DNA from: Pontibacter burrus
GTDB lineage: Bacteria > Bacteroidota > Bacteroidia > Cytophagales > Hymenobacteraceae
Assembly: GCF_010686685.1 (NCBI RefSeq)
Contig: NZ_JAAGWD010000003.1
Coordinates: 62,001-126,000, forward strand
Length of the DNA stretch: 64,000 bases
Reading direction: 5' to 3'
The notes below the pieces were generated by a model. It saw only the letters and a program-made list of their open reading frames with translations. It ran no database searches and was not told the origin of the DNA. Below are positions 1 through 64,000 of this stretch, piece after piece (positions within the stretch are counted from its first letter, which is position 1; every line of letters starts with the position of its first letter). The translations under genes were made by a program, and so were the position numbers.

Positions 1-21
1 ATTGAGTAAAATACTTTAGAG

Positions 22-1560
22 GTGGAAGAAAAGCAAAATAACTATAGCACTGATTCAGAGTCCAGGTTGCAGGCTATTATCGATACGGCTATTGACGGAA
101 TTATAACCATTGATAACCGTGGCGTAGTGGAAACTATGAACCCGGCTGCGGCGCGCATTTTTGGATATGATCCGGAAGAGATCATCGGGCAGAACATTAA
201 GGTTCTGATGCCTGAGCCGGATAAAAGCCTTCACGATGTATATATCGACAACTACCACCGCACGGGTATCGGGCAGATCATCGGCATTGGGCGCGAAGTG
301 TTGGGCAAGAAAAAGGATGGTACTATATTTCCGTTTCTGCTGAGTATCAGTGAAGTTCGCCTGCACGAAAAGCAGATTTTTACCGGCATAGTGCACGACA
401 TTACGGAGCTAAAGAAAACCGAAGCTGCGCTGCGAGAAAGCGAGAACAAGTTTAACTCCATCATACAAACGGCTGTAGACGGTATTATCACGATAGACAC
501 GCGCGGTCTGATCGAAATGGTGAACCCGTCGGCACAGAAGCTTTTTGGCTACGAAGAACATGAACTGATTGGCCGCAACATAAGCATGCTGATGCCGGAA
601 CCGGATAGTAGCCAGCACGATGCTTACATGGAACGCTACCACCGCACCCGCGAACCACGCATTATTGGCATTGGCCGTGAAGTATCCGGGCTACGAAAAG
701 ACGGAACCGTTTTCCCTTTCTTTCTGAGTATAAGTGAAGTACAGCTGGCTGACAGAAAAGTATACACTGGTTTTGTGCACGACATTACACACCAGAAAGT
801 AAGCGAAGAGCGCCTGAGACGTTATGCTGCTGAGCTGGAACGCAGTAACCGCGAACTACAGGATTTTGCCTATGTTTCGTCGCATGACCTGCAGGAGCCA
901 CTGCGCAAAATCCAAGCTTTTGGCGACCGCTTAAAGACCAAGGAATACGATAAACTCAGCGACCAGGGCAAGGATTATGTAGACAGGATGCTGAATGCAG
1001 CCTCGCGTATGCAGAACCTGATAAACGACCTGCTCGACTTCTCCAGAGTGACAAGCAAATCAAAGGCATTTGTTAAAGTAAAGCTCGATAAGATACTGTC
1101 GGAAGTGCTCTCTGACCTGGAAGTAACTATAGAACAGACCGGCGCTGTAATAGAAAGATCGCCGCTGCCAACTATAGAAGGCGAACCAACCCAGATGCGT
1201 CAGTTATTCCAGAACCTGATCAGCAATGCTATTAAGTTCCGGAAAGAGGGTGTTACCCCTGTTGTCAGGATCTCGTCCAGAAATGTGCAGCTACACGCGC
1301 ATCTCACTTCAACGCCCGGCGACGAAATGGTGGAAATAACGATAGAAGATAACGGCATTGGTTTCGATGAGAAATACCTGGATCGTATTTTTAATATCTT
1401 TCAGCGTCTGGAAGGGCAGAAGTATGAAGGCTCTGGTATTGGCCTGGCTGTCTGCCGTAAAATTGCAGTGCGCCACGGCGGCGACATAACGGCCAAAAGC
1501 ACGCCCGGCGAAGGCACCCGATTTATTATTACATTAGCAAAAAAACACTTACAGGAATAA
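22..1560 (+). CDS. Tandem FixL-like PAS sensor histidine kinase
   Basis: This 512-residue sensor kinase would autophosphorylate in response to a signal bound by its PAS domains. Two similar PAS domains lie at about residues 12-130 and 140-260. Each carries the FixL-like run HDxYxxxYHRT followed by IIGIGR, with His71/Arg91 in the first and His199/Arg219 in the second; in FixL these positions are the heme ligand and the distal oxygen-sensing arginine. The DHp helix has SHDLQEPLRKI with the phospho-acceptor His288, and the ATPase domain shows the N box (NLISNAIKF), DNGIGF and GSGIGL. No membrane segment is visible, so it is probably cytoplasmic. The start is GTG, because an in-frame stop lies at 7-9 and no ATG precedes the first PAS domain. 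It heads a run of four signalling genes. Heme binding is inferred from motif positions; many PAS domains with similar motifs bind no heme. Confidence 0.93.
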   Translation: MEEKQNNYSTDSESRLQAIIDTAIDGIITIDNRGVVETMNPAAARIFGYDPEEIIGQNIKVLMPEPDKSLHDVYIDNYHRTGIGQIIGIGREVLGKKKDGTIFPFLLSISEVRLHEKQIFTGIVHDITELKKTEAALRESENKFNSIIQTAVDGIITIDTRGLIEMVNPSAQKLFGYEEHELIGRNISMLMPEPDSSQHDAYMERYHRTREPRIIGIGREVSGLRKDGTVFPFFLSISEVQLADRKVYTGFVHDITHQKVSEERLRRYAAELERSNRELQDFAYVSSHDLQEPLRKIQAFGDRLKTKEYDKLSDQGKDYVDRMLNAASRMQNLINDLLDFSRVTSKSKAFVKVKLDKILSEVLSDLEVTIEQTGAVIERSPLPTIEGEPTQMRQLFQNLISNAIKFRKEGVTPVVRISSRNVQLHAHLTSTPGDEMVEITIEDNGIGFDEKYLDRIFNIFQRLEGQKYEGSGIGLAVCRKIAVRHGGDITAKSTPGEGTRFIITLAKKHLQE

Positions 1561-1571
1561 ACTATAGTTGC

Positions 1572-2021
1572 ATGAGTCCAAATCCAAGATCAATTATCAT
1601 ACTGATTGCCGACGACGATGCCGAAGACCGGATGCTGGTTAAAGAAGCATTGGAGGAAAGCCGCCTGAACAACCATATACAGTTTGTGGAGAACGGCGAA
1701 GAACTGCTGGATTACCTGAACAACAAAGGCAGGTTTGCAGACAAGGAACAGTACCCGACACCGGGCCTGATTCTGCTGGACCTGAACATGCCTAAAAAGG
1801 ATGGTCGTGAAGCGCTGAAAGAGATAAAGCAGCAGGAACATCTGCGCATGATTCCGGTTGTGGTGCTGACCACTTCCAAAGCCGAAGAAGACATCCTGCG
1901 CACCTACGACCTGGGCGTAAGCTCTTTTATTACAAAGCCTGTAACATTCAGCTCCTTGGTTGATGTAATGAAAACCCTGAGCAAATACTGGTTCGAAATT
2001 GTAGAACTGCCCAAAAGTTAG
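1572..2021 (+). CDS. Single-domain response regulator (Rcp1-like receiver)
   Basis: This 149-residue protein is a CheY-like receiver without an output domain. The acidic cluster DDD is at 14-16, the phospho-acceptor is Asp70 in LILLDLNMP, Thr100/Thr101 form the switch position and Lys122 is the conserved lysine. The insertion between beta 2 and the acceptor strand (NNKGRFADKEQYPTPG) is typical of Rcp1-type receivers that pair with PAS or phytochrome-like kinases having the SHDLQEPL type of DHp helix, as the upstream kinase does. It starts 11 bases after the kinase stop, so the two are probably co-transcribed and cognate. It likely acts as a phosphoryl shuttle or by protein contact, since it cannot bind DNA itself. 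Confidence 0.93.
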   Translation: MSPNPRSIIILIADDDAEDRMLVKEALEESRLNNHIQFVENGEELLDYLNNKGRFADKEQYPTPGLILLDLNMPKKDGREALKEIKQQEHLRMIPVVVLTTSKAEEDILRTYDLGVSSFITKPVTFSSLVDVMKTLSKYWFEIVELPKS

Positions 2022-2097
2022 TTAGAAAGTTAAAAAGTTTGGAAGTTAGAAAAGTGAATGTCGAGATTGAGTAACACTTTCTAACTTTTTAACTTAC
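2021..2097. repeat. Imperfect inverted repeat between two signalling genes
   Basis: The gap between the receiver gene and the next kinase holds AAAGTTAAAAAGTT near 2026-2039 and its near complement AACTTTTTAACTT near 2083-2095. The arms could form an AT-rich hairpin in the transcript, which might end or attenuate transcription, but no clear T-run follows. Read as a simple repeat with uncertain role. Confidence 0.45.
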
Positions 2098-2115
2098 AAA
2101 CTTATCCCTTAAAAC

Positions 2116-3354
2116 ATGCCTCATAGCAACAAGATACGTGTACTGCTGATTGATGATGATGAAGATGATTTCATCATTACCCGGGATACAATTGATGAAA
2201 TTCCGGGGCGCAACTATGTGCTTGAATGGACAGCATCTTTCGGTGAGGCACTGGAGCTTATAAAGCAGGAGAAACACGATGTATACCTGGTAGATTTCAG
2301 GCTGGGAGCACACGACGGGCTGGAGTTGATCTCGCAGGCAGTGGAAGGCGGAAGTCTGGCGCCGTTTATACTTTTAACAGGCCAGAGCGACCGCGAAACC
2401 GATGAAAAGGCCATGCGCGTAGGGGCTTCGGATTATCTCGTAAAAGGCACTTTTGATCCGTTTAGTTTAGAGCGATCGATCCGCTATAGTGTGGAGCATG
2501 CCAAAAGCATGGCTGAAATACATAAGCTGAACTCTGAACTTGAACAACGCGTGGATGAGCGTACCCGTGAGCTGGGAGAGGCCGTTAAAAAGCTGGAAGA
2601 AACAAATCGCAGCCTCTACGAAGCACAGGTTGAGATACGCAAGGCACTGCAGAAAGAGAAGGAGCTGCATGAACTAAAATCGAGGTTTGTAACAATAGCC
2701 TCGCATGAGTTTCGTACGCCGCTTAGCACTGTACTTTCATCAGCATCCTTAATTGGCAAATACAAAGCCACTGAAGACGATGAGAAGAGACAGAAGCATG
2801 TGGAGCGCATCAAATCGGCGGTAAGCAATCTTACAACTATCCTAAACGATTTCCTGTCGATAAGCAGGATAGAGGAAGGCAAGATCTATAACGTACCAAC
2901 TACGTTCGACCTGAAAGACTTTACAGCCGAGATTGTAGACGAAATGCAGGGGCTTGTGAAGATCGGGCAGAAGATACACTACCAGCACAGCGGGCCAGAA
3001 ACTATAGTTACCTTAGATAAACAGTTACTAAAAAATATTATATTAAACCTGCTTTCCAACGCCAGCAAGTATTCCGGTGAAGGCAAGCAGATCTACATTG
3101 ACACAGCTGTAAACAGTACTATAAACCTGTCTGTAAAAGATGAAGGTATCGGGATTCCGGATGCTGACAAGGTACATTTGTTTACGCCTTTTTTCCGGGC
3201 GCAAAACGTGACCAATATACAGGGCACCGGTCTCGGACTAAACATTGTGAACCGCTACGTAGATATAATGGACGGATCTTTAACCTACGAAAGTGAACTG
3301 AACGAAGGCACTACTTTCCGTATAACATTCCCAATTCACCCCATAACAGCATAA
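2116..3354 (+). CDS. Hybrid receiver-histidine kinase
   Basis: A 412-residue protein with an N-terminal receiver (about 8-125; acidic IDDDEDD, phospho-acceptor Asp60 in VYLVDFRLG), a probable coiled-coil linker (about 135-185, rich in Glu, Leu and Arg), a HisKA helix with His197 in ASHEFRTPL, and an ATPase domain with NIILNLLSNASKYS, DEGIGIP and GTGLGL. A receiver placed before the kinase core suggests that the kinase is switched by phosphorylation from another kinase, here plausibly the PAS kinase upstream. No membrane helix is seen, so it should be soluble. The stop at 3354 is two bases before the next start, a tight operon arrangement. Its own output partner is most simply the receiver-CRP protein that follows. 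Confidence 0.93.
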   Translation: MPHSNKIRVLLIDDDEDDFIITRDTIDEIPGRNYVLEWTASFGEALELIKQEKHDVYLVDFRLGAHDGLELISQAVEGGSLAPFILLTGQSDRETDEKAMRVGASDYLVKGTFDPFSLERSIRYSVEHAKSMAEIHKLNSELEQRVDERTRELGEAVKKLEETNRSLYEAQVEIRKALQKEKELHELKSRFVTIASHEFRTPLSTVLSSASLIGKYKATEDDEKRQKHVERIKSAVSNLTTILNDFLSISRIEEGKIYNVPTTFDLKDFTAEIVDEMQGLVKIGQKIHYQHSGPETIVTLDKQLLKNIILNLLSNASKYSGEGKQIYIDTAVNSTINLSVKDEGIGIPDADKVHLFTPFFRAQNVTNIQGTGLGLNIVNRYVDIMDGSLTYESELNEGTTFRITFPIHPITA

Positions 3355-3356
3355 CC

Positions 3357-4418
3357 ATGAAAAAAATATTGCTGATAGAAGATAATCAGGAGATCAGAGA
3401 AAACACAGCCGAGATACTTTCTTTGGCAAACTATAACGTTATAGAGGCCGAGAATGGGAAAGTAGGCGTTGAGCTGGCTAAGAATGAGCAGCCTGACCTG
3501 ATCATCTGCGACATTATGATGCCCCAGCTGGACGGTTACGGGGTGCTGCACATGCTCAGCAAAAACCCGGCAACATCAAGTATTCCATTCATCTTCCTGA
3601 CTGCAAAATCGGAGAAAGAAGACTTCCGAAAAGGCATGAACCTAGGCGCCGATGACTATCTGACCAAACCATTCGATGACTTAGAGTTGCTGGATGCCGT
3701 GGAAATGCGGTTGAAAAAGAACGAGATCCTGAAGGCTGAATTTAACAAGAGTGTTGAAGGCATAGACAACTTTATACAGGAAGCGCGCGGCTTCGAGGAC
3801 CTGAACAAACTGCTTTCGGATAAGCGCAAGGTGACGGTGTTTAAGAAAAAGCAGCACCTGTTTATGGAAGGCTACCGCACCACGGCGTTATATTTCCTGA
3901 ACAAAGGCAAGATCAAGACTTTTAAGGCGAACGAAGAAGGCCGTGAGTACATTACCAACCTCTACAAAGACGGTGACTTTATCGGTTACCTCGACTTGCT
4001 GGAAGAAACACCTTACCGCGAATCGGCTGTAGCGCTGGAAGATTCTGAAGTGTATATCATCCCCAAAGAAGACTTTTTTACGCTTCTCAACCACAACCGC
4101 GACATTGCCAACAAGTTCATAAAACTGCTTTCTGATAACCTGGCCGACCGCGAAGAACGCCTGTTGAAACTGGCTTATAATTCGGTGCGCAAGCGCGTAG
4201 CTGAAGCCTTGCTGTTAGTAGAAAAACAATACCAGCAACAGGCCGGCGATAAAACCCAGATCAGCATAACCCGCGAAGACCTAGCTAGTATAGTTGGCGC
4301 TTCCAAAGAAACTGTAATCAGAACCTTAGCCGATTTTAAAGACGAAAAACTGATTGACAGCCAGGGAAGCCGCATTTTTATACTTGATTCTGCCAAGCTG
4401 GCCAAAATGCGGAATTAA
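3357..4418 (+). CDS. Receiver-CRP/FNR fusion transcription regulator
   Basis: A 353-residue response regulator whose output is a CRP/FNR-type module instead of the usual OmpR or NarL type. The receiver (1-120) has Asp52 in LIICDIMMP as phospho-acceptor and Lys104 in the TKPF motif. A cyclic-nucleotide-binding-like beta roll covers about 145-250, with the loop GDFIGYLDLLEETPYRESA where CRP has its phosphate-binding cassette. A winged helix-turn-helix follows (about 275-345; TREDLASIVGASKETVIRTL). The protein joins in one chain what FixJ and FixK do in two. It lacks the N-terminal cysteines of an FNR iron-sulfur cluster. Phosphorylation by the two kinases encoded just upstream would be the natural input. 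Whether it binds a nucleotide cannot be told from sequence. Confidence 0.92.
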   Translation: MKKILLIEDNQEIRENTAEILSLANYNVIEAENGKVGVELAKNEQPDLIICDIMMPQLDGYGVLHMLSKNPATSSIPFIFLTAKSEKEDFRKGMNLGADDYLTKPFDDLELLDAVEMRLKKNEILKAEFNKSVEGIDNFIQEARGFEDLNKLLSDKRKVTVFKKKQHLFMEGYRTTALYFLNKGKIKTFKANEEGREYITNLYKDGDFIGYLDLLEETPYRESAVALEDSEVYIIPKEDFFTLLNHNRDIANKFIKLLSDNLADREERLLKLAYNSVRKRVAEALLLVEKQYQQQAGDKTQISITREDLASIVGASKETVIRTLADFKDEKLIDSQGSRIFILDSAKLAKMRN

Positions 4419-4453
4419 GGTATTCTATGTAAACATGGATTTATGATCGCATA

Positions 4454-4963
4454 ATGAAGTACATCATATTTTGCTTTCTGGCGTCACTTGTTTCCTGTAA
4501 TAATCCAGCTGATTTAAGGGAACAGAATCAATATATTTTGTCTGAACCTGAAGGATTCTCAGACTTTGATATTGAATATGACGTGAATAGGGGAGATAAC
4601 TATTTTTCTTCAATTGATTCAATTTATACTCGGGATTATGTTGATGAAACAAGAAAAGTTAAAGTAGTACTAACTACTGAAGAAAAACAGAGAATTTTTG
4701 AAGTAGTAAAGGAGGCGGATTTTTTAAGCTTACCTGACACTATTGAGAGAAGTGGTGACACATGCATGTTACCAGCATTTACAAAGGAGGTGAAAGTTAA
4801 AATTGGATCTAGGGAAAAAAGAGTTTATGACTTAATATATTGTGATGTAAAAGATAAAACTATAGAAGAGAGATTTAACTTAATCACTAATACATTGTGG
4901 GAGATTCTTCAAAGCAAAGATAAAGTAAAAGACCTGCCCCAAAGCGATAAGATTTATATGTAA
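4454..4963 (+). CDS. Hypothetical lipoprotein
   Basis: A 169-residue protein that begins with a short lipoprotein signal peptide (MKYIIFCFLASLVSC), with Cys15 as the likely lipidated residue. The mature part is acidic and includes the stretch LTTEEKQRIFEVVKEADF, which resembles small secreted Bacteroidota proteins of unknown function. I do not recognise the family. It follows the regulator gene by 35 bases and is AT-richer than its neighbours. A clear terminator follows at 5004-5046, so it ends this transcription unit. Confidence 0.75.
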   Translation: MKYIIFCFLASLVSCNNPADLREQNQYILSEPEGFSDFDIEYDVNRGDNYFSSIDSIYTRDYVDETRKVKVVLTTEEKQRIFEVVKEADFLSLPDTIERSGDTCMLPAFTKEVKVKIGSREKRVYDLIYCDVKDKTIEERFNLITNTLWEILQSKDKVKDLPQSDKIYM

Positions 4964-5003
4964 TACATAAAGCTGGCAAGTTCTAAAGTGCAAAATTTAA
5001 ACT

Positions 5004-5046
5004 ATAGCCCGAACTTCAGAAATGGAGTCCGGGCTATCGTTTTTTT
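5004..5046 (+). terminator. Rho-independent terminator after the lipoprotein gene
   Basis: An 8-bp stem (ATAGCCCG at 5004-5011 with CGGGCTAT at 5030-5037) is followed by a T-run at 5040-5046. It separates the signalling/lipoprotein unit from hemA. Confidence 0.88.
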
Positions 5047-5141
5047 ATAAAGTTGACATCAATCAATGGATATAGTTGACATAAGTCATGTTTCTGTTGA
5101 ATTGCTTTTCAGACATTTGCATTGAAATCTGAAACACCACC

Positions 5142-6404
5142 ATGCAGAACAACTTTAAAGCCCTTACCTTATCTTACAAACATGCACCGATAAATGTGCG
5201 CGAAGCAGTAGCCCTGAACGAGATAGGTTGCCGCAATTTGCTGGATAAGATCAGGGAGTTTACAGATGCCCAGGATGTGCTGGTACTTTCTACCTGTAAC
5301 CGTACGGAAGTATACTATATTTCTGAAAAAGAGCTGGACCAGGCGATTATAAAACTGATTGCGATGGAACGTGGCTTTATTTCTACAAAAAAGATCACGC
5401 CCTACTTTAAGCACATTACCGATCCTGAGCTGGCTGTTCAGCATTTATTTTATGTAGGCCTTGGTCTGGAGTCGCAGGTGGTGGGCGATATGCAGATACT
5501 GAACCAGGTAAAGAAAGCTTACCAATGGTCTGCAGAAGCAAATATGGCCGGCCCGTTCCTGCACCGTTTGCTGCACACAATCTTCGCTACCAACAAACAG
5601 GTTTTCAACGAGACTTCCTTTTTCGATGGCGCTGCTTCGGTATCGTATGCCACTGTTGAGTTAGTGGAAGAGCTAATAGCTGACCTGGTAAATCCGCGTG
5701 TGCTGATGATCGGGGTAGGAGAGATTGGGGCGAATGTGTGTGATAACTTTCAGAAGTCAACTATTAATAATGTAGTTATTGCTAACCGCACACATCACAA
5801 AGCACAGGCCCTGGCCGAGAAAACCAACGCTACAGCTGTGTACTGGGAGAATGTGTGGGAAGAGATTGCCCAGGCAGATGTTGTCATTTCGTCTGTCCCC
5901 GGCGACTGCTTTTTCATCAGTAAAGAAGTGATAGCGCAGCAGGGTGTAACTACTCCGAAGTTCTTCCTGGACCTGTCTATGCCACGCAGCATCGATAGCA
6001 CACTGGAGGAAATTGCAGGTGTAAAAGTATACAATGTAGATACCATTAAAAACCGCGCTTCAGAAGCCCTGGAAATGCGCATGGCCGCCATTCCGCAGGT
6101 GCAGCAGATTATCTCAGCAGCTATGGTTGAGTTTAGCACCTGGACCCGCGAAATGGCGATGTCGCCGGCCCTGCAGCAGTTCAAAAGCAAGCTCGAAGAA
6201 ATCCGTCAGCAGGAGTTGAACCGGTATATGAAGAACTTAGGCGAAGCGGAACGTGAAGTAGTGGAAAAATTAACACAGAACATTCTCAATAAGATCGTAA
6301 AGCTACCCGCCCTGGAACTGAAAGCCGCCTGTATGCGGGGTGAGTCTGAAGCGTTGGTAGAAGGGTTAGCTGCTTTGTTTAGTTTAGAGAAAGATAAAGT
6401 TTAG
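5142..6404 (+). CDS. hemA: Glutamyl-tRNA reductase
   Basis: A 420-residue GluTR, the usual family length. It reduces glutamyl-tRNA(Glu) with NADPH to glutamate-1-semialdehyde, the first committed step of C5-pathway tetrapyrrole synthesis. Cys52 in LSTCNRTEVY is the catalytic nucleophile; the NADPH-binding Rossmann loop is about 187-197 (MIGVGEIGANV) followed by VIANRT; the C-terminal part is the helical dimerisation domain. The gene stands alone between two terminators, with no other hem gene beside it. Heme supply fits both the complex I locus downstream and the possible heme-PAS kinase upstream, though that link is only by position. Confidence 0.97.
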   Translation: MQNNFKALTLSYKHAPINVREAVALNEIGCRNLLDKIREFTDAQDVLVLSTCNRTEVYYISEKELDQAIIKLIAMERGFISTKKITPYFKHITDPELAVQHLFYVGLGLESQVVGDMQILNQVKKAYQWSAEANMAGPFLHRLLHTIFATNKQVFNETSFFDGAASVSYATVELVEELIADLVNPRVLMIGVGEIGANVCDNFQKSTINNVVIANRTHHKAQALAEKTNATAVYWENVWEEIAQADVVISSVPGDCFFISKEVIAQQGVTTPKFFLDLSMPRSIDSTLEEIAGVKVYNVDTIKNRASEALEMRMAAIPQVQQIISAAMVEFSTWTREMAMSPALQQFKSKLEEIRQQELNRYMKNLGEAEREVVEKLTQNILNKIVKLPALELKAACMRGESEALVEGLAALFSLEKDKV

Positions 6405-6431
6405 AAGTTTTAGTATAGGTGAATAGATAAA

Positions 6432-6458
6432 AAGGCTCTTGTTTCAAGAGCCTTTTTT
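6432..6458 (+). terminator. Rho-independent terminator after hemA
   Basis: The stem AAGGCTCTT (6432-6440) pairs with AAGAGCCTT (6446-6454) and runs into six Ts. A strong intrinsic terminator 30 bases after the hemA stop. Confidence 0.92.
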
Positions 6459-6470
6459 GTTGCTGACTTT

Positions 6471-7091
6471 TGTCATTTCGAACATTCTTGAGACGCGAGT
6501 CGAAAAGAGCCAGCGCAGCTGTGAGAAATCTATCGCAGCTTATAGTTGAAGTTAATTACTCTTTGAACTAAGCCTTCCTTTCAAACTTCCTTCAATCCTG
6601 GGAGCTCTACTTGCCTACAGTTTCCAATTAGCTTTGGTGCCCTCACGGCCGGGAGGCCCCGTCTTTGGGCATCGCGCTGCTGCTTTCTTGCTATCCTCGT
6701 TCCTCGGATTGCCTAAAGGCACCACAACAAATCAAAGGCGCTCAACCCAAAGACTGAGAAGTTTCGAATAGCTACCACTAACTATAGTTTGATCCGGTAA
6801 GCTTCGAGATTTATCGGGATGATAGTCTCAAGGGGACAGGTAAACCTGTCCTTCTCGTGTTAAATAACTATAGCTAATTCAGATTTCTCCTTTCGTCGAA
6901 ATGACAGTTCGAAAAGCAGTAGCAGAAAAGTCCCCTTTGAAGGGGGCAGGGGGATGACAAACAGAAACTATAGAACTATAATCTCAACTACAACTATAGC
7001 AAAAAATCCCCTCTCGGGAGGGGCAGGGGTGGGTTAATACAGCAACTATAAAATTATAGCCAAGCTCCTTCCCCTGTTTTTAGGGGAAGGT
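6471..7091. repeat. Intergenic repeat island A
   Basis: This 647-base gap between convergent hemA and nuoN has no credible gene. It holds, in order: a TGTCATTTCGA...GAGAAATCTATC arm (6471-6533), the 175-bp module (6595-6772), a GACAGGT/ACCTGTC hairpin (about 6836-6853), a GATTTCTC...CGAAATGACA arm (6882-6906) that is the inverted mate of the first arm, a hairpin of the form AAGTCCCCTTT/AAGGGGGCAGGGG (6929-6953), a CCCCTCTCGGGAGGGG palindrome with GGGGTGGG (about 7010-7034), and CCTTCCCCT/AGGGGAAGG (7067-7090). ACTATAG motifs sit between the modules. The same order recurs in islands B, C and D. Confidence 0.85.
6595..6772 (+). repeat. 175-bp interspersed module, copy A
   Basis: Shares with copies B, C and D the blocks CCTGGGAGCT, GGTGC(G/C)CTCACGGCCG, CCCCGTCTTTGGGCATCGCG, TTGCCTAAAGGCACC and GGCGCTCAACCCAAAGACTG. 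GTCTTTGGG can pair with the later CCCAAAGAC, and TGCC-N4-GGCA forms a small inner hairpin. In its middle it matches copy C (CTGCTGCTTTCTTGCTA) more than B or D. A frame through it has an internal TAA, which argues against coding. Confidence 0.85.
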
Positions 7092-7107
7092 TGGGAAGGG
7101 GTAAATC

Positions 7108-8568
7108 TTACTTAGCCACTATCTCCGGCACACTCACCAGCACATTCTGAATCAGCTGTACCAACCCAGTTGGGTACACACCGACATACACCAGAAGTAA
7201 TGCCAATACAGCCAGCGTACCTGCACTGGCAACATAAATAGAAGGGCGTAACCGTATAGTTGGCTCGCGCTCTGTTTCCGGTTGCTGGAACATGACGGCG
7301 ATGATCTTGATGTAGTAGTATAAGCCAATCACACTGTTGAGTACCAGCATGACCACCAGAAGCCATAGTTGGTCGTTTATACCAGCGGCGATAATGTAGA
7401 ATTTACCAACAAAACCAGCAGTGAGTGGAATACCCGCCAGCGATAGCAACATAGCCGAGAACACAGCAGCCGTCCAGGGACGCCGCCAAAGCAGGCCTTT
7501 GTAATCTTCCAAAAGTTCGGCATCGCTGTTTTTATCCGAGAGCATGGCTACCACACCAAACGCACCAACACTGGTAATAAAGTACGCTACCAGGTAAAAA
7601 GTTATTGCTTCTACTCCCATCTGATTACCTGCCATAAAGGCTACCAAAATATAACCTAAATGCGAGATTGATGAATAAGCCAGGATACGTTTTACGTTCT
7701 TCTGCATCAGGGCCAGCAGGTTTCCGGCAAACATGGACGCAATGGCAACTATAGTTAAAATCGTAACCAGCACCGGGTAACGGAAACCATCTATTTCCAT
7801 GAAAAAACGGATCAGCAAGCCTAATACTCCTCCCTTGGAAACGGTAGCAATAAAAGCCGTAACTGGAGCAGGCGCACCTTCATACACGTCCGGCGTCCAC
7901 ATATGGAACGGTACAATGCCCAACTTAAAACCAACCCCGATCAGTATCATGCCGATACCTGTGAGTAGCAACAGCGGCAACTCCTGCATACCGGCTATAC
8001 TTTGAGCCAGGCCTGAGAAAACCATCGTGCCCGTACTAAAGTACACCAGCGCCATCCCGAACAGCATGAAGGCAGAAGAGAAAGCTGCGAGAATCAGGTA
8101 TTTGATCCCAGCTTCGTCGGAGCGGGGACGGGTGCGCAGGTAAGGTATAAGTGCATAAAGCGAGATACTGAGGATTTCCAGGCCCAGGAACAGCGATGCA
8201 AAGTGAGTACTGATCACCAGCACACAGGCACCTAAGGTAGCCAGAACCAGTAGCAAGTAGTATTCTTCTTTCCGTTCTTCGCGCTGCTCAAAATAGGCAT
8301 AAGAGAGCATACTCACGAGCAACGACGTCAGGAGGATCATTCCGATATAGAACACGCCGAAGCCATCAATCACAAACATCGGCTCAATGACATAAGCTGT
8401 GGTGGTGCGCAACTCAAACAGCGACCCAAAAGCTGCAATAAACGACAGCGCCGTAATGACATAGATGATCTTATGGTTGCGCCATGCGGCAATGACCAGC
8501 ATCGAGATAAGTACTGCAAATGTAAGGATCAACAGCGGCATCAGGTATAAAAAATCAGTCTGGCTCAT
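7108..8568 (-). CDS. nuoN: NADH-quinone oxidoreductase subunit N
   Basis: A 486-residue, highly hydrophobic antiporter-like subunit of the complex I membrane arm, with about 14 membrane helices. The family motif around HMWTPDVYEGAPAPVTAF is present, as is the conserved lysine-bearing helix near SKGGVLGLLIRF. It takes part in proton translocation next to NuoM. It is the last gene of the locus, starting 5 bases after nuoM ends, and is followed by a repeat hairpin at 7067-7090 that may end the transcript. Confidence 0.97.
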   Translation of the reverse strand: MSQTDFLYLMPLLILTFAVLISMLVIAAWRNHKIIYVITALSFIAAFGSLFELRTTTAYVIEPMFVIDGFGVFYIGMILLTSLLVSMLSYAYFEQREERKEEYYLLLVLATLGACVLVISTHFASLFLGLEILSISLYALIPYLRTRPRSDEAGIKYLILAAFSSAFMLFGMALVYFSTGTMVFSGLAQSIAGMQELPLLLLTGIGMILIGVGFKLGIVPFHMWTPDVYEGAPAPVTAFIATVSKGGVLGLLIRFFMEIDGFRYPVLVTILTIVAIASMFAGNLLALMQKNVKRILAYSSISHLGYILVAFMAGNQMGVEAITFYLVAYFITSVGAFGVVAMLSDKNSDAELLEDYKGLLWRRPWTAAVFSAMLLSLAGIPLTAGFVGKFYIIAAGINDQLWLLVVMLVLNSVIGLYYYIKIIAVMFQQPETEREPTIRLRPSIYVASAGTLAVLALLLVYVGVYPTGLVQLIQNVLVSVPEIVAK

Positions 8569-8573
8569 GTCTT

Positions 8574-10172
8574 TTAGTTTGGAGATTGAATGATCTGGAG
8601 ATTTGAAAATGCACGCTGATTTATAGCTAGTTGGTTCGTGTTTATAGTTGCTTCAGGTTCCGGCTGTAAAACCGCAGTTTTGGGTTCAGCTATAGTTGGC
8701 TCCTTCATATTGTAAGCCTGTAGTTGTTCTGTAATGGAAGGTCTGGCCATGTCGATGATGGGTTGCGGATACAGCCCCAGCCAGAGTAAGCCAAGCACCA
8801 TCGGTACAGCGATCAGCATTTCACGGAAGTTCAGGTCGCGGAATGTTTCCTGTTGCGGGCCGGGCTCGTAAAATACTTTCTGCATAATGCGTAACGAGTA
8901 AGCCGTTGCCATCACGATACCGATCGTAGCAAAAACAGTCAGCCAGTTGTTAGCCTGCCAGGAACCGACTAAAGTCAGAAATTCAGCGATAAAATTGCCA
9001 AGGCCGGGAAGGCCCAGTGTTGCCATTACAAACACTAACGCCACAACGCCCATCCTCGGAGCTTTTGACCAGAAGCCGCCCATCTGCGCCAGATCGCGGG
9101 TATGCAGGCGCTCGTACAGGAAGCCGGCCAATATAAATAGCGCACCGGTACTTAGCCCGTGCGCGATCATCTGCATCACCACGCCTTGTAGTGCCCATTC
9201 GTTAAAGGCAAAAACACCCAGAATCACAAAGCCCATGTGGCTCACAGAAGTATAAGCTACCAGGCGTTTCAGGTCGGTTTGCGAGTAAGCAACTATAGCT
9301 CCGTATAGTATGCCGATAACACCTAACAGCATGGCCCAGGGCGCAAATTCCACAGCAGCAGTCGGGAAGAGTGGCACGACGAATCTAAGCAAGCCATAAG
9401 CCCCGGTTTTAAGCAACAGCCCGGCTAAAATAACGCTACCCGCGGTTGGAGCCTGTGAGTGTGCATCGGGCAGCCATGAATGGAAGGGAACCACCGGTAA
9501 CTTTACCAGGAAAGCAGCCAGGAAACCAAACATCAGCAGGCGTGCAGCATCAGTGGTAAGCGGTGTATTAAGGAGCTCAAAGTAGTTAAAAGTATAGTTG
9601 CCTGCTTCGGAGCCGTGGATAAAGTAGAGACCAAGGATCGCCAGCAACATGAGCAAGCCGCTTGCCTGCGTAAACAGGAAGAATTTGAAAGCTGCGTAGG
9701 TACGGTTCTCATGCCCCCAAACCCCGATCAGGAAATACATCGGTATCAGCATTACTTCCCAGAAAAAGTAGAACAGGAACAAATCCATGGTCAGGAATAC
9801 ACCTGCAATACCAGCCAAGACCCAGAGCAAATTAAAATGGAAGAAGCCGACTTTGGTTTTGATCTCTTTCCAGGAGATAAGTACGGACAGCAAACCGAGA
9901 AAGAAGGTCAGTAATAACATCAGCAGACTTAATCCATCCAGCGCCAAACTAAAGCTCACTCCCCATTGCGGAATCCATGGTATATCGTAGCGGATCAGCC
10001 ATGCAGAACCAGTTGTTGCTTCCGTGCTGATCCAAAGATAAACTATAAGTATAAGGTCGAGCAAAATGGCACCCAACGCCACCCAGCGAGGCAATTCCGG
10101 GCTAACTTTTTTAGAGAGCCAGGCCAGCAGTCCGCCAGCCATCAGTATCACAATCAGCCAGACGAGTATCAT
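8574..10172 (-). CDS. nuoM: NADH-quinone oxidoreductase subunit M
   Basis: A 532-residue antiporter-like subunit of the complex I membrane arm. FYFFWEVMLIPMYFLIG holds the conserved glutamate of helix 5 and LPVVPFHSWLPDAHSQAPT is the family signature. The last 60 or so residues are a polar tail beyond the final helix, rich in Pro, Glu and Thr, longer than in many NuoM proteins. The start overlaps the nuoL stop by 4 bases (ATGA), indicating translational coupling. Confidence 0.97.
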   Translation of the reverse strand: MILVWLIVILMAGGLLAWLSKKVSPELPRWVALGAILLDLILIVYLWISTEATTGSAWLIRYDIPWIPQWGVSFSLALDGLSLLMLLLTFFLGLLSVLISWKEIKTKVGFFHFNLLWVLAGIAGVFLTMDLFLFYFFWEVMLIPMYFLIGVWGHENRTYAAFKFFLFTQASGLLMLLAILGLYFIHGSEAGNYTFNYFELLNTPLTTDAARLLMFGFLAAFLVKLPVVPFHSWLPDAHSQAPTAGSVILAGLLLKTGAYGLLRFVVPLFPTAAVEFAPWAMLLGVIGILYGAIVAYSQTDLKRLVAYTSVSHMGFVILGVFAFNEWALQGVVMQMIAHGLSTGALFILAGFLYERLHTRDLAQMGGFWSKAPRMGVVALVFVMATLGLPGLGNFIAEFLTLVGSWQANNWLTVFATIGIVMATAYSLRIMQKVFYEPGPQQETFRDLNFREMLIAVPMVLGLLWLGLYPQPIIDMARPSITEQLQAYNMKEPTIAEPKTAVLQPEPEATINTNQLAINQRAFSNLQIIQSPN

Positions 10173-12055
10173 AGGAACAGGCTTATAGTTAGAATCATGA
10201 TCGCGCCAACCACAATGCCGGCTACATAGTTGCGAAGCACCCCGTTCTGCGTTTCCGAGAACATCACATGGAAGCCTTCGGCCATACGGGCAAGTCCGGT
10301 GTAGAAGCTGTCGATAAAGTCGCGTTTGTTGAGTCTGGAGATAAACACATACGGCCGCACGATCAGGGCATCATACAGCGCATCGAAACCCCAGCCCGAA
10401 TGCCAGAAACGGTGCAGCGTCATCGCAAAATCAGAGCGCTCTATACTTGCCAGTAAAGCTGGACTTTTAATGTAGAACAGGTACGCTACGAAAACACCAC
10501 CCAATGAAACTATAGCTGCGATTAACTGGAACATCCATTCGTTAGCAGCCAGTACTTCATTGGCTACTATACCCGGCAGCACCGGCGCCATCAGGTTAGA
10601 GAATAAAATAATATGTGCGAAGTTGTGTGGCAGTTCAATAAAACCACCAACCAGCGAAAGTATAGCCAGGATGATAAGCGGAATGGTAATGACTTTGCCC
10701 GGTGGGTGCTCCAAGTGCGTTTTGCTCTCCCCAAAGAAGGTAATGAACACCATCCGGAACGTATAAATGGATGTGATAAAAGCGCCGAATAATCCCGCTA
10801 AGTAAAACCAGATGCTACCATTCTCGCCAGCCAGTGCATACCACAAAATCTGATCTTTACTATAGAAACCTGCGGTGATAAGTGGCAAGGCTGCCAGTGA
10901 TGCTGCTCCGATCAGGAAGGTCCAGTATACGATGGGCATTTTATGGCGAAGGCCACCCATTTTGCGCATGTCCTGCTCGTGGTGTAATGCCATGATGATT
11001 GCCCCGGCGCACAGGAAGAGCAGCGCCTTAAAGAAGCCGTGGATCATAAAATGAAAGATACCTGCCGACCAGGCACCAACACCAAGTGCTAAGAACATGT
11101 AGCCGATCTGGCTGATGGTGGAGTAGGCGAGTACCCGTTTCAGGTCGTATTGGGTAAGAGCTGAGAAGCCAGCCAGCAGCAAGGTAACAGCGCCAACTAT
11201 AGCCACAATCGTTTGTGCCAGCGGAGCTAGCTCAAAGATCACATACATACGCGCGATCAGGTAAACACCAGCCGTTACCATAGTGGCCGCGTGTATAAGC
11301 GCAGAAACCGGCGTAGGACCAGCCATCGCATCGGGTAGCCAGGTTTGCAGCGGCAATTGTCCGGATTTACCCACCGCACCACCTAAGAGCAGTAAAGCAA
11401 CTATAATCGCCATTTGGGAGCCAACACTCCAGGCTTGCGGCGCTTCAGTAAGTATTGTCTGGATATGCAGCGTACCAAACGCCTGGAACAGCATGAATAA
11501 CCCGATTGCCATGGCGGTATCGCCGACACGGGTGATTAGGAAAGCTTTTCGGGCAGCATAACCGTTTTCCGGCTCTTTGTACCAGAACCCGATGAGCAGG
11601 TACGAGCACAACCCCACACCTTCCCAGCCTAAGTATAAAAGCAGCAGGTTATCAGCCATTACCAGCATCAGCATGGAGCCTACAAAGAGGTTCATGCACG
11701 CAAAAAAGCGGGAATAATCCTGGTCGTCGGCCATGTAGGCGGTGGCGTAGAAATGTATGAGCGCACCTACAAACGTGATCACGAAAACGAAAACTATAGA
11801 CAGTGCATCAATATGGAATGCAATGGAAGGAGTGAAGCCCGCCACGTTAAACCATTGCCATACTTCCTGGTGGTAAAACTCCGGCCGGTTCTGCAGAAAT
11901 TCTATACCCAACAAAATAGTAATGATTGCTGAAACCGCCACGCTGCCCACGCCAAGTATAGCTACTAACGAGCGCGACAAACGGGTGCCAAAAAGGATCA
12001 GCAACAGTGCTCCCAGAAACGGCAGCGCAGGTATAAGCCAGAGTAGATTTTCCAT
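10169..12055 (-). CDS. nuoL: NADH-quinone oxidoreductase subunit L
   Basis: A 628-residue distal membrane-arm subunit, the largest of the three antiporter-like proteins. It has the signature GKSGQLPLQTWLPDAMAGPT and continues after the antiporter core into a C-terminal part that in this family forms the long lateral helix along NuoM and NuoN, ending in another membrane helix. It lies 6 bases from nuoK and overlaps nuoM by 4, in the usual K-L-M-N order. Confidence 0.97.
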   Translation of the reverse strand: MENLLWLIPALPFLGALLLILFGTRLSRSLVAILGVGSVAVSAIITILLGIEFLQNRPEFYHQEVWQWFNVAGFTPSIAFHIDALSIVFVFVITFVGALIHFYATAYMADDQDYSRFFACMNLFVGSMLMLVMADNLLLLYLGWEGVGLCSYLLIGFWYKEPENGYAARKAFLITRVGDTAMAIGLFMLFQAFGTLHIQTILTEAPQAWSVGSQMAIIVALLLLGGAVGKSGQLPLQTWLPDAMAGPTPVSALIHAATMVTAGVYLIARMYVIFELAPLAQTIVAIVGAVTLLLAGFSALTQYDLKRVLAYSTISQIGYMFLALGVGAWSAGIFHFMIHGFFKALLFLCAGAIIMALHHEQDMRKMGGLRHKMPIVYWTFLIGAASLAALPLITAGFYSKDQILWYALAGENGSIWFYLAGLFGAFITSIYTFRMVFITFFGESKTHLEHPPGKVITIPLIILAILSLVGGFIELPHNFAHIILFSNLMAPVLPGIVANEVLAANEWMFQLIAAIVSLGGVFVAYLFYIKSPALLASIERSDFAMTLHRFWHSGWGFDALYDALIVRPYVFISRLNKRDFIDSFYTGLARMAEGFHVMFSETQNGVLRNYVAGIVVGAIMILTISLFL

Positions 12056-12061
12056 AGTTGG

Positions 12062-12370
12062 TTATCCTTTCATTAAGTTAGCGGCATCACTGTCCAGGGT
12101 TTTGAGCTGGTGATAGATCTGAAGTATAAGTGCGAGCCCTACCGACACTTCGGCAGCAGCCATAGTCAGTATAAAAATGAACATCACCTGCCCGTCGGGT
12201 TGCACCCATTTAGAGCCGGCAACTATAAAAGCCAGCCCGGCTGCATTGAGCATGATCTCGACAGAAATGAGCATGAAGATGATGTTGCGGCGAATAAGCA
12301 CGCTGATCAGGCCCAGCATAAAAAGTACGCCAGCCAGCAGTAAAGCGGCTTCCATGTGTGCGGGTGTCAT
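12062..12370 (-). CDS. nuoK: NADH-quinone oxidoreductase subunit K
   Basis: A 102-residue three-helix subunit of the complex I membrane arm. The motif LISVEIMLNAAGLAF carries the conserved glutamate used in proton transfer. A frame upstream stays open to 12481, but I place the start at the ATG at 12370: the protein then has the normal family length (about 100) and the ATG overlaps the nuoJ stop as ATGA, while the upstream extension is only out-of-frame nuoJ sequence. Confidence 0.95.
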   Translation of the reverse strand: MTPAHMEAALLLAGVLFMLGLISVLIRRNIIFMLISVEIMLNAAGLAFIVAGSKWVQPDGQVMFIFILTMAAAEVSVGLALILQIYHQLKTLDSDAANLMKG

Positions 12371-12912
12371 ATGGCGGCGCTCCTTCCTTCTTTTGGTTGT
12401 AAAAACCGGTGTACTACTTTTTTCTTTTGGCGGCCCAGGTGATATGCACCTACTATACCGGCCATCAGCAGTATGCCGCACAACTGCACACCCAGCATAT
12501 AAGGTCCGTATAACGACATGCCCACCACTCTGGCATCAACAGCCACAAGTGCTTCGGTCGGTTGTGTATCAGGGGCTAAAATGATGTAAGCAAGTTCTGC
12601 CAGCAACACCAACGAAAGTATCGCCGGACCAACCCAAACCCGGGGAGTAAGCCAGGCCTTTTCCTTATCAACGTCTTCATGCGTCAGGTTCAGCATCATG
12701 ATTACGAAAATGATGAGTACAACTATAGCTCCAGCATAAATGATGATTTCCAGCGCAGCCATGAACGGCGCACCCAGTGTGAAAAACACGACAGCCACTG
12801 CCAGGAAAGAAACTACTAGGTAGAGCAGCGCATGGATGATGTTGTAGCGTGTTATCGTTAGGATGGTAGCGATTGTGGCAACTGCTGCCGCGATGTAAAA
12901 TGTCAGTTCCAT
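12367..12912 (-). CDS. nuoJ: NADH-quinone oxidoreductase subunit J
   Basis: A 181-residue membrane-arm subunit with five predicted helices. The region AALEIIIYAGAIVVLIIFVIMML is the conserved third helix with its pi-bulge glycine context, important for coupling in complex I. The C-terminal tail is basic (KKKVVHRFLQ). It begins 4 bases after nuoI ends and overlaps nuoK by 4. Confidence 0.96.
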   Translation of the reverse strand: MELTFYIAAAVATIATILTITRYNIIHALLYLVVSFLAVAVVFFTLGAPFMAALEIIIYAGAIVVLIIFVIMMLNLTHEDVDKEKAWLTPRVWVGPAILSLVLLAELAYIILAPDTQPTEALVAVDARVVGMSLYGPYMLGVQLCGILLMAGIVGAYHLGRQKKKVVHRFLQPKEGRSAAI

Positions 12913-12916
12913 GGCC

Positions 12917-13432
12917 TTAAGGGATTAAGCTTTTAACATCTACCGGCGGACGCTCATTTTCAGCTTCGCCTTTATCTTTTCCGCCGATAGCCATGCCCGC
13001 TACTTTATAGTAGTTGTAGCCGTGATATTTGCCCTGACCGTTTATCAGCAGGTCTTTTTTCTCATACACCAGGTTCTGGCGGTTATATTCTCCCATCTCA
13101 AAATCAGGGACAAGCTGTATGGCGTAAGTAGGGCAGGCATCTTCGCAGTAACCACAGAAAATGCAACGCGAAAAGTTTATTCTGAAAAACTCCGGGTAAC
13201 GTCGGCCATGCTCGTCTTCGGTGGCTTGTAGCGAGATGCAGTCTACGGGGCAGGCAGCAGCACACAAATTGCAGGCTACGCAGCGTTCACCGCCGTCGGG
13301 GTCGCGGGAGAGCACGATGCGGCCGCGCCAACGTGTCGGAAGTATAGCCTTCTGCTCGGGGTACTGTATGGTGTCCCGCTTATGGAATGCATGCAGAAAT
13401 GTAAGCCACATACTGCGCAACAAACTAAACAT
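12917..13432 (-). CDS. nuoI: NADH-quinone oxidoreductase subunit I
   Basis: A 171-residue ferredoxin-like subunit with two 4Fe-4S clusters (N6a and N6b), passing electrons toward cluster N2 in NuoB. Cys51, 54, 57 and 61 form [12 protein letters not shown], and Cys90, 93, 96 and 100 form [12 protein letters not shown]. The N terminus contacts the membrane arm. A 273-base repeat-filled gap separates it from nuoH, so the locus is not strictly one compact operon. Confidence 0.97.
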
Positions 13433-13454
13433 AGCTGCTCCTTTCTTTTATATT

Positions 13455-13670
13455 TTACTTTCCCCTTGAGGGGACTACAGGGGTGTTTACTCCTGCTGAA
13501 TTATTTTATAGTTTAAGCTATTGGGGTTTCAACTGTCCCTTTTACACCCCTATGGTCCCCTCAAGGGGACAGTTTCTGCTATTACTTCTTTTTGTCATCT
13601 CGACGATAGGAGAGATCTATCTCAACTATAAGCTGTATTAGATTTCTCACTTTGTTCGAAATGACATTAA
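13455..13670. repeat. Repeats in the nuoH-nuoI gap
   Basis: The gap holds an inverted pair of CCCCTTGAGGGGAC-type elements (about 13464-13480 and 13555-13572), and a TGTCATCTCGA...TCGAAATGACA pair (13593-13603 with 13656-13666) that would fold into a 74-base hairpin with inner GAGATCTATC/GATTTCTC pairing. The latter is the same family as the arms in islands A-D. No gene is seen. The elements sit within the nuo locus and must be read through if it is one transcript. Confidence 0.75.
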
Positions 13671-13705
13671 AAGATTATTCATTAATCATTCGTCATTAAA
13701 CATTA

Positions 13706-14668
13706 TTACCCTTCCAGCCACAGCACCACAGCAGCAGTTACCATCAAATTCACTAAAGTCAATGGTAGCAATATCTTCCAGCCGTACTCCATCAACTGGT
13801 CATATCGCGGTCTTGGCATAGAGGCGCGTAGGAGGATGAAGATCATCAGGAAAGCGACTACTTTGATGATGAACCAGACGATGGGCGGCAGGAAATCAGG
13901 GCCTAGCCAGCCGCCGAAGTATAGCGTTACCAACATACAGGAAATAAGCGTGATGCCCATGTATTCCCCGATAAAGAACATCCCGAACTTCATGCCTGAG
14001 TACTCCGAGTGGAAGCCCGCGATCAGCTCACTTTCCGCTTCAGGAATATCAAAAGGCAGGCGGTGGGTTTCGGCGATACCAGCTATAAAGAAGATAACAA
14101 AGCCCAGGATCTGTGGAATGAAAAACCATAGGCCCTGTTGTGCTTCCACGATCTCGCGGAGGTTGAAAGAGCCGGCCATCAGCACCACACCCATCAGCGC
14201 CAGACCCATAAAAACTTCATATGAGATCATCTGCGCCGCGCCGCGCATGGCACCCAGCAAACTATACTTGTTGTTCGATGACCAGCCACCGAGAATGATA
14301 CTATAAGCACCCATCGAAGACATCGCGAGGAAAAACAGCAAGCCAATGTTTAGGTCGGCAACTATAATTCCGGGAGCAAACGGTATCACTACAAAGCTGA
14401 GTAATACGCTGATCACAACTATAGCCGGTGCCAGCACAAAGACGGGCTTATCAGCAAATGGCGGAACCCAATCCTGCTTAAAGAAAAGTTTAATAGAGTC
14501 GGCAGCAACTATAAGCAGGCCAAACGGACCAGCGCGATTAGGGCCGTAACGATCCTGCCAGAGTGCGAGCATGCGGCGTTCCACCCAAATGAGTGCGGCT
14601 GCCACATTCAGCATCACGAAGAGTACGCCGCCGATGATCAGAAAGTAGTTTGGTGCTGCGGTTTCCAT
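13706..14668 (-). CDS. nuoH: NADH-quinone oxidoreductase subunit H
   Basis: A 320-residue membrane subunit (eight helices) that forms part of the quinone-binding chamber where the peripheral and membrane arms meet. Conserved charged loops are visible: [12 protein letters not shown] and [17 protein letters not shown] with its acidic E-channel residues, and [18 protein letters not shown] near the N terminus. The start overlaps the 3' end of nuoG by 31 bases. No internal start would shorten it sensibly. Confidence 0.97.
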
Positions 14669-17373
14669 TGTAGTTCTCGGTTTAGGATGGCCCAGGCAGG
14701 TAGTTCGGCAAATTTAACTCCAGGCAAGCCCACAGGTAAGCCGGCAGTCCCGCTGGCTATAGTTGGGCTTAACTTTACTGGCAACTGATAGAGCTGTCCG
14801 TCAATGGCAAATGGCATCAACTGTCCTTCGTACAGCTTCATGCGCAATGCATCGTCGGTGTTAATGGCAATGTATGGTTCAGGTATGCGCTCCTGTATAG
14901 AAGCAGATTGCGCACTCAGTTCTTCAGATCCGAAAATATGATGCAGCGGAAGAATAAACAGGTGTCCGTCCATCGGCATGAACTTTTCAGGCACTGCTGC
15001 TGAGAAGGAGACTTCATACGACGTGTCGGGTTCTAGTAATCTTATTCCCGGATCGCCGCCTTTCAGATGTCCTCCTACTTCCTGCTGGTATTTGTTAACA
15101 GACTGGTTTGAGTTCCAGCCCGGAGCCCAGAAGAAGGGGATCATGGAAGAAGGTGGTTGACCGCGGTAACCTTCCATAGTATAAGACAGTGGTGAATCCG
15201 GGTCTTCGGCAGGTTTTTGTTCGCTTACATTGATGTTGGCCCGCATGGCAGTTCTGCCGCTGAAACGGTGCGGTTCACGTGGTATCTTCTGCCCGGCAAT
15301 CCTGAAATCAGATGGAGGTGTTACCATTTCAATGCCTTTCATTTCAGGATGTTCTTTAACTATAGCGCTCAGTATATCATCGTAGCCGTGCCACCAACTG
15401 ATCTGGTCGTGGGCAACTATAGTTCCGAGCTCACCCAGCCAGCGCCAGCTTTCCTGTATATCTTCTATAGTTGGATATACCTGGTAAAAGCGCTGTGCCC
15501 GCCCTTCGTTATTGATAAGTGTGCCATCGGCTTCAGAAAAAGCTCCGGCAGCTAGCAGCACATCGGCATGTTCAGTAGTCTGGCTGTGCAGGTAATCCAG
15601 CACGATCACTTTTTTGCAGGACTTCAGGAAGTTGGTAACGGCACCTTCACTGGCGTGTCGGTACAGATCATTCTCAACTATAATAACTGTATCAGCATAG
15701 CCGTTCTCTACTGCTTCAAAAGCAGACTGTAACCGGTGGCCGCCTAACATAGCTAATCCCATGCTGTTGCTGGTCGGTAAGGTCAACACTATACCTGCGG
15801 ATTTCTCTTTTGCCACCAGGGCATTGGTAATGTTAGCTGCTGCCTTTACTATAGCTTCGTGGCCGGAAGATGTGCCGGAAATGATAACCGGGTTTTTCGC
15901 TTTCATCAGGGCATCTGCAATTTGCTGTGCCAGGTGCAAGTCATTATTTTTCAGACCTCTTACGCCGGGCGATTCCGGATAAATGATGTTGGCGACAGCA
16001 AAGCCTAAACGCGCAATAGCATCCGGGGCGGCAAAGTAGGTTTGCGTTGCCAGTTCGTCCAGTTTAGTTGCGGTAGGGACTGCTATGAAAAGTGGGCCTT
16101 TTTCTGATTGTACCAGTTCGCGTACAGCCGCATCCTGCCAAACCGGGATCTTTGCCTCGGAAACCTGTTCTAACAATGGTTCCTGGCGCACAGCCTGCCT
16201 TACGGCCAGCGCCAGCATAGGAGCTGTGTTGGTCAGATCTTCGCCAAGTATAAATACGGCATCGGCTTTCTCCACTTCGCGCAGGCTCGGGGTACGGGCG
16301 TCGCTTTCCCGTAGTATTTTCAGGGAGAGTTCTGTCAAGTCATGTTCTGCATCTGATACCCCATGATGGAAATTGTCTTCGCCTACCAGGGTTTTCAGCA
16401 TAAAGTTAGATTCTAAAGATGCCCGTGGCGAGCCGATGCCAATTACCCTGCCTTGGCGCATCAGCTGTACTGCTGCCTGCAAAGCGGTATACTTATCAGT
16501 AGCTTCTGGTAGGTTACTGCGGACTAATGATTTGCGAATTCGGCTGACGCTATTCACATGCTCGTAGCCAAAACGACCGCGGTCGCAGAGGAAATAACCG
16601 TTTACTTCTCCGTTGTAGCGGTTGGTAATGTTACGCAAGGTACCGTAGCGTTCGCCGGCTGTAATGTTGCAACCCAAACTACAATGATGACACACCGATG
16701 CCGCCATTGTGAGGTCCCATTTGCGGGTATAGTGTTGTTTTAAAGTTTTGTCGGTGAATACACCAGTCGGGCAGACTTCTGCCAGGTTTCCGCTGAACTC
16801 ACTTTCCAGTACACCGTCTTCGGCACGGCCAAAGTATAAATGGTTGTGGGCTGCAAATACGTCCAGGTCCTTTCCGCCGGCATAATCTTTATAATAGCGC
16901 ACACAACGGTAGCACTGTATGCAGCGGTTCATTTCGTGGTTCAGAAACGGGCCCAGGTACTGGTTAATGTACGTGCGCTTATCGAAGGTATAGTTTCTAT
17001 AGTTGTGGCCGGTCATCACGGTCATGTCCTGCAGGTGGCAGGCGCCGCCTTCGTCGCAAACTGCGCAATCGTGCGGGTGGTTCGTCATCAGCCAACCAAT
17101 TACGTGTGCCCTGAATTCTTTGGCTTCGGGGTCAACTATAGAAATGCGCATACCATCCCGCACCTGCTCCATACACGACATAAAGAGCTTGCCCTTGGTA
17201 TCGTTCTCATCTTTATACACCTTTACAGCGCACTGACGGCAGGCGCCGATAGAGCCCATGGCCGGATGCCAGCAGAAATAGGGCAGGTCCTGGCCCAGCG
17301 TCAGGCAAGTCTCCAATAGGTTCTTTCCGGTCGGTACTTCAAAAGGGGTGTTATCTATATAGATGGTTGCCAT
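14638..17373 (-). CDS. nuoG: NADH-quinone oxidoreductase subunit G
   Basis: A 911-residue iron-sulfur subunit of the peripheral arm. The N-terminal 2Fe-2S domain has Cys34, 45, 48 and 67 (N1b). [14 protein letters not shown] gives the His/Cys ligands of N5, [11 protein letters not shown] plus the later CPTG gives N4, and CHHCSLGC with a downstream Cys in FLCDRGRFG gives the extra cluster N7, which many complex I enzymes have lost. The remainder is a molybdopterin-oxidoreductase-like domain that has lost the cofactor role in this family. It overlaps nuoF by 19 bases and nuoH by 31. Confidence 0.96.
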
Positions 17374-18656
17374 GCTTTTGCTTTGCTCCAGGGACAGTGG
17401 TGTTCGTGAATGTGCCGTTCAAAATCTTCTCTGAAATATTTCAGAGCGCTCTGCAGGGGTTCCATAGCGCCGGGTGCTAATGCGCAAAACGTGTTGCCGG
17501 GGCCAAGGTATTTCGTATGGAAATCAAGCGTCAGCAGGTGTTCGGGTTTGCCTTCGCCTTTGTCAATGGCAAGTAGTATTCGTTCCACCCAAGGCAATCC
17601 TTCGCGGCAAGGCGTACAGAATCCGCATGATTCCTGTGCAAAGAAATGCTGCAGGTTCAGCGTAAAGCCAACCGGGCAGGTCTGGTCGTCCATAATGATC
17701 ATCGTGCCTGTTCCCATACGACTTCCGGCTGCCTGTATCGAAGGATAATCCATTGGCAAATCCAGGTGTTCTTCTACTAAAAAGTCTGTGGATGCGCCGC
17801 CTGGTAATAGTCCCCGGAACAGGTAACCGTCCTGCATGCCGCCGGCATAGTCTTCCAAAATCTCACGTATGGTGGTACCCATCGGCAGTTCCCAGCAGCC
17901 TGGTGTTTTTACGCGGCCACTCACCCCAAAAAGTTTGGTCCCGGCATCTGCAGTCAGGCCTAAACCTTTGAACCACTCTGCTCCGTTGTTTATGATATGT
18001 GGCAGGCAGCAAAGTGTCTCCACGTTGTTAACTATAGTTGGCTTGCCAAACAAACCACTTACCTGCGGGAAAGGTGGCTTGGCTCTCGGGTTGGCTCGCT
18101 TACCTTCCAGGGCGTTTAGTAAAGCTGTTTCTTCGCCGCACATGTAGCGTCCAACACCGGTGTGCAGGTGCATGTCTAGGTTAAAGCCCGAGCCAAGTAT
18201 ATTCTGACCTAAATAGCCTGCATCGTAAGCTTCCTGAATGGCTTTGGTGATTTCTCCGGCAGCTACTTTATAAGCCCATCTCAAAAACACATAACTTATA
18301 CTTGCCTGTATGGCATAGGCCGCCACTATCATGCCTTCTATCAACTGGTGCGGATTTCCTTCTAAAAGCACGCGGTCTTTAAAGGTACCGGGCTCCATCT
18401 CGTCGGCGTTGGCTACCAGGTACTTTGGAGTGGCAGCATCAGGCCCCATGGGCACGAAGCTCCACTTTAAGCCGGTGTTAAAACCAGCTCCGCCACGGCC
18501 TTTCAGGTCCGATTCCTTGACCAGTGCCTGTACTTCCTGGGGAGTCATTTCCTTCAGAATTTTGCGCACAGACTGGTAACCGCCCACCTTCTCATACTCC
18601 TTTAAGCTGAGCGGTGCGCGACTGGGTACAATGTGTTGGGTAAGCGGCTTTTCCAT
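17355..18656 (-). CDS. nuoF: NADH-quinone oxidoreductase subunit F
   Basis: A 433-residue flavoprotein subunit that oxidises NADH. GRGGAGFNTGLKW (about 53-65) belongs to the FMN/NADH site. Cluster N3 ligands are Cys344, 347 and 350 in ESCGFCTPCREG, plus Cys391 in GNTFCAL. It acts with NuoE and NuoG as the NADH-input module. It lies 18 bases after nuoE. Confidence 0.97.
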   Translation of the reverse strand: MEKPLTQHIVPSRAPLSLKEYEKVGGYQSVRKILKEMTPQEVQALVKESDLKGRGGAGFNTGLKWSFVPMGPDAATPKYLVANADEMEPGTFKDRVLLEGNPHQLIEGMIVAAYAIQASISYVFLRWAYKVAAGEITKAIQEAYDAGYLGQNILGSGFNLDMHLHTGVGRYMCGEETALLNALEGKRANPRAKPPFPQVSGLFGKPTIVNNVETLCCLPHIINNGAEWFKGLGLTADAGTKLFGVSGRVKTPGCWELPMGTTIREILEDYAGGMQDGYLFRGLLPGGASTDFLVEEHLDLPMDYPSIQAAGSRMGTGTMIIMDDQTCPVGFTLNLQHFFAQESCGFCTPCREGLPWVERILLAIDKGEGKPEHLLTLDFHTKYLGPGNTFCALAPGAMEPLQSALKYFREDFERHIHEHHCPWSKAKAWQPSI

Positions 18657-18674
18657 AGGCCCGCTTGTTTGGGT

Positions 18675-19139
18675 TTAGGTATACTTGTTCAGGATCTCAT
18701 CCAGTTGTTCCACCGTCAGGTTACGGTACAGGTCGTTGTCAATCATCAGGGCGGGGGCACAGTCGCAGGTGCCAAGGCAGCAGTTTGGTAGTAAAGTAAA
18801 GCGGCCATCTGCTGTGGTCTGGCCATATTGTATGTTCAGTTTGTTGTGCAAGGCTTCTTTTATACCTTCGTAGCCCATCACGTAACAGCTGATGCTGTCG
18901 CAGAGCAGGATCACGTGCCGGCCAACCGGTCTGCGGAAGATCAGGTTATAAAACGTAGCCACGCTGTCCAGTTCCGCCGGAGACATCCCTACATAATCGG
19001 CCACATCTTTCAGGCTCTCATCCGACACCCAGCCATGGTTTTGCTGCACGATCTTCAGCGCTTCGATGCAGGCATTTTTAGGCGCCGGCACCAGGCTTAT
19101 TTCATGGTCTATCTGATGTTTCTCTTCAGCGGTAAGCAT
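18675..19139 (-). CDS. nuoE: NADH-quinone oxidoreductase subunit E
   Basis: A 154-residue thioredoxin-like subunit with one 2Fe-2S cluster (N1a). The ligands are Cys80 and Cys85 in LLCDSISC and Cys121 and Cys125 in CLGTC. The N-terminal helical part contacts NuoF. A 274-base repeat-filled gap separates it from nuoCD upstream, so nuoEFG-H may have its own promoter or depend on read-through. Confidence 0.96.
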   Translation of the reverse strand: MLTAEEKHQIDHEISLVPAPKNACIEALKIVQQNHGWVSDESLKDVADYVGMSPAELDSVATFYNLIFRRPVGRHVILLCDSISCYVMGYEGIKEALHNKLNIQYGQTTADGRFTLLPNCCLGTCDCAPALMIDNDLYRNLTVEQLDEILNKYT

Positions 19140-19147
19140 GGGCTTTT

Positions 19148-19407
19148 TAATTATGAATTAGAAATTAAAAATTAGAAATGAAGGTATGATTCAAGCCTTG
19201 TTGCTGTTCCGGATTTGTAATCCAGAACCTGTTACCTGCGGATTTACAATCCGCCTGTTTCCAGTTGTTAAAGCCTTTGCTTTTGCGGATTACAAATCCG
19301 CGGTTATTATACTTTCGGATTGCAAATCCGAAAGAGCAACTGGGCAATTAGCTATAGTTAACTTGTGTTCCTTTCCATTTCTAATTCCTAATTTTTAATT
19401 TCTAATC
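19148..19407. repeat. Repeat cluster in the nuoCD-nuoE gap
   Basis: The gap is framed by inverted arms: TTAGAAATTAAAAATTAGAAATG near 19156-19179 in short blocks, and the near complement CATTTCTAATTCCTAATTTT near 19376-19395. Inside are four short imperfect palindromes of the form CGGATT-N3-AATCCG: near 19209-19225, 19238-19254, 19285-19303 and 19315-19333. One ACTATAG-type motif (CTATAGTT) lies near 19351. The third and fourth palindromes are nearly perfect. No coding frame is credible here. The palindromes could fold in RNA or be small mobile or REP-like elements. Confidence 0.75.
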
Positions 19408-19413
19408 ATCGCT

Positions 19414-21165
19414 TCAGCGATCAATGTCTGCCAGCACGTAATCCATGGCTCCGAGTATAGACAGCAGGTCGGCTACAGTGTACCCTTTGCTGATGTAAGG
19501 GAGCATTTGCATGTGCGGGAACGATGGAGTCCGGATGCGTACCCGGTACGGCGATGTGTTGCCGTCGCTGGTCAGGTAATAGCCGTTGGCTCCTTTGGTT
19601 GCTTCTATGCAGCTCATCGCTTCGCCGGAAGGTATAACCGGGCCCCAACTCACTCCTAAAAAATGCGTAATGAGCGTTTCAATATCATGCATGGTGTTTT
19701 TCTTGACTGGTGGCGTGGTAAGCGGATGATCTGATTTGAATGGACCAGCCGGCATATTTTTCAGGCATTGCTCCACTATCCGAAGGCTCTGACGCATTTC
19801 GGCTACACGAACCACAGCGCGGTCGTAACAGTCGCCGTTGTTGCCAACTGGTATATCAAAATCAAACAGTTCGTAGCCAGAGTAAGGCCGCTTTTTACGG
19901 AAGTCCCAGTCCATGCCGCAGGCTCGCAGGTTTGGTCCGGTTACACCCCATTCTATGGCTTCTTCGGCGGTAAAAATGCCTATGCCTACTGTGCGGGCTT
20001 TGAAGATGCTGTTCTTCATTACCATGGCATCGTATTCTTTCAGCCGCTTCGGGAAGTAATCTATAAAGCTTTGTACCAGCTTCTCCCAGCCTATTGGCAG
20101 GTCTTGGGCTACACCGCCGATTCTGAACCAGTTAGGGTGCATGCGTCCGCCACAGATACCTTCGATGATATCAAAGATCTTTTCACGGTCTGAGAACATG
20201 TAGAAAACAGGGGAGAGTTGGCCTATGTCCTGTGCAAAAGTACCGTACCACACCAGGTGGCTGGCAATCCGGAAGAGTTCGCAAAGCATGACGCGGATAT
20301 ACTTTACTCGTTCCGGCACTTCTATACCTGCCAGTTTCTCCACTCCCTGCAGGTAGGCCAGGTTGTTCATCACACCACCCAGATAATCCACTCTATCAGT
20401 GTAAGGAATATAAGTGTGCCATGACTGGCGTTCGCCCATTTTCTCTGCCCCACGGTGGTGGAAACCAATGTCCGGAATGGCATCTACTATATCTTCACCA
20501 TCTAACTGAAGTATAATCCGGAGGACGCCGTGCGTGCCGGGGTGCTGCGGACCAATGTTCAGGAACATGAAGTCACTGTCATCGGAGTGGCGCTGCAGTC
20601 CCCATTCTTCCGGATGGAATTTAAGTGCTGCCTGCTCCAGGTCTACTTTGTCGTCATACAGCTGGAAAGGACCCATTTCAGTAGCGCGGGCCGGGTGCTC
20701 TTTGCGGAGTGGATGGCCCACCCAGGTGCGGGGCATCAATATGCGCGACAGGTGTGGATGACCGGAAAAACGAATGCCGAACATGTCGTATACTTCGCGC
20801 TCGTACCAGTTGGCATTAGCCCACAGGCCGCTTATACTTGGCGCCGTCGGGAAATCACCTACCAAGGCTACTTTTAAGCGAATAAACTCGTTGCGAGGGA
20901 AAGAAAACAGGTGGTAAACCAGCGTGAAGCTGGATTTTGGAACATGATTAGCACCACGGTTTTTGGTCCGCTCATCAATAGCCGTCAGGTCAAACAGCAG
21001 CTTAAACGGCTCGGCCACTTCATTTTTCAGGAAGGTCAGCACATCCACAATTTTATCCATCGGCATCCAAAGCGTGAGCATCTCATCTCTGGTTGTCTGC
21101 TGCGTGAAGGTATCTTCGCCGAAGCGCGCCTGTAGCTGTAATAATGTGCTGCTGTTGTTTTCCAT
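19414..21165 (-). CDS. nuoCD: Fused NADH-quinone oxidoreductase subunits C and D
   Basis: A 583-residue fusion. NuoC covers about 1-165 ([19 protein letters not shown] and [16 protein letters not shown] are its signatures) and NuoD about 195-583, starting at [15 protein letters not shown], with the quinone-site loop HPGTHG and [15 protein letters not shown]. NuoD with NuoB shapes the quinone-reduction site. C and D are also fused in Escherichia coli, whereas many bacteria keep them apart. The frame is continuous through the joint, with no sign of a sequencing frameshift. It is flanked by a DUF4242 gene upstream and by repeats downstream. Confidence 0.97.
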
Positions 21166-21261
21166 GGCCAGGTTCTTTAATTGAGGGGACCAGTAAGTTG
21201 TTAACTCATGCTAAATCTATAGTTGCTTTATTATGGTAAATATGTTCGTTGTTATACCTGC

Positions 21262-21534
21262 TTATTCTGCCGTAACCGGATCGATGATAGTCTTCACTTC
21301 GCTTACTGAGTCTGCCGGGAAACCGCCTTTGCGCGCATGTTCACGTACCATTTCTTCATTGGGCGCATTATATATGCAGTAAATCTTGTCGCCTGTTACA
21401 TAGCTTTGCACCCACTGTATCTGCGGCCCCATGTCCTGCAGCACACCGTTCGAGGTCTGAGAAATCTTTTTTAATTCTTCGGCAGATAAATTACCTGCTC
21501 CCGGAATAGCGCGCTCAATTACATACTTAGGCAT
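21262..21534 (-). CDS. DUF4242 small protein inside the nuo locus
   Basis: A 90-residue soluble protein that fits the DUF4242 family (start MPKYVIERAIPGAGNLS, then the WVQSYVTGDKIYCIY core). Some relatives, such as the Streptomyces SCO4226 protein, have been described as nickel-binding; the family otherwise lacks a firm function. It has no signal peptide. It is placed between nuoB and nuoCD on the same strand, with gaps of 134 and 96 bases, which would put it in the same transcript if read-through occurs. The role in complex I is unknown and may be none. Confidence 0.85.
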   Translation of the reverse strand: MPKYVIERAIPGAGNLSAEELKKISQTSNGVLQDMGPQIQWVQSYVTGDKIYCIYNAPNEEMVREHARKGGFPADSVSEVKTIIDPVTAE

Positions 21535-21668
21535 AGGTTTATATTTTTATAGTTTTACAGACACTGTGTGGTCGGTATTCGCTTTAAACAACTATAGTTT
21601 CAAAGCGGAGACGCAGCGTAGTGCATCTCTACATTCCCAACTCTTTAACTCCTAAACGCTCAAACTAC

Positions 21669-22307
21669 CTATAGTTCATCCGGAGACCTGAACTCTGTCA
21701 TCTCGTCCCAACGTTCGCGTTTGCGTGCTTTCACATCTTTTTTTTCTGGTTTTATTACACCTTGGTCTCCGATGGTCCAGCTAAGTGGCCTACGCTCTTT
21801 GCCTACGCTTTCAGCCAGCAGCATCAGCCCTTCCATAAAAGCATCGGGGCGGGGAGGACAGCCGGGTACGTACACATCTACAGGTAAAAATTTATCCACG
21901 CCCTGCACCACACTATAGATATCGTACATACCGCCGGAGTTAGCGCAGGAGCCCATCGATATCACCCATTTCGGTTCCATCATCTGCTCATGCAAGCGCT
22001 TGATGATCGGGGCCATTTTAATGAAGACCGTACCGGCAATGATCATGATATCTGCTTCGCGGGGAGTACCACGGATAACTTCTGCACCAAAGCGGGCCAC
22101 ATCATACTTGGGCGTCATGGAAGTAGCCATCTCTACAAAACAACAACTCAAACCAAAATGGAACGGCCACATGGAGTTTTTGCGACCCCAGGCTATCAGA
22201 TCCTGCACAGTGGTAAGCATGATACTTTGCTGCACGGTTTCTTCGTAAGAGCTGTTGCCCTTCACGGTATTGGCAGGTTCTTCCGGTTTACTAAGCCACC
22301 ATTTCAT
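21669..22307 (-). CDS. nuoB: NADH-quinone oxidoreductase subunit B
   Basis: A 212-residue subunit holding cluster N2, the last iron-sulfur cluster before quinone. The ligands are the tandem Cys55-Cys56 in LSCCFVEMA, Cys121 in [10 protein letters not shown] and Cys150 in VPGCPPRPD. The C-terminal tail after about residue 180 is charged and longer than the family core. It lies 134 bases downstream of nuoA. Confidence 0.97.
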
Positions 22308-22441
22308 AGGCGTAGAGGTTTGGTGTTTATCGTTTCGTTAGTGCATCAGGGTGAGGTGTTTGTGTTGTTATTCGTTGCGCGTTGTTCGTTAATCGAACTA
22401 TAGATTTTATGTCTTTTGTCAAGTAGTCCTTTGTCAGGCAA

Positions 22442-22870
22442 TCAAAAAGCAGGCTTCTGCATGCGTTTGTAAGCTGCCAGTATTTTCTTTCCATCCGGGC
22501 CGAAATCCAGTGCGCCCATGCGCCATTCGTAAACCAGTACTACCACCAGCATCACCATAAATATGGCCACGCCGGCATAGCCATACCAGCCCAGCTCACG
22601 GAAAGCGATAGCCCATGAAAGTATGAAAACGGTTTCCACGTCAAATATCACAAAGAGCATAGCCACCATATAAAACTGAGAGGAGAAACGGATACGGGCG
22701 GAGCCTTCGCTAACTATACCGCCTTCGTAAGGCTCTGTCATGGCGCGGCCTTTGCCACGCTGACCCAGCACATACGACAGGCCAAGTATAACTCCTACCA
22801 GGCTTAACACTATAGCGCCGTATACCAGCAGGGGCCACAGCGGCACGTTATTTACTTCTGAAGCGTCCAT
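22442..22870 (-). CDS. nuoA: NADH-quinone oxidoreductase subunit A
   Basis: A 142-residue three-helix membrane subunit next to NuoH. The first loop, TEPYEGGIVSEGSARIRFS, matches the family but carries Gly where many homologues have Cys in the YECG motif (the ND3 active/deactive loop cysteine). FYMVAMLFVIFDVETVFILSW is the second helix with the conserved acidic pair. It is the first gene of the nuo locus, 44 bases after the CBS-domain gene on the same strand. Confidence 0.96.
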   Translation of the reverse strand: MDASEVNNVPLWPLLVYGAIVLSLVGVILGLSYVLGQRGKGRAMTEPYEGGIVSEGSARIRFSSQFYMVAMLFVIFDVETVFILSWAIAFRELGWYGYAGVAIFMVMLVVVLVYEWRMGALDFGPDGKKILAAYKRMQKPAF

Positions 22871-22914
22871 AGCGTTTCTGGTTTCATACTACACGCAACT
22901 ATAGAATCGGGTAC

Positions 22915-23352
22915 TTATTCCTGGTGGCCGGTAATGTAATGTTCCAGCTCTCCTATAATGAATTTCTGCTCTTCTATCATGTATTTTACAATATCACCGA
23001 TAGAGACGATGCCAACCAGGTTGTTATTATCAAAAACCGGCAGGTGCCGGATGTATTTGCTTGTCATGAGAGCCATGCATTGCTCCATGGTCGTGTCGGG
23101 GGTAACAGTAACGGGGTGCTCACTCATGATCTCCTTCACAAGGGTTTCTTTCGATGATTTGCCTTTCAGGATTACTTTCCGGGCATAATCACGTTCGGTA
23201 ATAATGCCGCAAAACCGGCCATTATCCAACACTACCAGCGAACCCACATGGTTTTCTTCCATGTTTTCAAGCGCACTGTAAACGGTGGTTTCCGGACTTA
23301 CAGAAAGAACATCGCCTTGTTTCTTCTGTAAAATGCATCGAACGGTTCCCAT
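22915..23352 (-). CDS. CBS-domain protein
   Basis: A 145-residue protein made of two CBS domains (about 8-62 and 74-132), a Bateman module that usually binds adenosyl nucleotides. Motifs such as GIITERDYARKVI and HLPVFDNNNLVGIVSIGDIVKYM are typical, and there is no catalytic or DNA-binding partner domain. Stand-alone CBS pairs often act as energy sensors binding AMP, ATP or NADH. It lies just upstream of nuoA on the same strand and could be in the same transcript; a regulatory link to respiration is inference. Confidence 0.9.
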   Translation of the reverse strand: MGTVRCILQKKQGDVLSVSPETTVYSALENMEENHVGSLVVLDNGRFCGIITERDYARKVILKGKSSKETLVKEIMSEHPVTVTPDTTMEQCMALMTSKYIRHLPVFDNNNLVGIVSIGDIVKYMIEEQKFIIGELEHYITGHQE

Positions 23353-23631
23353 ACTTCCCCCTTCTATTAATAAATTGATTTGGATATGTAGGGTTGTATA
23401 CGGTTATAATAAAAAAAGGTCAAAAAATTATAAGCTAAATACTTTTTGTTGCACGCTTATTATAACATCACTTTGTAAAGTCATTTATAGAGGTAACTGT
23501 CTGATTTATAAAACACTGTTGTAGCGGCCAACTATAGTGTGCTAACTATTTGAAAGCAATAAAGTATATGAAGGGTGTTTTGTATTAATTGGAGAGCGTC
23601 TCTCTTCATTTCTAAAGCTTATAGTTAATTT
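23353..23631. other. Divergent intergenic region between the CBS gene and glgX
   Basis: A 279-base AT-rich gap between divergently read genes that must hold promoters in both directions. One ACTATAG motif lies near 23531. I see no clear TAnnTTTG element near either start and no gene. Confidence 0.5.
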
Positions 23632-25809
23632 ATGAGTCTACCTATATATCCGGGGCAACCTTATCCGCTGGGCGCAACCTGGGATGGTGCAGGTGTGAAC
23701 TTTGCACTGTATGCCGATAATGCCACCGGCGTAGAGCTTTGTCTGTTTGATGACATAACAAGCGAACAGGAATATGTTAAGATAAAAATGGTAGAGCGTA
23801 CGCACCAGATCTGGCATACTTATGTGCCGGACCTGGGGCCTGGACAACTATATGGTTACCGGGTACAAGGACCGTACGACCCATCCAACGGGCATCGGTT
23901 TAACGCCAACAAACTACTCCTGGACCCTTATGCAAAAGCTATTTCCGGGCCAGTAGAGTGGCACGACTCCCTGTTTGGGTACAAAGTTGGTGACCCGAAA
24001 GAAGACCTGAGCTTTAGCGAAACAGACAGTGCTCCCTTTCTGCCAAAAGCTGTTGTAATCGATCCTAATTTCGACTGGGAGGGAGATAAACCACCCAAAA
24101 CACCTTATTTTAAGTCAGTTATATACGAAACCCATGTAAAGGGCTTTACTTACCTGCACCCCGATATACCCGAGGAAATACGGGGAACCTATGCCGGCCT
24201 GGCACATCCTGTAACTATAAAATATCTGCAGGACTTAGGCATTACCGCTATAGAACTGATGCCGGTACACCATTTCATAAAAGACCGCCACCTTGCCGAA
24301 AAAGGCCTCACCAACTACTGGGGCTATAATTCGATCGGTTTTTTTGCGCCGGATGTTCGCTATAGCAGCAGTGGCACCCTGGGTGAGCAGGTAGTGGAGT
24401 TTAAGAACATGGTAAAAGCATTCCATAAAGCAGGCATAGAGGTGATACTGGATGTAGTATATAACCATACGGCTGAAGGAAACCATATGGGGCCAACGCT
24501 ATCCTTTAAAGGAGTCGACAATGCATCTTATTATCGCTTAACAGAGGAAGATAAGCGCTTTTATATGGACTATACCGGAACAGGTAACACCTTGAACTCC
24601 AGTTTGCCAAGTGTACTGCGACTCATCATGGACAGCCTGCGTTACTGGATTCTGGATATGCATGTGGACGGTTTCCGTTTTGACCTGGCTTCCACACTTG
24701 CCCGCGAACTGCACGAAGTAGATAGGCTGGGATCATTTTTCGACATCATACACCAGGACCCGGTTATATCCCAGGTTAAATTAATTGCTGAACCCTGGGA
24801 TGTAGGGGAAGGTGGCTACCAGGTTGGTAACTTTCCGCCCGGCTGGACCGAGTGGAACGGCAAGTACCGCGACTGCATGCGGGATTACTGGCGTGGTGCC
24901 GAAAGTATGCTGGCTGAGTTTGCAGAACGCTTTACGGGTAGCTCGGACCTGTATCAGGATGACTACAGACGCCCAACTGCTAGTATTAATTTTATAACCG
25001 CTCACGACGGGTTTACGCTGCACGACCTGGTATCTTATAACGAGAAACACAACGAGGCCAACGGTGAGAACAACCAGGATGGCGAAAGTCACAATCGTTC
25101 GTGGAACTGTGGCGCAGAAGGCCCAACTGAGGATAAAACTATAGTTGAACTGCGCCAGCTCCAGAAACGCAACTTCCTGACCACCCTGTTTTTGTCGCAG
25201 GGGGTGCCGATGCTGGTAGCCGGCGACGAAATTAGCCGCACGCAGCAAGGCAACAATAACGCTTATTGCCAAGACAATGAAATCTCGTGGGTTAACTGGG
25301 AAAAGGCTGACAAAGAAATGCTGGAATTTACACGGAAGCTGATCCAGCTCCGCAAGGAGCATCCGGTTTTCTGCCGTCGTCGCTGGTTTCAGGGAGTACC
25401 TATAAAAGGGCTGGGCGTAGAGGATATTGCCTGGTTTTTACCCGAAGGAACCGAAATGACAGATGAGCACTGGAACCACGATTTCGCAAAATCGCTGGCA
25501 GTTTACATGAACGGACATGGGTTGCGCAGTGTAGGCCCCAAAGGGGAAGTAATTCTGGATGATGATTTTTACGTGATCTTTAATGCGTACCATGAGCCCT
25601 TGAAATTCAAGCTTCCGCCCGAAAAGTATGGCTCTAAGTGGGTGAAACTGATTGATACAACAACGGGGCAGGTAGGCGAAGAAGGAAAGGTGTATGCCGC
25701 AGGTAAAACACTGGAAGTTGGAGGCAGATCGGTGGTATTGCTGCATTCTAAAACAGAAAAGAAGCCCAAAGTAGCAGCCCGGGCACACAAGGAAGGAGTA
25801 AAAATGTAA
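23632..25809 (+). CDS. glgX: Glycogen debranching enzyme, GH13 family
   Basis: A 725-residue isoamylase-type enzyme that hydrolyses alpha-1,6 branches of glycogen or limit dextrins. A CBM48-like domain lies at about 8-105, followed by the (beta/alpha)8 barrel. The catalytic residues are Asp351 (nucleophile, in [10 protein letters not shown]), Glu387 (acid/base, LIAEPWD) and Asp459 (ITAHDGFTL). The last 150 residues form the C-terminal beta domain and a basic tail. No signal peptide, so cytoplasmic. No other glg gene is nearby. A hairpin follows at 25815-25857. Confidence 0.96.
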
Positions 25810-25814
25810 TCGGT

Positions 25815-25857
25815 AAATTGGCAATTGCTTCGGTTTTAAAGGAGTAATTGCCAATTT
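25815..25857 (+). terminator. Hairpin between glgX and the DUF4268 gene
   Basis: A perfect 12-bp stem (AAATTGGCAATT at 25815-25826 with AATTGCCAATTT at 25846-25857) has a short T-run at its end and only 6 bases before the next ATG. The loop holds AAAGGAG, a good Shine-Dalgarno match but somewhat far (about 20 bases) from the start. It could be a terminator, or a structure limiting translation of the next gene. Confidence 0.65.
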
Positions 25858-25863
25858 TGCTTT

Positions 25864-26325
25864 ATGTATACACGCGAACAGGCATCTCAGCTACGGCAGG
25901 CTTTCTGGACTACCTTTGGGCAATACATTTCTCCACAACTGTCAGCAGAAGGTTACCGCACCAACTGGTCTAACTATAAGACCGGTTTTAAGCACGTGTA
26001 CTTCCGGATGCGCGCCGAAAAGAAAACCGCAACAATAAGCATCGAACTCACCCACCCGGACCCGGAAATTCAGGAGCTCTACTTTGAGCAGTTCCTGGAG
26101 TTGAAAACCCTACTCCACGAAACGCTTAGCGAGGAATGGGAGTGGGAGTTGCATGGCATGGATGATGAAGGCAGAACGATAAGTCGCATCTACAAAGAGA
26201 TTTCTCCGGTAAACGTTTTTAACAAGGAAGACTGGTCTGAACTGATTTCTTTCTTCAAACCAAGGATCATTGCATTGGATGAGTTCTGGAGTGATGCGAA
26301 GTATAGTTTTGATGCGTTGAAGTAA
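25864..26325 (+). CDS. DUF4268 domain protein
   Basis: A 153-residue soluble protein whose whole length matches the DUF4268 type, with REQASQLRQAFWTTFGQY near the start and KHVYFRMRAEKKTATISIEL in the core. The fold has been compared with restriction-endonuclease-like proteins in some larger members, but this short stand-alone form shows no obvious catalytic set, and I assign no function. It follows glgX by 54 bases. Confidence 0.85.
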   Translation: MYTREQASQLRQAFWTTFGQYISPQLSAEGYRTNWSNYKTGFKHVYFRMRAEKKTATISIELTHPDPEIQELYFEQFLELKTLLHETLSEEWEWELHGMDDEGRTISRIYKEISPVNVFNKEDWSELISFFKPRIIALDEFWSDAKYSFDALK

Positions 26326-26333
26326 GAGCATTT

Positions 26334-26870
26334 TTGTCATGTCGAGTGTAGTCGAGACATCTTATGTGTCCTTTTCTGCATTGTCATTTCGAACACAGTG
26401 AGAAATCTATCTCAAATTATAATTAAAGTCATCATTCTATAGCTAACTATAACTGCAAACAAGCAGTTTGTGCTATAGTTACTACTTATCCTGGGAGCTC
26501 TATCGGCCTATAGTGCTATAGTTTGCTTTGGTGCGCTCACGGCCGCGGGACCCCGTCTTTGGGCATCGCGCGGTGTACATTTCTTTTGCTCCTGCGTCGC
26601 AATGCCTGACGGCACCAGAAATCTACAAGGCGCTCAACCCAAAGACTGAAATCTTTCGATAGCTATAGTTTCTATAGTTTGATAAACTATAGCTCGTAGC
26701 CTTCTCGTGGTAGTAGTTCCTAGGGGCAGGCTGCGCCTGCCTGCTCGTAGCCTGTAACTATAAAACTGTAGCTCAAACTATAGTAAAAGCCGAAAATTCC
26801 CCGCCTTAGACAAGGAGGGGTTAGGGGTGGTTGGACCAACGCCAAATATAGAATGGAAGCTTCAACTATA
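26334..26870. repeat. Intergenic repeat island B
   Basis: This gap of 583 bases between two convergent genes has no gene. In order it holds a TGTCATGTCGAG...GTCGAGACATC element (26337-26362), a TGTCATTTCGA...GAGAAATCTATC arm (26382-26412), the 175-bp module (26488-26664), a run of ACTATAG motifs (26664-26696), a GGCAGGCTGCGCCTGCC palindrome (26725-26741), and a CCCCGCCTTAGACAAGGAGGGG element with GGGGTGG (about 26798-26832). The module order is that of islands A, C and D. Confidence 0.85.
26488..26664 (+). repeat. 175-bp interspersed module, copy B
   Basis: It carries the shared blocks CCTGGGAGCT, TTTGGTGCGCTCACGGCCGC, CCCCGTCTTTGGGCATCGCG, TGCCTGACGGCACC and GGCGCTCAACCCAAAGACTG. The middle (GGTGTACATTTCTTTTG and AGAAATCTACAAGGCG) matches copy D, not A or C. 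The pair GTCTTTGGG/CCCAAAGAC is intact. Its reading frame shifts relative to copy D, which argues against conserved coding. Confidence 0.85.
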
Positions 26871-26908
26871 GCAAACTCTAATCCTGCAAATCCCGGTTCA
26901 GACAAACC

Positions 26909-29383
26909 TTACTCCCCACGTCGTTCCTTCCGTTCACGTTTGCGTTCTTCGCGGCGTTTTTTTCGTTCTTCTTTCCAGTCTTTAAAAGTGTCTTTCACCT
27001 TTTCACCCACATTATCGAACAGCCTGTCGAAAAAGCCTTTGTGTGGTGGCTCTTCCCGGAAAGAGGCACAGTCTACCAAAGTTTGCAGGTAAGGCGATAA
27101 CTCCGGGAACTGACTTTTATAGTAGCCGACATAAGCCGGGTCCACAGCTACACGCTTTGTGAAATCACCCCAGATTGGCAGCGCTGTATTAGAACCCTGA
27201 CCTAATGCTAAGGTACGGAACCTGACTTTCGGACTCTCTGCACCCACCCAAACACCGGTCACCAGGTTAGGCGTGATGCCGATAAACCAGCCGTCGGCGT
27301 GGTCTTGCGTCGTGCCGGTTTTGCCGGCTATATCCATTTGTAAACCAAACTGCGTGCGTAGCTTGGCAGCACTTCCTTCTTCCACCACACCCTGCATCAG
27401 GTGCAGCATAATAGCCGCATTCGATTTGGAGATAGCGCGTTTCAGGTGGCTGTCGTTGCGATGCTCGCGTAGTACTTTGCCGCTGCGGTCGGTAATTTTG
27501 CTTATGTAAACTGGTTCTACTCTGTACCCCTGGTTGGCTATAGTTGCATAGGCATTCACCATCTCCAGTAATGACAGATCTGCTACACCAAGGGCCAGCG
27601 CAGGTACTTGCGGGATTTCACTTTGAATACCCATGCGCTCCGCCAAATCCACTACTTTGTTCACACCAGTTTTCATCATTACCTGCGCTGAGACCGTGTT
27701 TACAGAATGGGCCAATCCGCCACGCATCGTATACTCGCCGCCATATTGCTCACTCGCATTTCGCGGCGACCAGTCATCGTATTCTGGGTAAGTAATGCGC
27801 TCGTTCGGGAACCAGGTGCATGGCGCTACGCCACGTTCCAGTGCAGCGGCGTAAACGATGGGTTTAAACGTAGAGCCCACCTGGCGTTTCGAGCGGACGT
27901 GATCGTACTTGAACACATGATGGTTTATGCCGCCTACCCAGGCTTTTATCTCGCCAGTGTACGGGTCCATCGAGAGCAAACCGGCATTCAGGAATTTCTG
28001 GTAATAGGCCAGCGAGTCCATCGGCGACATATTGCGTTGGCTGGTACCCTGCCAGCTGAATACGCTCATTGGGCGTTCCTCCCGGAAAGCTTCTATGATC
28101 TCAGCATCGGTTTTGCCATTGGCTTTTGCCTTTTTGTAGCGGTCGGTGCGGCGCATGGCTTCCTGCAGAAAGTTTGCATCGCGGCCCCATGGGTTGCGGC
28201 CTTTCCAGTGGGCATCGAACGTGCGTTGCAATGCAGCCATTTTATTGCGAACGGCTTTTTCGGCGTGTGCCTGCATGCCGGCATCTATCGTTGTATAGAT
28301 CTTTAGCCCATCGGTGTACAGGTTGTAGGGCTCGCCGTTTTTCTTCTTTTTAGATGCTGCCCAATCAACCAATTCCAGGCGGAGCTGCTCCCGGAAATAG
28401 GGTGCCATGCCGTCGTTATGGTTCGTTACCTTATAGTCTAGTTTCAGCGGTTTCTTCTTCAGTTCTTCGGCTTTGTCGGCTTCCAGGTAACCATACTTCA
28501 CCATCTGGCTCAGCACGACATTGCGGCGGATTTTCGATTTTTCCGGGTTCAGGCGCGGGTTGTAAGTGGTAGTAGCTTTCAGCATACCTATCAGGACGGC
28601 TGCTTCTTCGGTCTTCAGGTCTGCTGCTGATTTATTGAAAAAACGACTCGAAGCCCGCTCAATGCCATACAGGTTTCCACCCATTGGCACCGTATTCAGG
28701 TATAGTTCCAGCAGCTCTTCTTTACTATAAATACCTTCCAGTTTGCGGGCAATAATTATCTCGCGCAGCTTGTTTACCGGCATATCCCAGAACCAGTAAT
28801 TTTTACGCGGGTACAGATTCTTAGCCAGCTGCTGACTAAGCGTTGAGCCACCGCCGGCGCTCTGGTCCTGCATTAAAATAGATTTAACTATAACACGGCC
28901 CAGGCTGCGCACATCAACCCCGGCATGCTCATAAAAACGGGCATCTTCTGTAGCGATTAAGGCATGAATTGCAGCAGGGGCAATGTCGGTGTATTTTACG
29001 TTAGTGCGGTCCTGTATGTAATAGCGGCCCAGCAGCACTCCGTCAGCAGAGTATACTTCCGAAGCCGTGTTGTTCTGTACCGATTTCAGTTCGTTGCGTG
29101 AGGGCATGGCACCCATCGCGCCCATGTATACCAGCAGGTAAAAAAACGTGAAAAGCAGCACAAGGTACAGGCCGGTCCGGTATGCAATACGAAGCATCGA
29201 TCTGCGGTCGCGGCGCCAGTTAAACGTGCTGAGTCTTGCCCATTTCTGCTTCCAGTAAGCTATAGTTAGTTTGGGTTTCTGGCTCCTGAAAAAGGCCGAC
29301 CACTCCACCTTCATAAATCTGGCAAGTGGCTCCAGGATGCCGATAACGATAAGTCTGATTAATTTTAAAAGCGCTCGCTTCAT
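26909..29383 (-). CDS. Class A penicillin-binding protein (PBP1a type)
   Basis: An 824-residue bifunctional peptidoglycan synthase. A cytoplasmic N-terminal segment of about 70 residues precedes one membrane helix (about 72-95). The glycosyltransferase (GT51) domain has Glu146 in ATEDARFYEH and the motif GGSTLSQQLAKNLYP. The transpeptidase domain has the acylated Ser504 in VGSTFKP, SVN in AHSVNTVS, and KTG in AGKTGTTQ. The last 30 residues are very rich in Lys, Arg and Glu. The longer cytoplasmic N terminus and charged tail are common in Bacteroidota homologues. It is transcribed alone. Confidence 0.96.
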   Translation of the reverse strand: MKRALLKLIRLIVIGILEPLARFMKVEWSAFFRSQKPKLTIAYWKQKWARLSTFNWRRDRRSMLRIAYRTGLYLVLLFTFFYLLVYMGAMGAMPSRNELKSVQNNTASEVYSADGVLLGRYYIQDRTNVKYTDIAPAAIHALIATEDARFYEHAGVDVRSLGRVIVKSILMQDQSAGGGSTLSQQLAKNLYPRKNYWFWDMPVNKLREIIIARKLEGIYSKEELLELYLNTVPMGGNLYGIERASSRFFNKSAADLKTEEAAVLIGMLKATTTYNPRLNPEKSKIRRNVVLSQMVKYGYLEADKAEELKKKPLKLDYKVTNHNDGMAPYFREQLRLELVDWAASKKKKNGEPYNLYTDGLKIYTTIDAGMQAHAEKAVRNKMAALQRTFDAHWKGRNPWGRDANFLQEAMRRTDRYKKAKANGKTDAEIIEAFREERPMSVFSWQGTSQRNMSPMDSLAYYQKFLNAGLLSMDPYTGEIKAWVGGINHHVFKYDHVRSKRQVGSTFKPIVYAAALERGVAPCTWFPNERITYPEYDDWSPRNASEQYGGEYTMRGGLAHSVNTVSAQVMMKTGVNKVVDLAERMGIQSEIPQVPALALGVADLSLLEMVNAYATIANQGYRVEPVYISKITDRSGKVLREHRNDSHLKRAISKSNAAIMLHLMQGVVEEGSAAKLRTQFGLQMDIAGKTGTTQDHADGWFIGITPNLVTGVWVGAESPKVRFRTLALGQGSNTALPIWGDFTKRVAVDPAYVGYYKSQFPELSPYLQTLVDCASFREEPPHKGFFDRLFDNVGEKVKDTFKDWKEERKKRREERKRERKERRGE

Positions 29384-29562
29384 TTAGTCTGTTAAATTCA
29401 CTGCCAGCAACTATAGTTTTAATTCTGGCAGTCGGCAGGTATCACACAAATACTGCGCCATATCCGGGCCCGGTTAGTAACGTAAATGCCGGCAAAATTG
29501 TGCAATTAAACTTTAAATTCTGTTGATGTGGTACGTATCTATAAGGCAACTATAACCTGACG

Positions 29563-30285
29563 ATGGGACACACGGCACGTTTTAAATTCCACACAACACT
29601 GAATGATTTTCTGCAAAAACAAGAGCAGGAAAGCTGGATCAACTATAGTTTCCGGGATGTGCCGGCCATAAAAGATGCCATTGAAGCGATAGGTGTACCG
29701 CATCCCGAAGTGAATGCTATAGTTGTAAATGGCAGATCAGTGGATTTTACTTATAAACTACATCCGGATGATAAAGTGGAAGTTTACCCGAAAGGCTCTC
29801 CTGTAACTATAAACCTATTCCCAAACTATAACCCACCTTTTAAGTTTGTGCTGGATGTGCACTTAGGCAAGCTGGCGCGGATGCTCCGGTTGCTGGGCTT
29901 CGATACAATCTTTGATCCTGAACTAACAGAAAAAGAACTGGTAGCTATAGCTGTAAGCGAAAACCGAATTCTGCTGAGCCGTGGCACGGGCATTCTGAAA
30001 CATAAAACTATAGTTTACGGCTATTGGCTGCGCTCGCAACAACCTGATGAGCAGTTGCAGGAAGTGATCCGCTACTATAACCTGGCAGCGGAGTTCAGTA
30101 TTTTTACCCGCTGCATGGTGTGCAATGGAGCTATAGCTCAGGTGACGAAAGAACAATTAAAGGAGCAGCTTCCGCCTAAAACCAAACTATACTTTCACGA
30201 GTTTTACCAATGCCAGAACTGCCAGCGAGTGTACTGGAAAGGTTCGCATTATGAGCGCATGCAGGAATTTATCCAAAAGCTTTAG
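29563..30285 (+). CDS. Mut7-C domain protein with N-terminal ubiquitin-like fold
   Basis: A 240-residue protein with a Mut7-C ubiquitin-like domain (about 1-88), a PIN-like Mut7-C domain (about 92-180; VLDVHLGKLARMLRLLGFDT), and a zinc ribbon with Cys184, Cys187, Cys217 and Cys220. The family is predicted to be an RNase. The usual third acidic motif (LLTRD) is LLSRG here, with Gly141 in place of Asp, so catalysis may be changed or lost. Its stop overlaps the stop of the convergent permease gene by 4 bases. Confidence 0.9.
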   Translation: MGHTARFKFHTTLNDFLQKQEQESWINYSFRDVPAIKDAIEAIGVPHPEVNAIVVNGRSVDFTYKLHPDDKVEVYPKGSPVTINLFPNYNPPFKFVLDVHLGKLARMLRLLGFDTIFDPELTEKELVAIAVSENRILLSRGTGILKHKTIVYGYWLRSQQPDEQLQEVIRYYNLAAEFSIFTRCMVCNGAIAQVTKEQLKEQLPPKTKLYFHEFYQCQNCQRVYWKGSHYERMQEFIQKL

Positions 30286-31601
30286 TGCACCAGCAAGGCC
30301 AGAATACAGAACACGTCGATGATCCAGAGCGTGAGCGGTATCTTACGGTATTCGCCACCTACCACTTTAAGTAAGGTATAGCTCAAAAAGCCCCAGATAA
30401 TTCCTTGCGTAATGGAGAAGGTGAACGGAATGAGCACCAGCGCCAGAAAAGCGGGAATAGCATCGCTCAGGTGCAGCCAGTTAATACGAATAATCGGCCG
30501 GATCATGAAGGCGCCAACCAGTACCAGAGCAGGCGCCGTTGCAATGGCCGGAACCATCGAAAGAAGTGGTGCCAGGAATAGAAATGGCAAAAACAGTAAG
30601 CCGCCAACTATAGCCGTTAAGCCGGTTCTGCCGCCTGCCTCAATCCCAACCGCCGACTCAACATAAACTGTAGCCGAACTCGTACCCACTAAACCCGAAA
30701 TAGTAGTGGCCACCGCATCTACAAACAACGACTTATTGATATTCAGCGGCTCGCCGTGTTCATCAACCATATTTGCTGCTTCAGCCAGGCCTACAAACGT
30801 GGAAAGGCTATCGAACAGGTCGGTGAACAGAAAGGCGAAAATTACAGGCCACACTGCAAACTGCAGCGAGTTAACCAGGTCCAGTTGCATGAGCAGGCTG
30901 AAATCCGGAGCTGCAAAAATTCCCTGCCAGTTAACTATAGTTTCAGTGCCCCACCAGCGGCCCAGCGGGTAAGCTAGCAGCGTAGTAACTATAATCCCAA
31001 TCAGGATACCGCCTTTCACATTTTTTACAAGCAGTATAGCCGTTAGCAACAGCCCAACTATAAACGTAAGTACCGTCGGGCTAAGCTCGTTTACTGCCAG
31101 TATCGTTCCCGGCGATTGTATAATGAATTTTGCGTTTGAGAGGCCTAGCAGTGTAATAAACAGGCCGATACCACCTGCAATAGCGTACCGCAAAGGTTTG
31201 GGAATGGCTTTTATAATGTAAGTGCGGATGTTAAAAACCGAAAGCAACAGAAACACAATACCCGACCAGAACACAGCGCCCAATGCCACCTGCCACGGTA
31301 TGTTCATCCCGATAACAGCTGAATATGTGAAGAAGGCATTCAACCCCATCCCCGGCGCGATCAGTACAGGGTTTCGGGCGTAAATTCCCATCAAAACACT
31401 GCTAAAAAAACTTACCAGTACGGTAGCCGTCAGTACCCCCGAAAAAGGAAGCCCCGCTTCGCTGAGTATGCTCGGATTAACTATGATTACATAAGACGTA
31501 GCCAGGAAAGATGCAATGCCGGCAAATACTTCGGTCTGGTAGCTGGTGTTATGTTTTTTGAACTCGAAATAGGTCTGCATTGGTGGCGTAGGTTTTGGCA
31601 A
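30282..31601 (-). CDS. NCS2-family purine permease (AzgA/PbuG type)
   Basis: A 439-residue inner-membrane transporter with about 13 helices of the nucleobase:cation symporter-2 (AzgA-like) group, which import hypoxanthine, adenine or guanine with protons. The N-terminal segment ASFLATSYVIIVNPSIL and the MGLNAFFTYSAVIG region with GMGLNA are typical, as is the conserved SSATVYVESAVGIEAGGRTG near position 290. The exact substrate cannot be set from sequence. It stands alone on the - strand. Confidence 0.93.
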   Translation of the reverse strand: MPKPTPPMQTYFEFKKHNTSYQTEVFAGIASFLATSYVIIVNPSILSEAGLPFSGVLTATVLVSFFSSVLMGIYARNPVLIAPGMGLNAFFTYSAVIGMNIPWQVALGAVFWSGIVFLLLSVFNIRTYIIKAIPKPLRYAIAGGIGLFITLLGLSNAKFIIQSPGTILAVNELSPTVLTFIVGLLLTAILLVKNVKGGILIGIIVTTLLAYPLGRWWGTETIVNWQGIFAAPDFSLLMQLDLVNSLQFAVWPVIFAFLFTDLFDSLSTFVGLAEAANMVDEHGEPLNINKSLFVDAVATTISGLVGTSSATVYVESAVGIEAGGRTGLTAIVGGLLFLPFLFLAPLLSMVPAIATAPALVLVGAFMIRPIIRINWLHLSDAIPAFLALVLIPFTFSITQGIIWGFLSYTLLKVVGGEYRKIPLTLWIIDVFCILALLVH

Positions 31602-31756
31602 TTATAAATCCGCATACGGGAAAGCTGCGAAAGTAAGCAAAACTACTTTTTTAAACTAAAGATCATGTTTGATGTGGCGCAGCAATTATGAGGCAAAAGC
31701 TATACTCATATCGGCTTCTAGCGTTAAAGTCTATAAAACTATAAACAGTAAAAGCC

Positions 31757-32092
31757 ATGCAGGACAAAGTAGAACTTACAACGCTTATAAAAATACTGGC
31801 TGATGTACGCAAAGCAGGCTATAAAACAGATTTTGTAGTCGGCGATGACAGAAGAATGCACTCGATGGATGGCAAAATGAGCTTTACCCCGGACCAGGTG
31901 CAGATCGTAAATTTTTACCGTTTCGAGGGTGAAAGTAACCCAGATGATATGGCTATTCTGTATGTGCTTGAAACCAGTAACGGCGCCAAAGGAACCATCT
32001 CCAACTCGTACGGCACGTATTCAGACACCGTAGTGGAAGCATTTATGAAACAGGTGCACGACCTGGGCAAAGACATTGATACCCGCAGCTAA
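31757..32092 (+). CDS. Small conserved-looking protein upstream of ku
   Basis: A 111-residue soluble protein that I do not recognise. It starts MQDKVELTTLIKILADVRK, has an acidic middle with YRFEGESNPDD and a Gly/Ser-rich stretch (NGAKGTISNSYGTYSD), and no signal peptide or cysteine. It ends 23 bases before ku on the same strand, so it is probably co-transcribed with ku. A part in DNA repair would be only a guess from this position. Confidence 0.8.
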   Translation: MQDKVELTTLIKILADVRKAGYKTDFVVGDDRRMHSMDGKMSFTPDQVQIVNFYRFEGESNPDDMAILYVLETSNGAKGTISNSYGTYSDTVVEAFMKQVHDLGKDIDTRS

Positions 32093-32115
32093 GCATTAAC
32101 TACAAAAAGAAAACT

Positions 32116-32901
32116 ATGAGAACAATCTGGAAGGGGTCGCTGGGTTTTGGCCTGGTGAACATCCCGGTAAAAATGTACAGCGCCACAAAAGACCGCCGCC
32201 TTGACTTTGACCTGATCGACCGCCGGAACCATGCCCGTGTGCGCAACAAGCGCGTGAACGAGAAAACCGGTGAAGAAGTACCTTATAAGGAGATCGTGAA
32301 AGCCTACAAATTCGAAGGTAAGTATGTGGAGCTGACCGATGAAGAAATGGAGCGCGCCGAAGCTGAAAAGAACACCATCATACAACTCGACTCCTTTGTA
32401 GAAGAAGAGGATATAGACGAAATGTATTTCAAAAAGCCATATTACCTGACACCTGAAAAAGGAAACAAAACCGGTTATGGTTTGCTGCGCGATGCCCTCC
32501 GTAAAACCGGAAAAGTTGGTATCGCTACGGTGGTAATGCGAGGCAAAGAAGACCTGGCTGTGATTCGTCCGCTGGGCGATGCGCTGGTGCTGCAGAAATT
32601 ACGCTTTGTAGAAGAAGTGAACAAAACCGAAGACCTGGACCTGCCTCATAAGGTAGACATTGGCGGCGCACAACTTGATATGGCCGTAGAGCTCATCAAC
32701 CAGTTTACCACCGACTTCGACATACGCGATTACCGCGATACCTACACTGAAAAGCTGATGAAAACCATTGAAGCGAAGGCGAAAGGTAAAAAGAAACCAG
32801 CAGCTAAAAAGGTAGAAACCATCCCGACAAAAACAAAAGATCTGATGGCTCAACTGAAGGCAAGTTTAAGCTCAGGTCAGCCACGTATGCGGGCATCTTA
32901 A
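32116..32901 (+). CDS. ku: Non-homologous end-joining protein Ku
   Basis: A 261-residue bacterial Ku, normal length for the family. It forms a ring-shaped homodimer that binds double-strand break ends and recruits LigD. It opens with MRTIWKGSLGFGLVNIPVKM and includes GKVGIATVVMRGKEDLAVIRP, both signatures. The C terminus is Lys-rich (KAKGKKKPAAKKVE), typical of the DNA- and LigD-binding tail. It sits 84 bases upstream of ligD with a hairpin in between. Confidence 0.97.
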   Translation: MRTIWKGSLGFGLVNIPVKMYSATKDRRLDFDLIDRRNHARVRNKRVNEKTGEEVPYKEIVKAYKFEGKYVELTDEEMERAEAEKNTIIQLDSFVEEEDIDEMYFKKPYYLTPEKGNKTGYGLLRDALRKTGKVGIATVVMRGKEDLAVIRPLGDALVLQKLRFVEEVNKTEDLDLPHKVDIGGAQLDMAVELINQFTTDFDIRDYRDTYTEKLMKTIEAKAKGKKKPAAKKVETIPTKTKDLMAQLKASLSSGQPRMRAS

Positions 32902-32919
32902 AGTCGTAAATCGTTTTTT

Positions 32920-32960
32920 GTGTTTCGTGTTTCGAGCTTATAATTCGACACACGAAACAC
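32920..32960 (+). repeat. Hairpin between ku and ligD
   Basis: The 16-base arms at 32920-32935 (GTGTTTCGTGTTTCGA) and 32945-32960 (TCGACACACGAAACAC) pair with one mismatch around a 9-base loop. A T-run lies before the stem (32914-32919), not after it, so on the + strand it is a poor terminator. The structure may affect the level of ligD expression. Alternatively it is a small repeat. Confidence 0.7.
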
Positions 32961-32985
32961 GACACACCAAACACGAGATAAACCC

Positions 32986-35520
32986 ATGGCTTTACAGCAA
33001 TATAATCAGAAACGTAACTTCAGCGACACGCCTGAGCCGGAAGGGAAGCAGGAGAAACACAAAGGAGCTTTACGTTTTGTGGTGCAACGTCACCAGGCAT
33101 CCACTTTACATTATGATTTCAGGCTGGAGATGGAAGGCGTGCTGAAGAGCTGGGCAGTGCCGAAAGGCCCGTCCATGAACCCCACAGATAAGCGTCTTGC
33201 CATGCACGTTGAGGATCACCCATATTCGTACCGCACTTTTGAAGGCGATATTCCGGAAGGCAACTATGGCGCGGGCCACGTCGATATCTGGGACGAAGGT
33301 TACTATAGTTCAATAGAAACCGACGACCCGGAAGAAGGGGAGAAGCTGTTGTTGCAGGGACTGGAGAACGGAAGCATTAGTTTTGTGCTGGATGGAAATA
33401 AACTACAGGGAGCTTTCTCACTCATAAAAATGAAAGGCCGCCAGGAGGGAGCCTGGCTGCTGGTAAAGAAGAAAGATGAATACGCCGTTGCAGATGCTTA
33501 TAACAGTGAAGAGCATTTAGGAAAGATCGCTAAAACAACAGCAAAAAAGTCTGCTGCAAAAAGTACAGTTGCAAAATCTGCTAAAGTCAAACCTGCTGCT
33601 AAAAAGGGTAGGATGCCCCACAACATTGTGCCCATGATGGCGAAACTGACTGACGGTCCTTTTGACGGTGACGACTGGATTTATGAGATAAAGTGGGATG
33701 GTTTCAGGGCGGTGGCTGAAGTGCAGGATGGCAAGGTGGAACTATACTCGCGCAACGGAAAGTCATACGGCGAAACCTACAAACCTATTTTAGATAGTTT
33801 GAAAGATCTGGGGCAGGACGCGGTCCTGGATGGCGAGATTGTAGTGTTGAACGATGAAGGCTATGCCACGTTTCAGCAACTGCAGAATTACCAGAATACG
33901 CCATCTGAGCATCTCTACTTTTATGTGTTCGATCTGTTGTACCTGAACGGCGAAGACCTGCGCGACCTGCCTTTGCTGGAACGCAAAAAGCGCCTGGAAG
34001 AATTGTTAGCAGAAGAATTACCGGCGGTCCGTTATTCGGACCATGTGGTGGGTAACGGAGTAGAGTTCTTTAAGCATGCCCAGAAAAATAATGTAGAAGG
34101 CATCATGGCCAAAAAAGCCGATAGCCCTTACCGCACAGGCAAGCGCAGTTCGGAGTGGCTCAAGATCAAAACACACATGCGCCAGGAAGCTGTGATCGGT
34201 GGCTTTACAGAGCCAAAAGGCAAACGCAAGCACATCGGGGCTTTGCTGCTGGGCGTGTACGAAGATGGCAAGTTTACTTATGTGGGGCAGAGCGGCAGCG
34301 GCTTTAACTCCAAATCGTTGGAAGCCCTGAAAGCAAAGCTGGATAAACTGGTGCAGCCTGAATCGCCATTTGTAGGTAAAGTTAAACCAAATGCACCTGC
34401 TACCTGGGTGAAGCCTGAACTGGTTGCCGAGATCACATTTGCAGAATGGACCAAAGAAGGCATTATGCGGCAGGCCATTTACGAAGGGTTGCGAGAAGAC
34501 AAAAAAGCAACCGATGTAGTGCGCGAAAATGCTATCCATACAACCGAAGCGGTAGAAGAAGCAGAACATCAACCTAAAGCGAAAAAGACGGATACAAAAA
34601 AAGTGGCAGCTTCAAAAGACAAAAACCGGACGACGCAAACTATAGAAGGACAGGAAGTACAGTTCAGCAGTCTTAATAAACTATACTGGCCGGACGAACA
34701 CATTACGAAAGGCGACCTGATCGATTACTATCAAACTATAGCTGAGGTCATTTTGCCTTACCTTCAGGACCGGCCACAGTCGCTTTTCCGCAACCCGGAA
34801 GGTGTGGTAAAACCTGGCTTTTTCCAGAAAGACGTTACACACGCGCCTGATTGGGTGAGAACTATAAAACTGAAAGCTGAAAGCACCGGCGAAGATGTGG
34901 AGTACCTCGTATGCGACAACAAAGCCACGCTTGGCTATATGAACAACCTGGGCTGCATCCAGCTCAATCCCTGGAACTCCCGCATCACCAACCTGGAAAG
35001 ACCGGATTACATGGTAATAGATTTAGATCCGGGGGAGAACACGTATGATGATGTGGTGGAAGTAGCTTTGGCTACGAAGGAAGTGTTAGACAAAGCAGGC
35101 GCAACAGCTTTTTGTAAAACATCCGGAGCAACGGGCATGCATATTTTTGTGCCTCTGGGTGCAAACTATAGTTTCGATCAGGCACGCGAGTTTGCACATT
35201 TGGTGGCACAACAAGTGCACAGAAAGTTACCGAAACTCACCAGTCTTGAGCGCAGCCCAAAGGAACGGAGAACGCAGGTCTACTTAGATTTTTTGCAGAA
35301 CTCGATCGGGCAAACTATAGCTTCAGCCTATACGGTTCGCCCTAAACCAGGTGCCACTGTTTCCACACCGCTCAGCTGGGACGAAGTAAAACCGGGCTTG
35401 TCTCCGGAAGCTTTTACAATTAGAAATATACCAACTCGATTAAAAGAGAAAGGTGATCTATTTAAAGGGGTGCTGGGCAAAGGGATAGATCTAAAGAAGT
35501 GTCTGGAGAAATTAAGCTAG
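32986..35520 (+). CDS. ligD: ATP-dependent DNA ligase D, three-domain
   Basis: An 844-residue end-joining enzyme. Domain order is phosphoesterase (about 20-160; RHQASTLHYDFRLEMEG, EGNYGAGHVDIW), ATP-dependent ligase (about 215-520; Lys236 in YEIKWDGFR is the adenylated residue), and polymerase/primase (about 560-835; Asp679 and Asp681 in MVIDLDPGE, and GATGMHIFVPL). A Lys/Ala-rich linker separates the first two. This PE-LIG-POL order is found in many bacteria, whereas mycobacterial LigD has POL first. It works with Ku, encoded upstream. Confidence 0.97.
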   Translation: MALQQYNQKRNFSDTPEPEGKQEKHKGALRFVVQRHQASTLHYDFRLEMEGVLKSWAVPKGPSMNPTDKRLAMHVEDHPYSYRTFEGDIPEGNYGAGHVDIWDEGYYSSIETDDPEEGEKLLLQGLENGSISFVLDGNKLQGAFSLIKMKGRQEGAWLLVKKKDEYAVADAYNSEEHLGKIAKTTAKKSAAKSTVAKSAKVKPAAKKGRMPHNIVPMMAKLTDGPFDGDDWIYEIKWDGFRAVAEVQDGKVELYSRNGKSYGETYKPILDSLKDLGQDAVLDGEIVVLNDEGYATFQQLQNYQNTPSEHLYFYVFDLLYLNGEDLRDLPLLERKKRLEELLAEELPAVRYSDHVVGNGVEFFKHAQKNNVEGIMAKKADSPYRTGKRSSEWLKIKTHMRQEAVIGGFTEPKGKRKHIGALLLGVYEDGKFTYVGQSGSGFNSKSLEALKAKLDKLVQPESPFVGKVKPNAPATWVKPELVAEITFAEWTKEGIMRQAIYEGLREDKKATDVVRENAIHTTEAVEEAEHQPKAKKTDTKKVAASKDKNRTTQTIEGQEVQFSSLNKLYWPDEHITKGDLIDYYQTIAEVILPYLQDRPQSLFRNPEGVVKPGFFQKDVTHAPDWVRTIKLKAESTGEDVEYLVCDNKATLGYMNNLGCIQLNPWNSRITNLERPDYMVIDLDPGENTYDDVVEVALATKEVLDKAGATAFCKTSGATGMHIFVPLGANYSFDQAREFAHLVAQQVHRKLPKLTSLERSPKERRTQVYLDFLQNSIGQTIASAYTVRPKPGATVSTPLSWDEVKPGLSPEAFTIRNIPTRLKEKGDLFKGVLGKGIDLKKCLEKLS

Positions 35521-35594
35521 CAAAATATAAAATGACTTTACAAAGAAGAACCGGATTTAGACGGTCCTTTCATAAAACAGCATAAGTATAACAG

Positions 35595-36668
35595 TTACAC
35601 TTTGCGTGGCTTCGCACGTTCGTACTGAGAAGGCCAAGTGTGCTCATAGCCAAGTTCCAGCGCAGCATGCATCGGGAAGTATGGGTCGCGTAACAACTCT
35701 CTCGCCAGCAGCACAAGGTCTGCCTGTCCGGTTGCAACTATAGATTCGGCTTCCTGCGCCGTTGTGATCATACCAACTGCACCTGTCATGATGCCGGTTT
35801 CCCGTTTTATTGTTTCTGCAAATTGCACCTGGTACAAAGGCCCCACCGGAATGTTAGCCGCAGGCACATTACCGCCAGTAGAGCAATCGATCATATCAAC
35901 TCCATGTTCTTTCAGAATCTTTGCCAGTTTAACTGAGTCTTCTCCTGTCCAGCCGCCCTTAGTCCAGTCAGTTGCAGATATGCGCACTATAAGTGGATAA
36001 TCCGAAGGCCATACTTCTTTCACCGTTTCGGTAACTTCCAGCAGCAACCGGATGCGATTCTCGAACGAACCACCGTATTCGTCAGTGCGCTTGTTGCTGA
36101 GTGGGGAGTAAAATTCGTGTAACAGGTACCCATGAGCGGCATGTATCTCAATCACTTTAAAACCAGCTTCTAATGATCTCTTTGCAGCAGCTTTGAAGTC
36201 GTTGATCACTTTTTGTATGCCCGCTTTATCTAATTCCAGCGGGGCAGGTTCAACGTCTGTAAAAGGAATGGCACTTGGGGCTACTGTTTGCCATGCGCCT
36301 TCTTCAGGAGTCAACGCTTTGCCACCTTTCCACGGACTTTTATGGCTAGCTTTTCTACCAGCGTGTGCCAACTGCACACCTGGAACAGCACCATGTTCTT
36401 CCAGAAAAGTATTGATTCGTTGCCACATCGGAATATGTTCCGCTTTCCACAAACCAATGTCATCAGGTGTAATTCTTCCTTCCGGCGAAACAGCTGTTGC
36501 CTCAGCTATGATAAGCCCTGCACCGCCTACTGCACGACTACCCAAGTGTACCAGATGCCAGTCATTAGCAAAGCCATCCACGCTTGAATACTGGCACATC
36601 GGCGATACCGCAATCCGATTTTTAAGGGTAATATTTTTTATAGTTAAGGGCGAGAATAAATTAGCCAT
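35595..36668 (-). CDS. Old yellow enzyme family NADH:flavin oxidoreductase (YqjM-like)
   Basis: A 357-residue TIM-barrel FMN enzyme that reduces activated C=C bonds with NAD(P)H. Cys25 in SPMCQYS and the substrate-binding pair His176/His179 in IEIHAAHGYLLHEF are the hallmarks of the YqjM subgroup, as is HAGRKASHKSPW. Length and start agree with the family. The true substrate is not known. It is alone on the - strand and its upstream region is the start of island C. Confidence 0.94.
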   Translation of the reverse strand: MANLFSPLTIKNITLKNRIAVSPMCQYSSVDGFANDWHLVHLGSRAVGGAGLIIAEATAVSPEGRITPDDIGLWKAEHIPMWQRINTFLEEHGAVPGVQLAHAGRKASHKSPWKGGKALTPEEGAWQTVAPSAIPFTDVEPAPLELDKAGIQKVINDFKAAAKRSLEAGFKVIEIHAAHGYLLHEFYSPLSNKRTDEYGGSFENRIRLLLEVTETVKEVWPSDYPLIVRISATDWTKGGWTGEDSVKLAKILKEHGVDMIDCSTGGNVPAANIPVGPLYQVQFAETIKRETGIMTGAVGMITTAQEAESIVATGQADLVLLARELLRDPYFPMHAALELGYEHTWPSQYERAKPRKV

Positions 36669-36765
36669 CTTAATATTGGGTTTGTAGTTACAGTTGATTA
36701 AAACTCCCTCCTGGACAGAATGTTTTAGATTATAAGCTAGGAGTATTCTATAGTTATAGTTTTTA

Positions 36766-37495
36766 TTTTGAGTGTAGTGAGAAATCTATATTAGAATATA
36801 GTTATTTCTCTATCATGTCGAGCGCTAGCCGAGGCATCTTATATGTTCTATAGTTGCTCACTTCTTATGTCATTTCGAGTGTAACGAGAAATCTATCGCA
36901 TACTATAGTTGAAATTATCGTTCTATTGTTTACTATAGTTGCTGAATTGACACAGGCATTTTCTTCTATAGTTACGACCTATCCTGGGAGCTTTACCAGC
37001 CTACAGTTTTATAGTTACTTTGGTGCGCTCACGGCCGCGGGGCCCCGTCTTCGGGCATCGCGCTGCTGCCTTCTTGCTACCCTCGTACCTCGTGTTGCCT
37101 GGCGGCACCGCAACAAGTCAAAGGCGCTCAACCCAAAGACTGTGATCCTTCGATAGCTAAACTATAGTTTGTTGAAGAGCTATAGTTGCATCGCCTTTCC
37201 GTGGCTGTAATTCCGTAGGCCAGGCTGCGCCTGCCTGCTCGTGGGCTGTAACTATAGTTCTGTCCCCGTAACTATCGTAATGACTATATTCCCCTCTTGG
37301 GAGGGGCAGGGGTGGGTTAAATCATAACTATAGAACTACAGATTAAACTATAGAATTAGATAGAAGCTCCCTCTCCTGTTTTTAGGAGAGGACTGAGGTG
37401 AGGTAGAGCTCCTATAGTCTACCGAGAAGTGAGTTCGAAGGTAGCGAGCGCAGCTCTGAAAGGATAAAGGGGCGGTTGGACTAACGACAACTATA
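36766..37495. repeat. Intergenic repeat island C
   Basis: The 1.6-kb gap between divergent genes holds the same module series as islands A and B: a GAGTGTAGTGAGAAATCTAT element (36772-36791), TCATGTCGAGCGCTAGCCGA (36816-36835), a TGTCATTTCGA...AACGAGAAATCTATC arm (36869-36898), the 175-bp module (36980-37158), a GGCCAGGCTGCGCCTGCC palindrome (37218-37235), a CCCCTCTTGGGAGGGG palindrome with GGGGTGGG (37291-37316), CTCTCCTGTTTTTAGGAGAG (37371-37390), and an AGTGAGTTCGAAGGTAGCGAG element (37426-37446) shared with island D. ACTATAG motifs are dense. Confidence 0.85.
36980..37158 (+). repeat. 175-bp interspersed module, copy C
   Basis: It has the shared blocks CCTGGGAGCT, TTTGGTGCGCTCACGGCCGC, CCCGTCTTCGGGCATCGCG, TTGCCTGGCGGCACC and GGCGCTCAACCCAAAGACTG. 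The middle (CTGCTGCCTTCTTGCTACC) matches copy A. Relative to A and B the long stem has one C-A mismatch because of GTCTTCGGG. Confidence 0.85.
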
Positions 37496-38221
37496 GATCG
37501 ATAATTATAATAATACTGGAAGCCCAGGCAAAATACCAACTCTGCTGATCCATTTTTAGGCAAAAAGCTGCACCAACTATATCTAAAGCTGCTTTTAAAG
37601 CATAAACTAACCTGGCTATAGTTACCAGATTCTGATTTTCTATAAAGCTTATCACCAGCCTTCACTTTGTAGGCTTTGTACAAAGCATCCATGTTAACCG
37701 ATGCAACTATGGTACTGTACCTCAGTGCGTGCAAATCTGTTAGAATAAGCTGGTCGAAGGTCTTTGGAAAGGTATTAGTTCTCCAAACCTGTGCCCATGG
37801 ATCAGTTGTTAATAGTCAATCTCCTTCTTCGACTTTTCTTGTTTTGTCATTCAAAAGCTTCGTAGGCAGCGCTTAAAAGTGCATTAGGAACTTAAAGTTT
37901 GTACCTTAGATTTCTGGAAAAGTAGTAGCGAAGCTCATTTTAAGACTATAAAGCTCTAAAAAGGCTGGATAGTTTACTTTAATTTATCAATTTTATGAGA
38001 ATGCAGTGCAGGGCTTATATTAGTGATTAGGTTATACAGCAATTAACTAATAAATAAGAGGACTCATAAGCCGTATTCAAAATTGGTATAAGTTGATAGG
38101 GAAATAAAAGAGATAAACTTACAGCCGTTTATAATGTTCAGCGTATACTAGCCGTTCCTGAATTGCACCGTATTTTCGAATTTATTTATCGGAAAAAGCA
38201 GAAAATTAATTTGGAATATTA
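37496..38221. other. AT-rich gap before the polysaccharide locus
   Basis: No gene can be supported. A - strand frame at 37348-37734 contains YKVKAGDKLYRKSES, which is faintly LysM-like, but its 3' part runs through island C repeats. The density of ACTATAG motifs drops to zero after about 37620. Confidence 0.4.
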
Positions 38222-38229
38222 TATATTTG
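38222..38229 (+). promoter_or_regulatory. Possible -7 element of the porin-like gene
   Basis: TATATTTG fits the Bacteroidota primary-sigma -7 consensus TAnnTTTG, 66 bases before the ATG at 38296. No well-spaced -33 TTTG is present, so this is tentative. Confidence 0.4.
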
Positions 38230-38295
38230 TCTAAATATATGTATAATTGCGCCTTAAAGTATTACACTTATATAAGTAGCGCTTTAAATAAGCCC

Positions 38296-39081
38296 ATGAA
38301 CTACAAATTTATATTAGCAGCATTTGCTTTAATTCTATCAGTAGGAGCGTCCGACGTGTTCGCACAACGAGGCAGTAGTAGTGCGAAATTCAGAAGTCCT
38401 CATAAACGGAAGTTTAGACCGTCCCTGACCGTTTTCGCATCACCGGGCTTGGTAGTGATGAATAGCGAGAATGAGGGAGACGGAAGCGATATTGATCAGT
38501 ATGGAATACTAAAGAACAACGGAATGGGACCAACATTAAATGTTGGGGCTATTTACCAGTTTGCACCCCGCTTCGCTGTTGAAGGAAAGTTAGCTTACCT
38601 AAACTTTAACGGAAAAGAAGATGCCGTTGATAAGCGCATTACTGATGTTACCTTTACATCTAACGGTGTCGAAGCATCAGGTTCAATCATCTATAATTTG
38701 ACAAGTGACTATGTTGGCCGAGGATTTTATACGTCCAGAAATCTTCGCCTGATCGTGCCTTTTGTGAAAGTAGGAGTTGGTGTATTTGCTTACAAAGCTT
38801 CTTCATCTAATAAGGGTGTAGATATTCCTGATGCCACGAGTTATCCTGATATAGCGTTAGTTGCTCCGATAGGAGGCGGTCTTAAGATACAATACTCCAA
38901 ACAGTTATCCATAGCGCCAGAGCTGAATGTTTATTTTACAAATTCAGATTACCTGGACAACACCAGCTATGGATACAAGAGTCCATTGACAGGCAAAAAT
39001 GATGCTTACCTGAGTGCTACGGTAAAAGTAATGTATAACCTCACAGCACACAGAAGAAGTCCATTCCGCTTTAGAAGGTAA
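38296..39081 (+). CDS. Outer-membrane beta-barrel protein (porin-like)
   Basis: A 261-residue protein. I start it at the ATG at 38296, because MNYKFILAAFALILSVGASDVFAQ is then a clean signal peptide; an open frame extends upstream only to a TTG inside the probable promoter. The mature part alternates polar and aromatic residues and ends in a typical strand (AYLSATVKVMYNLTAHRR), suggesting an 8- to 10-stranded barrel of the Bacteroidota outer-membrane type. The stretch GSSSAKFRSPHKRKFR after cleavage is unusually basic. It lies just before the export genes and may be part of the locus or just its neighbour. Confidence 0.8.
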   Translation: MNYKFILAAFALILSVGASDVFAQRGSSSAKFRSPHKRKFRPSLTVFASPGLVVMNSENEGDGSDIDQYGILKNNGMGPTLNVGAIYQFAPRFAVEGKLAYLNFNGKEDAVDKRITDVTFTSNGVEASGSIIYNLTSDYVGRGFYTSRNLRLIVPFVKVGVGVFAYKASSSNKGVDIPDATSYPDIALVAPIGGGLKIQYSKQLSIAPELNVYFTNSDYLDNTSYGYKSPLTGKNDAYLSATVKVMYNLTAHRRSPFRFRR

Positions 39082-39098
39082 ACCAGAGCAATCATAGT

Positions 39099-39132
39099 AG
39101 AAGCCTGTCAGAATAGAAACTGGCAGGCTTCT
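39099..39132 (+). terminator. Hairpin after the porin-like gene
   Basis: AGAAGCCTG (39099-39107) pairs perfectly with CAGGCTTCT (39124-39132). Only a weak T-tract follows, so termination may be partial. Confidence 0.6.
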
Positions 39133-39215
39133 GTGCTTTACAACATGCCTGTCAAACCAGGGCAGGTAGCAAGTTCTTCAACTTTAGAAGTGCCAATAAG
39201 ATAAGTTTTTCAGAA

Positions 39216-39251
39216 TTTGATATACTTTACGGGCTGAAAGCTCTACATTTG
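39216..39251 (+). promoter_or_regulatory. Probable promoter of the polysaccharide export genes
   Basis: TTTG at 39216-39219 and TACATTTG at 39244-39251 fit the Bacteroidota -33/-7 elements, but the 24-base spacer is slightly long. It would give a leader of about 70 bases before the ATG at 39327. Confidence 0.5.
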
Positions 39252-39326
39252 TACTTGTGTTCTAACATAAAATCGGAAAGTGTGGACAGACGTTTTATTT
39301 TCGGTTTTTATCACCCTTATACCCGA

Positions 39327-40073
39327 ATGAAACTTAATACCTGCTTTATCATTTTTTTATTATTCATTTCATCCTGTGGCCCTACCCGTAACCTGGCCTA
39401 CTTCAGCGATCTGGAAGAACAGACATCCTATTCTGAAGAAATCAAGAATCTTACTGTCTCCAAAATTCAATCAAACGACCTGTTGAGTATTACAGTAAGC
39501 AGCGAAAGCCCTGAGTCTGATGCTCAGTTTAACAGGGGCATGTTGGCTGCAAATGATAGTAAATTGGAAGGTTACCTGGTGAATGAAGCAGGCTATATTG
39601 ACTTTCCGGTGCTCGGAAGTATAAAGTTGGCGGGGCTTACAAAGCAAGAGGCAAAGGAAAAGCTGACAGCTGCTTTACAGCAGTACCTGAAAGCTCCAGT
39701 GGTGAGCATCCGCAATATGAATTTCAGGGTAACCGTTATAGGGGAAGTGAACCGACCATCTACATTTACTGTTCCTGCTGAGAAAATCTCAATACTGGAG
39801 GCCTTAGGTATGGCAGGTGATATGACACCTTTCGGGAAACGTGAAAATGTGATTGTAATGCGGGAGGAAGCCGGAACCCGGACGATGGTGCGTTTAAATT
39901 TAAATAAGAAGGATGTGTTAAATTCGCCTTATTTTTATTTACAGCAGAACGATGTGGTCTATGTAGAACCTGATAAAATGAAGCAGGTACAAGCCAGTAC
40001 AAATACTAAATTTTTAGCTATTATCACAGCTTCTGTTTCGCTGGCTACTATCATCATTTCCAGATTACTCTAA
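39327..40073 (+). CDS. Polysaccharide export outer-membrane lipoprotein (Wza-like)
   Basis: A 248-residue lipoprotein of the Wza/BexD family. The start at 39327 is chosen because MKLNTCFIIFLLFISSC then forms a lipoprotein signal with Cys17 as the anchor; an open frame of 26 codons upstream runs through the promoter. A poly-export domain (about 45-125; SNDLLSITVSSESPE, YLVNEAGYIDFPVLGSI) is followed by one SLBB domain (about 130-215; FRVTVIGEVNRPSTF), and a C-terminal hydrophobic segment (about 228-246). It would be the outer-membrane channel of the export system, coupled to the Wzc-like kinase 18 bases downstream. Confidence 0.93.
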   Translation: MKLNTCFIIFLLFISSCGPTRNLAYFSDLEEQTSYSEEIKNLTVSKIQSNDLLSITVSSESPESDAQFNRGMLAANDSKLEGYLVNEAGYIDFPVLGSIKLAGLTKQEAKEKLTAALQQYLKAPVVSIRNMNFRVTVIGEVNRPSTFTVPAEKISILEALGMAGDMTPFGKRENVIVMREEAGTRTMVRLNLNKKDVLNSPYFYLQQNDVVYVEPDKMKQVQASTNTKFLAIITASVSLATIIISRLL

Positions 40074-40091
40074 TTATTTATAGTCCGTTTT

Positions 40092-42437
40092 ATGTCGGAA
40101 AAGGAAGTATATCAGTTTGAAACTGAGGATATTAATATAAAGGAAGTATTGCAGAAATACCTGCGATACTGGTATCTGTTTGTATTTGGGGTACTAATTG
40201 CTGGTATAGCTGCTTTCGTATATCTACGCTACACCACCCCGCAATATCGTGTTAGTAGTACTTTACTTATTAAAGATGATAAAAAGGGGCCTTCCCTTAC
40301 AGAGAATGCGGTGCTGAATGACCTTGATCTTTTCCAGTCGGGTAAAAACATCGATAATGAGATAGAAATTCTCAAGTCGAAGAGCCTCATGAATCGGGTT
40401 CTCAAGGAACTTGCCCTCCATACTACCTATTATGTTGATGGACGTGTAAAAAGCACTGAGATATATGGCAACTCCATGCCTATAAATCTAATTGTGAGCA
40501 GGTTGGACTCTGCTGCCTTTAATAAGGTTTTTACTATTCGAACGGTAGATAATATTAATTTTCAGCTGGAAGATGAAGGAATTGTGAGCCAGCACAAGTT
40601 CGGACAGGAAATTAAAAAACCTTACGCATCCTTTACTGTAGTTGCCGGAAATGGTGTTATTGCTGTCGGTAAAAATATCACTGTTAAATTCCATGATATC
40701 CGTAAAGTTGCAGAAAGTTATAATCGTAAACTGACAGTAGCGCCGGTTAACAAAAATGCCAGTGTACTTAGCTTGAGCCTTGTAGATCCCGTACCTGCCA
40801 AAGGAGTAGCAATTCTGAATAAACTGGTTGAGGTATATAACAATGAGGCAGTAGAAGACAAGAACCTGATCGCTGGCAGCACCATTCAGTTTATTGACGA
40901 GCGCCTAAAATACCTGACATCTGAACTATCGGTGGTAGAGCAGGATGTGGAAAGCTATAAACGGGATAACCGCGTAACAGACGTTAGCTCAGAAGCGAAG
41001 TTGTATCTGGAAAAGGCAAGTGAGTATAATCGCCAGCTATCGGAATGGGCGATCCAGATCGATGTGCTGGAGTCGATTGAGAAGTATTTGCTGAAGCAAG
41101 ATAGCCAGCATGAACTGGTACCAAGCACCCTGACGATTCAGGATGCCACGTTGCTTGGCTTAATCGGTAAGTTCAATGAACTGCAACTGGAGCGCAAGCG
41201 CTTGTTACGTGTTTCGCAGCCAGGTAATCCCTTGGTGCAAAACATAAACGAGCAATTGGCAAACTTACGTGGGAACATCCTGGAAAACCTGCGTAACATA
41301 AAAAATGGCCTGATCATAACACGCAATAACCTGCAAGCTAGTTCCGCACAGTTTGAGTCCCGGATTAAGGAAGTACCTAGTATAGAAAAGGACCTGATCG
41401 AGATCAAGCGCCAGCAAAGTATTAAGGAAGGACTGTATCTATACCTGCTTCAGAAGCGCGAAGAGTCTGCTCTCTCGTTAGCTGCTACGGTTGCCAATTC
41501 CCGCATCATCGATCCTGCTATAGCTGGAGATAGACCGGTAGAGCCTAAAAAACAGCTGATCTATTTGCTGGCATTTCTAATGGGCTTAGGAATTCCATTT
41601 GCAGGTATCTATATTAAAGAATTGCTTAACGACCGCGTACAAAACCAGCAGGATGTAAAGAGAGCTACAAGCACACCCGTTTTAGGCGAAATTGCCCACA
41701 ATGATACCTTTGAGAAGCTGGTAGTTACAGAAAATAGCCGTAGCACGGTGGCAGAGCTCTTCCGCCTGATCCGTACAAACCTTCAATTTGCCACTTTAGG
41801 AAAGGATAACAAAGTGATCATGGTTACTTCCAGCATGAGCGGAGAAGGCAAAACCTTTTTCAGTATCAACCTGGGAGCTAGCCTTGCCTTAACAGGAAAG
41901 CGGGTTGTGCTGGTAAATTTTGACTTACGTAAACCGCGCCTACTCCAGGACATGGGACTATCAAACGAGACTGGTATCTCAAATTATATAATTGATGAAA
42001 GGCTGGGTGTCGAGGATATAATAATACCTGCGTCTGATGTGCATGGTTTGTATGCAATTGGTTCCGGGCCTATACCGCCAAATCCTGCTGAACTGATGAT
42101 GAGCCCAAAGGTAGGCCATTTGCTGGCTGAGTTGCGTGAAAGCTTTGATTATATTCTGCTGGATACTTCACCGGCAGGGCAGGTGGCAGATGCTTTTACG
42201 CTTGCTCCTTTCATTGATGCCTGTGTGTACATTGTGCGGTACAATTATACCTTTAAATCTCAGGTAGCTATTGTGGATGATATTTACCAGAACAGGAAGC
42301 TGAAGCATCCAATGATCGTACTAAATGATGCAGATATGAAAGAAGCTTATGGTTATGGTTACGGGTATGGCTATAACGAATTTGGTAAATCCTCTATGAG
42401 AAGGCTCCTGAAAAAAAACATGCGGGTTGAGGCTTAA
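40092..42437 (+). CDS. Polysaccharide co-polymerase and tyrosine autokinase (Wzc-like)
   Basis: A 781-residue BY-kinase that sets chain length and couples polymer synthesis with export. A Wzz domain with a first membrane helix is at about 28-50, a long periplasmic coiled-coil part follows (about 260-460), a second helix is at about 490-510, and a cytoplasmic kinase domain covers about 545-750. Walker A is SGEGKT with Lys587, A' is VLVNFDLRKPRL and B is YILLDTSPAG. The C terminus has the tyrosine cluster Tyr753, 755, 757, 759 and 761 (AYGYGYGYGYNEFG), the typical autophosphorylation site. Confidence 0.95.
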   Translation: MSEKEVYQFETEDINIKEVLQKYLRYWYLFVFGVLIAGIAAFVYLRYTTPQYRVSSTLLIKDDKKGPSLTENAVLNDLDLFQSGKNIDNEIEILKSKSLMNRVLKELALHTTYYVDGRVKSTEIYGNSMPINLIVSRLDSAAFNKVFTIRTVDNINFQLEDEGIVSQHKFGQEIKKPYASFTVVAGNGVIAVGKNITVKFHDIRKVAESYNRKLTVAPVNKNASVLSLSLVDPVPAKGVAILNKLVEVYNNEAVEDKNLIAGSTIQFIDERLKYLTSELSVVEQDVESYKRDNRVTDVSSEAKLYLEKASEYNRQLSEWAIQIDVLESIEKYLLKQDSQHELVPSTLTIQDATLLGLIGKFNELQLERKRLLRVSQPGNPLVQNINEQLANLRGNILENLRNIKNGLIITRNNLQASSAQFESRIKEVPSIEKDLIEIKRQQSIKEGLYLYLLQKREESALSLAATVANSRIIDPAIAGDRPVEPKKQLIYLLAFLMGLGIPFAGIYIKELLNDRVQNQQDVKRATSTPVLGEIAHNDTFEKLVVTENSRSTVAELFRLIRTNLQFATLGKDNKVIMVTSSMSGEGKTFFSINLGASLALTGKRVVLVNFDLRKPRLLQDMGLSNETGISNYIIDERLGVEDIIIPASDVHGLYAIGSGPIPPNPAELMMSPKVGHLLAELRESFDYILLDTSPAGQVADAFTLAPFIDACVYIVRYNYTFKSQVAIVDDIYQNRKLKHPMIVLNDADMKEAYGYGYGYGYNEFGKSSMRRLLKKNMRVEA

Positions 42438-42474
42438 AACATAAAATGTTGGAATAAAATAAACTTAAGATAAA

Positions 42475-43779
42475 ATGTCAGGAATAGGTTTAGTAAAAGA
42501 TGCTAAAATTGCTGTGATTGGGTTAGGTTATGTTGGCTTACCATTAGCAGTAGAGTTTGCTAAAAAATTTAAGACTTTTGGTTTCGATATTAATGAGGCA
42601 CGCATAAACGGACTCAGTAAGGGCCATGATCATACACTGGAAGTAGAAGAGGAAAAGCTGAAAGGTGTTTTAATAAACGACTGCTCATCTCCGACAGGCT
42701 TGTATTGTACAAATGATCTTGATAAGATCAAGGGTTGTAATTACTATATCATTACTGTCCCTACGCCGGTAGATAAACACAACCGCCCGGATCTAACTCC
42801 GCTGTATAAAGCAAGTGAAACGGTAGGGAAGGTGCTTAAGCCGGGCGACATCGTTGTATATGAGTCTACTGTTTACCCGGGTGTAACAGAAGATGAATGC
42901 GTGCCGGTTCTGGAGCGCATTTCGGGTTTAAAATTTAACATTGATTTCTTTGCTGGCTATTCCCCGGAGCGTATTAACCCGGGTGACAAAGAACATACCG
43001 TTGCCAAGATTTTGAAGATCACATCTGGTTCAACACCTGAGGCTGCCGAGAAAGTTGATCAGCTATACAAAGCTATTATCGTTGCCGGAACCCACAAAGC
43101 TACTTCAATTAAAGTAGCGGAGGCTGCCAAGGTAATTGAGAATGCCCAGCGGGATATAAACATTGCTTTCGTAAATGAACTGGCAAAGATCTTTAACCGA
43201 CTGGAAATTGACACGGATGAGGTATTACAAGCAGCCGGTACAAAATGGAATTTCCTGAAGTTTAAGCCTGGCCTGGTGGGAGGTCACTGTATAGGTGTAG
43301 ACCCTTACTACCTGGCACAGAAGGCTCAGGAAGTTGGCTACCACCCGGAGATTATCCTGGCTGGTCGCAGATTAAATGATGGCATGGGCGAATATGTAGC
43401 GCATGAGGTTATCAAACTGATGGTGAAAAAGGATATACCGGTAAAAGGTGCCAATATCTTAGTGCTGGGTGTTACCTTTAAAGAAAACTGTCCGGATGTG
43501 CGCAATACCAAAGTAGTGGACATCCTGCAAACACTAAAAGATTACGATACCAACATTACGATCTATGACCCATGGGCAGAGCCGGCAGAGGTGAAACATG
43601 AGTACGGATGGGATTCTGTAAAAGAACTGAACGGCACCACCAACTGGGATGCTGTTATACTTGCCGTTTCCCACAACGAATTTAAGACTTTAGATCTAGG
43701 TAAACTTTGCAAAGAGAACGCCGTGATATACGACGTAAAAGGCGTGTTGCCAAAAGAATCGGTGGACGCAAGACTATAA
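42475..43779 (+). CDS. UDP-HexNAc 6-dehydrogenase (WbpO/TviB-like)
   Basis: A 434-residue nucleotide-sugar dehydrogenase that oxidises C6 of a UDP-N-acetylhexosamine to the uronic acid in two NAD steps. The N-terminal Rossmann motif is [16 protein letters not shown], the signature GHDHTLEV is that of the WbpO/TviB (Vi polymer) group, and the catalytic Cys272 sits in [13 protein letters not shown]. With the epimerase at 43958 it would supply UDP-GalNAcA. UDP-ManNAcA is an alternative, given wecB in the same locus. Confidence 0.92.
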
Positions 43780-43787
43780 CACCAAGC

Positions 43788-43857
43788 TGTCATCTCGAAC
43801 AGCGTGAGAGATCTAACTAGAATTCAAGTTATATTACTCATACTGTTTGAGATGACA
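43788..43857. repeat. Hairpin repeat between the dehydrogenase and epimerase genes
   Basis: TGTCATCTCGAACAG (43788-43802) pairs with CTGTTTGAGATGACA (43843-43857) with one mismatch, forming a 70-base hairpin of the same family as the arms in the nuoH-nuoI gap and the islands. It is followed by CTCCCCTCCTTGG...AAGGAGGGG and GGGGTGG (about 43867-43901), another island module. These are the only such repeats noted inside the polysaccharide locus. Confidence 0.8.
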
Positions 43858-43957
43858 TCGCCCAAACTCCCCTCCTTGGTTAAGGAGGGGCAGGGGTGGT
43901 TTGTTTTTACAACCCCATTCATAATTACTAATTCAACATTCATATCTCTCCTCAGAA

Positions 43958-44944
43958 GTGTACCAAACCCCATACCATACCGAAGATCTCAGTCAATACA
44001 GCTTTTTAGTAACCGGTGGTGCCGGCTTCATAGGTTCTAATATTGTAGAGTACTTATTAAAATACAACGCAGGCAAAGTAAGAGTGCTAGACAACTTTGC
44101 AACTGGCTCGCATGCTAATATCGAAGAGTTCAAATCTAATCCCGCTTTTGAGCTTATAGAAGGAGATATACGTGATCTCGCGACGTGCAGAAAAGCCCTA
44201 GAAGGAATTGATTATGTTAGCCACCAGGCAGCACTCGGTTCAGTACCTCGCTCTATCAACGATCCCATTACCAGTAACGATGTAAACGTAAGCGGCTTTT
44301 TGAATATGCTGGTTGCTGCACGTGATGCAAGTGTAAAGCGAATGGTGTATGCTGCCAGCTCCAGCACCTACGGCGATCATCCTGGTTTACCTAAAGTGGA
44401 AGATAAAATTGGGAAACCGCTTTCTCCCTATGCTATCACCAAGTATGTGAATGAGCTGTATGGTGATGTATTTTCGAAAACTTACGACTTTCATACAGTT
44501 GGCCTCCGCTACTTCAATGTATTTGGTCCGAAGCAAAATCCTAAAGGGCCTTATGCTGCGGTAATTCCTTTATTTATTGAAGCAGCTCTTAAAGGTGAAG
44601 CACCATTCATAAATGGAGATGGTGAAACAAGTCGTGATTTCACTTTTGTAGAGAATGCAGTACAAGCTAATATAAAAGCTCTGTTAGCTACTAATATAAC
44701 ACAGCATGAGGTAGTAAATATCGCTTTTGGAGAGCGTACTACTTTAAATCAATTGTGGAGTGGGGTTATTGGGATAACCGGTGTATATATTTCACCTCGA
44801 TACCGCGAAGAGAGGAAGGGGGATGTGAAGCATAGTTTAGCTGATGTTAGAAAAGCTGGTCACCTTTTAAAATACGAACCTGCATTCTCACTTCATATGG
44901 GATTAGTAGCTACTTTAGAATGGTATAGTAAGAATTTGTTTTAA
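43958..44944 (+). CDS. UDP-HexNAc 4-epimerase (WbpP/TviC-like)
   Basis: A 328-residue short-chain dehydrogenase/reductase (extended type). [17 protein letters not shown] binds NAD; the catalytic pair is Tyr158 and Lys162 in [22 protein letters not shown] provides the serine/threonine. Relatives such as WbpP and TviC epimerise UDP-GlcNAc or UDP-GlcNAcA at C4. It is placed after the dehydrogenase as in Vi-type clusters. The epimerisation could be before or after oxidation. Confidence 0.9.
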
Positions 44945-44976
44945 TCATTCTAAAATTAAATATTTCTCATTTACTA

Positions 44977-46227
44977 ATGCCTAACTTGAAAAAAAATTTT
45001 TCATTAGTTCTAATATCTAATATAGTTGTTGCACTTAGTAAGTGGATAATAGTAGTAGTTTTAGCAAAAACAGTTGGTGCAAATCTAGTTGGTATTTATA
45101 CATTCAGTTTAGCTGTTGTTTCACCTATATTCATGCTAACTAACCTTGCATTAAGGAATTTGCTTGTGGCTGATGTTTATGAAAACTACAACTTTTCTGA
45201 TTATTTTACATTAAGGGTTTTATTCAGCTTGATTGGATTTATAAGTAGTGTTAGTATAGGTTATTATATTAGAGATGGAGAGTATTTTACAATAATACTT
45301 GTTATGTCAAGTAGTAAAATTATAGAGTCTCTTATAGATATTTTCAATGGATATCAACAGAAGAAAGGCGAATTCAATATAATAGCTAAATGTTTAATTT
45401 ATAGATCGATTATAGGAGTACTATTATTTGCTTTAACATTATTTATTACACATAATATTATTATAGCACTTCTTTTACAGGTCTTTTCTGATATAGTTGT
45501 TTTTTTATTGATAGAAGTGAAACATTATTTGAGTGAGAATGAGTCTAAAACTTTAATCCCTAACTTAACTTATAATAATATTTCATTGATAAAAGCTGCA
45601 GTCCCAATTGCATCTGTATCGTTATTAGGTACATTAAATATTAATATACCTAGATATATTTTAGAGGCAAAGTTAGGGTTATATGAGTTAGGTATCTATT
45701 CAGGTATAATATATTTCACAGTAGCTGGAAATACAATTATAAGTGCTTTAGGCCAAGCATCAATAGGTAAGTTTTCAAACCTCTTGAAAAAGAATGAATC
45801 TTTAAAATATAAATATTTATTATACAAGTTAACATTTGTAGTTTTTACAATTGGCCTAGTTGGAATAGCAATAAGTTATATTGCTGGTGAAGACATATTA
45901 AGAATTGCATATAGCGAGGATTTCGCACAGTATAAAGATTTATTCATACTTGTTATGGTAAACGGGTTAATCATGTATATAGCTTCTTTCTTAGGTTTCT
46001 TACAAATAACAGCTAAAGATTTACACGTAATGTATTTAAAAGTATATGTGTGTACTATTGCGATAAACACATTTCTCAGTTACTATTTTATCAGTCAGTA
46101 TTCAATTGCAGGTGCAATTTATTCTAGTATTATAAGCTTCTTGTTTTTGTCATTCTTATCGTTTTATATTCTTATGAAAAGAGTTAATACAATACATAAT
46201 ATTTTCATAAGAGTACAAGATGTATAA
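44977..46227 (+). CDS. Polysaccharide flippase (Wzx-type)
   Basis: A 416-residue, very hydrophobic protein with about 12 membrane helices of the MATE/polysaccharide-transport type, which flips lipid-linked repeat units across the inner membrane. It starts MPNLKKNFSLVLISNIVVALSKW. The gene is strongly AT-rich compared with the flanks and begins an AT-rich block of four genes. It is paired with the polymerase that follows, and no ABC transporter is present, which points to a Wzx/Wzy-dependent pathway. Confidence 0.85.
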   Translation: MPNLKKNFSLVLISNIVVALSKWIIVVVLAKTVGANLVGIYTFSLAVVSPIFMLTNLALRNLLVADVYENYNFSDYFTLRVLFSLIGFISSVSIGYYIRDGEYFTIILVMSSSKIIESLIDIFNGYQQKKGEFNIIAKCLIYRSIIGVLLFALTLFITHNIIIALLLQVFSDIVVFLLIEVKHYLSENESKTLIPNLTYNNISLIKAAVPIASVSLLGTLNINIPRYILEAKLGLYELGIYSGIIYFTVAGNTIISALGQASIGKFSNLLKKNESLKYKYLLYKLTFVVFTIGLVGIAISYIAGEDILRIAYSEDFAQYKDLFILVMVNGLIMYIASFLGFLQITAKDLHVMYLKVYVCTIAINTFLSYYFISQYSIAGAIYSSIISFLFLSFLSFYILMKRVNTIHNIFIRVQDV

Positions 46228-46248
46228 ATTAGGAGCTTAAAACATAAC

Positions 46249-47649
46249 ATGAAAAATACGGCAAAAAGATTAATACAGTTCATTTGTATAATTAATATTC
46301 TTGTTAGTTGTATTTTTTTCTTTTTTGAAGAATATGATGAAGGAATTATTGCTTTATTAATATTAACATCTTTTATACAGGTAGTATACACGCTGCTATA
46401 TTTTTACAAACATAACAGTATGTATGTGCTCAGTTCATTTTCACTAATTATATTTGCAATAATTTATTCTGTACTCCTCGAATTTCCGTTTTTGAAAGTA
46501 ATTAAGCTTGTAAATCAGAGAGAAGCTCTTCAATTTTCAATCCAAAGTAATAATATAATTGGCTTTATATCTTTAGCTTTTGTTATAAGTGTTTCGAGTT
46601 ATATATTAGGTATATTAAATAAAGGATATCTTCTTAGAATAAAAGTAAGAAAAGGTGCGCCCAATATTAAAAATATTAATATTTTAATATTTAGAGCCCT
46701 GTGTCTACTTATTATGATAGTTAAATATTTAATAGCACCTAAAGGGAGTATACTTAATGCATCATATTCAGAAATTAGAACGACAAGCTTAGCAGCTAAT
46801 AGTTCTGGTTTAGCAACACTTGATTTTTTTATAAGCTGTTTAATATTAGTGCTTGCAATTGATTGTTTTTCAGAAATCAATAAGAGCAAAAGGATAGAAA
46901 AGTCAATTTGGCTTTTAATTTTAATTATGGTAGTTGTATTCCTTCTAGAATTCTTTAAAGGCGAGAGGACATCAATTGGACTTGTTTTCGCTTTAGCATT
47001 TCTATATATTTCTTTCAAGGGGCCTAATCAGTTTAATCTTAGATTTAAAAAGATTAGCTTACCATTAATTGCTGTAATATTTGGTGCATTTACTCTTTCA
47101 TATATAAGAGAAAATGCATCATCTCAACAAATAGATTATGCTAATATTGAAGAAAATAACTTCAATTTCTATAAAGTAGGAACATGGACGGGAGCTTTAT
47201 ATAGTACAATAGGTTTAGCAGACTCTTATCATGATAATAAAGAGAACTTTAGCTTAAAATATGGAGAAACATATATATCATATATTCCCTCCATGTTACC
47301 CGAAATTTTTAGCAAAAATTTAGGAATTGAAAGGGCTATTGATACTCGAGAAGGTAATCCAGCCAGATGGTTTGAAGGTGAGTACACTCAAGGTGGAGTA
47401 AGTATTATTGTACCTGCTTTTATGAATTTTGGTGTAGTAGGCTTGATTCTTATACCATACTCCTTTGCTATTTTTGTGAGAAACACCGAGGAGAAGTACT
47501 TAATGACAAAAAGCTTTAATTCAGCTTTATTATATGGTGTAGTAACTGTATTTATTTTGAGGTGGTATTGGTATGGTGATATATATATAATAAGAGGTTT
47601 AATGATTTACTTTATCATTTTGGCAATAACCAAAATAAAATTGAAATAA
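46249..47649 (+). CDS. O-antigen/repeat-unit polymerase (Wzy-like)
   Basis: A 466-residue integral membrane protein with about 12 helices and a large periplasmic loop around residues 275-385 (holding ENNFNFYKVGTWTG and YISYIPSMLPEIF), as expected for a Wzy polymerase. Sequence conservation in this family is low, so the call rests on topology, AT-rich composition and position between the flippase and a glycosyltransferase. Confidence 0.75.
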   Translation: MKNTAKRLIQFICIINILVSCIFFFFEEYDEGIIALLILTSFIQVVYTLLYFYKHNSMYVLSSFSLIIFAIIYSVLLEFPFLKVIKLVNQREALQFSIQSNNIIGFISLAFVISVSSYILGILNKGYLLRIKVRKGAPNIKNINILIFRALCLLIMIVKYLIAPKGSILNASYSEIRTTSLAANSSGLATLDFFISCLILVLAIDCFSEINKSKRIEKSIWLLILIMVVVFLLEFFKGERTSIGLVFALAFLYISFKGPNQFNLRFKKISLPLIAVIFGAFTLSYIRENASSQQIDYANIEENNFNFYKVGTWTGALYSTIGLADSYHDNKENFSLKYGETYISYIPSMLPEIFSKNLGIERAIDTREGNPARWFEGEYTQGGVSIIVPAFMNFGVVGLILIPYSFAIFVRNTEEKYLMTKSFNSALLYGVVTVFILRWYWYGDIYIIRGLMIYFIILAITKIKLK

Positions 47650-47652
47650 GCT

Positions 47653-48795
47653 TTGAACATATTACTTAATTTTTTTCCTGTAAGAGCAGGGGGGGGACAG
47701 CAAGTAGCAAATAATTTTATTCAAATTATTGCTAAAGAACATTTTAATCATAATTGGTTTGTATTAGTTGGTGAAGGTTCAGAATTACATATCTCTGCGA
47801 AGAAGGAATTAAGTGAGTATCAGATATTTTCATTTCCTTATTCTTATTTAGCTAGGATTACAATATCTAAAAAACTTAAAGAACTTACAACGGCACACAA
47901 CATTGACTTAATTTATAACTACGCTCCTACTCTTCAGATTCCTAAAATACCACAAGTGGTAAGATCAGTATACAGCAATTTATACTTCCCTGAAATTCCT
48001 TTTTGGAGTTCATACCCTTTCATAACACAGCTTAAAAAGAAAACAATTGATTATTTTAGATTGAGGGGTACGTTAAAAGCTGACGGATTAGTATTTGAAA
48101 ATAATAGTATGTTGGATAGGGCTAGTAGCTTATATAACTACCCACAAAATCGGATGAAATATATAGAGCCGAGTGTAAGTTCATTTGATGTTAGGAACAT
48201 TAATGCTGAATACAATAAATTAAAAAGCTTAGAAGGATTTAAAATCTTATACTTGTCTTCCTGGCATTTAAATAAAAATATTTCTGTATTACCCTATGTA
48301 GCTTCTCTATTAAAAGAGGCAAATATAAATGTTAGGTTTATTCTTACTTTAGAACCAACAAACAAAGAAGTGGAGTCTAATTTGCTAAATGTAATACATA
48401 AACTGCAAGTGATGGACTATTTTGAATTGATTGGTAAAGTAAAAGCTATACATGTTCATCAGGTAGTTAAACTGTCAGATGCCATGATTCTATTAAGTAA
48501 ATTAGAGTGCTTTTCAAGTAATGTCGTAGAGTCGTACTTTTTCAAGAAACCTTTAATCATTGCTGATGAGCCTTGGGCAAGAGCAGCTTGTGAAAGAGCA
48601 GCCTTATTTGTAGATAGAGAAAATCCTAATGATATCTTTTCAAAGATAAAGGACTTAGTAAGCGATAAGGCATTAAGACATGAATTGGTCTCTTTGGGAG
48701 AAACTCGTTTGTTGCATTTTAATACTCCTGAAGAAAAGGTAGAAAAGCAAGTGAAATTTTTAGAGCATATTTATGAGATATCCAAAAAGGGATGA
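47653..48795 (+). CDS. GT4-type glycosyltransferase, with G8 tract and TTG start
   Basis: A 380-residue GT-B fold transferase. The start is a TTG 3 bases after the polymerase stop: codons then read [17 protein letters not shown], the normal N-terminal glycine loop, and no ATG comes before it. The C-terminal half has an E-x7-E motif ([10 protein letters not shown]) near residue 281. The codons for Ala-Gly-Gly-Gly form a run of eight G at 47689-47696, a rare homopolymer in an AT-rich gene. A change of length there would shift the frame. Donor and acceptor sugars are unknown. Confidence 0.85.
47689..47696 (+). repeat. Poly-G tract (G8) in a glycosyltransferase gene
   Basis: Eight consecutive G within codons 12-15 of the glycosyltransferase gene. 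Poly-G tracts at such sites drive slipped-strand phase variation of surface glycans in other bacteria; here that is an inference from the sequence. Confidence 0.6.
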
Positions 48796-49304
48796 AGAAC
48801 TTTATTGTCTGTACATTTGAACTTTTCGCTTCCATTATATTTGCACTACCTAGGCACAAGATATTTAATTTTATTAAGTCTGGTTTTTTAAGGAGTATGG
48901 GTTCAAAAGTTGGAACAGGAATTACTTACTACCCAAGAATAAAAGTAAGCCCTGGAACAAATCTTGTACTGGGAAATCATGTAGACTTAGCTTGGGGTGT
49001 TCTAATCACTACAGGTGGAGGTGTCGAAATTGGTGACCGTTCGTTAATTGGTTATAATACACAAATATTCTCTGCTAATCATGTTATTCCACCGCGTCCA
49101 CAACAGATATTCACTTCTGGGCATGAAAAGAAGAAGGTTAAGATAGGTAAAGATGTTTGGATAGGTGCTGGTTGTATAATTTTGCCTGGAGTAACCATAG
49201 GCGAAGGAGCAGTAGTGGCAGGTGGTAGCGTTGTAACGAAAGATGTAGCGCCATTTACAATTGTTGGAGGCAATCCGGCAAAAATTTTAAAAGAAAGAAT
49301 TTAG
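48792..49304 (+). CDS. Hexapeptide-repeat acyltransferase (WbbJ-like)
   Basis: A 170-residue left-handed beta-helix protein that probably acetylates a sugar hydroxyl of the repeat unit. Hexapeptide repeats run from about 50 to 165, with the likely catalytic His in [11 protein letters not shown], and end with the standard [11 protein letters not shown]. The start ATG overlaps the previous stop by 4 bases (ATGA). It is the last gene of the AT-rich block. Confidence 0.88.
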
Positions 49305-49306
49305 AA

Positions 49307-51502
49307 ATGAAACAACTCATCCAGTCATTTAAAACTGGCGAAACCATACTTGAAAATATTCCTGCTCCTCAAGTTAAAAGAGGGCAGGTTTTAATACAAA
49401 CTACACGCTCTTTGGTATCCCTAGGCACCGAGCGCATGTTAGTCGAATTTGGCAAAGCAAATCTACTTGACAAAGCGCGTCAGCAGCCTGATAAAGTAAA
49501 GCAAGTATTTGACAAGGTAAAGTCTGATGGACTTATGCCGACTGTGGAAGCGGTGTTTAGTAAACTCGAGCAGCCACTACCGCTTGGGTACTGTAATGTT
49601 GGTAAAGTAATAGCAGTAGGTGAAGGAGTTAGTGAATTTAAGGTTGGTGACCGAGTAGCTTCTAACGGTCCACACGCAGAAATTGTAAGTGTTCCAAAAA
49701 ATCTTGTTGCTGCTATCCCGGATAATATTTCAGATGAAGAAGCTGCTTTTACTGTAATTGGATCTATTGGCTTACAGGGAATACGCCTGCTTAACCCAAC
49801 ATTGGGAGAAACTATCGTCGTTATTGGCTTAGGCTTAATTGGCTTAATTACAGCAGAGCTATTAAAAGCTAATGGCTGTAAAGTAGTAGGAGTAGATCTG
49901 GATGAGCAGAAGCTGGCTATTGCGAAGAACAAAGGCATTATACCTATCAATCCTATTACTACCGATGTTGTTAAATTTTTAGAAGGCGAAACGAACGGTA
50001 TTGGTGCCGATGGTGTAATTATTACTGCTTCGGCCAAGACAAATGATATAATATCACAAGCTGCACAGATGAGCCGCAAGCGGGGCAGAATTGTGTTAGT
50101 TGGTGTTATTGGCTTGAATTTAAGCCGTGCAGAGTTCTATGAAAAGGAGCTAACATTCCAGGTATCCTGTTCTTACGGTCCGGGAAGGTACGATGAGCTT
50201 TACGAGCAAAGAGGTCAGGATTATCCCTTGCCCTTTGTACGCTGGACTGAAAAGCGAAACTTTGAAACAATTTTACAGGCAATTTCTACTGGCAGCTTAG
50301 ATGTTAAATCTCTGATTACAGAAAGAGTACCTTTAGACGAGTACACAAAGATTTATGGGAATATAGGTGCCAGCAAGTCTATTGCAGCAATACTTGTTTA
50401 TCCTGAAGGCGAGGCTGTAGATACTAAAGCAACAGTAACATTAGCTGGAGGAAGCTTTAAAGGTTCCAGAGGTGTTATAGGCATTGTTGGTGCAGGTAAC
50501 TTTACCAAAATGACCATGCTGCCTGCCTTAAAAGGTACAGGTGCAGGTTTTAAATATATGGCCAGCGCCGGCGGGGTTACTGGAACTGCGCTTGCTAAAA
50601 AGTATGGTTTTACCCATAGCACTACAGATTATAAGGAAATACTGCAGGATGAGGATGTAGATCTGGTGATGATCACTACACGTCATGATCTTCACGCAGC
50701 AATGGTGCAGGAAAGCCTTCGAGCCAAAAAGCATGTTTTTGTTGAAAAACCGTTAGCACTTAATGCAGCTCAGTTAGCCGAAGTGTTAAATGCCTATAAT
50801 ACGCATGCTGTTCCTAATGGCCTTACATTATCAGTAGGTTTTAACAGGAGGTTCTCGCCGCACATTCAGAAAATGAAGGAGTTGATCGGAACATCTCCTG
50901 ACCCTGTAAATATTGTAGCAACCATGAACGCTGGCTTTATACCAAATAAAGTATGGGTGCATGATATGCAAACAGGCGGTGGCCGCATTATTGGTGAGGC
51001 ATGTCATTACCTGGACCTGATGGTATACTTAACAGGTAGCCCGATTAAATCGATCTGCATGAATGCCCTTGGGAAAAATCCGGAAGAAAATACAGATAAC
51101 GCAAGTATCCTGGTAAAATTTGAGAACGGCTCCAATGGTGTAGTTAACTATTTTGCGAACGGCCATAAAAGCTACTCAAAAGAGAGAGTAGAGTTGTATT
51201 CTCAGGGACGGACCCTTGTAATGGATAACTTTAGGAAAACAGAAGGCTACGGTTTTAAAGGCTTCAGCAAACTAAAAACAGGCCAGGATAAGGGCCATGC
51301 TGCTCAGTTTAAAAAGCTAATAGATTCACTCAAGCAAGGTGGCCAACCACTTATTCCAATGAATGAGTTGGTTAATGTTACGTTAGCTAGCTTTGCCGCA
51401 ATTGAGAGTCTAAAAATAGGAGCGTGGGTGGATGTTAACGCGCTTGAGGGCTATGTTCAGGAATCACATAATTCTGGTTTAACAGAAAAAGCCTTAGCTT
51501 AA
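49307..51502 (+). CDS. Two-domain oxidoreductase (MDR dehydrogenase + Gfo/Idh/MocA)
   Basis: A 731-residue fusion. Residues 1-370 resemble medium-chain (zinc-type) dehydrogenases with VVIGLGLIGLITAELL as the nucleotide loop; residues 390-730 are a Gfo/Idh/MocA oxidoreductase with GIVGAGNFTKMTMLP and EKP at 480-482. The combination occurs next to heparinase II/III-type genes in polysaccharide loci. It might oxidise and reduce the same sugar in two steps (for example inverting a centre), but the substrate is unknown. The following wecB starts 26 bases later. Confidence 0.9.
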   Translation: MKQLIQSFKTGETILENIPAPQVKRGQVLIQTTRSLVSLGTERMLVEFGKANLLDKARQQPDKVKQVFDKVKSDGLMPTVEAVFSKLEQPLPLGYCNVGKVIAVGEGVSEFKVGDRVASNGPHAEIVSVPKNLVAAIPDNISDEEAAFTVIGSIGLQGIRLLNPTLGETIVVIGLGLIGLITAELLKANGCKVVGVDLDEQKLAIAKNKGIIPINPITTDVVKFLEGETNGIGADGVIITASAKTNDIISQAAQMSRKRGRIVLVGVIGLNLSRAEFYEKELTFQVSCSYGPGRYDELYEQRGQDYPLPFVRWTEKRNFETILQAISTGSLDVKSLITERVPLDEYTKIYGNIGASKSIAAILVYPEGEAVDTKATVTLAGGSFKGSRGVIGIVGAGNFTKMTMLPALKGTGAGFKYMASAGGVTGTALAKKYGFTHSTTDYKEILQDEDVDLVMITTRHDLHAAMVQESLRAKKHVFVEKPLALNAAQLAEVLNAYNTHAVPNGLTLSVGFNRRFSPHIQKMKELIGTSPDPVNIVATMNAGFIPNKVWVHDMQTGGGRIIGEACHYLDLMVYLTGSPIKSICMNALGKNPEENTDNASILVKFENGSNGVVNYFANGHKSYSKERVELYSQGRTLVMDNFRKTEGYGFKGFSKLKTGQDKGHAAQFKKLIDSLKQGGQPLIPMNELVNVTLASFAAIESLKIGAWVDVNALEGYVQESHNSGLTEKALA

Positions 51503-51528
51503 TTTTATCCGAATCTGAAAGTATAATC

Positions 51529-52644
51529 ATGCTTATATCAATTATCGCAGGAGCCCGTCCAAACTTTATGAAAATAGCACCAATTATAGATGCTATTCAG
51601 AAAGCAAAGGACAAAGGTCATTACATTTCTTACAGATTAATCCATACCGGCCAGCATTACGACAAAAAGATGTCTGGCGACTTTTTCGAGCAGTTAGGAA
51701 TTCCGGAACCGGATGCGAACCTGGAAGCTGGAGGTGGCACGCAGGCCGAACAAACTGCAGCTATTATGGTACGCTTTGAGAAAGAGTTGCTTGAAAACAG
51801 ACCTGAACTAGTTTTGGTTGTTGGGGATGTTACCTCTACGATGGCCTGCGCCATTGCAGCACAAAAGCTTCATGTTCCGGTTGCACACGTGGAGGCGGGT
51901 ATACGCTCCGGTGACTGGACAATGCCTGAAGAGATAAACCGCCTGGTTACAGACAGTATCAGCAATTACTTCTTTACTACAACTGAAATTGCGAATAATA
52001 ACCTGGTAAAATCAGGAGTAAAGCCGGAGCATATTTTCTTCGTTGGTAATACCATGATTGATACGCTTCTGAAGCAAATGCCGAAGTTTGCCCAGCCATC
52101 TTTTTGGAATGATTTCGGGTTAGAAAAGCAGAAGTACCTTGTAATGACACTACACCGCCCATCTAATGTAGATGATCCGGAGCAGTTGAGAAAACTATTG
52201 AACGTGCTGGAAAAAGGAACGGAGCAATTGCCGATTATTTTCCCAATGCACCCGCGCACCCGCAATAACATTGAAAAATTTGGCATTAGCCTGAATAATG
52301 TAAAGGTGGTAGATCCACTCGGATACTTAGAATTTAATTACCTGGTGCAGCATGCAAAAGGCGTGGTTACAGACTCTGGCGGTATAACTGAAGAGACTAC
52401 TGTAATGGGGGTGCCGTGCATGACATTAAGAACTACAACCGAACGCCCTGAAACCTGTACCATTGGCACCAACGAATTGCTGGGAACAGACCCAAAGGCA
52501 TTGGAAGATGCTTTGCATGTACTGTTTAGTGGTAACTGGAAAAAGGGATCGATTCCGGAGCTTTGGGATGGTAAAACGGCAGAACGTATGGTTGACGTTC
52601 TGTTGAAGTTGGATTACAGCAAAGGTAATGCCGTCGCTCAGTAA
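51529..52644 (+). CDS. wecB: UDP-N-acetylglucosamine 2-epimerase (non-hydrolysing)
   Basis: A 371-residue GT-B-like epimerase that interconverts UDP-GlcNAc and UDP-ManNAc. Signatures are the N-terminal GARPNFMKIAP, HTGQHYDKKMS, HVEAGIRSGDWTMPEEINR and TDSGGITEE. It starts 26 bases after the two-domain oxidoreductase, and its 3' end overlaps the lyase gene by 17 bases, showing tight coupling. UDP-ManNAc or a ManNAcA derivative would be the product if the dehydrogenase at 42475 accepts it. Confidence 0.95.
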   Translation: MLISIIAGARPNFMKIAPIIDAIQKAKDKGHYISYRLIHTGQHYDKKMSGDFFEQLGIPEPDANLEAGGGTQAEQTAAIMVRFEKELLENRPELVLVVGDVTSTMACAIAAQKLHVPVAHVEAGIRSGDWTMPEEINRLVTDSISNYFFTTTEIANNNLVKSGVKPEHIFFVGNTMIDTLLKQMPKFAQPSFWNDFGLEKQKYLVMTLHRPSNVDDPEQLRKLLNVLEKGTEQLPIIFPMHPRTRNNIEKFGISLNNVKVVDPLGYLEFNYLVQHAKGVVTDSGGITEETTVMGVPCMTLRTTTERPETCTIGTNELLGTDPKALEDALHVLFSGNWKKGSIPELWDGKTAERMVDVLLKLDYSKGNAVAQ

Positions 52645-54514
52645 AGCATTACAGCTTATAAACAACATGGGCTGGCGATATGTCAGTTTCCGTGCTATGC
52701 ATGAGGCAAAAGTACGGACGGGCATATTTAAAAAAGCCTTCCCGCAAGATCCTGCCTTTCAGCAATTTATTTCGCTTGCTGAGTGGAAAAAGCTGGATGT
52801 TGCTTTTTTCATGAATGGTCGGGATGGAGTTGATCTAACTGGAAAAGCATTACCTGCTGAACTGGCTAAAAGTTTTGAAGAGTTGAAGGAGGGGTGGTTT
52901 CGCTTTTTCTCATCTCTATCATATAATTTAGGCAGTAACTATGACTGGATTACCAATCCTGACACTGGCTTTAAATATGGCGCGCAGAAACACTGGACGC
53001 AGATAAACGACTATAGCCAGGAGGCCGGTGATATTAAATTTGTTTGGGAGAAGTCCAGGTTCTCGTTCCTGTATACTATAATCAGAAATGATGCTTATAC
53101 GGGTGAAGATCACTCTGAATGGGTTTGGAAGGAGATCCTGTCGTGGATAGATGCTAACCCTATCAATAGCGGACCTAACTATAAGTGCAGCCAGGAGATT
53201 TCATTAAGGGTACTTAACTGGACTTTTGCTTTAAATTTCTATAAAGATACCACTTCGCTCACAGAAGATATTTTCCAGAGAATTATATTCTCGATATACT
53301 GGCAACTGGACCATGTATATAAGAATATTGATTTCTCCAGAATTGCTGTTCGGAACAACCACGCTATTACGGAAACGCTAACCTTATACTTAGGTGGCTT
53401 GCTTTATCCTTTCTTTCCGAAATCAGCCCTTTGGAAAGAAAAAGGAAAGAAATGGTTTGAAGAGGAAATAGCCTACCAGGTATATGCTGACGGAACATTC
53501 CTTCAGTTTTCAATGAACTACCATAGAGTTGTTATTCAACTCTTAACATGGGCCATACGACTTGCTGAAGTAAATAAGGAATCCTTCAATGCAGTTGTAT
53601 ATGAGAGGGCTCAGAAAAGTTTAGAGTTCCTGTTATCATGCATGAATCTGAAAGATGGCTGGCTTCCAAATTATGGTAATAACGATGGCGCCTTATTTTT
53701 TAAACTAAATGATGCTGATTACCGGGATTACAGACCACAATTAGAAGCACTCAGCAGGGCTTTAGGCTTTGAGTGGAAGTATGATAAGTGCGAAGACTCT
53801 ATTTGGTATGGTATTACAGATAGAAATACTGAAGGCGGTACAGTAGAGACCAAAATAGGTTTAAGTCAGTTTAAGGATGGTGGTTATTACATCCATAGGC
53901 AAGACGGTATACTAACTTTTGTAAGGTGTGGCAATCATAAGGATCGGCCACATCAGGCAGATAACTTGCATCTCGATATCTGGCGTAACGGAATAAACTA
54001 TCTGCACGACGCTGGGAGTTATAAATACAATACTGATAATGCACAGTTAAAGTATTTTATGGGCACACAATCCCATAATACAATTATGCTTGGCGATTAT
54101 GACCAGATGGAGAAAGGTGCAAGATTTATTTGGTATCATTGGTCTCAGTGCGAGAGCGTTCAAACTACAGATAATGAAGATTACTTTATCTTTGAGGGAA
54201 CGATTAAAGCTTTCCAACATGTATCTAAGAACATCAGGCATTACAGGAGAATAACTGTAAGTAAGAAAAAGCCAGAGTGGTTGATCGAGGATAGAATTCT
54301 GAACAAACCTGATGCTTTGGAAATGCATCAGTTATGGCATACAAAACACTTGAGTAAGCTTAACTTTGTAGCTCAGTTACAAAATAAAGAGCAGATTGCC
54401 CCGCTTATAAGAGAGGGTTATTACTCTGATTATTATGGCAAAAAAGAACTTTGTTCGGAAATAGTTTTTACAACCAAAGCGGATACTATTTCAACAAGGA
54501 TCACAATTTTATAA
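52628..54514 (+). CDS. Heparinase II/III family protein
   Basis: A 628-residue protein with an alpha/alpha toroid N-terminal half (CSQEISLRVLNWTFALNFY; NNHAITETLTLYLGG) and a C-terminal beta-sandwich (HQADNLHLDIWRNG). Family members are polysaccharide lyases that cut uronic-acid polymers by beta-elimination. No signal peptide is visible at the start MPSLSKALQLI, so it might act in the cytoplasm, or be a synthase-like relative; this is unusual for a lyase. It overlaps wecB by 17 bases and shares one base with the next gene (TAATG). Confidence 0.88.
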   Translation: MPSLSKALQLINNMGWRYVSFRAMHEAKVRTGIFKKAFPQDPAFQQFISLAEWKKLDVAFFMNGRDGVDLTGKALPAELAKSFEELKEGWFRFFSSLSYNLGSNYDWITNPDTGFKYGAQKHWTQINDYSQEAGDIKFVWEKSRFSFLYTIIRNDAYTGEDHSEWVWKEILSWIDANPINSGPNYKCSQEISLRVLNWTFALNFYKDTTSLTEDIFQRIIFSIYWQLDHVYKNIDFSRIAVRNNHAITETLTLYLGGLLYPFFPKSALWKEKGKKWFEEEIAYQVYADGTFLQFSMNYHRVVIQLLTWAIRLAEVNKESFNAVVYERAQKSLEFLLSCMNLKDGWLPNYGNNDGALFFKLNDADYRDYRPQLEALSRALGFEWKYDKCEDSIWYGITDRNTEGGTVETKIGLSQFKDGGYYIHRQDGILTFVRCGNHKDRPHQADNLHLDIWRNGINYLHDAGSYKYNTDNAQLKYFMGTQSHNTIMLGDYDQMEKGARFIWYHWSQCESVQTTDNEDYFIFEGTIKAFQHVSKNIRHYRRITVSKKKPEWLIEDRILNKPDALEMHQLWHTKHLSKLNFVAQLQNKEQIAPLIREGYYSDYYGKKELCSEIVFTTKADTISTRITIL

Positions 54515-55782
54515 TGAGAATACTTCTATTACACCAGTACTTCTTAGAAGAAGATGATCCTGGAGGGTCGCGCTTTAACGAGATGACGAAGCAATGGTCT
54601 GATCAGGGCCATGAGATAACTGTTATAGCAGGCATGATGCACTATAATGGTAGTCAGAAGCGAGAGGAATACAAAGGGAGATGGTTTAAAAGAAAGCAAC
54701 AGGGACAGGTAGATGTCTGGCGAACCCATGTATCCGAAAGCTATAATTCTGGTTTCCTAGGTCGCCTTTGGGGGTACTTTTCTTTTGTGTTTTCCTCTCT
54801 GTGGGCGGGTTTGTTCAAAGTGAAAGGGAATTACGATATTATTCTGGTAACCTCGCCGCCTCTGTTTGTAGGCATTACAGCATACTTACTGTCTAAGTTT
54901 AAGAGAGTCCCTTTTGTATTCGAAATAAGGGATCTTTGGCCAGAATCTGCTATTGACACTGGTGTTGTTACAAATAATGCTATAATAAGGTTAGCCTATT
55001 GGTTTGAAGCTTTCATCTATGAAAAGGCCAAACTTATTAATGTTTTGACTCCTGCGTTTAGAGATTCCCTGATTGAGAAAAAAGGCGTAGCACCGGGGAA
55101 GATTATTTTTATCCCTAATGCTGCGGATTTCAGCTTATCAGATAATATACTGGAAAGCTTCGATGCAGAGGATTTCAGAGATGAAAAAGGTTGGAGTGAC
55201 CGTTTTGTGATAACCTATGTTGGGGCTCATGGCGTTGCTAACCATCTGGAGCAAATTCTGGAAACAGCAGATCTGCTCAGAGATACAAATGTATTGTTTG
55301 TGTTAATTGGATCTGGCATGCAGAAAGCAAAGCTGGTTACAAAGGCATCAAACATGAAGTTGAATAATGTTCAGTTTTTAGACCCAGTATCGAAGGCGGA
55401 TGTATTTAAATATATTTTAGCTTCGGATATGGGTACTTCTGTACTTAAAAAAGTAGATACTTTTAAGACTGTTTACTCAAATAAAACATTTGATTACATG
55501 GCCTGTAAGAAACCAATTCTAATGGCTATTGACGGTGTTTCCAGAAAGTTAGTGGAAGAAGCAGAAGCGGGGATATATGTAGAGCCGGAGGATTCAGTAG
55601 ATTTTGCTTCAAAGATCAGGTTATATCTAACTAATCCGGAACGGGTAGCTTCTGAAGGAGTAAATGGTTATCTATATGCGAAGCAGAACTTTGATCGAAA
55701 AGCTTTAGCTGATAAGTATGTTGCCTATTTGAAAGGATTTGACAAAGATTATGTACAGGAACCAGTTAAAGCGGTTTATTGA
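54514..55782 (+). CDS. GT4-type glycosyltransferase (WbuB-like)
   Basis: A 422-residue GT-B transferase. I start it at the ATG at 54514, directly coupled to the lyase stop (TAATG), giving [20 protein letters not shown]; an open frame upstream runs through the 3' end of the lyase gene. The acceptor/donor region [14 protein letters not shown] and the C-terminal [12 protein letters not shown] are typical of the WbuB group, which often adds an amino-sugar. The exact sugar is not predictable. Confidence 0.92.
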
Positions 55783-56356
55783 TTTCATATTAGCTACAAT
55801 TGCATTTATTATTGCGCTACCTATTTTCGCAATAGTTACCTTGTGTCTTACAGTTGCTAACCAAGGCAAACCATTCTTTCTGCAGCCTCGCCCTGGTAAA
55901 AATGGTAAAATTTTCCGTGTTACTAAGTTCAAGACAATGAACGATCAGAAAGATGCGCGGGGAAATCTACTTCCGGATGAGAAAAGACTTACAGCTATCG
56001 GTAAGTTTGTTAGAAAGACCTCTCTTGACGAAATACCTCAATTGCTGAACGTAATCAAAGGTGAAATGAGTCTGATAGGGCCAAGGCCATTGCTGGTAGA
56101 ATACCTCCCCCTTTACAATAAAGTACAGAGCAGAAGGCACGAAGTAAGGCCTGGTATTACAGGATGGGCACAGGTGAATGGTAGAAATGCCATCAGTTGG
56201 GAGGATAAATTTAAGTATGATGTGTGGTATGTGGACAATATGTCATTCCTGCTCGACTTAAAGATCATTTTTCTAACAATTCAAAAAGTCTTCAAATCAG
56301 AAGGCATTAGTGCAGATGGTAACGTGACCATGCCTAAATTCCAGGGGAGCAACTAA
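55751..56356 (+). CDS. Initiating sugar-phosphate transferase (PglC-like)
   Basis: A 201-residue polyprenyl-phosphate phosphoglycosyltransferase of the small monotopic type. One re-entrant hydrophobic helix lies at about 10-32, the catalytic Asp-Glu is in [11 protein letters not shown], and SLIGPRPLL and [13 protein letters not shown] complete the signature. I choose the ATG at 55751 over a TTG 12 bases upstream. It overlaps the previous gene by 32 bases. With the D, E and F genes around it, it should transfer diNAcBac-phosphate or a related sugar to the carrier lipid, starting the repeat unit. Confidence 0.93.
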
Positions 56357-56357
56357 T

Positions 56358-56960
56358 ATGTATTTATTTGGAGCAAGTGGGCATGCTAAGGTGATCATGG
56401 ACATACTACAAAGTATGGCTATGCCTGTTACAGGTCTGTTTGATGATAATCCTGCTATTAAAGAATTAAATGGTGCTTCGGTGTTAGGAAAATACATGGG
56501 GCAGGAACTAGATGCAGAACTTATTATAAGTATAGGCGATAACGGTATTCGTGCGAGAGTTGCTAACAAATTGCAGGTGCAGTTTGGGAGAGCCATTGCT
56601 AAAAGTGCTACTGTTTCAAACACCTCAGAAATTGAAGAGGGTACAGTTGTGATGCAGGGGGCAATTATACAAGCTAGTACATTAGTAGGAAAACATGCCA
56701 TCATTAACACACGTGCAAGTGTAGACCACGACTGCCGCGTTGGTGATTTTGCTCATATTTCGCCGGGAGCAGTTTTGTGTGGCAATGTACAAGTTGGTGA
56801 GGGAACGCACATTGGTGCCGGGGCTATAGTTATACCGAACCTGACAATAGGAAAGTGGTGTAAGATAGGCGCTGGTTCTGTCGTTACCAAGGATATTCCG
56901 GATTTTTCAACAGCTGTGGGCAACCCGGCAAGAATCATAAAATGCAATCAAAATGAATAA
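56358..56960 (+). CDS. Sugar N-acetyltransferase (PglD/NeuD-like)
   Basis: A 200-residue protein with an N-terminal Rossmann-like UDP-sugar domain (MYLFGASGHAKVIMDIL) and a C-terminal left-handed beta-helix with the catalytic His in VDHDCRVGDFAHIS. It acetylates the 4-amino group of UDP-4-amino-sugars. It ends in VGNPARIIK. It overlaps the aminotransferase gene by 8 bases, agreeing with action on its product. Confidence 0.93.
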   Translation: MYLFGASGHAKVIMDILQSMAMPVTGLFDDNPAIKELNGASVLGKYMGQELDAELIISIGDNGIRARVANKLQVQFGRAIAKSATVSNTSEIEEGTVVMQGAIIQASTLVGKHAIINTRASVDHDCRVGDFAHISPGAVLCGNVQVGEGTHIGAGAIVIPNLTIGKWCKIGAGSVVTKDIPDFSTAVGNPARIIKCNQNE

Positions 56961-58095
56961 CAAAATATGGCTCTCTTCCCCGCACATGGGAGGTACGGAA
57001 GAGAAGTATGTAAAAGAGGCTTTCGATACAAACTGGATAGCCCCGCTGGGGCCTAACGTAGATGGCTTCGAGAAAGACCTGGAAAACTATTTAGGTAACG
57101 AGGTACATGTAGCGGCGCTAAGTTCAGGCACCGCAGCCTTGCATCTGGCCCTGATCATACTTGGTGTAAAGGCTGGAGATGAAGTGATCTGCCAGTCGAT
57201 GACCTTCTCTGCTTCTGCTAACCCGATTGCCTACCAGGGAGCAATGCCTGTTTTCGTAGATAGCGAAGAACGCACCTGGAACATGTCGCCAGAGTACCTG
57301 GAGCAAGCTATTCAGGATAGGGTTAGTAAAGGTAAAAAGCCAAAGGCTATTATAGTGGTGCACCTATACGGCATGCCAGCTGAGATGGACCGTATTATGG
57401 AGATAGCTGACAAGTATGAAATTCCTGTTGTTGAAGATGCTGCTGAGGCCTTAGGTTCCAGTTATAAGGGAAGAAAGTTGGGTACTTTCGGTGCCATGAG
57501 CATACTCTCGTTCAATGGTAATAAAATTATCACTACTTCTGGTGGTGGAGCTTTAGTTTCAACGAACGAAGAGTGGATCAGAAAAGCACGTTTCCTGGCT
57601 ACGCAGGCCCGCGATAACGCTCCGCACTATCAGCACTCCCACATTGGCTACAACTATCGCATGAGTAACATCTGCGCTGGTATTGGCCGTGGGCAAATGG
57701 AGGTGCTGCAAGAGAGGGTAGCGCAGCGCCGCCAGAACTATAGTTACTATGCAGATACTTTTGCCAGTAACAACGCTATCATATTACCGGACGAGCCTTC
57801 ATCCGATTTTTATTCAAACCGCTGGCTAACAACAATCTTAGTAGATCCAGCTTCAGGCACAGATCGCGAAGAAATACGGTTGGCCCTGGGAAAAGAGAAC
57901 ATAGAAAGCAGGCCATTATGGAAACCAATGCACCTACAGCCAATTTTCGAGGGTGCTCCTTTTTATGGTGATGGTACCAGCGAAAAATTGTTTAACAATG
58001 GCCTCTGCCTGCCTTCTGGCTCCAATCTAACTACCGATGACCTGGCGCGTGTAACCACTATCATGAAGCGCTATCTGGAAAACGTTACAGCTTAA
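56953..58095 (+). CDS. PLP-dependent sugar aminotransferase (PglE-like, DegT/DnrJ/EryC1)
   Basis: A 380-residue aminotransferase that converts a UDP-4-keto-6-deoxy-HexNAc into the 4-amino sugar. The PLP lysine is Lys191 in SFNGNKIITTSGGG, and the family signature VEDAAEALGS lies near residue 160. N-terminal MNNKIWLSSPHMGGTEEKYV is typical of this class. A terminator follows at 58117. Confidence 0.94.
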   Translation: MNNKIWLSSPHMGGTEEKYVKEAFDTNWIAPLGPNVDGFEKDLENYLGNEVHVAALSSGTAALHLALIILGVKAGDEVICQSMTFSASANPIAYQGAMPVFVDSEERTWNMSPEYLEQAIQDRVSKGKKPKAIIVVHLYGMPAEMDRIMEIADKYEIPVVEDAAEALGSSYKGRKLGTFGAMSILSFNGNKIITTSGGGALVSTNEEWIRKARFLATQARDNAPHYQHSHIGYNYRMSNICAGIGRGQMEVLQERVAQRRQNYSYYADTFASNNAIILPDEPSSDFYSNRWLTTILVDPASGTDREEIRLALGKENIESRPLWKPMHLQPIFEGAPFYGDGTSEKLFNNGLCLPSGSNLTTDDLARVTTIMKRYLENVTA

Positions 58096-58116
58096 TTAAC
58101 TGTGATATGAGTTGTA

Positions 58117-58149
58117 AAAGGGCTGTAAGTAATTGCAGCCCTTTTTTAC
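58117..58149 (+). terminator. Rho-independent terminator after the aminotransferase gene
   Basis: AAAGGGCTG (58117-58125) pairs with CAGCCCTTT (58136-58144) and runs into a T-rich tail. It separates the pglC-D-E genes from the PglF-like gene, which has its own probable promoter. Confidence 0.87.
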
Positions 58150-58210
58150 TTTTATAATAATACGTGATCGTAGGGCGTTAATTTAAAGATATTGTGACGA
58201 AAGGTAGTGC

Positions 58211-58237
58211 TTGTGTTACAGATGTTTAGTATTTTTG
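58211..58237 (+). promoter_or_regulatory. Probable promoter of the PglF-like gene
   Basis: TATTTTTG at 58230-58237 matches TAnnTTTG; TTGTG at 58211 is a possible -33 element with a short 16-base spacer. It would give a leader of about 130 bases before the ATG at 58374. Confidence 0.5.
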
Positions 58238-58373
58238 CAGCAAGATTTTGTGTTTGGAGCTTATAGAAACAAGATTAGACAGAATCGATAGCGCTTTTTG
58301 AAATTGCATTAAATTTACTGATTTAGTGTTAACCAATTGCACAGAACTTGCGTAACATGTCATCTGATTACTG

Positions 58374-60323
58374 ATGGCAGAAGCCATTATTCACCCTTAC
58401 ATGAAAACATTTTTACTTAATAAGTCTTTACCTAAATGGATCATACTGCTGATCGACCAGGTAATTACCAGCTGGGCATTCGTCTTTTCTTTTTTGCTCA
58501 TTCGTCAGTTCGAATTTACAGATCTGCTGCGCGGACATTTTACGATCTATGTCGGATTGTATTGTCTGGTTTATTTAGGTGTATCGTATGCTATGCGCAT
58601 TCATACCGGCCTGATCCGCTATTCTGGCACAGATGATATTTACCGTATCTTTTCTGCGGTATTTCTTTCCAGTGTTATTTATGGAGTGGCTGTAGGTATT
58701 TTTGTTGGTCCGATGTTCCATTTGCGATCGGTTAATATTTATGTCGTACTGCTGGTTAACTTTTTCATCTCTTCTTCGCTGCTGATTATGCTGCGGATAG
58801 GAGCGAAGGCGCTGTTCTATTATATCAAGCGTAGCACCGGCGGAGTAAAAGAAACCGTTTTGATTTATGGTGCGAACGGTTTCTCGTTACTGGTAAAACA
58901 GGCACTTGAAACGAGCGGCATGGGGCGTTTTAACATTGCAGGTTTTATTGACGATAACCCAAGCAAAGTAGATAAATCTATCCAGCAGATCCGCGTTTAT
59001 CGTAGCAAAGATATCCGTAGATTACACCATACATTAGGAGTAGAAAAGTTACTGATCCTGAGCGAAGACCTGAAAGCTCCTTCTAACAAAAAGCTGGTCG
59101 AAAAAGCAGTAGAGCTCGGCATAAAAGTACTCACAGTGCCACCTACAGCAGAATGGATGTCAGGCCAGCTGCGCATGAACCAGATCCAGGATCTGAAAAT
59201 AGAAGACTTATTGCAGCGTCCGCCGATTGTGATCGAAAATAAGCAGATGTTCCGTGACCTTAAAGGCAAACGTGTACTGGTAACAGGAGGTGCCGGTTCT
59301 ATTGGGTCGGAGATCGTGAGGCAGGTACTCAACTATAAGCCAGAGATGGTGATCATCTGCGACCAAGCAGAATCTCCACTTCACGAGCTGCAATTAGAGA
59401 TAGAAGAAGCACATCCTGAGGCGGATCTGAAACTATGCATAGCCGACATTCAGAATTTTAATAGGATGTATGCGCTGTTCAAAGAGTATAATCCACAGTA
59501 TGTGTACCATGCGGCTGCATATAAACATGTGCCGATGATGGAGAATAATCCTTCGGAGGCGCTTCTTACCAACGTATTAGGCACTAAAAACCTGGCAGAT
59601 CTTTCGATTACTTTTGATGTGGAGAAATTTGTGATGATCTCTACAGATAAGGCCGTGAACCCTACTAACGTGATGGGTGCCTCGAAACGTATTGCTGAAA
59701 TTTATATTCAGTCGCTGAATAAAGTGAGCCAGGGAACAGGTAAAGATGGCGTTGTGGGAGAAAAGCAGACACGCTTTATTACAACCCGATTTGGAAACGT
59801 GTTGGGTTCTAATGGCTCGGTTATTCCGCGTTTCCGTTCTCAGATACAGAAAGGCGGTCCGATCACAGTTACCCATCCGGATATTACCCGCTATTTTATG
59901 ACCATACCCGAAGCGGTACAGTTGGTGCTGGAAGCCGGTACGATGGGGCAGGGCGGAGAGATCTTTATTTTTGATATGGGCGAACCTGTGAAGATCGTGA
60001 ACCTGGCGAAGAAGATGATCAAGCTTGCAGGTTTAACACCGGGTGTAGACATAGATATAGTGTATTCAGGCCTGCGTCCTGGCGAGAAGCTTTACGAAGA
60101 ATTGCTGAATGAGGAGGAGACCACGATACCAACACACCACCATAAGATAAAGATCTCGAAAGTGCGGGAGTACAAATATGGTAAGGTAGTAAACGATGTT
60201 ACTGAACTGCTTTCGCTTTGCAAGAATGGTGATGAGCTGTTAGCAGTTAGGAAAATGAAGGCTATTGTGCCGGAGTTCCTCAGCAAGAATTCAAGATTCG
60301 AGGAGCTTGATGCAGTGAACTGA
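58374..60323 (+). CDS. UDP-GlcNAc 4,6-dehydratase, membrane type (PglF/WbpM/CapD-like)
   Basis: A 649-residue enzyme with four N-terminal membrane helices (about 20-160), a first Rossmann-like domain (about 165-290, VLIYGANGFSLLVKQ), and the catalytic extended SDR domain from about 300 (VLVTGGAGSIGSEIVRQVL). The motif STDKAVNPTNVMGASKR has Met where classic SDRs have Tyr, as in all dehydratases of this type. It makes UDP-4-keto-6-deoxy-GlcNAc, the substrate of the upstream aminotransferase. The start could also be Met10. Confidence 0.95.
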   Translation: MAEAIIHPYMKTFLLNKSLPKWIILLIDQVITSWAFVFSFLLIRQFEFTDLLRGHFTIYVGLYCLVYLGVSYAMRIHTGLIRYSGTDDIYRIFSAVFLSSVIYGVAVGIFVGPMFHLRSVNIYVVLLVNFFISSSLLIMLRIGAKALFYYIKRSTGGVKETVLIYGANGFSLLVKQALETSGMGRFNIAGFIDDNPSKVDKSIQQIRVYRSKDIRRLHHTLGVEKLLILSEDLKAPSNKKLVEKAVELGIKVLTVPPTAEWMSGQLRMNQIQDLKIEDLLQRPPIVIENKQMFRDLKGKRVLVTGGAGSIGSEIVRQVLNYKPEMVIICDQAESPLHELQLEIEEAHPEADLKLCIADIQNFNRMYALFKEYNPQYVYHAAAYKHVPMMENNPSEALLTNVLGTKNLADLSITFDVEKFVMISTDKAVNPTNVMGASKRIAEIYIQSLNKVSQGTGKDGVVGEKQTRFITTRFGNVLGSNGSVIPRFRSQIQKGGPITVTHPDITRYFMTIPEAVQLVLEAGTMGQGGEIFIFDMGEPVKIVNLAKKMIKLAGLTPGVDIDIVYSGLRPGEKLYEELLNEEETTIPTHHHKIKISKVREYKYGKVVNDVTELLSLCKNGDELLAVRKMKAIVPEFLSKNSRFEELDAVN

Positions 60324-60357
60324 TTTCGTTAAATGTTATTAGGTAATTAATATAGAT

Positions 60358-60390
60358 GGCACGAGTTCGTACTCGTGCCTTTTTTATTTT
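60358..60390 (+). terminator. Rho-independent terminator after the PglF-like gene
   Basis: GGCACGAGT (60358-60366) and ACTCGTGCC (60371-60379) form a perfect 9-bp stem with TCGT loop, followed by a T-rich tract. It closes the polysaccharide locus. Confidence 0.93.
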
Positions 60391-60458
60391 TTTATAATCC
60401 TGTTCAATTCCCTACATATAGGGTTATTGCAGCAGTGCTGGTTCTAGTTCTATAGTTG

Positions 60459-61156
60459 CGGTTGGTCCACCTTTAACCCTTCAGCGCTAGGCTCACTACC
60501 TTCGAACTCACTTTGCGGTAGTCTAAGGCGGGGAGCTATGCTGCTAGTGCTATAGTTTGAGTTATAGTTCTATAGTTAGCGCTTACACACCCCTATAAGC
60601 TACACTCGCAAGTCTCGAACTCCCGTTCTCACTTGTCCTCAAGGGGACAGTCTCTGCATTTGCTATAGTTGAAGCTACGATTTTATAGTTGTGGTTTGTC
60701 ATCCCCCTGCCTCCTTCGAAGGGGGACTTTTCTGCTACGACTATAGTTGTAGCTATAGTACTATAGTTGCAGTTCAAGAAAGGACAGGTCGCGACCTGTC
60801 CCTACGGGCCTACTACCAAGAAAAGGCAATGCAACTATAGCTAATCGAACTAAGAACTATAGCTATCGAAAGATCTCAGTCTTTGGGTTGAGCGCCTTGT
60901 AGATTTCTGGTGCCGTAGGTATTGTGAGGAACGAACAAAGGAAATGTACACCGCGCGATGCCCGAAGACGGGGCCCCGCGGCCGTGAGCGCACCAAAGCT
61001 GGATTGAAACGATAGGTTAGTAAAGCTCCCAGGGTAAGGGGTAACTATAGCATAAACTGCTTGTGGCAAGTGGCAACTATAGCCAACTATAGAAATATAA
61101 TCTATAGATGTAAACTATAGGCTGTAATAGATTTCTCGCTACACTCGAAATGACAT
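60459..61156. repeat. Intergenic repeat island D (reverse orientation)
   Basis: The 1.1-kb gap between the PglF-like gene and the ABC-F gene holds the island modules in reverse: an AGTGAGTTCGAAGGTAGTGAG-type element (complement of 60494-60514), a CCCCTTGAGGACAAG-type element (about 60636-60652), a TGTCATCCCCCTGCC...AAGGGGGACTTTT hairpin (60697-60731) identical in type to that at 6929 in island A, GACAGGTCGCGACCTGTC (60783-60800), the 175-bp module (60862-61033) and a GATTTCTCGCTACACTCGAA arm ending in ATGACA (61129-61154). ACTATAG motifs are very dense. From 61157 to 61460 I see nothing further. Confidence 0.85.
60862..61033 (-). repeat. 175-bp interspersed module, copy D
   Basis: The complement holds the blocks CCTGGGAGCT, TTTGGTGCGCTCACGGCCGC, CCCCGTCTTCGGGCATCGCG and GGCGCTCAACCCAAAGACTG, and the middle GGTGTACATTTCCTTTG matches copy B. 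The inner TGCC-N4-GGCA hairpin is changed to TACC-N3-GGCA. A frame with no stop runs through it on the - strand, but it has no start and is not conserved in the others. Confidence 0.85.
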
Positions 61157-61460
61157 AAGAGAAAATATAGATGCAACCCCTTTGAGGTAAAATAGTACAT
61201 CTCTACATCTGTTTTTGAAATTGAGCGCTAGGAGTGAGAGAAAGTTGATGAGTTATATTGTCAGAAGTTTTAAAGTGCCTGTCTTACACCAAAAGTTAAC
61301 TTAAATCTATCAATCCACTAAATCTCATAAACCCTAATTCAGACAATCTAATATTTTGCCAATGAACTGACTTACGAAACCTTTTGAGCTGCATTTTCCT
61401 TATTCTCCGAAGCAAGGGTGCTAACTATATTTTCCACCTCAAAAAAAGAAAGATAACACC

Positions 61461-61468
61461 TATCTTTG
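61461..61468 (+). promoter_or_regulatory. Possible -7 element of the ABC-F gene
   Basis: TATCTTTG fits TAnnTTTG and lies 20 bases before the ATG at 61488, so the transcript would have a very short leader. No TTTG lies at the -33 position. Confidence 0.45.
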
Positions 61469-61487
61469 CGGCCATAAATTTATACTT

Positions 61488-63131
61488 ATGATTTCAGTTG
61501 ACGCGGTAGCAGTGGAGTTTAATGGCTCTACACTTTTCAGTAACGTATCTTTTAACATCAACGAAAACGACCGGATCGCCCTGATGGGGAAGAACGGTGC
61601 AGGAAAATCAACGCTGCTTAAAATTATTGCAGGCGTTGGCAAGCCTACACGTGGTAAAATTTCTGCTCCGAAGGATGCCGTAATTGCCTACCTGCCGCAG
61701 CACCTGCTCACCGAAGACAATTGTACTGTTTTTGAAGAAGCATCCAAAGCGTTTGGCAAAGTACTGGACATGAAAGCGCAGATGGATGAGTTGAACCGCC
61801 AACTGGAAACCCGAACTGATTATGATTCCGACGACTACTATAAGCTGATTGAGCAGGTATCAGAGTTAGGGGAGAAGTATTACTCGATTGAAGAGATTAA
61901 CTACGATGCTGAAGTTGAGAAGACACTGAAAGGTCTTGGGTTCAGCCGTGAAGATTTTATCCGCCCGACAAACGAGTTTAGTGGTGGCTGGCGCATGCGT
62001 ATCGAGCTGGCTAAAATTCTGTTGCAGAAACCCGATCTGATCCTGCTGGATGAACCCACCAACCACCTCGACATCGAGTCGATTCAGTGGCTGGAGGATT
62101 TCCTGGTGAACAATGCGAAGGCAGTGATCGTGATATCGCACGACAAAACCTTTGTAGACAATATTACCAACCGTACCATTGAGGTAACAATGGGCCGCAT
62201 TTACGACTACAAAGTAAACTATAGCCATTACCTGCAGTTGCGCAAAGAGCGTCGGGAGCAACAGCAAAAGCAGTTCGAAGACCAGCAGAAGGAGATTGCC
62301 GATATTACGACATTTATCGAACGTTTTAAAGGCACTTATTCTAAAACGTTACAGGTGCAGTCGCGCGTGAAGATGCTGGAGAAGATGGAGATCGTGGAAG
62401 TGGATGAAGTGGATACATCGGCGCTGAACGTAAAATTTCCGCCGGCGCCGCGCTCTGGTAACTACCCGGTTATTGCTGATGGTCTTACCAAAAAGTACGG
62501 CGATCATGTTGTATTTAAAGAAGCATCTCTAACTATAAACCGTGGCGAGAAAGTAGCTTTTGTTGGCAAGAACGGCGAAGGGAAGTCAACGCTGGTAAAA
62601 GCTATAATGGGCGAGATCGATTTTGAAGGCAATTTGCAGCTTGGGCATAACAGTATGATTGGCTACTTTGCCCAGAACCAGGCTTCGTTGTTGGATGAGA
62701 GCCTCACTGTTTTTCAAACTATAGATGAGATTGCTGTAGGAGATGCCCGCACGCGTGTAAAAGACTTACTTGGTGCTTTTATGTTCAGCGGTGACACGAT
62801 TGAGAAGAAAGTAAAAGTATTGTCGGGTGGCGAGAAAACCAGGCTTGCAATGATAAAGCTTTTGTTGCAGCCTGTAAACCTGCTGATCCTGGACGAACCG
62901 ACCAACCACCTTGATATCAAAACCAAAGATATTCTGAAAGATGCCCTGAAAGCTTTTGACGGTACTTTAATCCTGGTGTCTCATGACCGAGATTTCCTGG
63001 ATGGGTTGGCAACCAAAGTGTTTGAATTTGGCAACAAGCGTATTCGTGAGCACTTCGAGGATATTAACGGCTTCCTGCGTAACAAGAAAATGGAAAACCT
63101 GCGCGAGATTGAGAGAACGGCAGCGAAATAA
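61488..63131 (+). CDS. ABC-F family ATPase (YbiT/Uup-like translation factor)
   Basis: A 547-residue protein of two ABC domains without membrane helices, joined by a charged linker (about 240-300). Walker A motifs are GKNGAGKST and GKNGEGKST; signatures are FSGGWRMR and LSGGEKTRL; Walker B motifs are LILLDEPTNHLD and LLILDEPTNHLD. ABC-F proteins bind the ribosomal E site and relieve stalled or antibiotic-bound ribosomes. The lack of a long extra linker does not point to a clear resistance subtype, so a housekeeping role is more likely. Confidence 0.94.
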   Translation: MISVDAVAVEFNGSTLFSNVSFNINENDRIALMGKNGAGKSTLLKIIAGVGKPTRGKISAPKDAVIAYLPQHLLTEDNCTVFEEASKAFGKVLDMKAQMDELNRQLETRTDYDSDDYYKLIEQVSELGEKYYSIEEINYDAEVEKTLKGLGFSREDFIRPTNEFSGGWRMRIELAKILLQKPDLILLDEPTNHLDIESIQWLEDFLVNNAKAVIVISHDKTFVDNITNRTIEVTMGRIYDYKVNYSHYLQLRKERREQQQKQFEDQQKEIADITTFIERFKGTYSKTLQVQSRVKMLEKMEIVEVDEVDTSALNVKFPPAPRSGNYPVIADGLTKKYGDHVVFKEASLTINRGEKVAFVGKNGEGKSTLVKAIMGEIDFEGNLQLGHNSMIGYFAQNQASLLDESLTVFQTIDEIAVGDARTRVKDLLGAFMFSGDTIEKKVKVLSGGEKTRLAMIKLLLQPVNLLILDEPTNHLDIKTKDILKDALKAFDGTLILVSHDRDFLDGLATKVFEFGNKRIREHFEDINGFLRNKKMENLREIERTAAK

Positions 63132-63157
63132 ATCTGCCTGTATCAACTATAAAAAAA

Positions 63158-64000
63158 GGGAGTGTAATTTAAACTGTGTCACTTCAATATTTCAATTTAC
63201 TGGCCCTGTTGGTGTAGTGGTGTGAACCCTTACAGCAACAGGGCCAACCTTTTGAAGTGTGTCTCACTTCAAATCCAGCTGCATCCTGTCCCCAAACCAG
63301 ATCGAGAGCTGCTGTGCCGTCTGGCTCCAGTTACTTAGCGGCATGACCCATTTTTTGCTGATGTTCTGGTGAGACAGGTAGATGAGCTTCAACAGTGCCA
63401 TGTCTGTAGGAAAAGCCCCCTTCGTTTTGGTCACCTTCCTGACCTGACGGTGAAAGCCCTCAATGGTGTTGGTGGTATAGATCAGCTTCCGGATCGGCTC
63501 GGTATACCTAAAGTACGTGCTCAGTTTGTCCCAGTTGCGCTGCCAGCTCTCGATGACCTTGGGGTACTTCTTGCCCCACTTTTCCTCCAACTCCAATAGC
63601 CTCAACTCAGCCAGTTCCTTCGTCTCGGCCCGGTACACGGGCTTGAGATCCCGAATAAACTCTTTCTGGTCTTTAGAGCCTACATACTTGATGCTATTGC
63701 GGATCTGGTGGACAATGCAGCTTTGCACTTCGGTCTGCGGAAAGACACTGGTGATGGCTTCGGCAAAGCCTTTCAGATTATCGATGCAGGCAATAAGGAT
63801 GTCAGCTAGGCCCCGCTGCTGCAGATCAGTCAGTACAGAGAGCCAGAAGGCAGCCCCTTCGCTTTCCGACATATACACGCCCAGCAGCTCTTTGTGGCCG
63901 TGGCGGTCAATGCCCAGGATGTTGTATATGGCTTTAGAAATGGTGCGTCCTTCCTGGCGCACTTTATAATGCATGGCATCTAACCAGACGATGCAGTAGA
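63158..64000 (-). mobile_element. IS256-family insertion sequence, partial
   Basis: The 3' part of an IS on the - strand; the rest lies beyond the window. The probable right end is near 63158 (GGGAGTGTAATTTAAACTGTG). An 11-bp inverted repeat (TGGCCCTGTTG at 63201-63211 with CAACAGGGCCA at 63236-63246) lies between the end and the transposase stop. The other terminus and the target duplication cannot be seen, so the exact boundary is tentative. Confidence 0.8.
63264..64000 (-). CDS. IS256-family transposase, 5' end outside window
   Basis: The last 245 or so residues of a DDE (MULE-type) transposase. The frame stays open past the ATG at 63974, reading CIVWLDAMHYKVRQEG toward the window edge, so the real start is outside. 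The first catalytic Asp is in WLDAMHYKVR, the second in ACIDNLKGF and the Glu in TNTIEGFHRQVRK. These features and HQIRNSIKYV are standard for IS256. No frameshift is seen in the visible part, so the element could be active. Confidence 0.95.
   Translation of the reverse strand, partial: YCIVWLDAMHYKVRQEGRTISKAIYNILGIDRHGHKELLGVYMSESEGAAFWLSVLTDLQQRGLADILIACIDNLKGFAEAITSVFPQTEVQSCIVHQIRNSIKYVGSKDQKEFIRDLKPVYRAETKELAELRLLELEEKWGKKYPKVIESWQRNWDKLSTYFRYTEPIRKLIYTTNTIEGFHRQVRKVTKTKGAFPTDMALLKLIYLSHQNISKKWVMPLSNWSQTAQQLSIWFGDRMQLDLK

Follow-up and report, generated by a model that had tools for sequence, protein, structure and literature searches.

The window, the 64-kb stretch of Pontibacter burrus DNA analyzed here, carries the NADH dehydrogenase (nuo) operon on the reverse strand (positions 7108–22307; genes are longest-ORF calls, named from reading the translations) and a surface-polysaccharide gene cluster at 37601–56850 with Pfam matches to Poly_export/SLBB, Wzz/GNVR/AAA_31, and Polysacc_synt. 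Counting a short word, AACTATA, in 4-kb bins delimits a motif-rich stretch at 1–37600 and a second at 56851–64000, the last two bins holding 4 and 19 copies. Together, these 44.75 kb contain 149 of the 154 copies in the window, against an order-2 expectation of 7.0. The polysaccharide cluster is a motif desert with 5 copies versus 4.6 expected, which is chance level, and the motif thus does not run throughout the window as a first-pass annotation had proposed. The G+C content of the cluster is 0.39 versus 0.47. We read this island, the one examined, as acquired and probably foreign DNA that has not gained the motif.

The same annotation described a highly iterated near-palindrome, and the repeat is confirmed as real and genome-wide. 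Its estimate of about 90 copies of ACTATAG/CTATAGT agrees with the 92 distinct places counted (115 strand-wise; order-1 expectation, 7.9), and the eight palindromes that it named are all present within 3 bases of the places given. The window has 16 copies of the palindrome AACTATAGTT, where 100 dinucleotide shuffles predict 0.15 and never give more than one; across the 4.3-Mb genome there are 1300, and the reversed-word control reaches 9. The enrichment holds up against a background model and a codon-shuffled control, run on the window and on about 251 kb of genomic sequence, and against the reversed word counted genome-wide. The repeat does occur on either strand, within genes as well as between them, and is not a simple repeat. 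The palindrome as the unit, however, had to be abandoned. The enrichment is carried by an asymmetric 7–8-mer, AACTATA(G), in which the AACTATA core has asymmetric flanks; AACTATAG is found 99 times in the window and 7489 times in the genome, compared with 157 for the reversed word. AACTATAGTT is an overlapping dyad of two AACTATAG placed head to head. By word count, such dyads lie in the window at 1560–1569, 3000–3009, 6780–6789, 7747–7756, 15415–15424, 18030–18039, 21590–21599, 25137–25146, 29409–29418, 29641–29650, 30006–30015, 30933–30942, 35164–35173, 37160–37169, 37250–37259, and 57736–57745, and they account for 32% of its AACTATAG occurrences. Motif pairs 10–59 bases apart are oriented +- in 12 cases, -+ in 42, ++ in 70, and -- in 56. 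Nonoverlapping inverted pairs at this spacing show no excess, unlike in Neisseria, where they are common, and terminator hairpins were rejected given that inverted pairs are rarer than direct ones.

The main new result of the analysis is that the motif exists as dialects built on a common TATA. Fifty genomes of the genus were classed by the commonest of three words present in over 2000 copies, both strands included: AACTATAG dominates in 5, AAGTATAA in 22 (three of which are also rich in AACTATAG), and AGGTATAG in 12, and 11 have no word or a weak one, with words beyond the three sought in 20–140 kb samples of some genomes only. In sister species, AAGTATA or AGGTATA replaces the AACTATA core, and TATA is constant across three strong and two weaker word forms. 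The dialect words follow phylogeny, the AACTATA genomes and the AGGTATA genomes each forming one clade in the tree (support 100/100). Two dialects can also share one genome, as in G027, which holds 2617 AACTATAG and 3911 AAGTATAA. AACTATAG is the word of P. populi and P. fetidus, and P. ruber and P. roseus have other dialects. AAGTATA is probably the oldest dialect. That an 8-base word is maintained at several thousand sites, yet is spelled differently in sister species, calls for a protein that recognizes it specifically.

The fate of individual sites was followed in orthologue alignments, with the nuo operon serving as the locus for comparison across species. Within a dialect, sites are retained at 1.7–3.4 times expectation in tests whose row pairs are not independent: AACTATA, compared among four species in the nuo operon, persists in 158 of 240 cases (expected fraction, 0.386), and AAGTATA of P. 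ruber/vulgaris in 145 of 333 comparisons with other AAGTATA species (expected fraction, 0.128). Outside the dialect, sites are mostly abandoned, with one locus disagreeing. The AAGTATA sites of P. ruber/vulgaris are retained in none of 121 comparisons with motif-less Pontibacter. In the nuo operon, AACTATA species also retain old AAGTATA sites (412 of 876; expected fraction, 0.196), unlike in the comEC region, where only 3 of 205 are retained. In the latter region, the mixed genomes G033 and G044 retain AACTATA only at expectation (16 of 74, 18.5 expected). In-place conversion of AAGTATA to AACTATA was considered and rejected, as only 20 of 1311 words aligned to AACTATA sites are AAGTATA; AGGTATA sites are more often former AAGTATA sites (260 of 1768 aligned words). 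This comparison covers eleven genes, two of them in only 1 and 4 rows and the other nine in 36.

That the motif reflects codon usage, amino-acid usage, or base composition can practically be dismissed. Its commonest placements in genes do use ordinary codons, and the two most frequent, which account for 264 of the 418 AACTATA in 193 called genes, put three of the seven bases at wobble positions. Yet synonymous-codon shuffles of these genes yield a mean of 57.0 AACTATA and no more than 71 in any of 60 shuffles, while the reversed word in the same genes gives 37 against a shuffle mean of 36.0; codon and amino-acid usage are therefore not the explanation. Density is higher still outside genes, climbing as constraint drops from 1.88 per kb in coding DNA to 5.69 in divergent, 6.22 in tandem, and 10.54 in convergent gaps, and some genomes of the genus lack the motif. 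Biased mutation or mismatch repair of the very-short-patch type, writing a functionless motif, would likewise work across the whole genome, regardless of strand, with its greatest effect where constraint is absent, but such an origin is improbable. With words overlapping any exact site masked out, one-base-off words reach, from position 1 through position 7, 4.9, 3.0, 2.5, 2.4, 0.9, 1.8, and 3.1 times expectation, compared with 0.7 to 1.4 times for the reversed-word control. Most neighbors are thus enriched, and there is no clearly depleted one-base donor, the lowest being AACTCTAG (0 versus 3.1 expected). Where one of the four AACTATA species deviates at an operon site (8 sites), the deviations are scattered over 7 positions and comprise both transitions and transversions. 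Moreover, the approximately 50-fold enrichment of the 8-base word (395 versus 8.0 expected) calls for recognition of the whole word.

A binding site for an intracellular protein used genome-wide, in nucleoid organization, segregation, or Chi-like recombination, with the dialects tracking changes in that protein, is a credible though rather unlikely alternative; a role in chromosome organization is possible. The asymmetric core, graded neighbors, maintained sites, and clade-wise dialects would suit any recognition protein, and Chi-like motifs are also compatible with the chance level in the acquired island. Chi and segregation motifs are orientation-biased, whereas the Pontibacter word shows no strand bias relative to GC skew in its own genome and three relatives (476 versus 436, p 0.20). 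Its density peaks in convergent gaps and is smallest inside genes, which suggests permission rather than placement, and its absence from several lineages would be odd for a housekeeping role. Chi sites are likewise short and asymmetric, with words that vary among species, as described in PMC3630211, but the window's genome, with approximately 1.7 AACTATAG per kb, is much more densely populated than that of E. coli with its 1008 Chi sites (PMC1939737). The first-pass annotation had likened the motif to cyanobacterial HIP1 (GCGATCGC), a palindrome tied to methylation, and a DNA methyltransferase acting with methyl-directed repair could in principle make and maintain such a motif. According to PMC4390886, HIP1 and the alternate HIPs share with the Pontibacter word a very high copy number and replacement in some relatives, reach a similar density, and shift in identity between genomes along with methyltransferases. 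In the window's genome, D12 gives 2 matches and C5 methyltransferases give 4 matched stretches. HIPs, however, are palindromic, mostly GC-rich, and paired with cognate methyltransferases, whereas the Pontibacter word is asymmetric, AT-rich, and swapped in sister species, and has no consistent partner among three methyltransferase families, leaving the comparison with a methylation-linked palindrome unsupported and this explanation with only a small chance. The three families are patchy: in a search covering these families, PF01555 matched in 17 of 32 genomes (none in G000, the window's genome, or in G018, G031, and G038), PF02086 in 8, and PF00145 in 18, and the motif-rich G014 and G023 (6609 and 5124 AAGTATAA) matched none of the three.

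DNA uptake sequences (DUS) match the pattern more closely than HIP1 does. As described in PMC3630211, the DUS of Neisseriaceae form eight dialects with a constant CTG, and one genome carries two dialects in near-equal number with 1294 overlapping dyads. Set beside that account (PMC3630211), Pontibacter has in common a short nonpalindromic word present thousands of times, dialects that go by clade and vary around an unchanging core, a two-dialect genome, overlapping dyads, a preference for permissive regions, and relatives without an obvious word (of the same family in Neisseriaceae). It differs in belonging to another phylum and in its AT-rich word of 7–8 bases with a TATA rather than a CTG core. 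With the uptake signal sequence (USS) of Pasteurellaceae as presented in PMC1939737, it shares many copies, a nonpalindromic form, no orientation bias, an excess outside genes, and graded enrichment of mismatched forms; the USS has another sequence, and its biased uptake has been experimentally tested (PMC1939737). On the side of the machinery, ComEC is present in all 50 genomes (with an in-frame stop in comEC of G009 and G022) and DprA in 32 of 32; both genes also occur in motif-less genomes and hence do not explain gain or loss of the motif. In a further departure from Neisseriaceae, a PF00437 profile search of 32 genomes turned up no ATPase of the type IV pilus/type II secretion kind: the matches, in 28 genomes, span just 38 to 66 of the 370 positions, and one of them exceeds the cut-off. 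The receptor class of known uptake systems (ComP-type) is thus not to be expected. Uptake of the Pasteurellaceae USS is pilus-dependent. PMC8459023 reports a bacteroidete that is transformed without a pilus, via ComEC, DprA, and ComF; our literature search found no transformation data for Pontibacter.

Our preferred reading, which we put just short of an even chance, is that the motif is a DUS-like self tag kept up by sequence-biased transformation; uptake, the tag-reading protein, and the drive it exerts are what we infer here. AACTATA(G) would act as a short asymmetric tag that is recognized in duplex DNA whichever way it points. A putative surface or periplasmic DNA-binding protein would prefer tag-carrying fragments, which would enter via ComEC, be protected by DprA, and then recombine, and chance near-matches could thereby be turned into the full tag where coding constraint permits. 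If the tag-reading protein came to prefer other bases outside the constant TATA, a new dialect would build up (AAG giving way to AAC or AGG) as the old one decays; were specificity lost, the tags would decay. The fuller version of this reading, in which a complete DUS system has at least three dialects and a receptor other than a type IV pilin, sequence-specific bacterial sex was invented independently, and the two-word genomes show dialect turnover in mid-course, is possible but somewhat more doubtful.

Uptake sequences are described for Pasteurellaceae and Neisseriaceae in the accounts drawn on here (PMC1939737, PMC3630211), and no earlier description of one in Pontibacter or Bacteroidota was found in the open-licence PubMed Central literature. 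If the DUS-like reading is true, Pontibacter would add a third case, unrelated to the other two, and its 50 sequenced species, with their dialects, losses, and transitional genomes, could be used to test whether molecular drive by a biased receptor or selection for recognizing self gives rise to such words. A way toward the outer-membrane DNA importer of pilus-free Bacteroidota would be opened as well. Two candidate genes were tried and set aside. A comEC neighbor (341 aa) that seemed associated proved to be an AIR-synthase-type protein (Pfam AIRS) and is unlikely to be relevant. The presence of DUF5689, the single bacteroidete competence candidate examined, does not track the motif over 61 genomes, being found in 5 of 5 AACTATAG genomes and in 7 of 22, 5 of 12, and 5 of 11 in the other classes; in the window's genome, the DUF5689 gene adjoins a SusD-like gene.

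The highly iterated palindrome described in the first-pass annotation is abundant, with 16 copies of the 10-base AACTATAGTT in the window against 0.15 expected, and 1300 copies against 9 of the reversed word in the 4,314,171-base draft genome containing it. As the repeated unit, however, the palindrome gives way to a shorter form: AACTATA occurs 154 times in the window where an order-1 model expects 10.9, and the 8-base AACTATAG on this core 99 times versus 2.5. The strongest unit is thus an asymmetric word shorter than AACTATAGTT, which is itself a head-to-head overlap of two AACTATAG words; such dyads hold 32% of the window's AACTATAG. Genome-wide, with both strands summed, AACTATAG reaches 7489 copies versus 157 of its reversed control. 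G is avoided at positions −1, +8, and +9 around AACTATA, while at +7 G is preferred and A second, and these preferences persist without dyads (620 sites).

Codon usage, raised with the original observation as a possible source of the enrichment, was ruled out as its cause. Among 193 called genes (about 251 kb of genome, comprising the window and 12 stretches), AACTATA was found 418 times against a mean of 57.0 and a maximum of 71 in 60 synonymous-codon shuffles, with the reversed-word control at 37 versus 36.0 under the same shuffles. Over this genome and its close relatives, AACTATA density per kb is 1.88 in coding DNA, 5.69 in divergent gaps, 6.22 in tandem gaps, and 10.54 in convergent gaps. 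No orientation relative to GC skew was detected in stretches of the genome and three relatives with skew of at least 0.02 (476 versus 436), and at least one AACTATA is present in 296 of 388 one-kb pieces of these four genomes. A single copy lies in the rRNA operon (L013).

Contrary to the initial impression of a motif running throughout the window, coverage is uneven: 37.6–56.85 kb holds 5 AACTATA versus 4.6 predicted by local composition, and the remaining 44.75 kb holds 149 versus 7.0. This desert is a polysaccharide export and synthesis cluster by Pfam (37601–56850; G+C 0.39 versus 0.47), which we infer to be acquired DNA in which the word has yet to accumulate. Motif density could therefore act as an island finder in Pontibacter, given a surface-polysaccharide cluster of low G+C from which the motif is absent. 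Elsewhere in the window are a Ku gene (Pfam) followed by a long ORF read as LigD (32116–35520), forming a non-homologous end-joining pair, and a Mutator family transposase (63264–63974).

Across species the word takes clade-specific forms, or dialects, and all dialects found keep TATA. The nuo operon (NADH dehydrogenase; 7108–22307, reverse strand) was compared across 80 named loci retrieved with one operon protein; Pontibacter was nearest, and the window is assigned to that genus on this basis. For Pontibacter sp. Tf4, P. fetidus, P. populi, and one uncultured isolate, the top word of the operon is AACTATAG; many species have AAGTATAA or AAGTATAG instead, and P. roseus, P. indicus, P. lucknowensis, and others have AGGTATAG. 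These top words were not found in the operons of P. diazotrophicus, P. pamirensis, P. ummariensis, and P. beigongshangensis, nor in those of Rufibacter, Sabulibacter, and Adhaeribacter. By whole-genome counts at a threshold of 2000 copies that we set, 50 Pontibacter genomes divide into 5 dominated by AACTATAG (6288 to 8208 copies), 22 by AAGTATAA (2246 to 7030), 12 by AGGTATAG (2823 to 5222), and 11 with no or a weak dominant word, two of which carry weaker words on the shared core, GGTATAR (G037) and TATATAR (G043). Outside the genus, none of 49 genomes has more than 18 copies of AACTATAGTT. For the most part, genomes of the weak or motif-less class (11; 4.9–6.5 Mb) exceed the 39 dialect-bearing ones (3.8–5.5 Mb) in size.

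In a nuoCD tree, AACTATA rows and AGGTATA rows each form one fully supported clade; AAGTATA rows are spread and require two changes, which suggests that AAGTATA is older. Three AAGTATAA genomes carry AACTATAG as a second word (G027, 2617 copies; G033, 2002; G044, 907), and one AACTATAG genome (G046) additionally has 2125 AAGTATAA. Because G027 and G033 group with AACTATAG genomes in a comEC tree, dialect replacement looks gradual.

Site retention was assessed in the nuo operon and in the comEC region, on row pairs that are not independent. In codon alignments of the operon, with predictions from 7-mers matched in A+T and codon phase, four AACTATA species preserve AACTATA in 158 of 240 comparisons with one another (0.386 predicted). 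For the AAGTATA sites that P. ruber and P. vulgaris carry, retention was 145/333 against further AAGTATA species (0.128 predicted), 13/248 against AGGTATA species (0.072), 0/121 against motif-less Pontibacter (0.082), and 2/154 against other genera (0.092). AAGTATA sites from all 13 species were likewise kept below prediction in four motif-less Pontibacter (7/217, 7/217, 7/219, and, in P. pamirensis, 25/217). Protein constraint is disfavored as the cause of retention, since the same codons lose sites in motif-less species. Counter to a simple picture, AACTATA species retain many AAGTATA sites in this operon (412/876; 0.196 predicted), possibly as old sites or as imports from AAGTATA relatives; the effect was noted with the window set against loci L025–L028. 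In the comEC region, unlike the nuo operon, AACTATAG genomes kept only 3/205 AAGTATA sites versus 32.5 predicted. There, the group combining mixed with AAGTATA genomes kept 162/544 AAGTATA sites (66.2 predicted), AGGTATAG genomes 5/143 (10.2), weak genomes 16/369 (36.3), and motif-less genomes 5/294 (24.9); AACTATA was kept at 30/65 among AACTATAG genomes (18.1), 14/37 in G027 (7.4), and 16/74 in G033 and G044 (18.5).

Biased DNA uptake is the reading that we tentatively favor for how the word may be maintained, at somewhat short of even confidence. The pattern resembles the DNA uptake sequence (DUS) dialects of Neisseriaceae in most testable respects, including a two-dialect genome and overlapping dyads (PMC3630211), and agrees with the molecular-drive signature of uptake sequences (PMC1939737). 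Known uptake systems, however, have a type IV pilus and inverted non-overlapping pairs, and the present case lacks both; across 32 genomes, a search for the type IV pilus/type II secretion ATPase gave only short matches, spanning 38 to 66 of its 370 positions. Given these gaps, and with biased uptake, the decisive feature, presumed from the sequence, the word is classed as working like an uptake sequence rather than as a member of the class. Pilus-free uptake does exist in the phylum, as in Riemerella anatipestifer, where transformation requires ComEC, DprA, ComF, and RecA along with four further proteins unlike known uptake machinery (PMC8459023). Genes for comEC (50/50 genomes) and dprA (32/32) are universal, motif-less genomes included. 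DUF5689, a domain among the four Riemerella proteins, matches in 24 of 61 genomes (5/5 AACTATAG, 7/22 AAGTATAA, 5/12 AGGTATAG, 5/11 weak or none, 2/11 other genera); in the window's genome its gene adjoins a SusD-like gene. In-frame stops interrupt comEC in two genomes that still bear dialects, G009 (AGGTATAG) and G022 (AAGTATAA), possibly reflecting recent competence losses or sequencing errors.

Maintenance by a recognition protein inside the cell is unlikely, though to be taken seriously. One-base neighbors of AACTATAG, with exact sites masked, show enrichment factors of 4.9, 3.0, 2.5, 2.4, 0.9, 1.8, and 3.1 for positions 1 through 7, versus 0.7 to 1.4 for neighbors of the reversed word; together with the constant TATA, this is the trace that a protein with a strict center and tolerant edges, be it an uptake receptor or a cell-internal one, would be expected to leave. 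A mutation or repair bias that writes the word is improbable: single-mismatch repair bias would leave a depleted donor, and none of the one-base neighbors is clearly depleted, the lowest being AACTCTAG (0 versus 3.1 expected). Methylation-linked upkeep appears just as improbable; DNA methyltransferase families do occur but are patchy (PF01555 in 17, PF02086 in 8, and PF00145 in 18 of 32 genomes), and two AAGTATAA-rich genomes (G014 and G023) have no match to any of the three.

Other iterated words were also encountered. At least 39 copies of AGGTATAG spaced 64–69 bases apart (G020:C1:1944098-1946633) resemble a CRISPR array or tandem repeat, and GGAGTACT occurs 217 times in the first 20 kb of G063 (L177), a large tandem or CRISPR-like array. 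GATTAGTG in G080 (L186; 19 versus 0.3 expected) may be a local repeat, and ACGGCCG in an uncultured Anaerolineae locus (L081; 68 versus 9.0 expected in 21.7 kb) is a possible highly iterated word.
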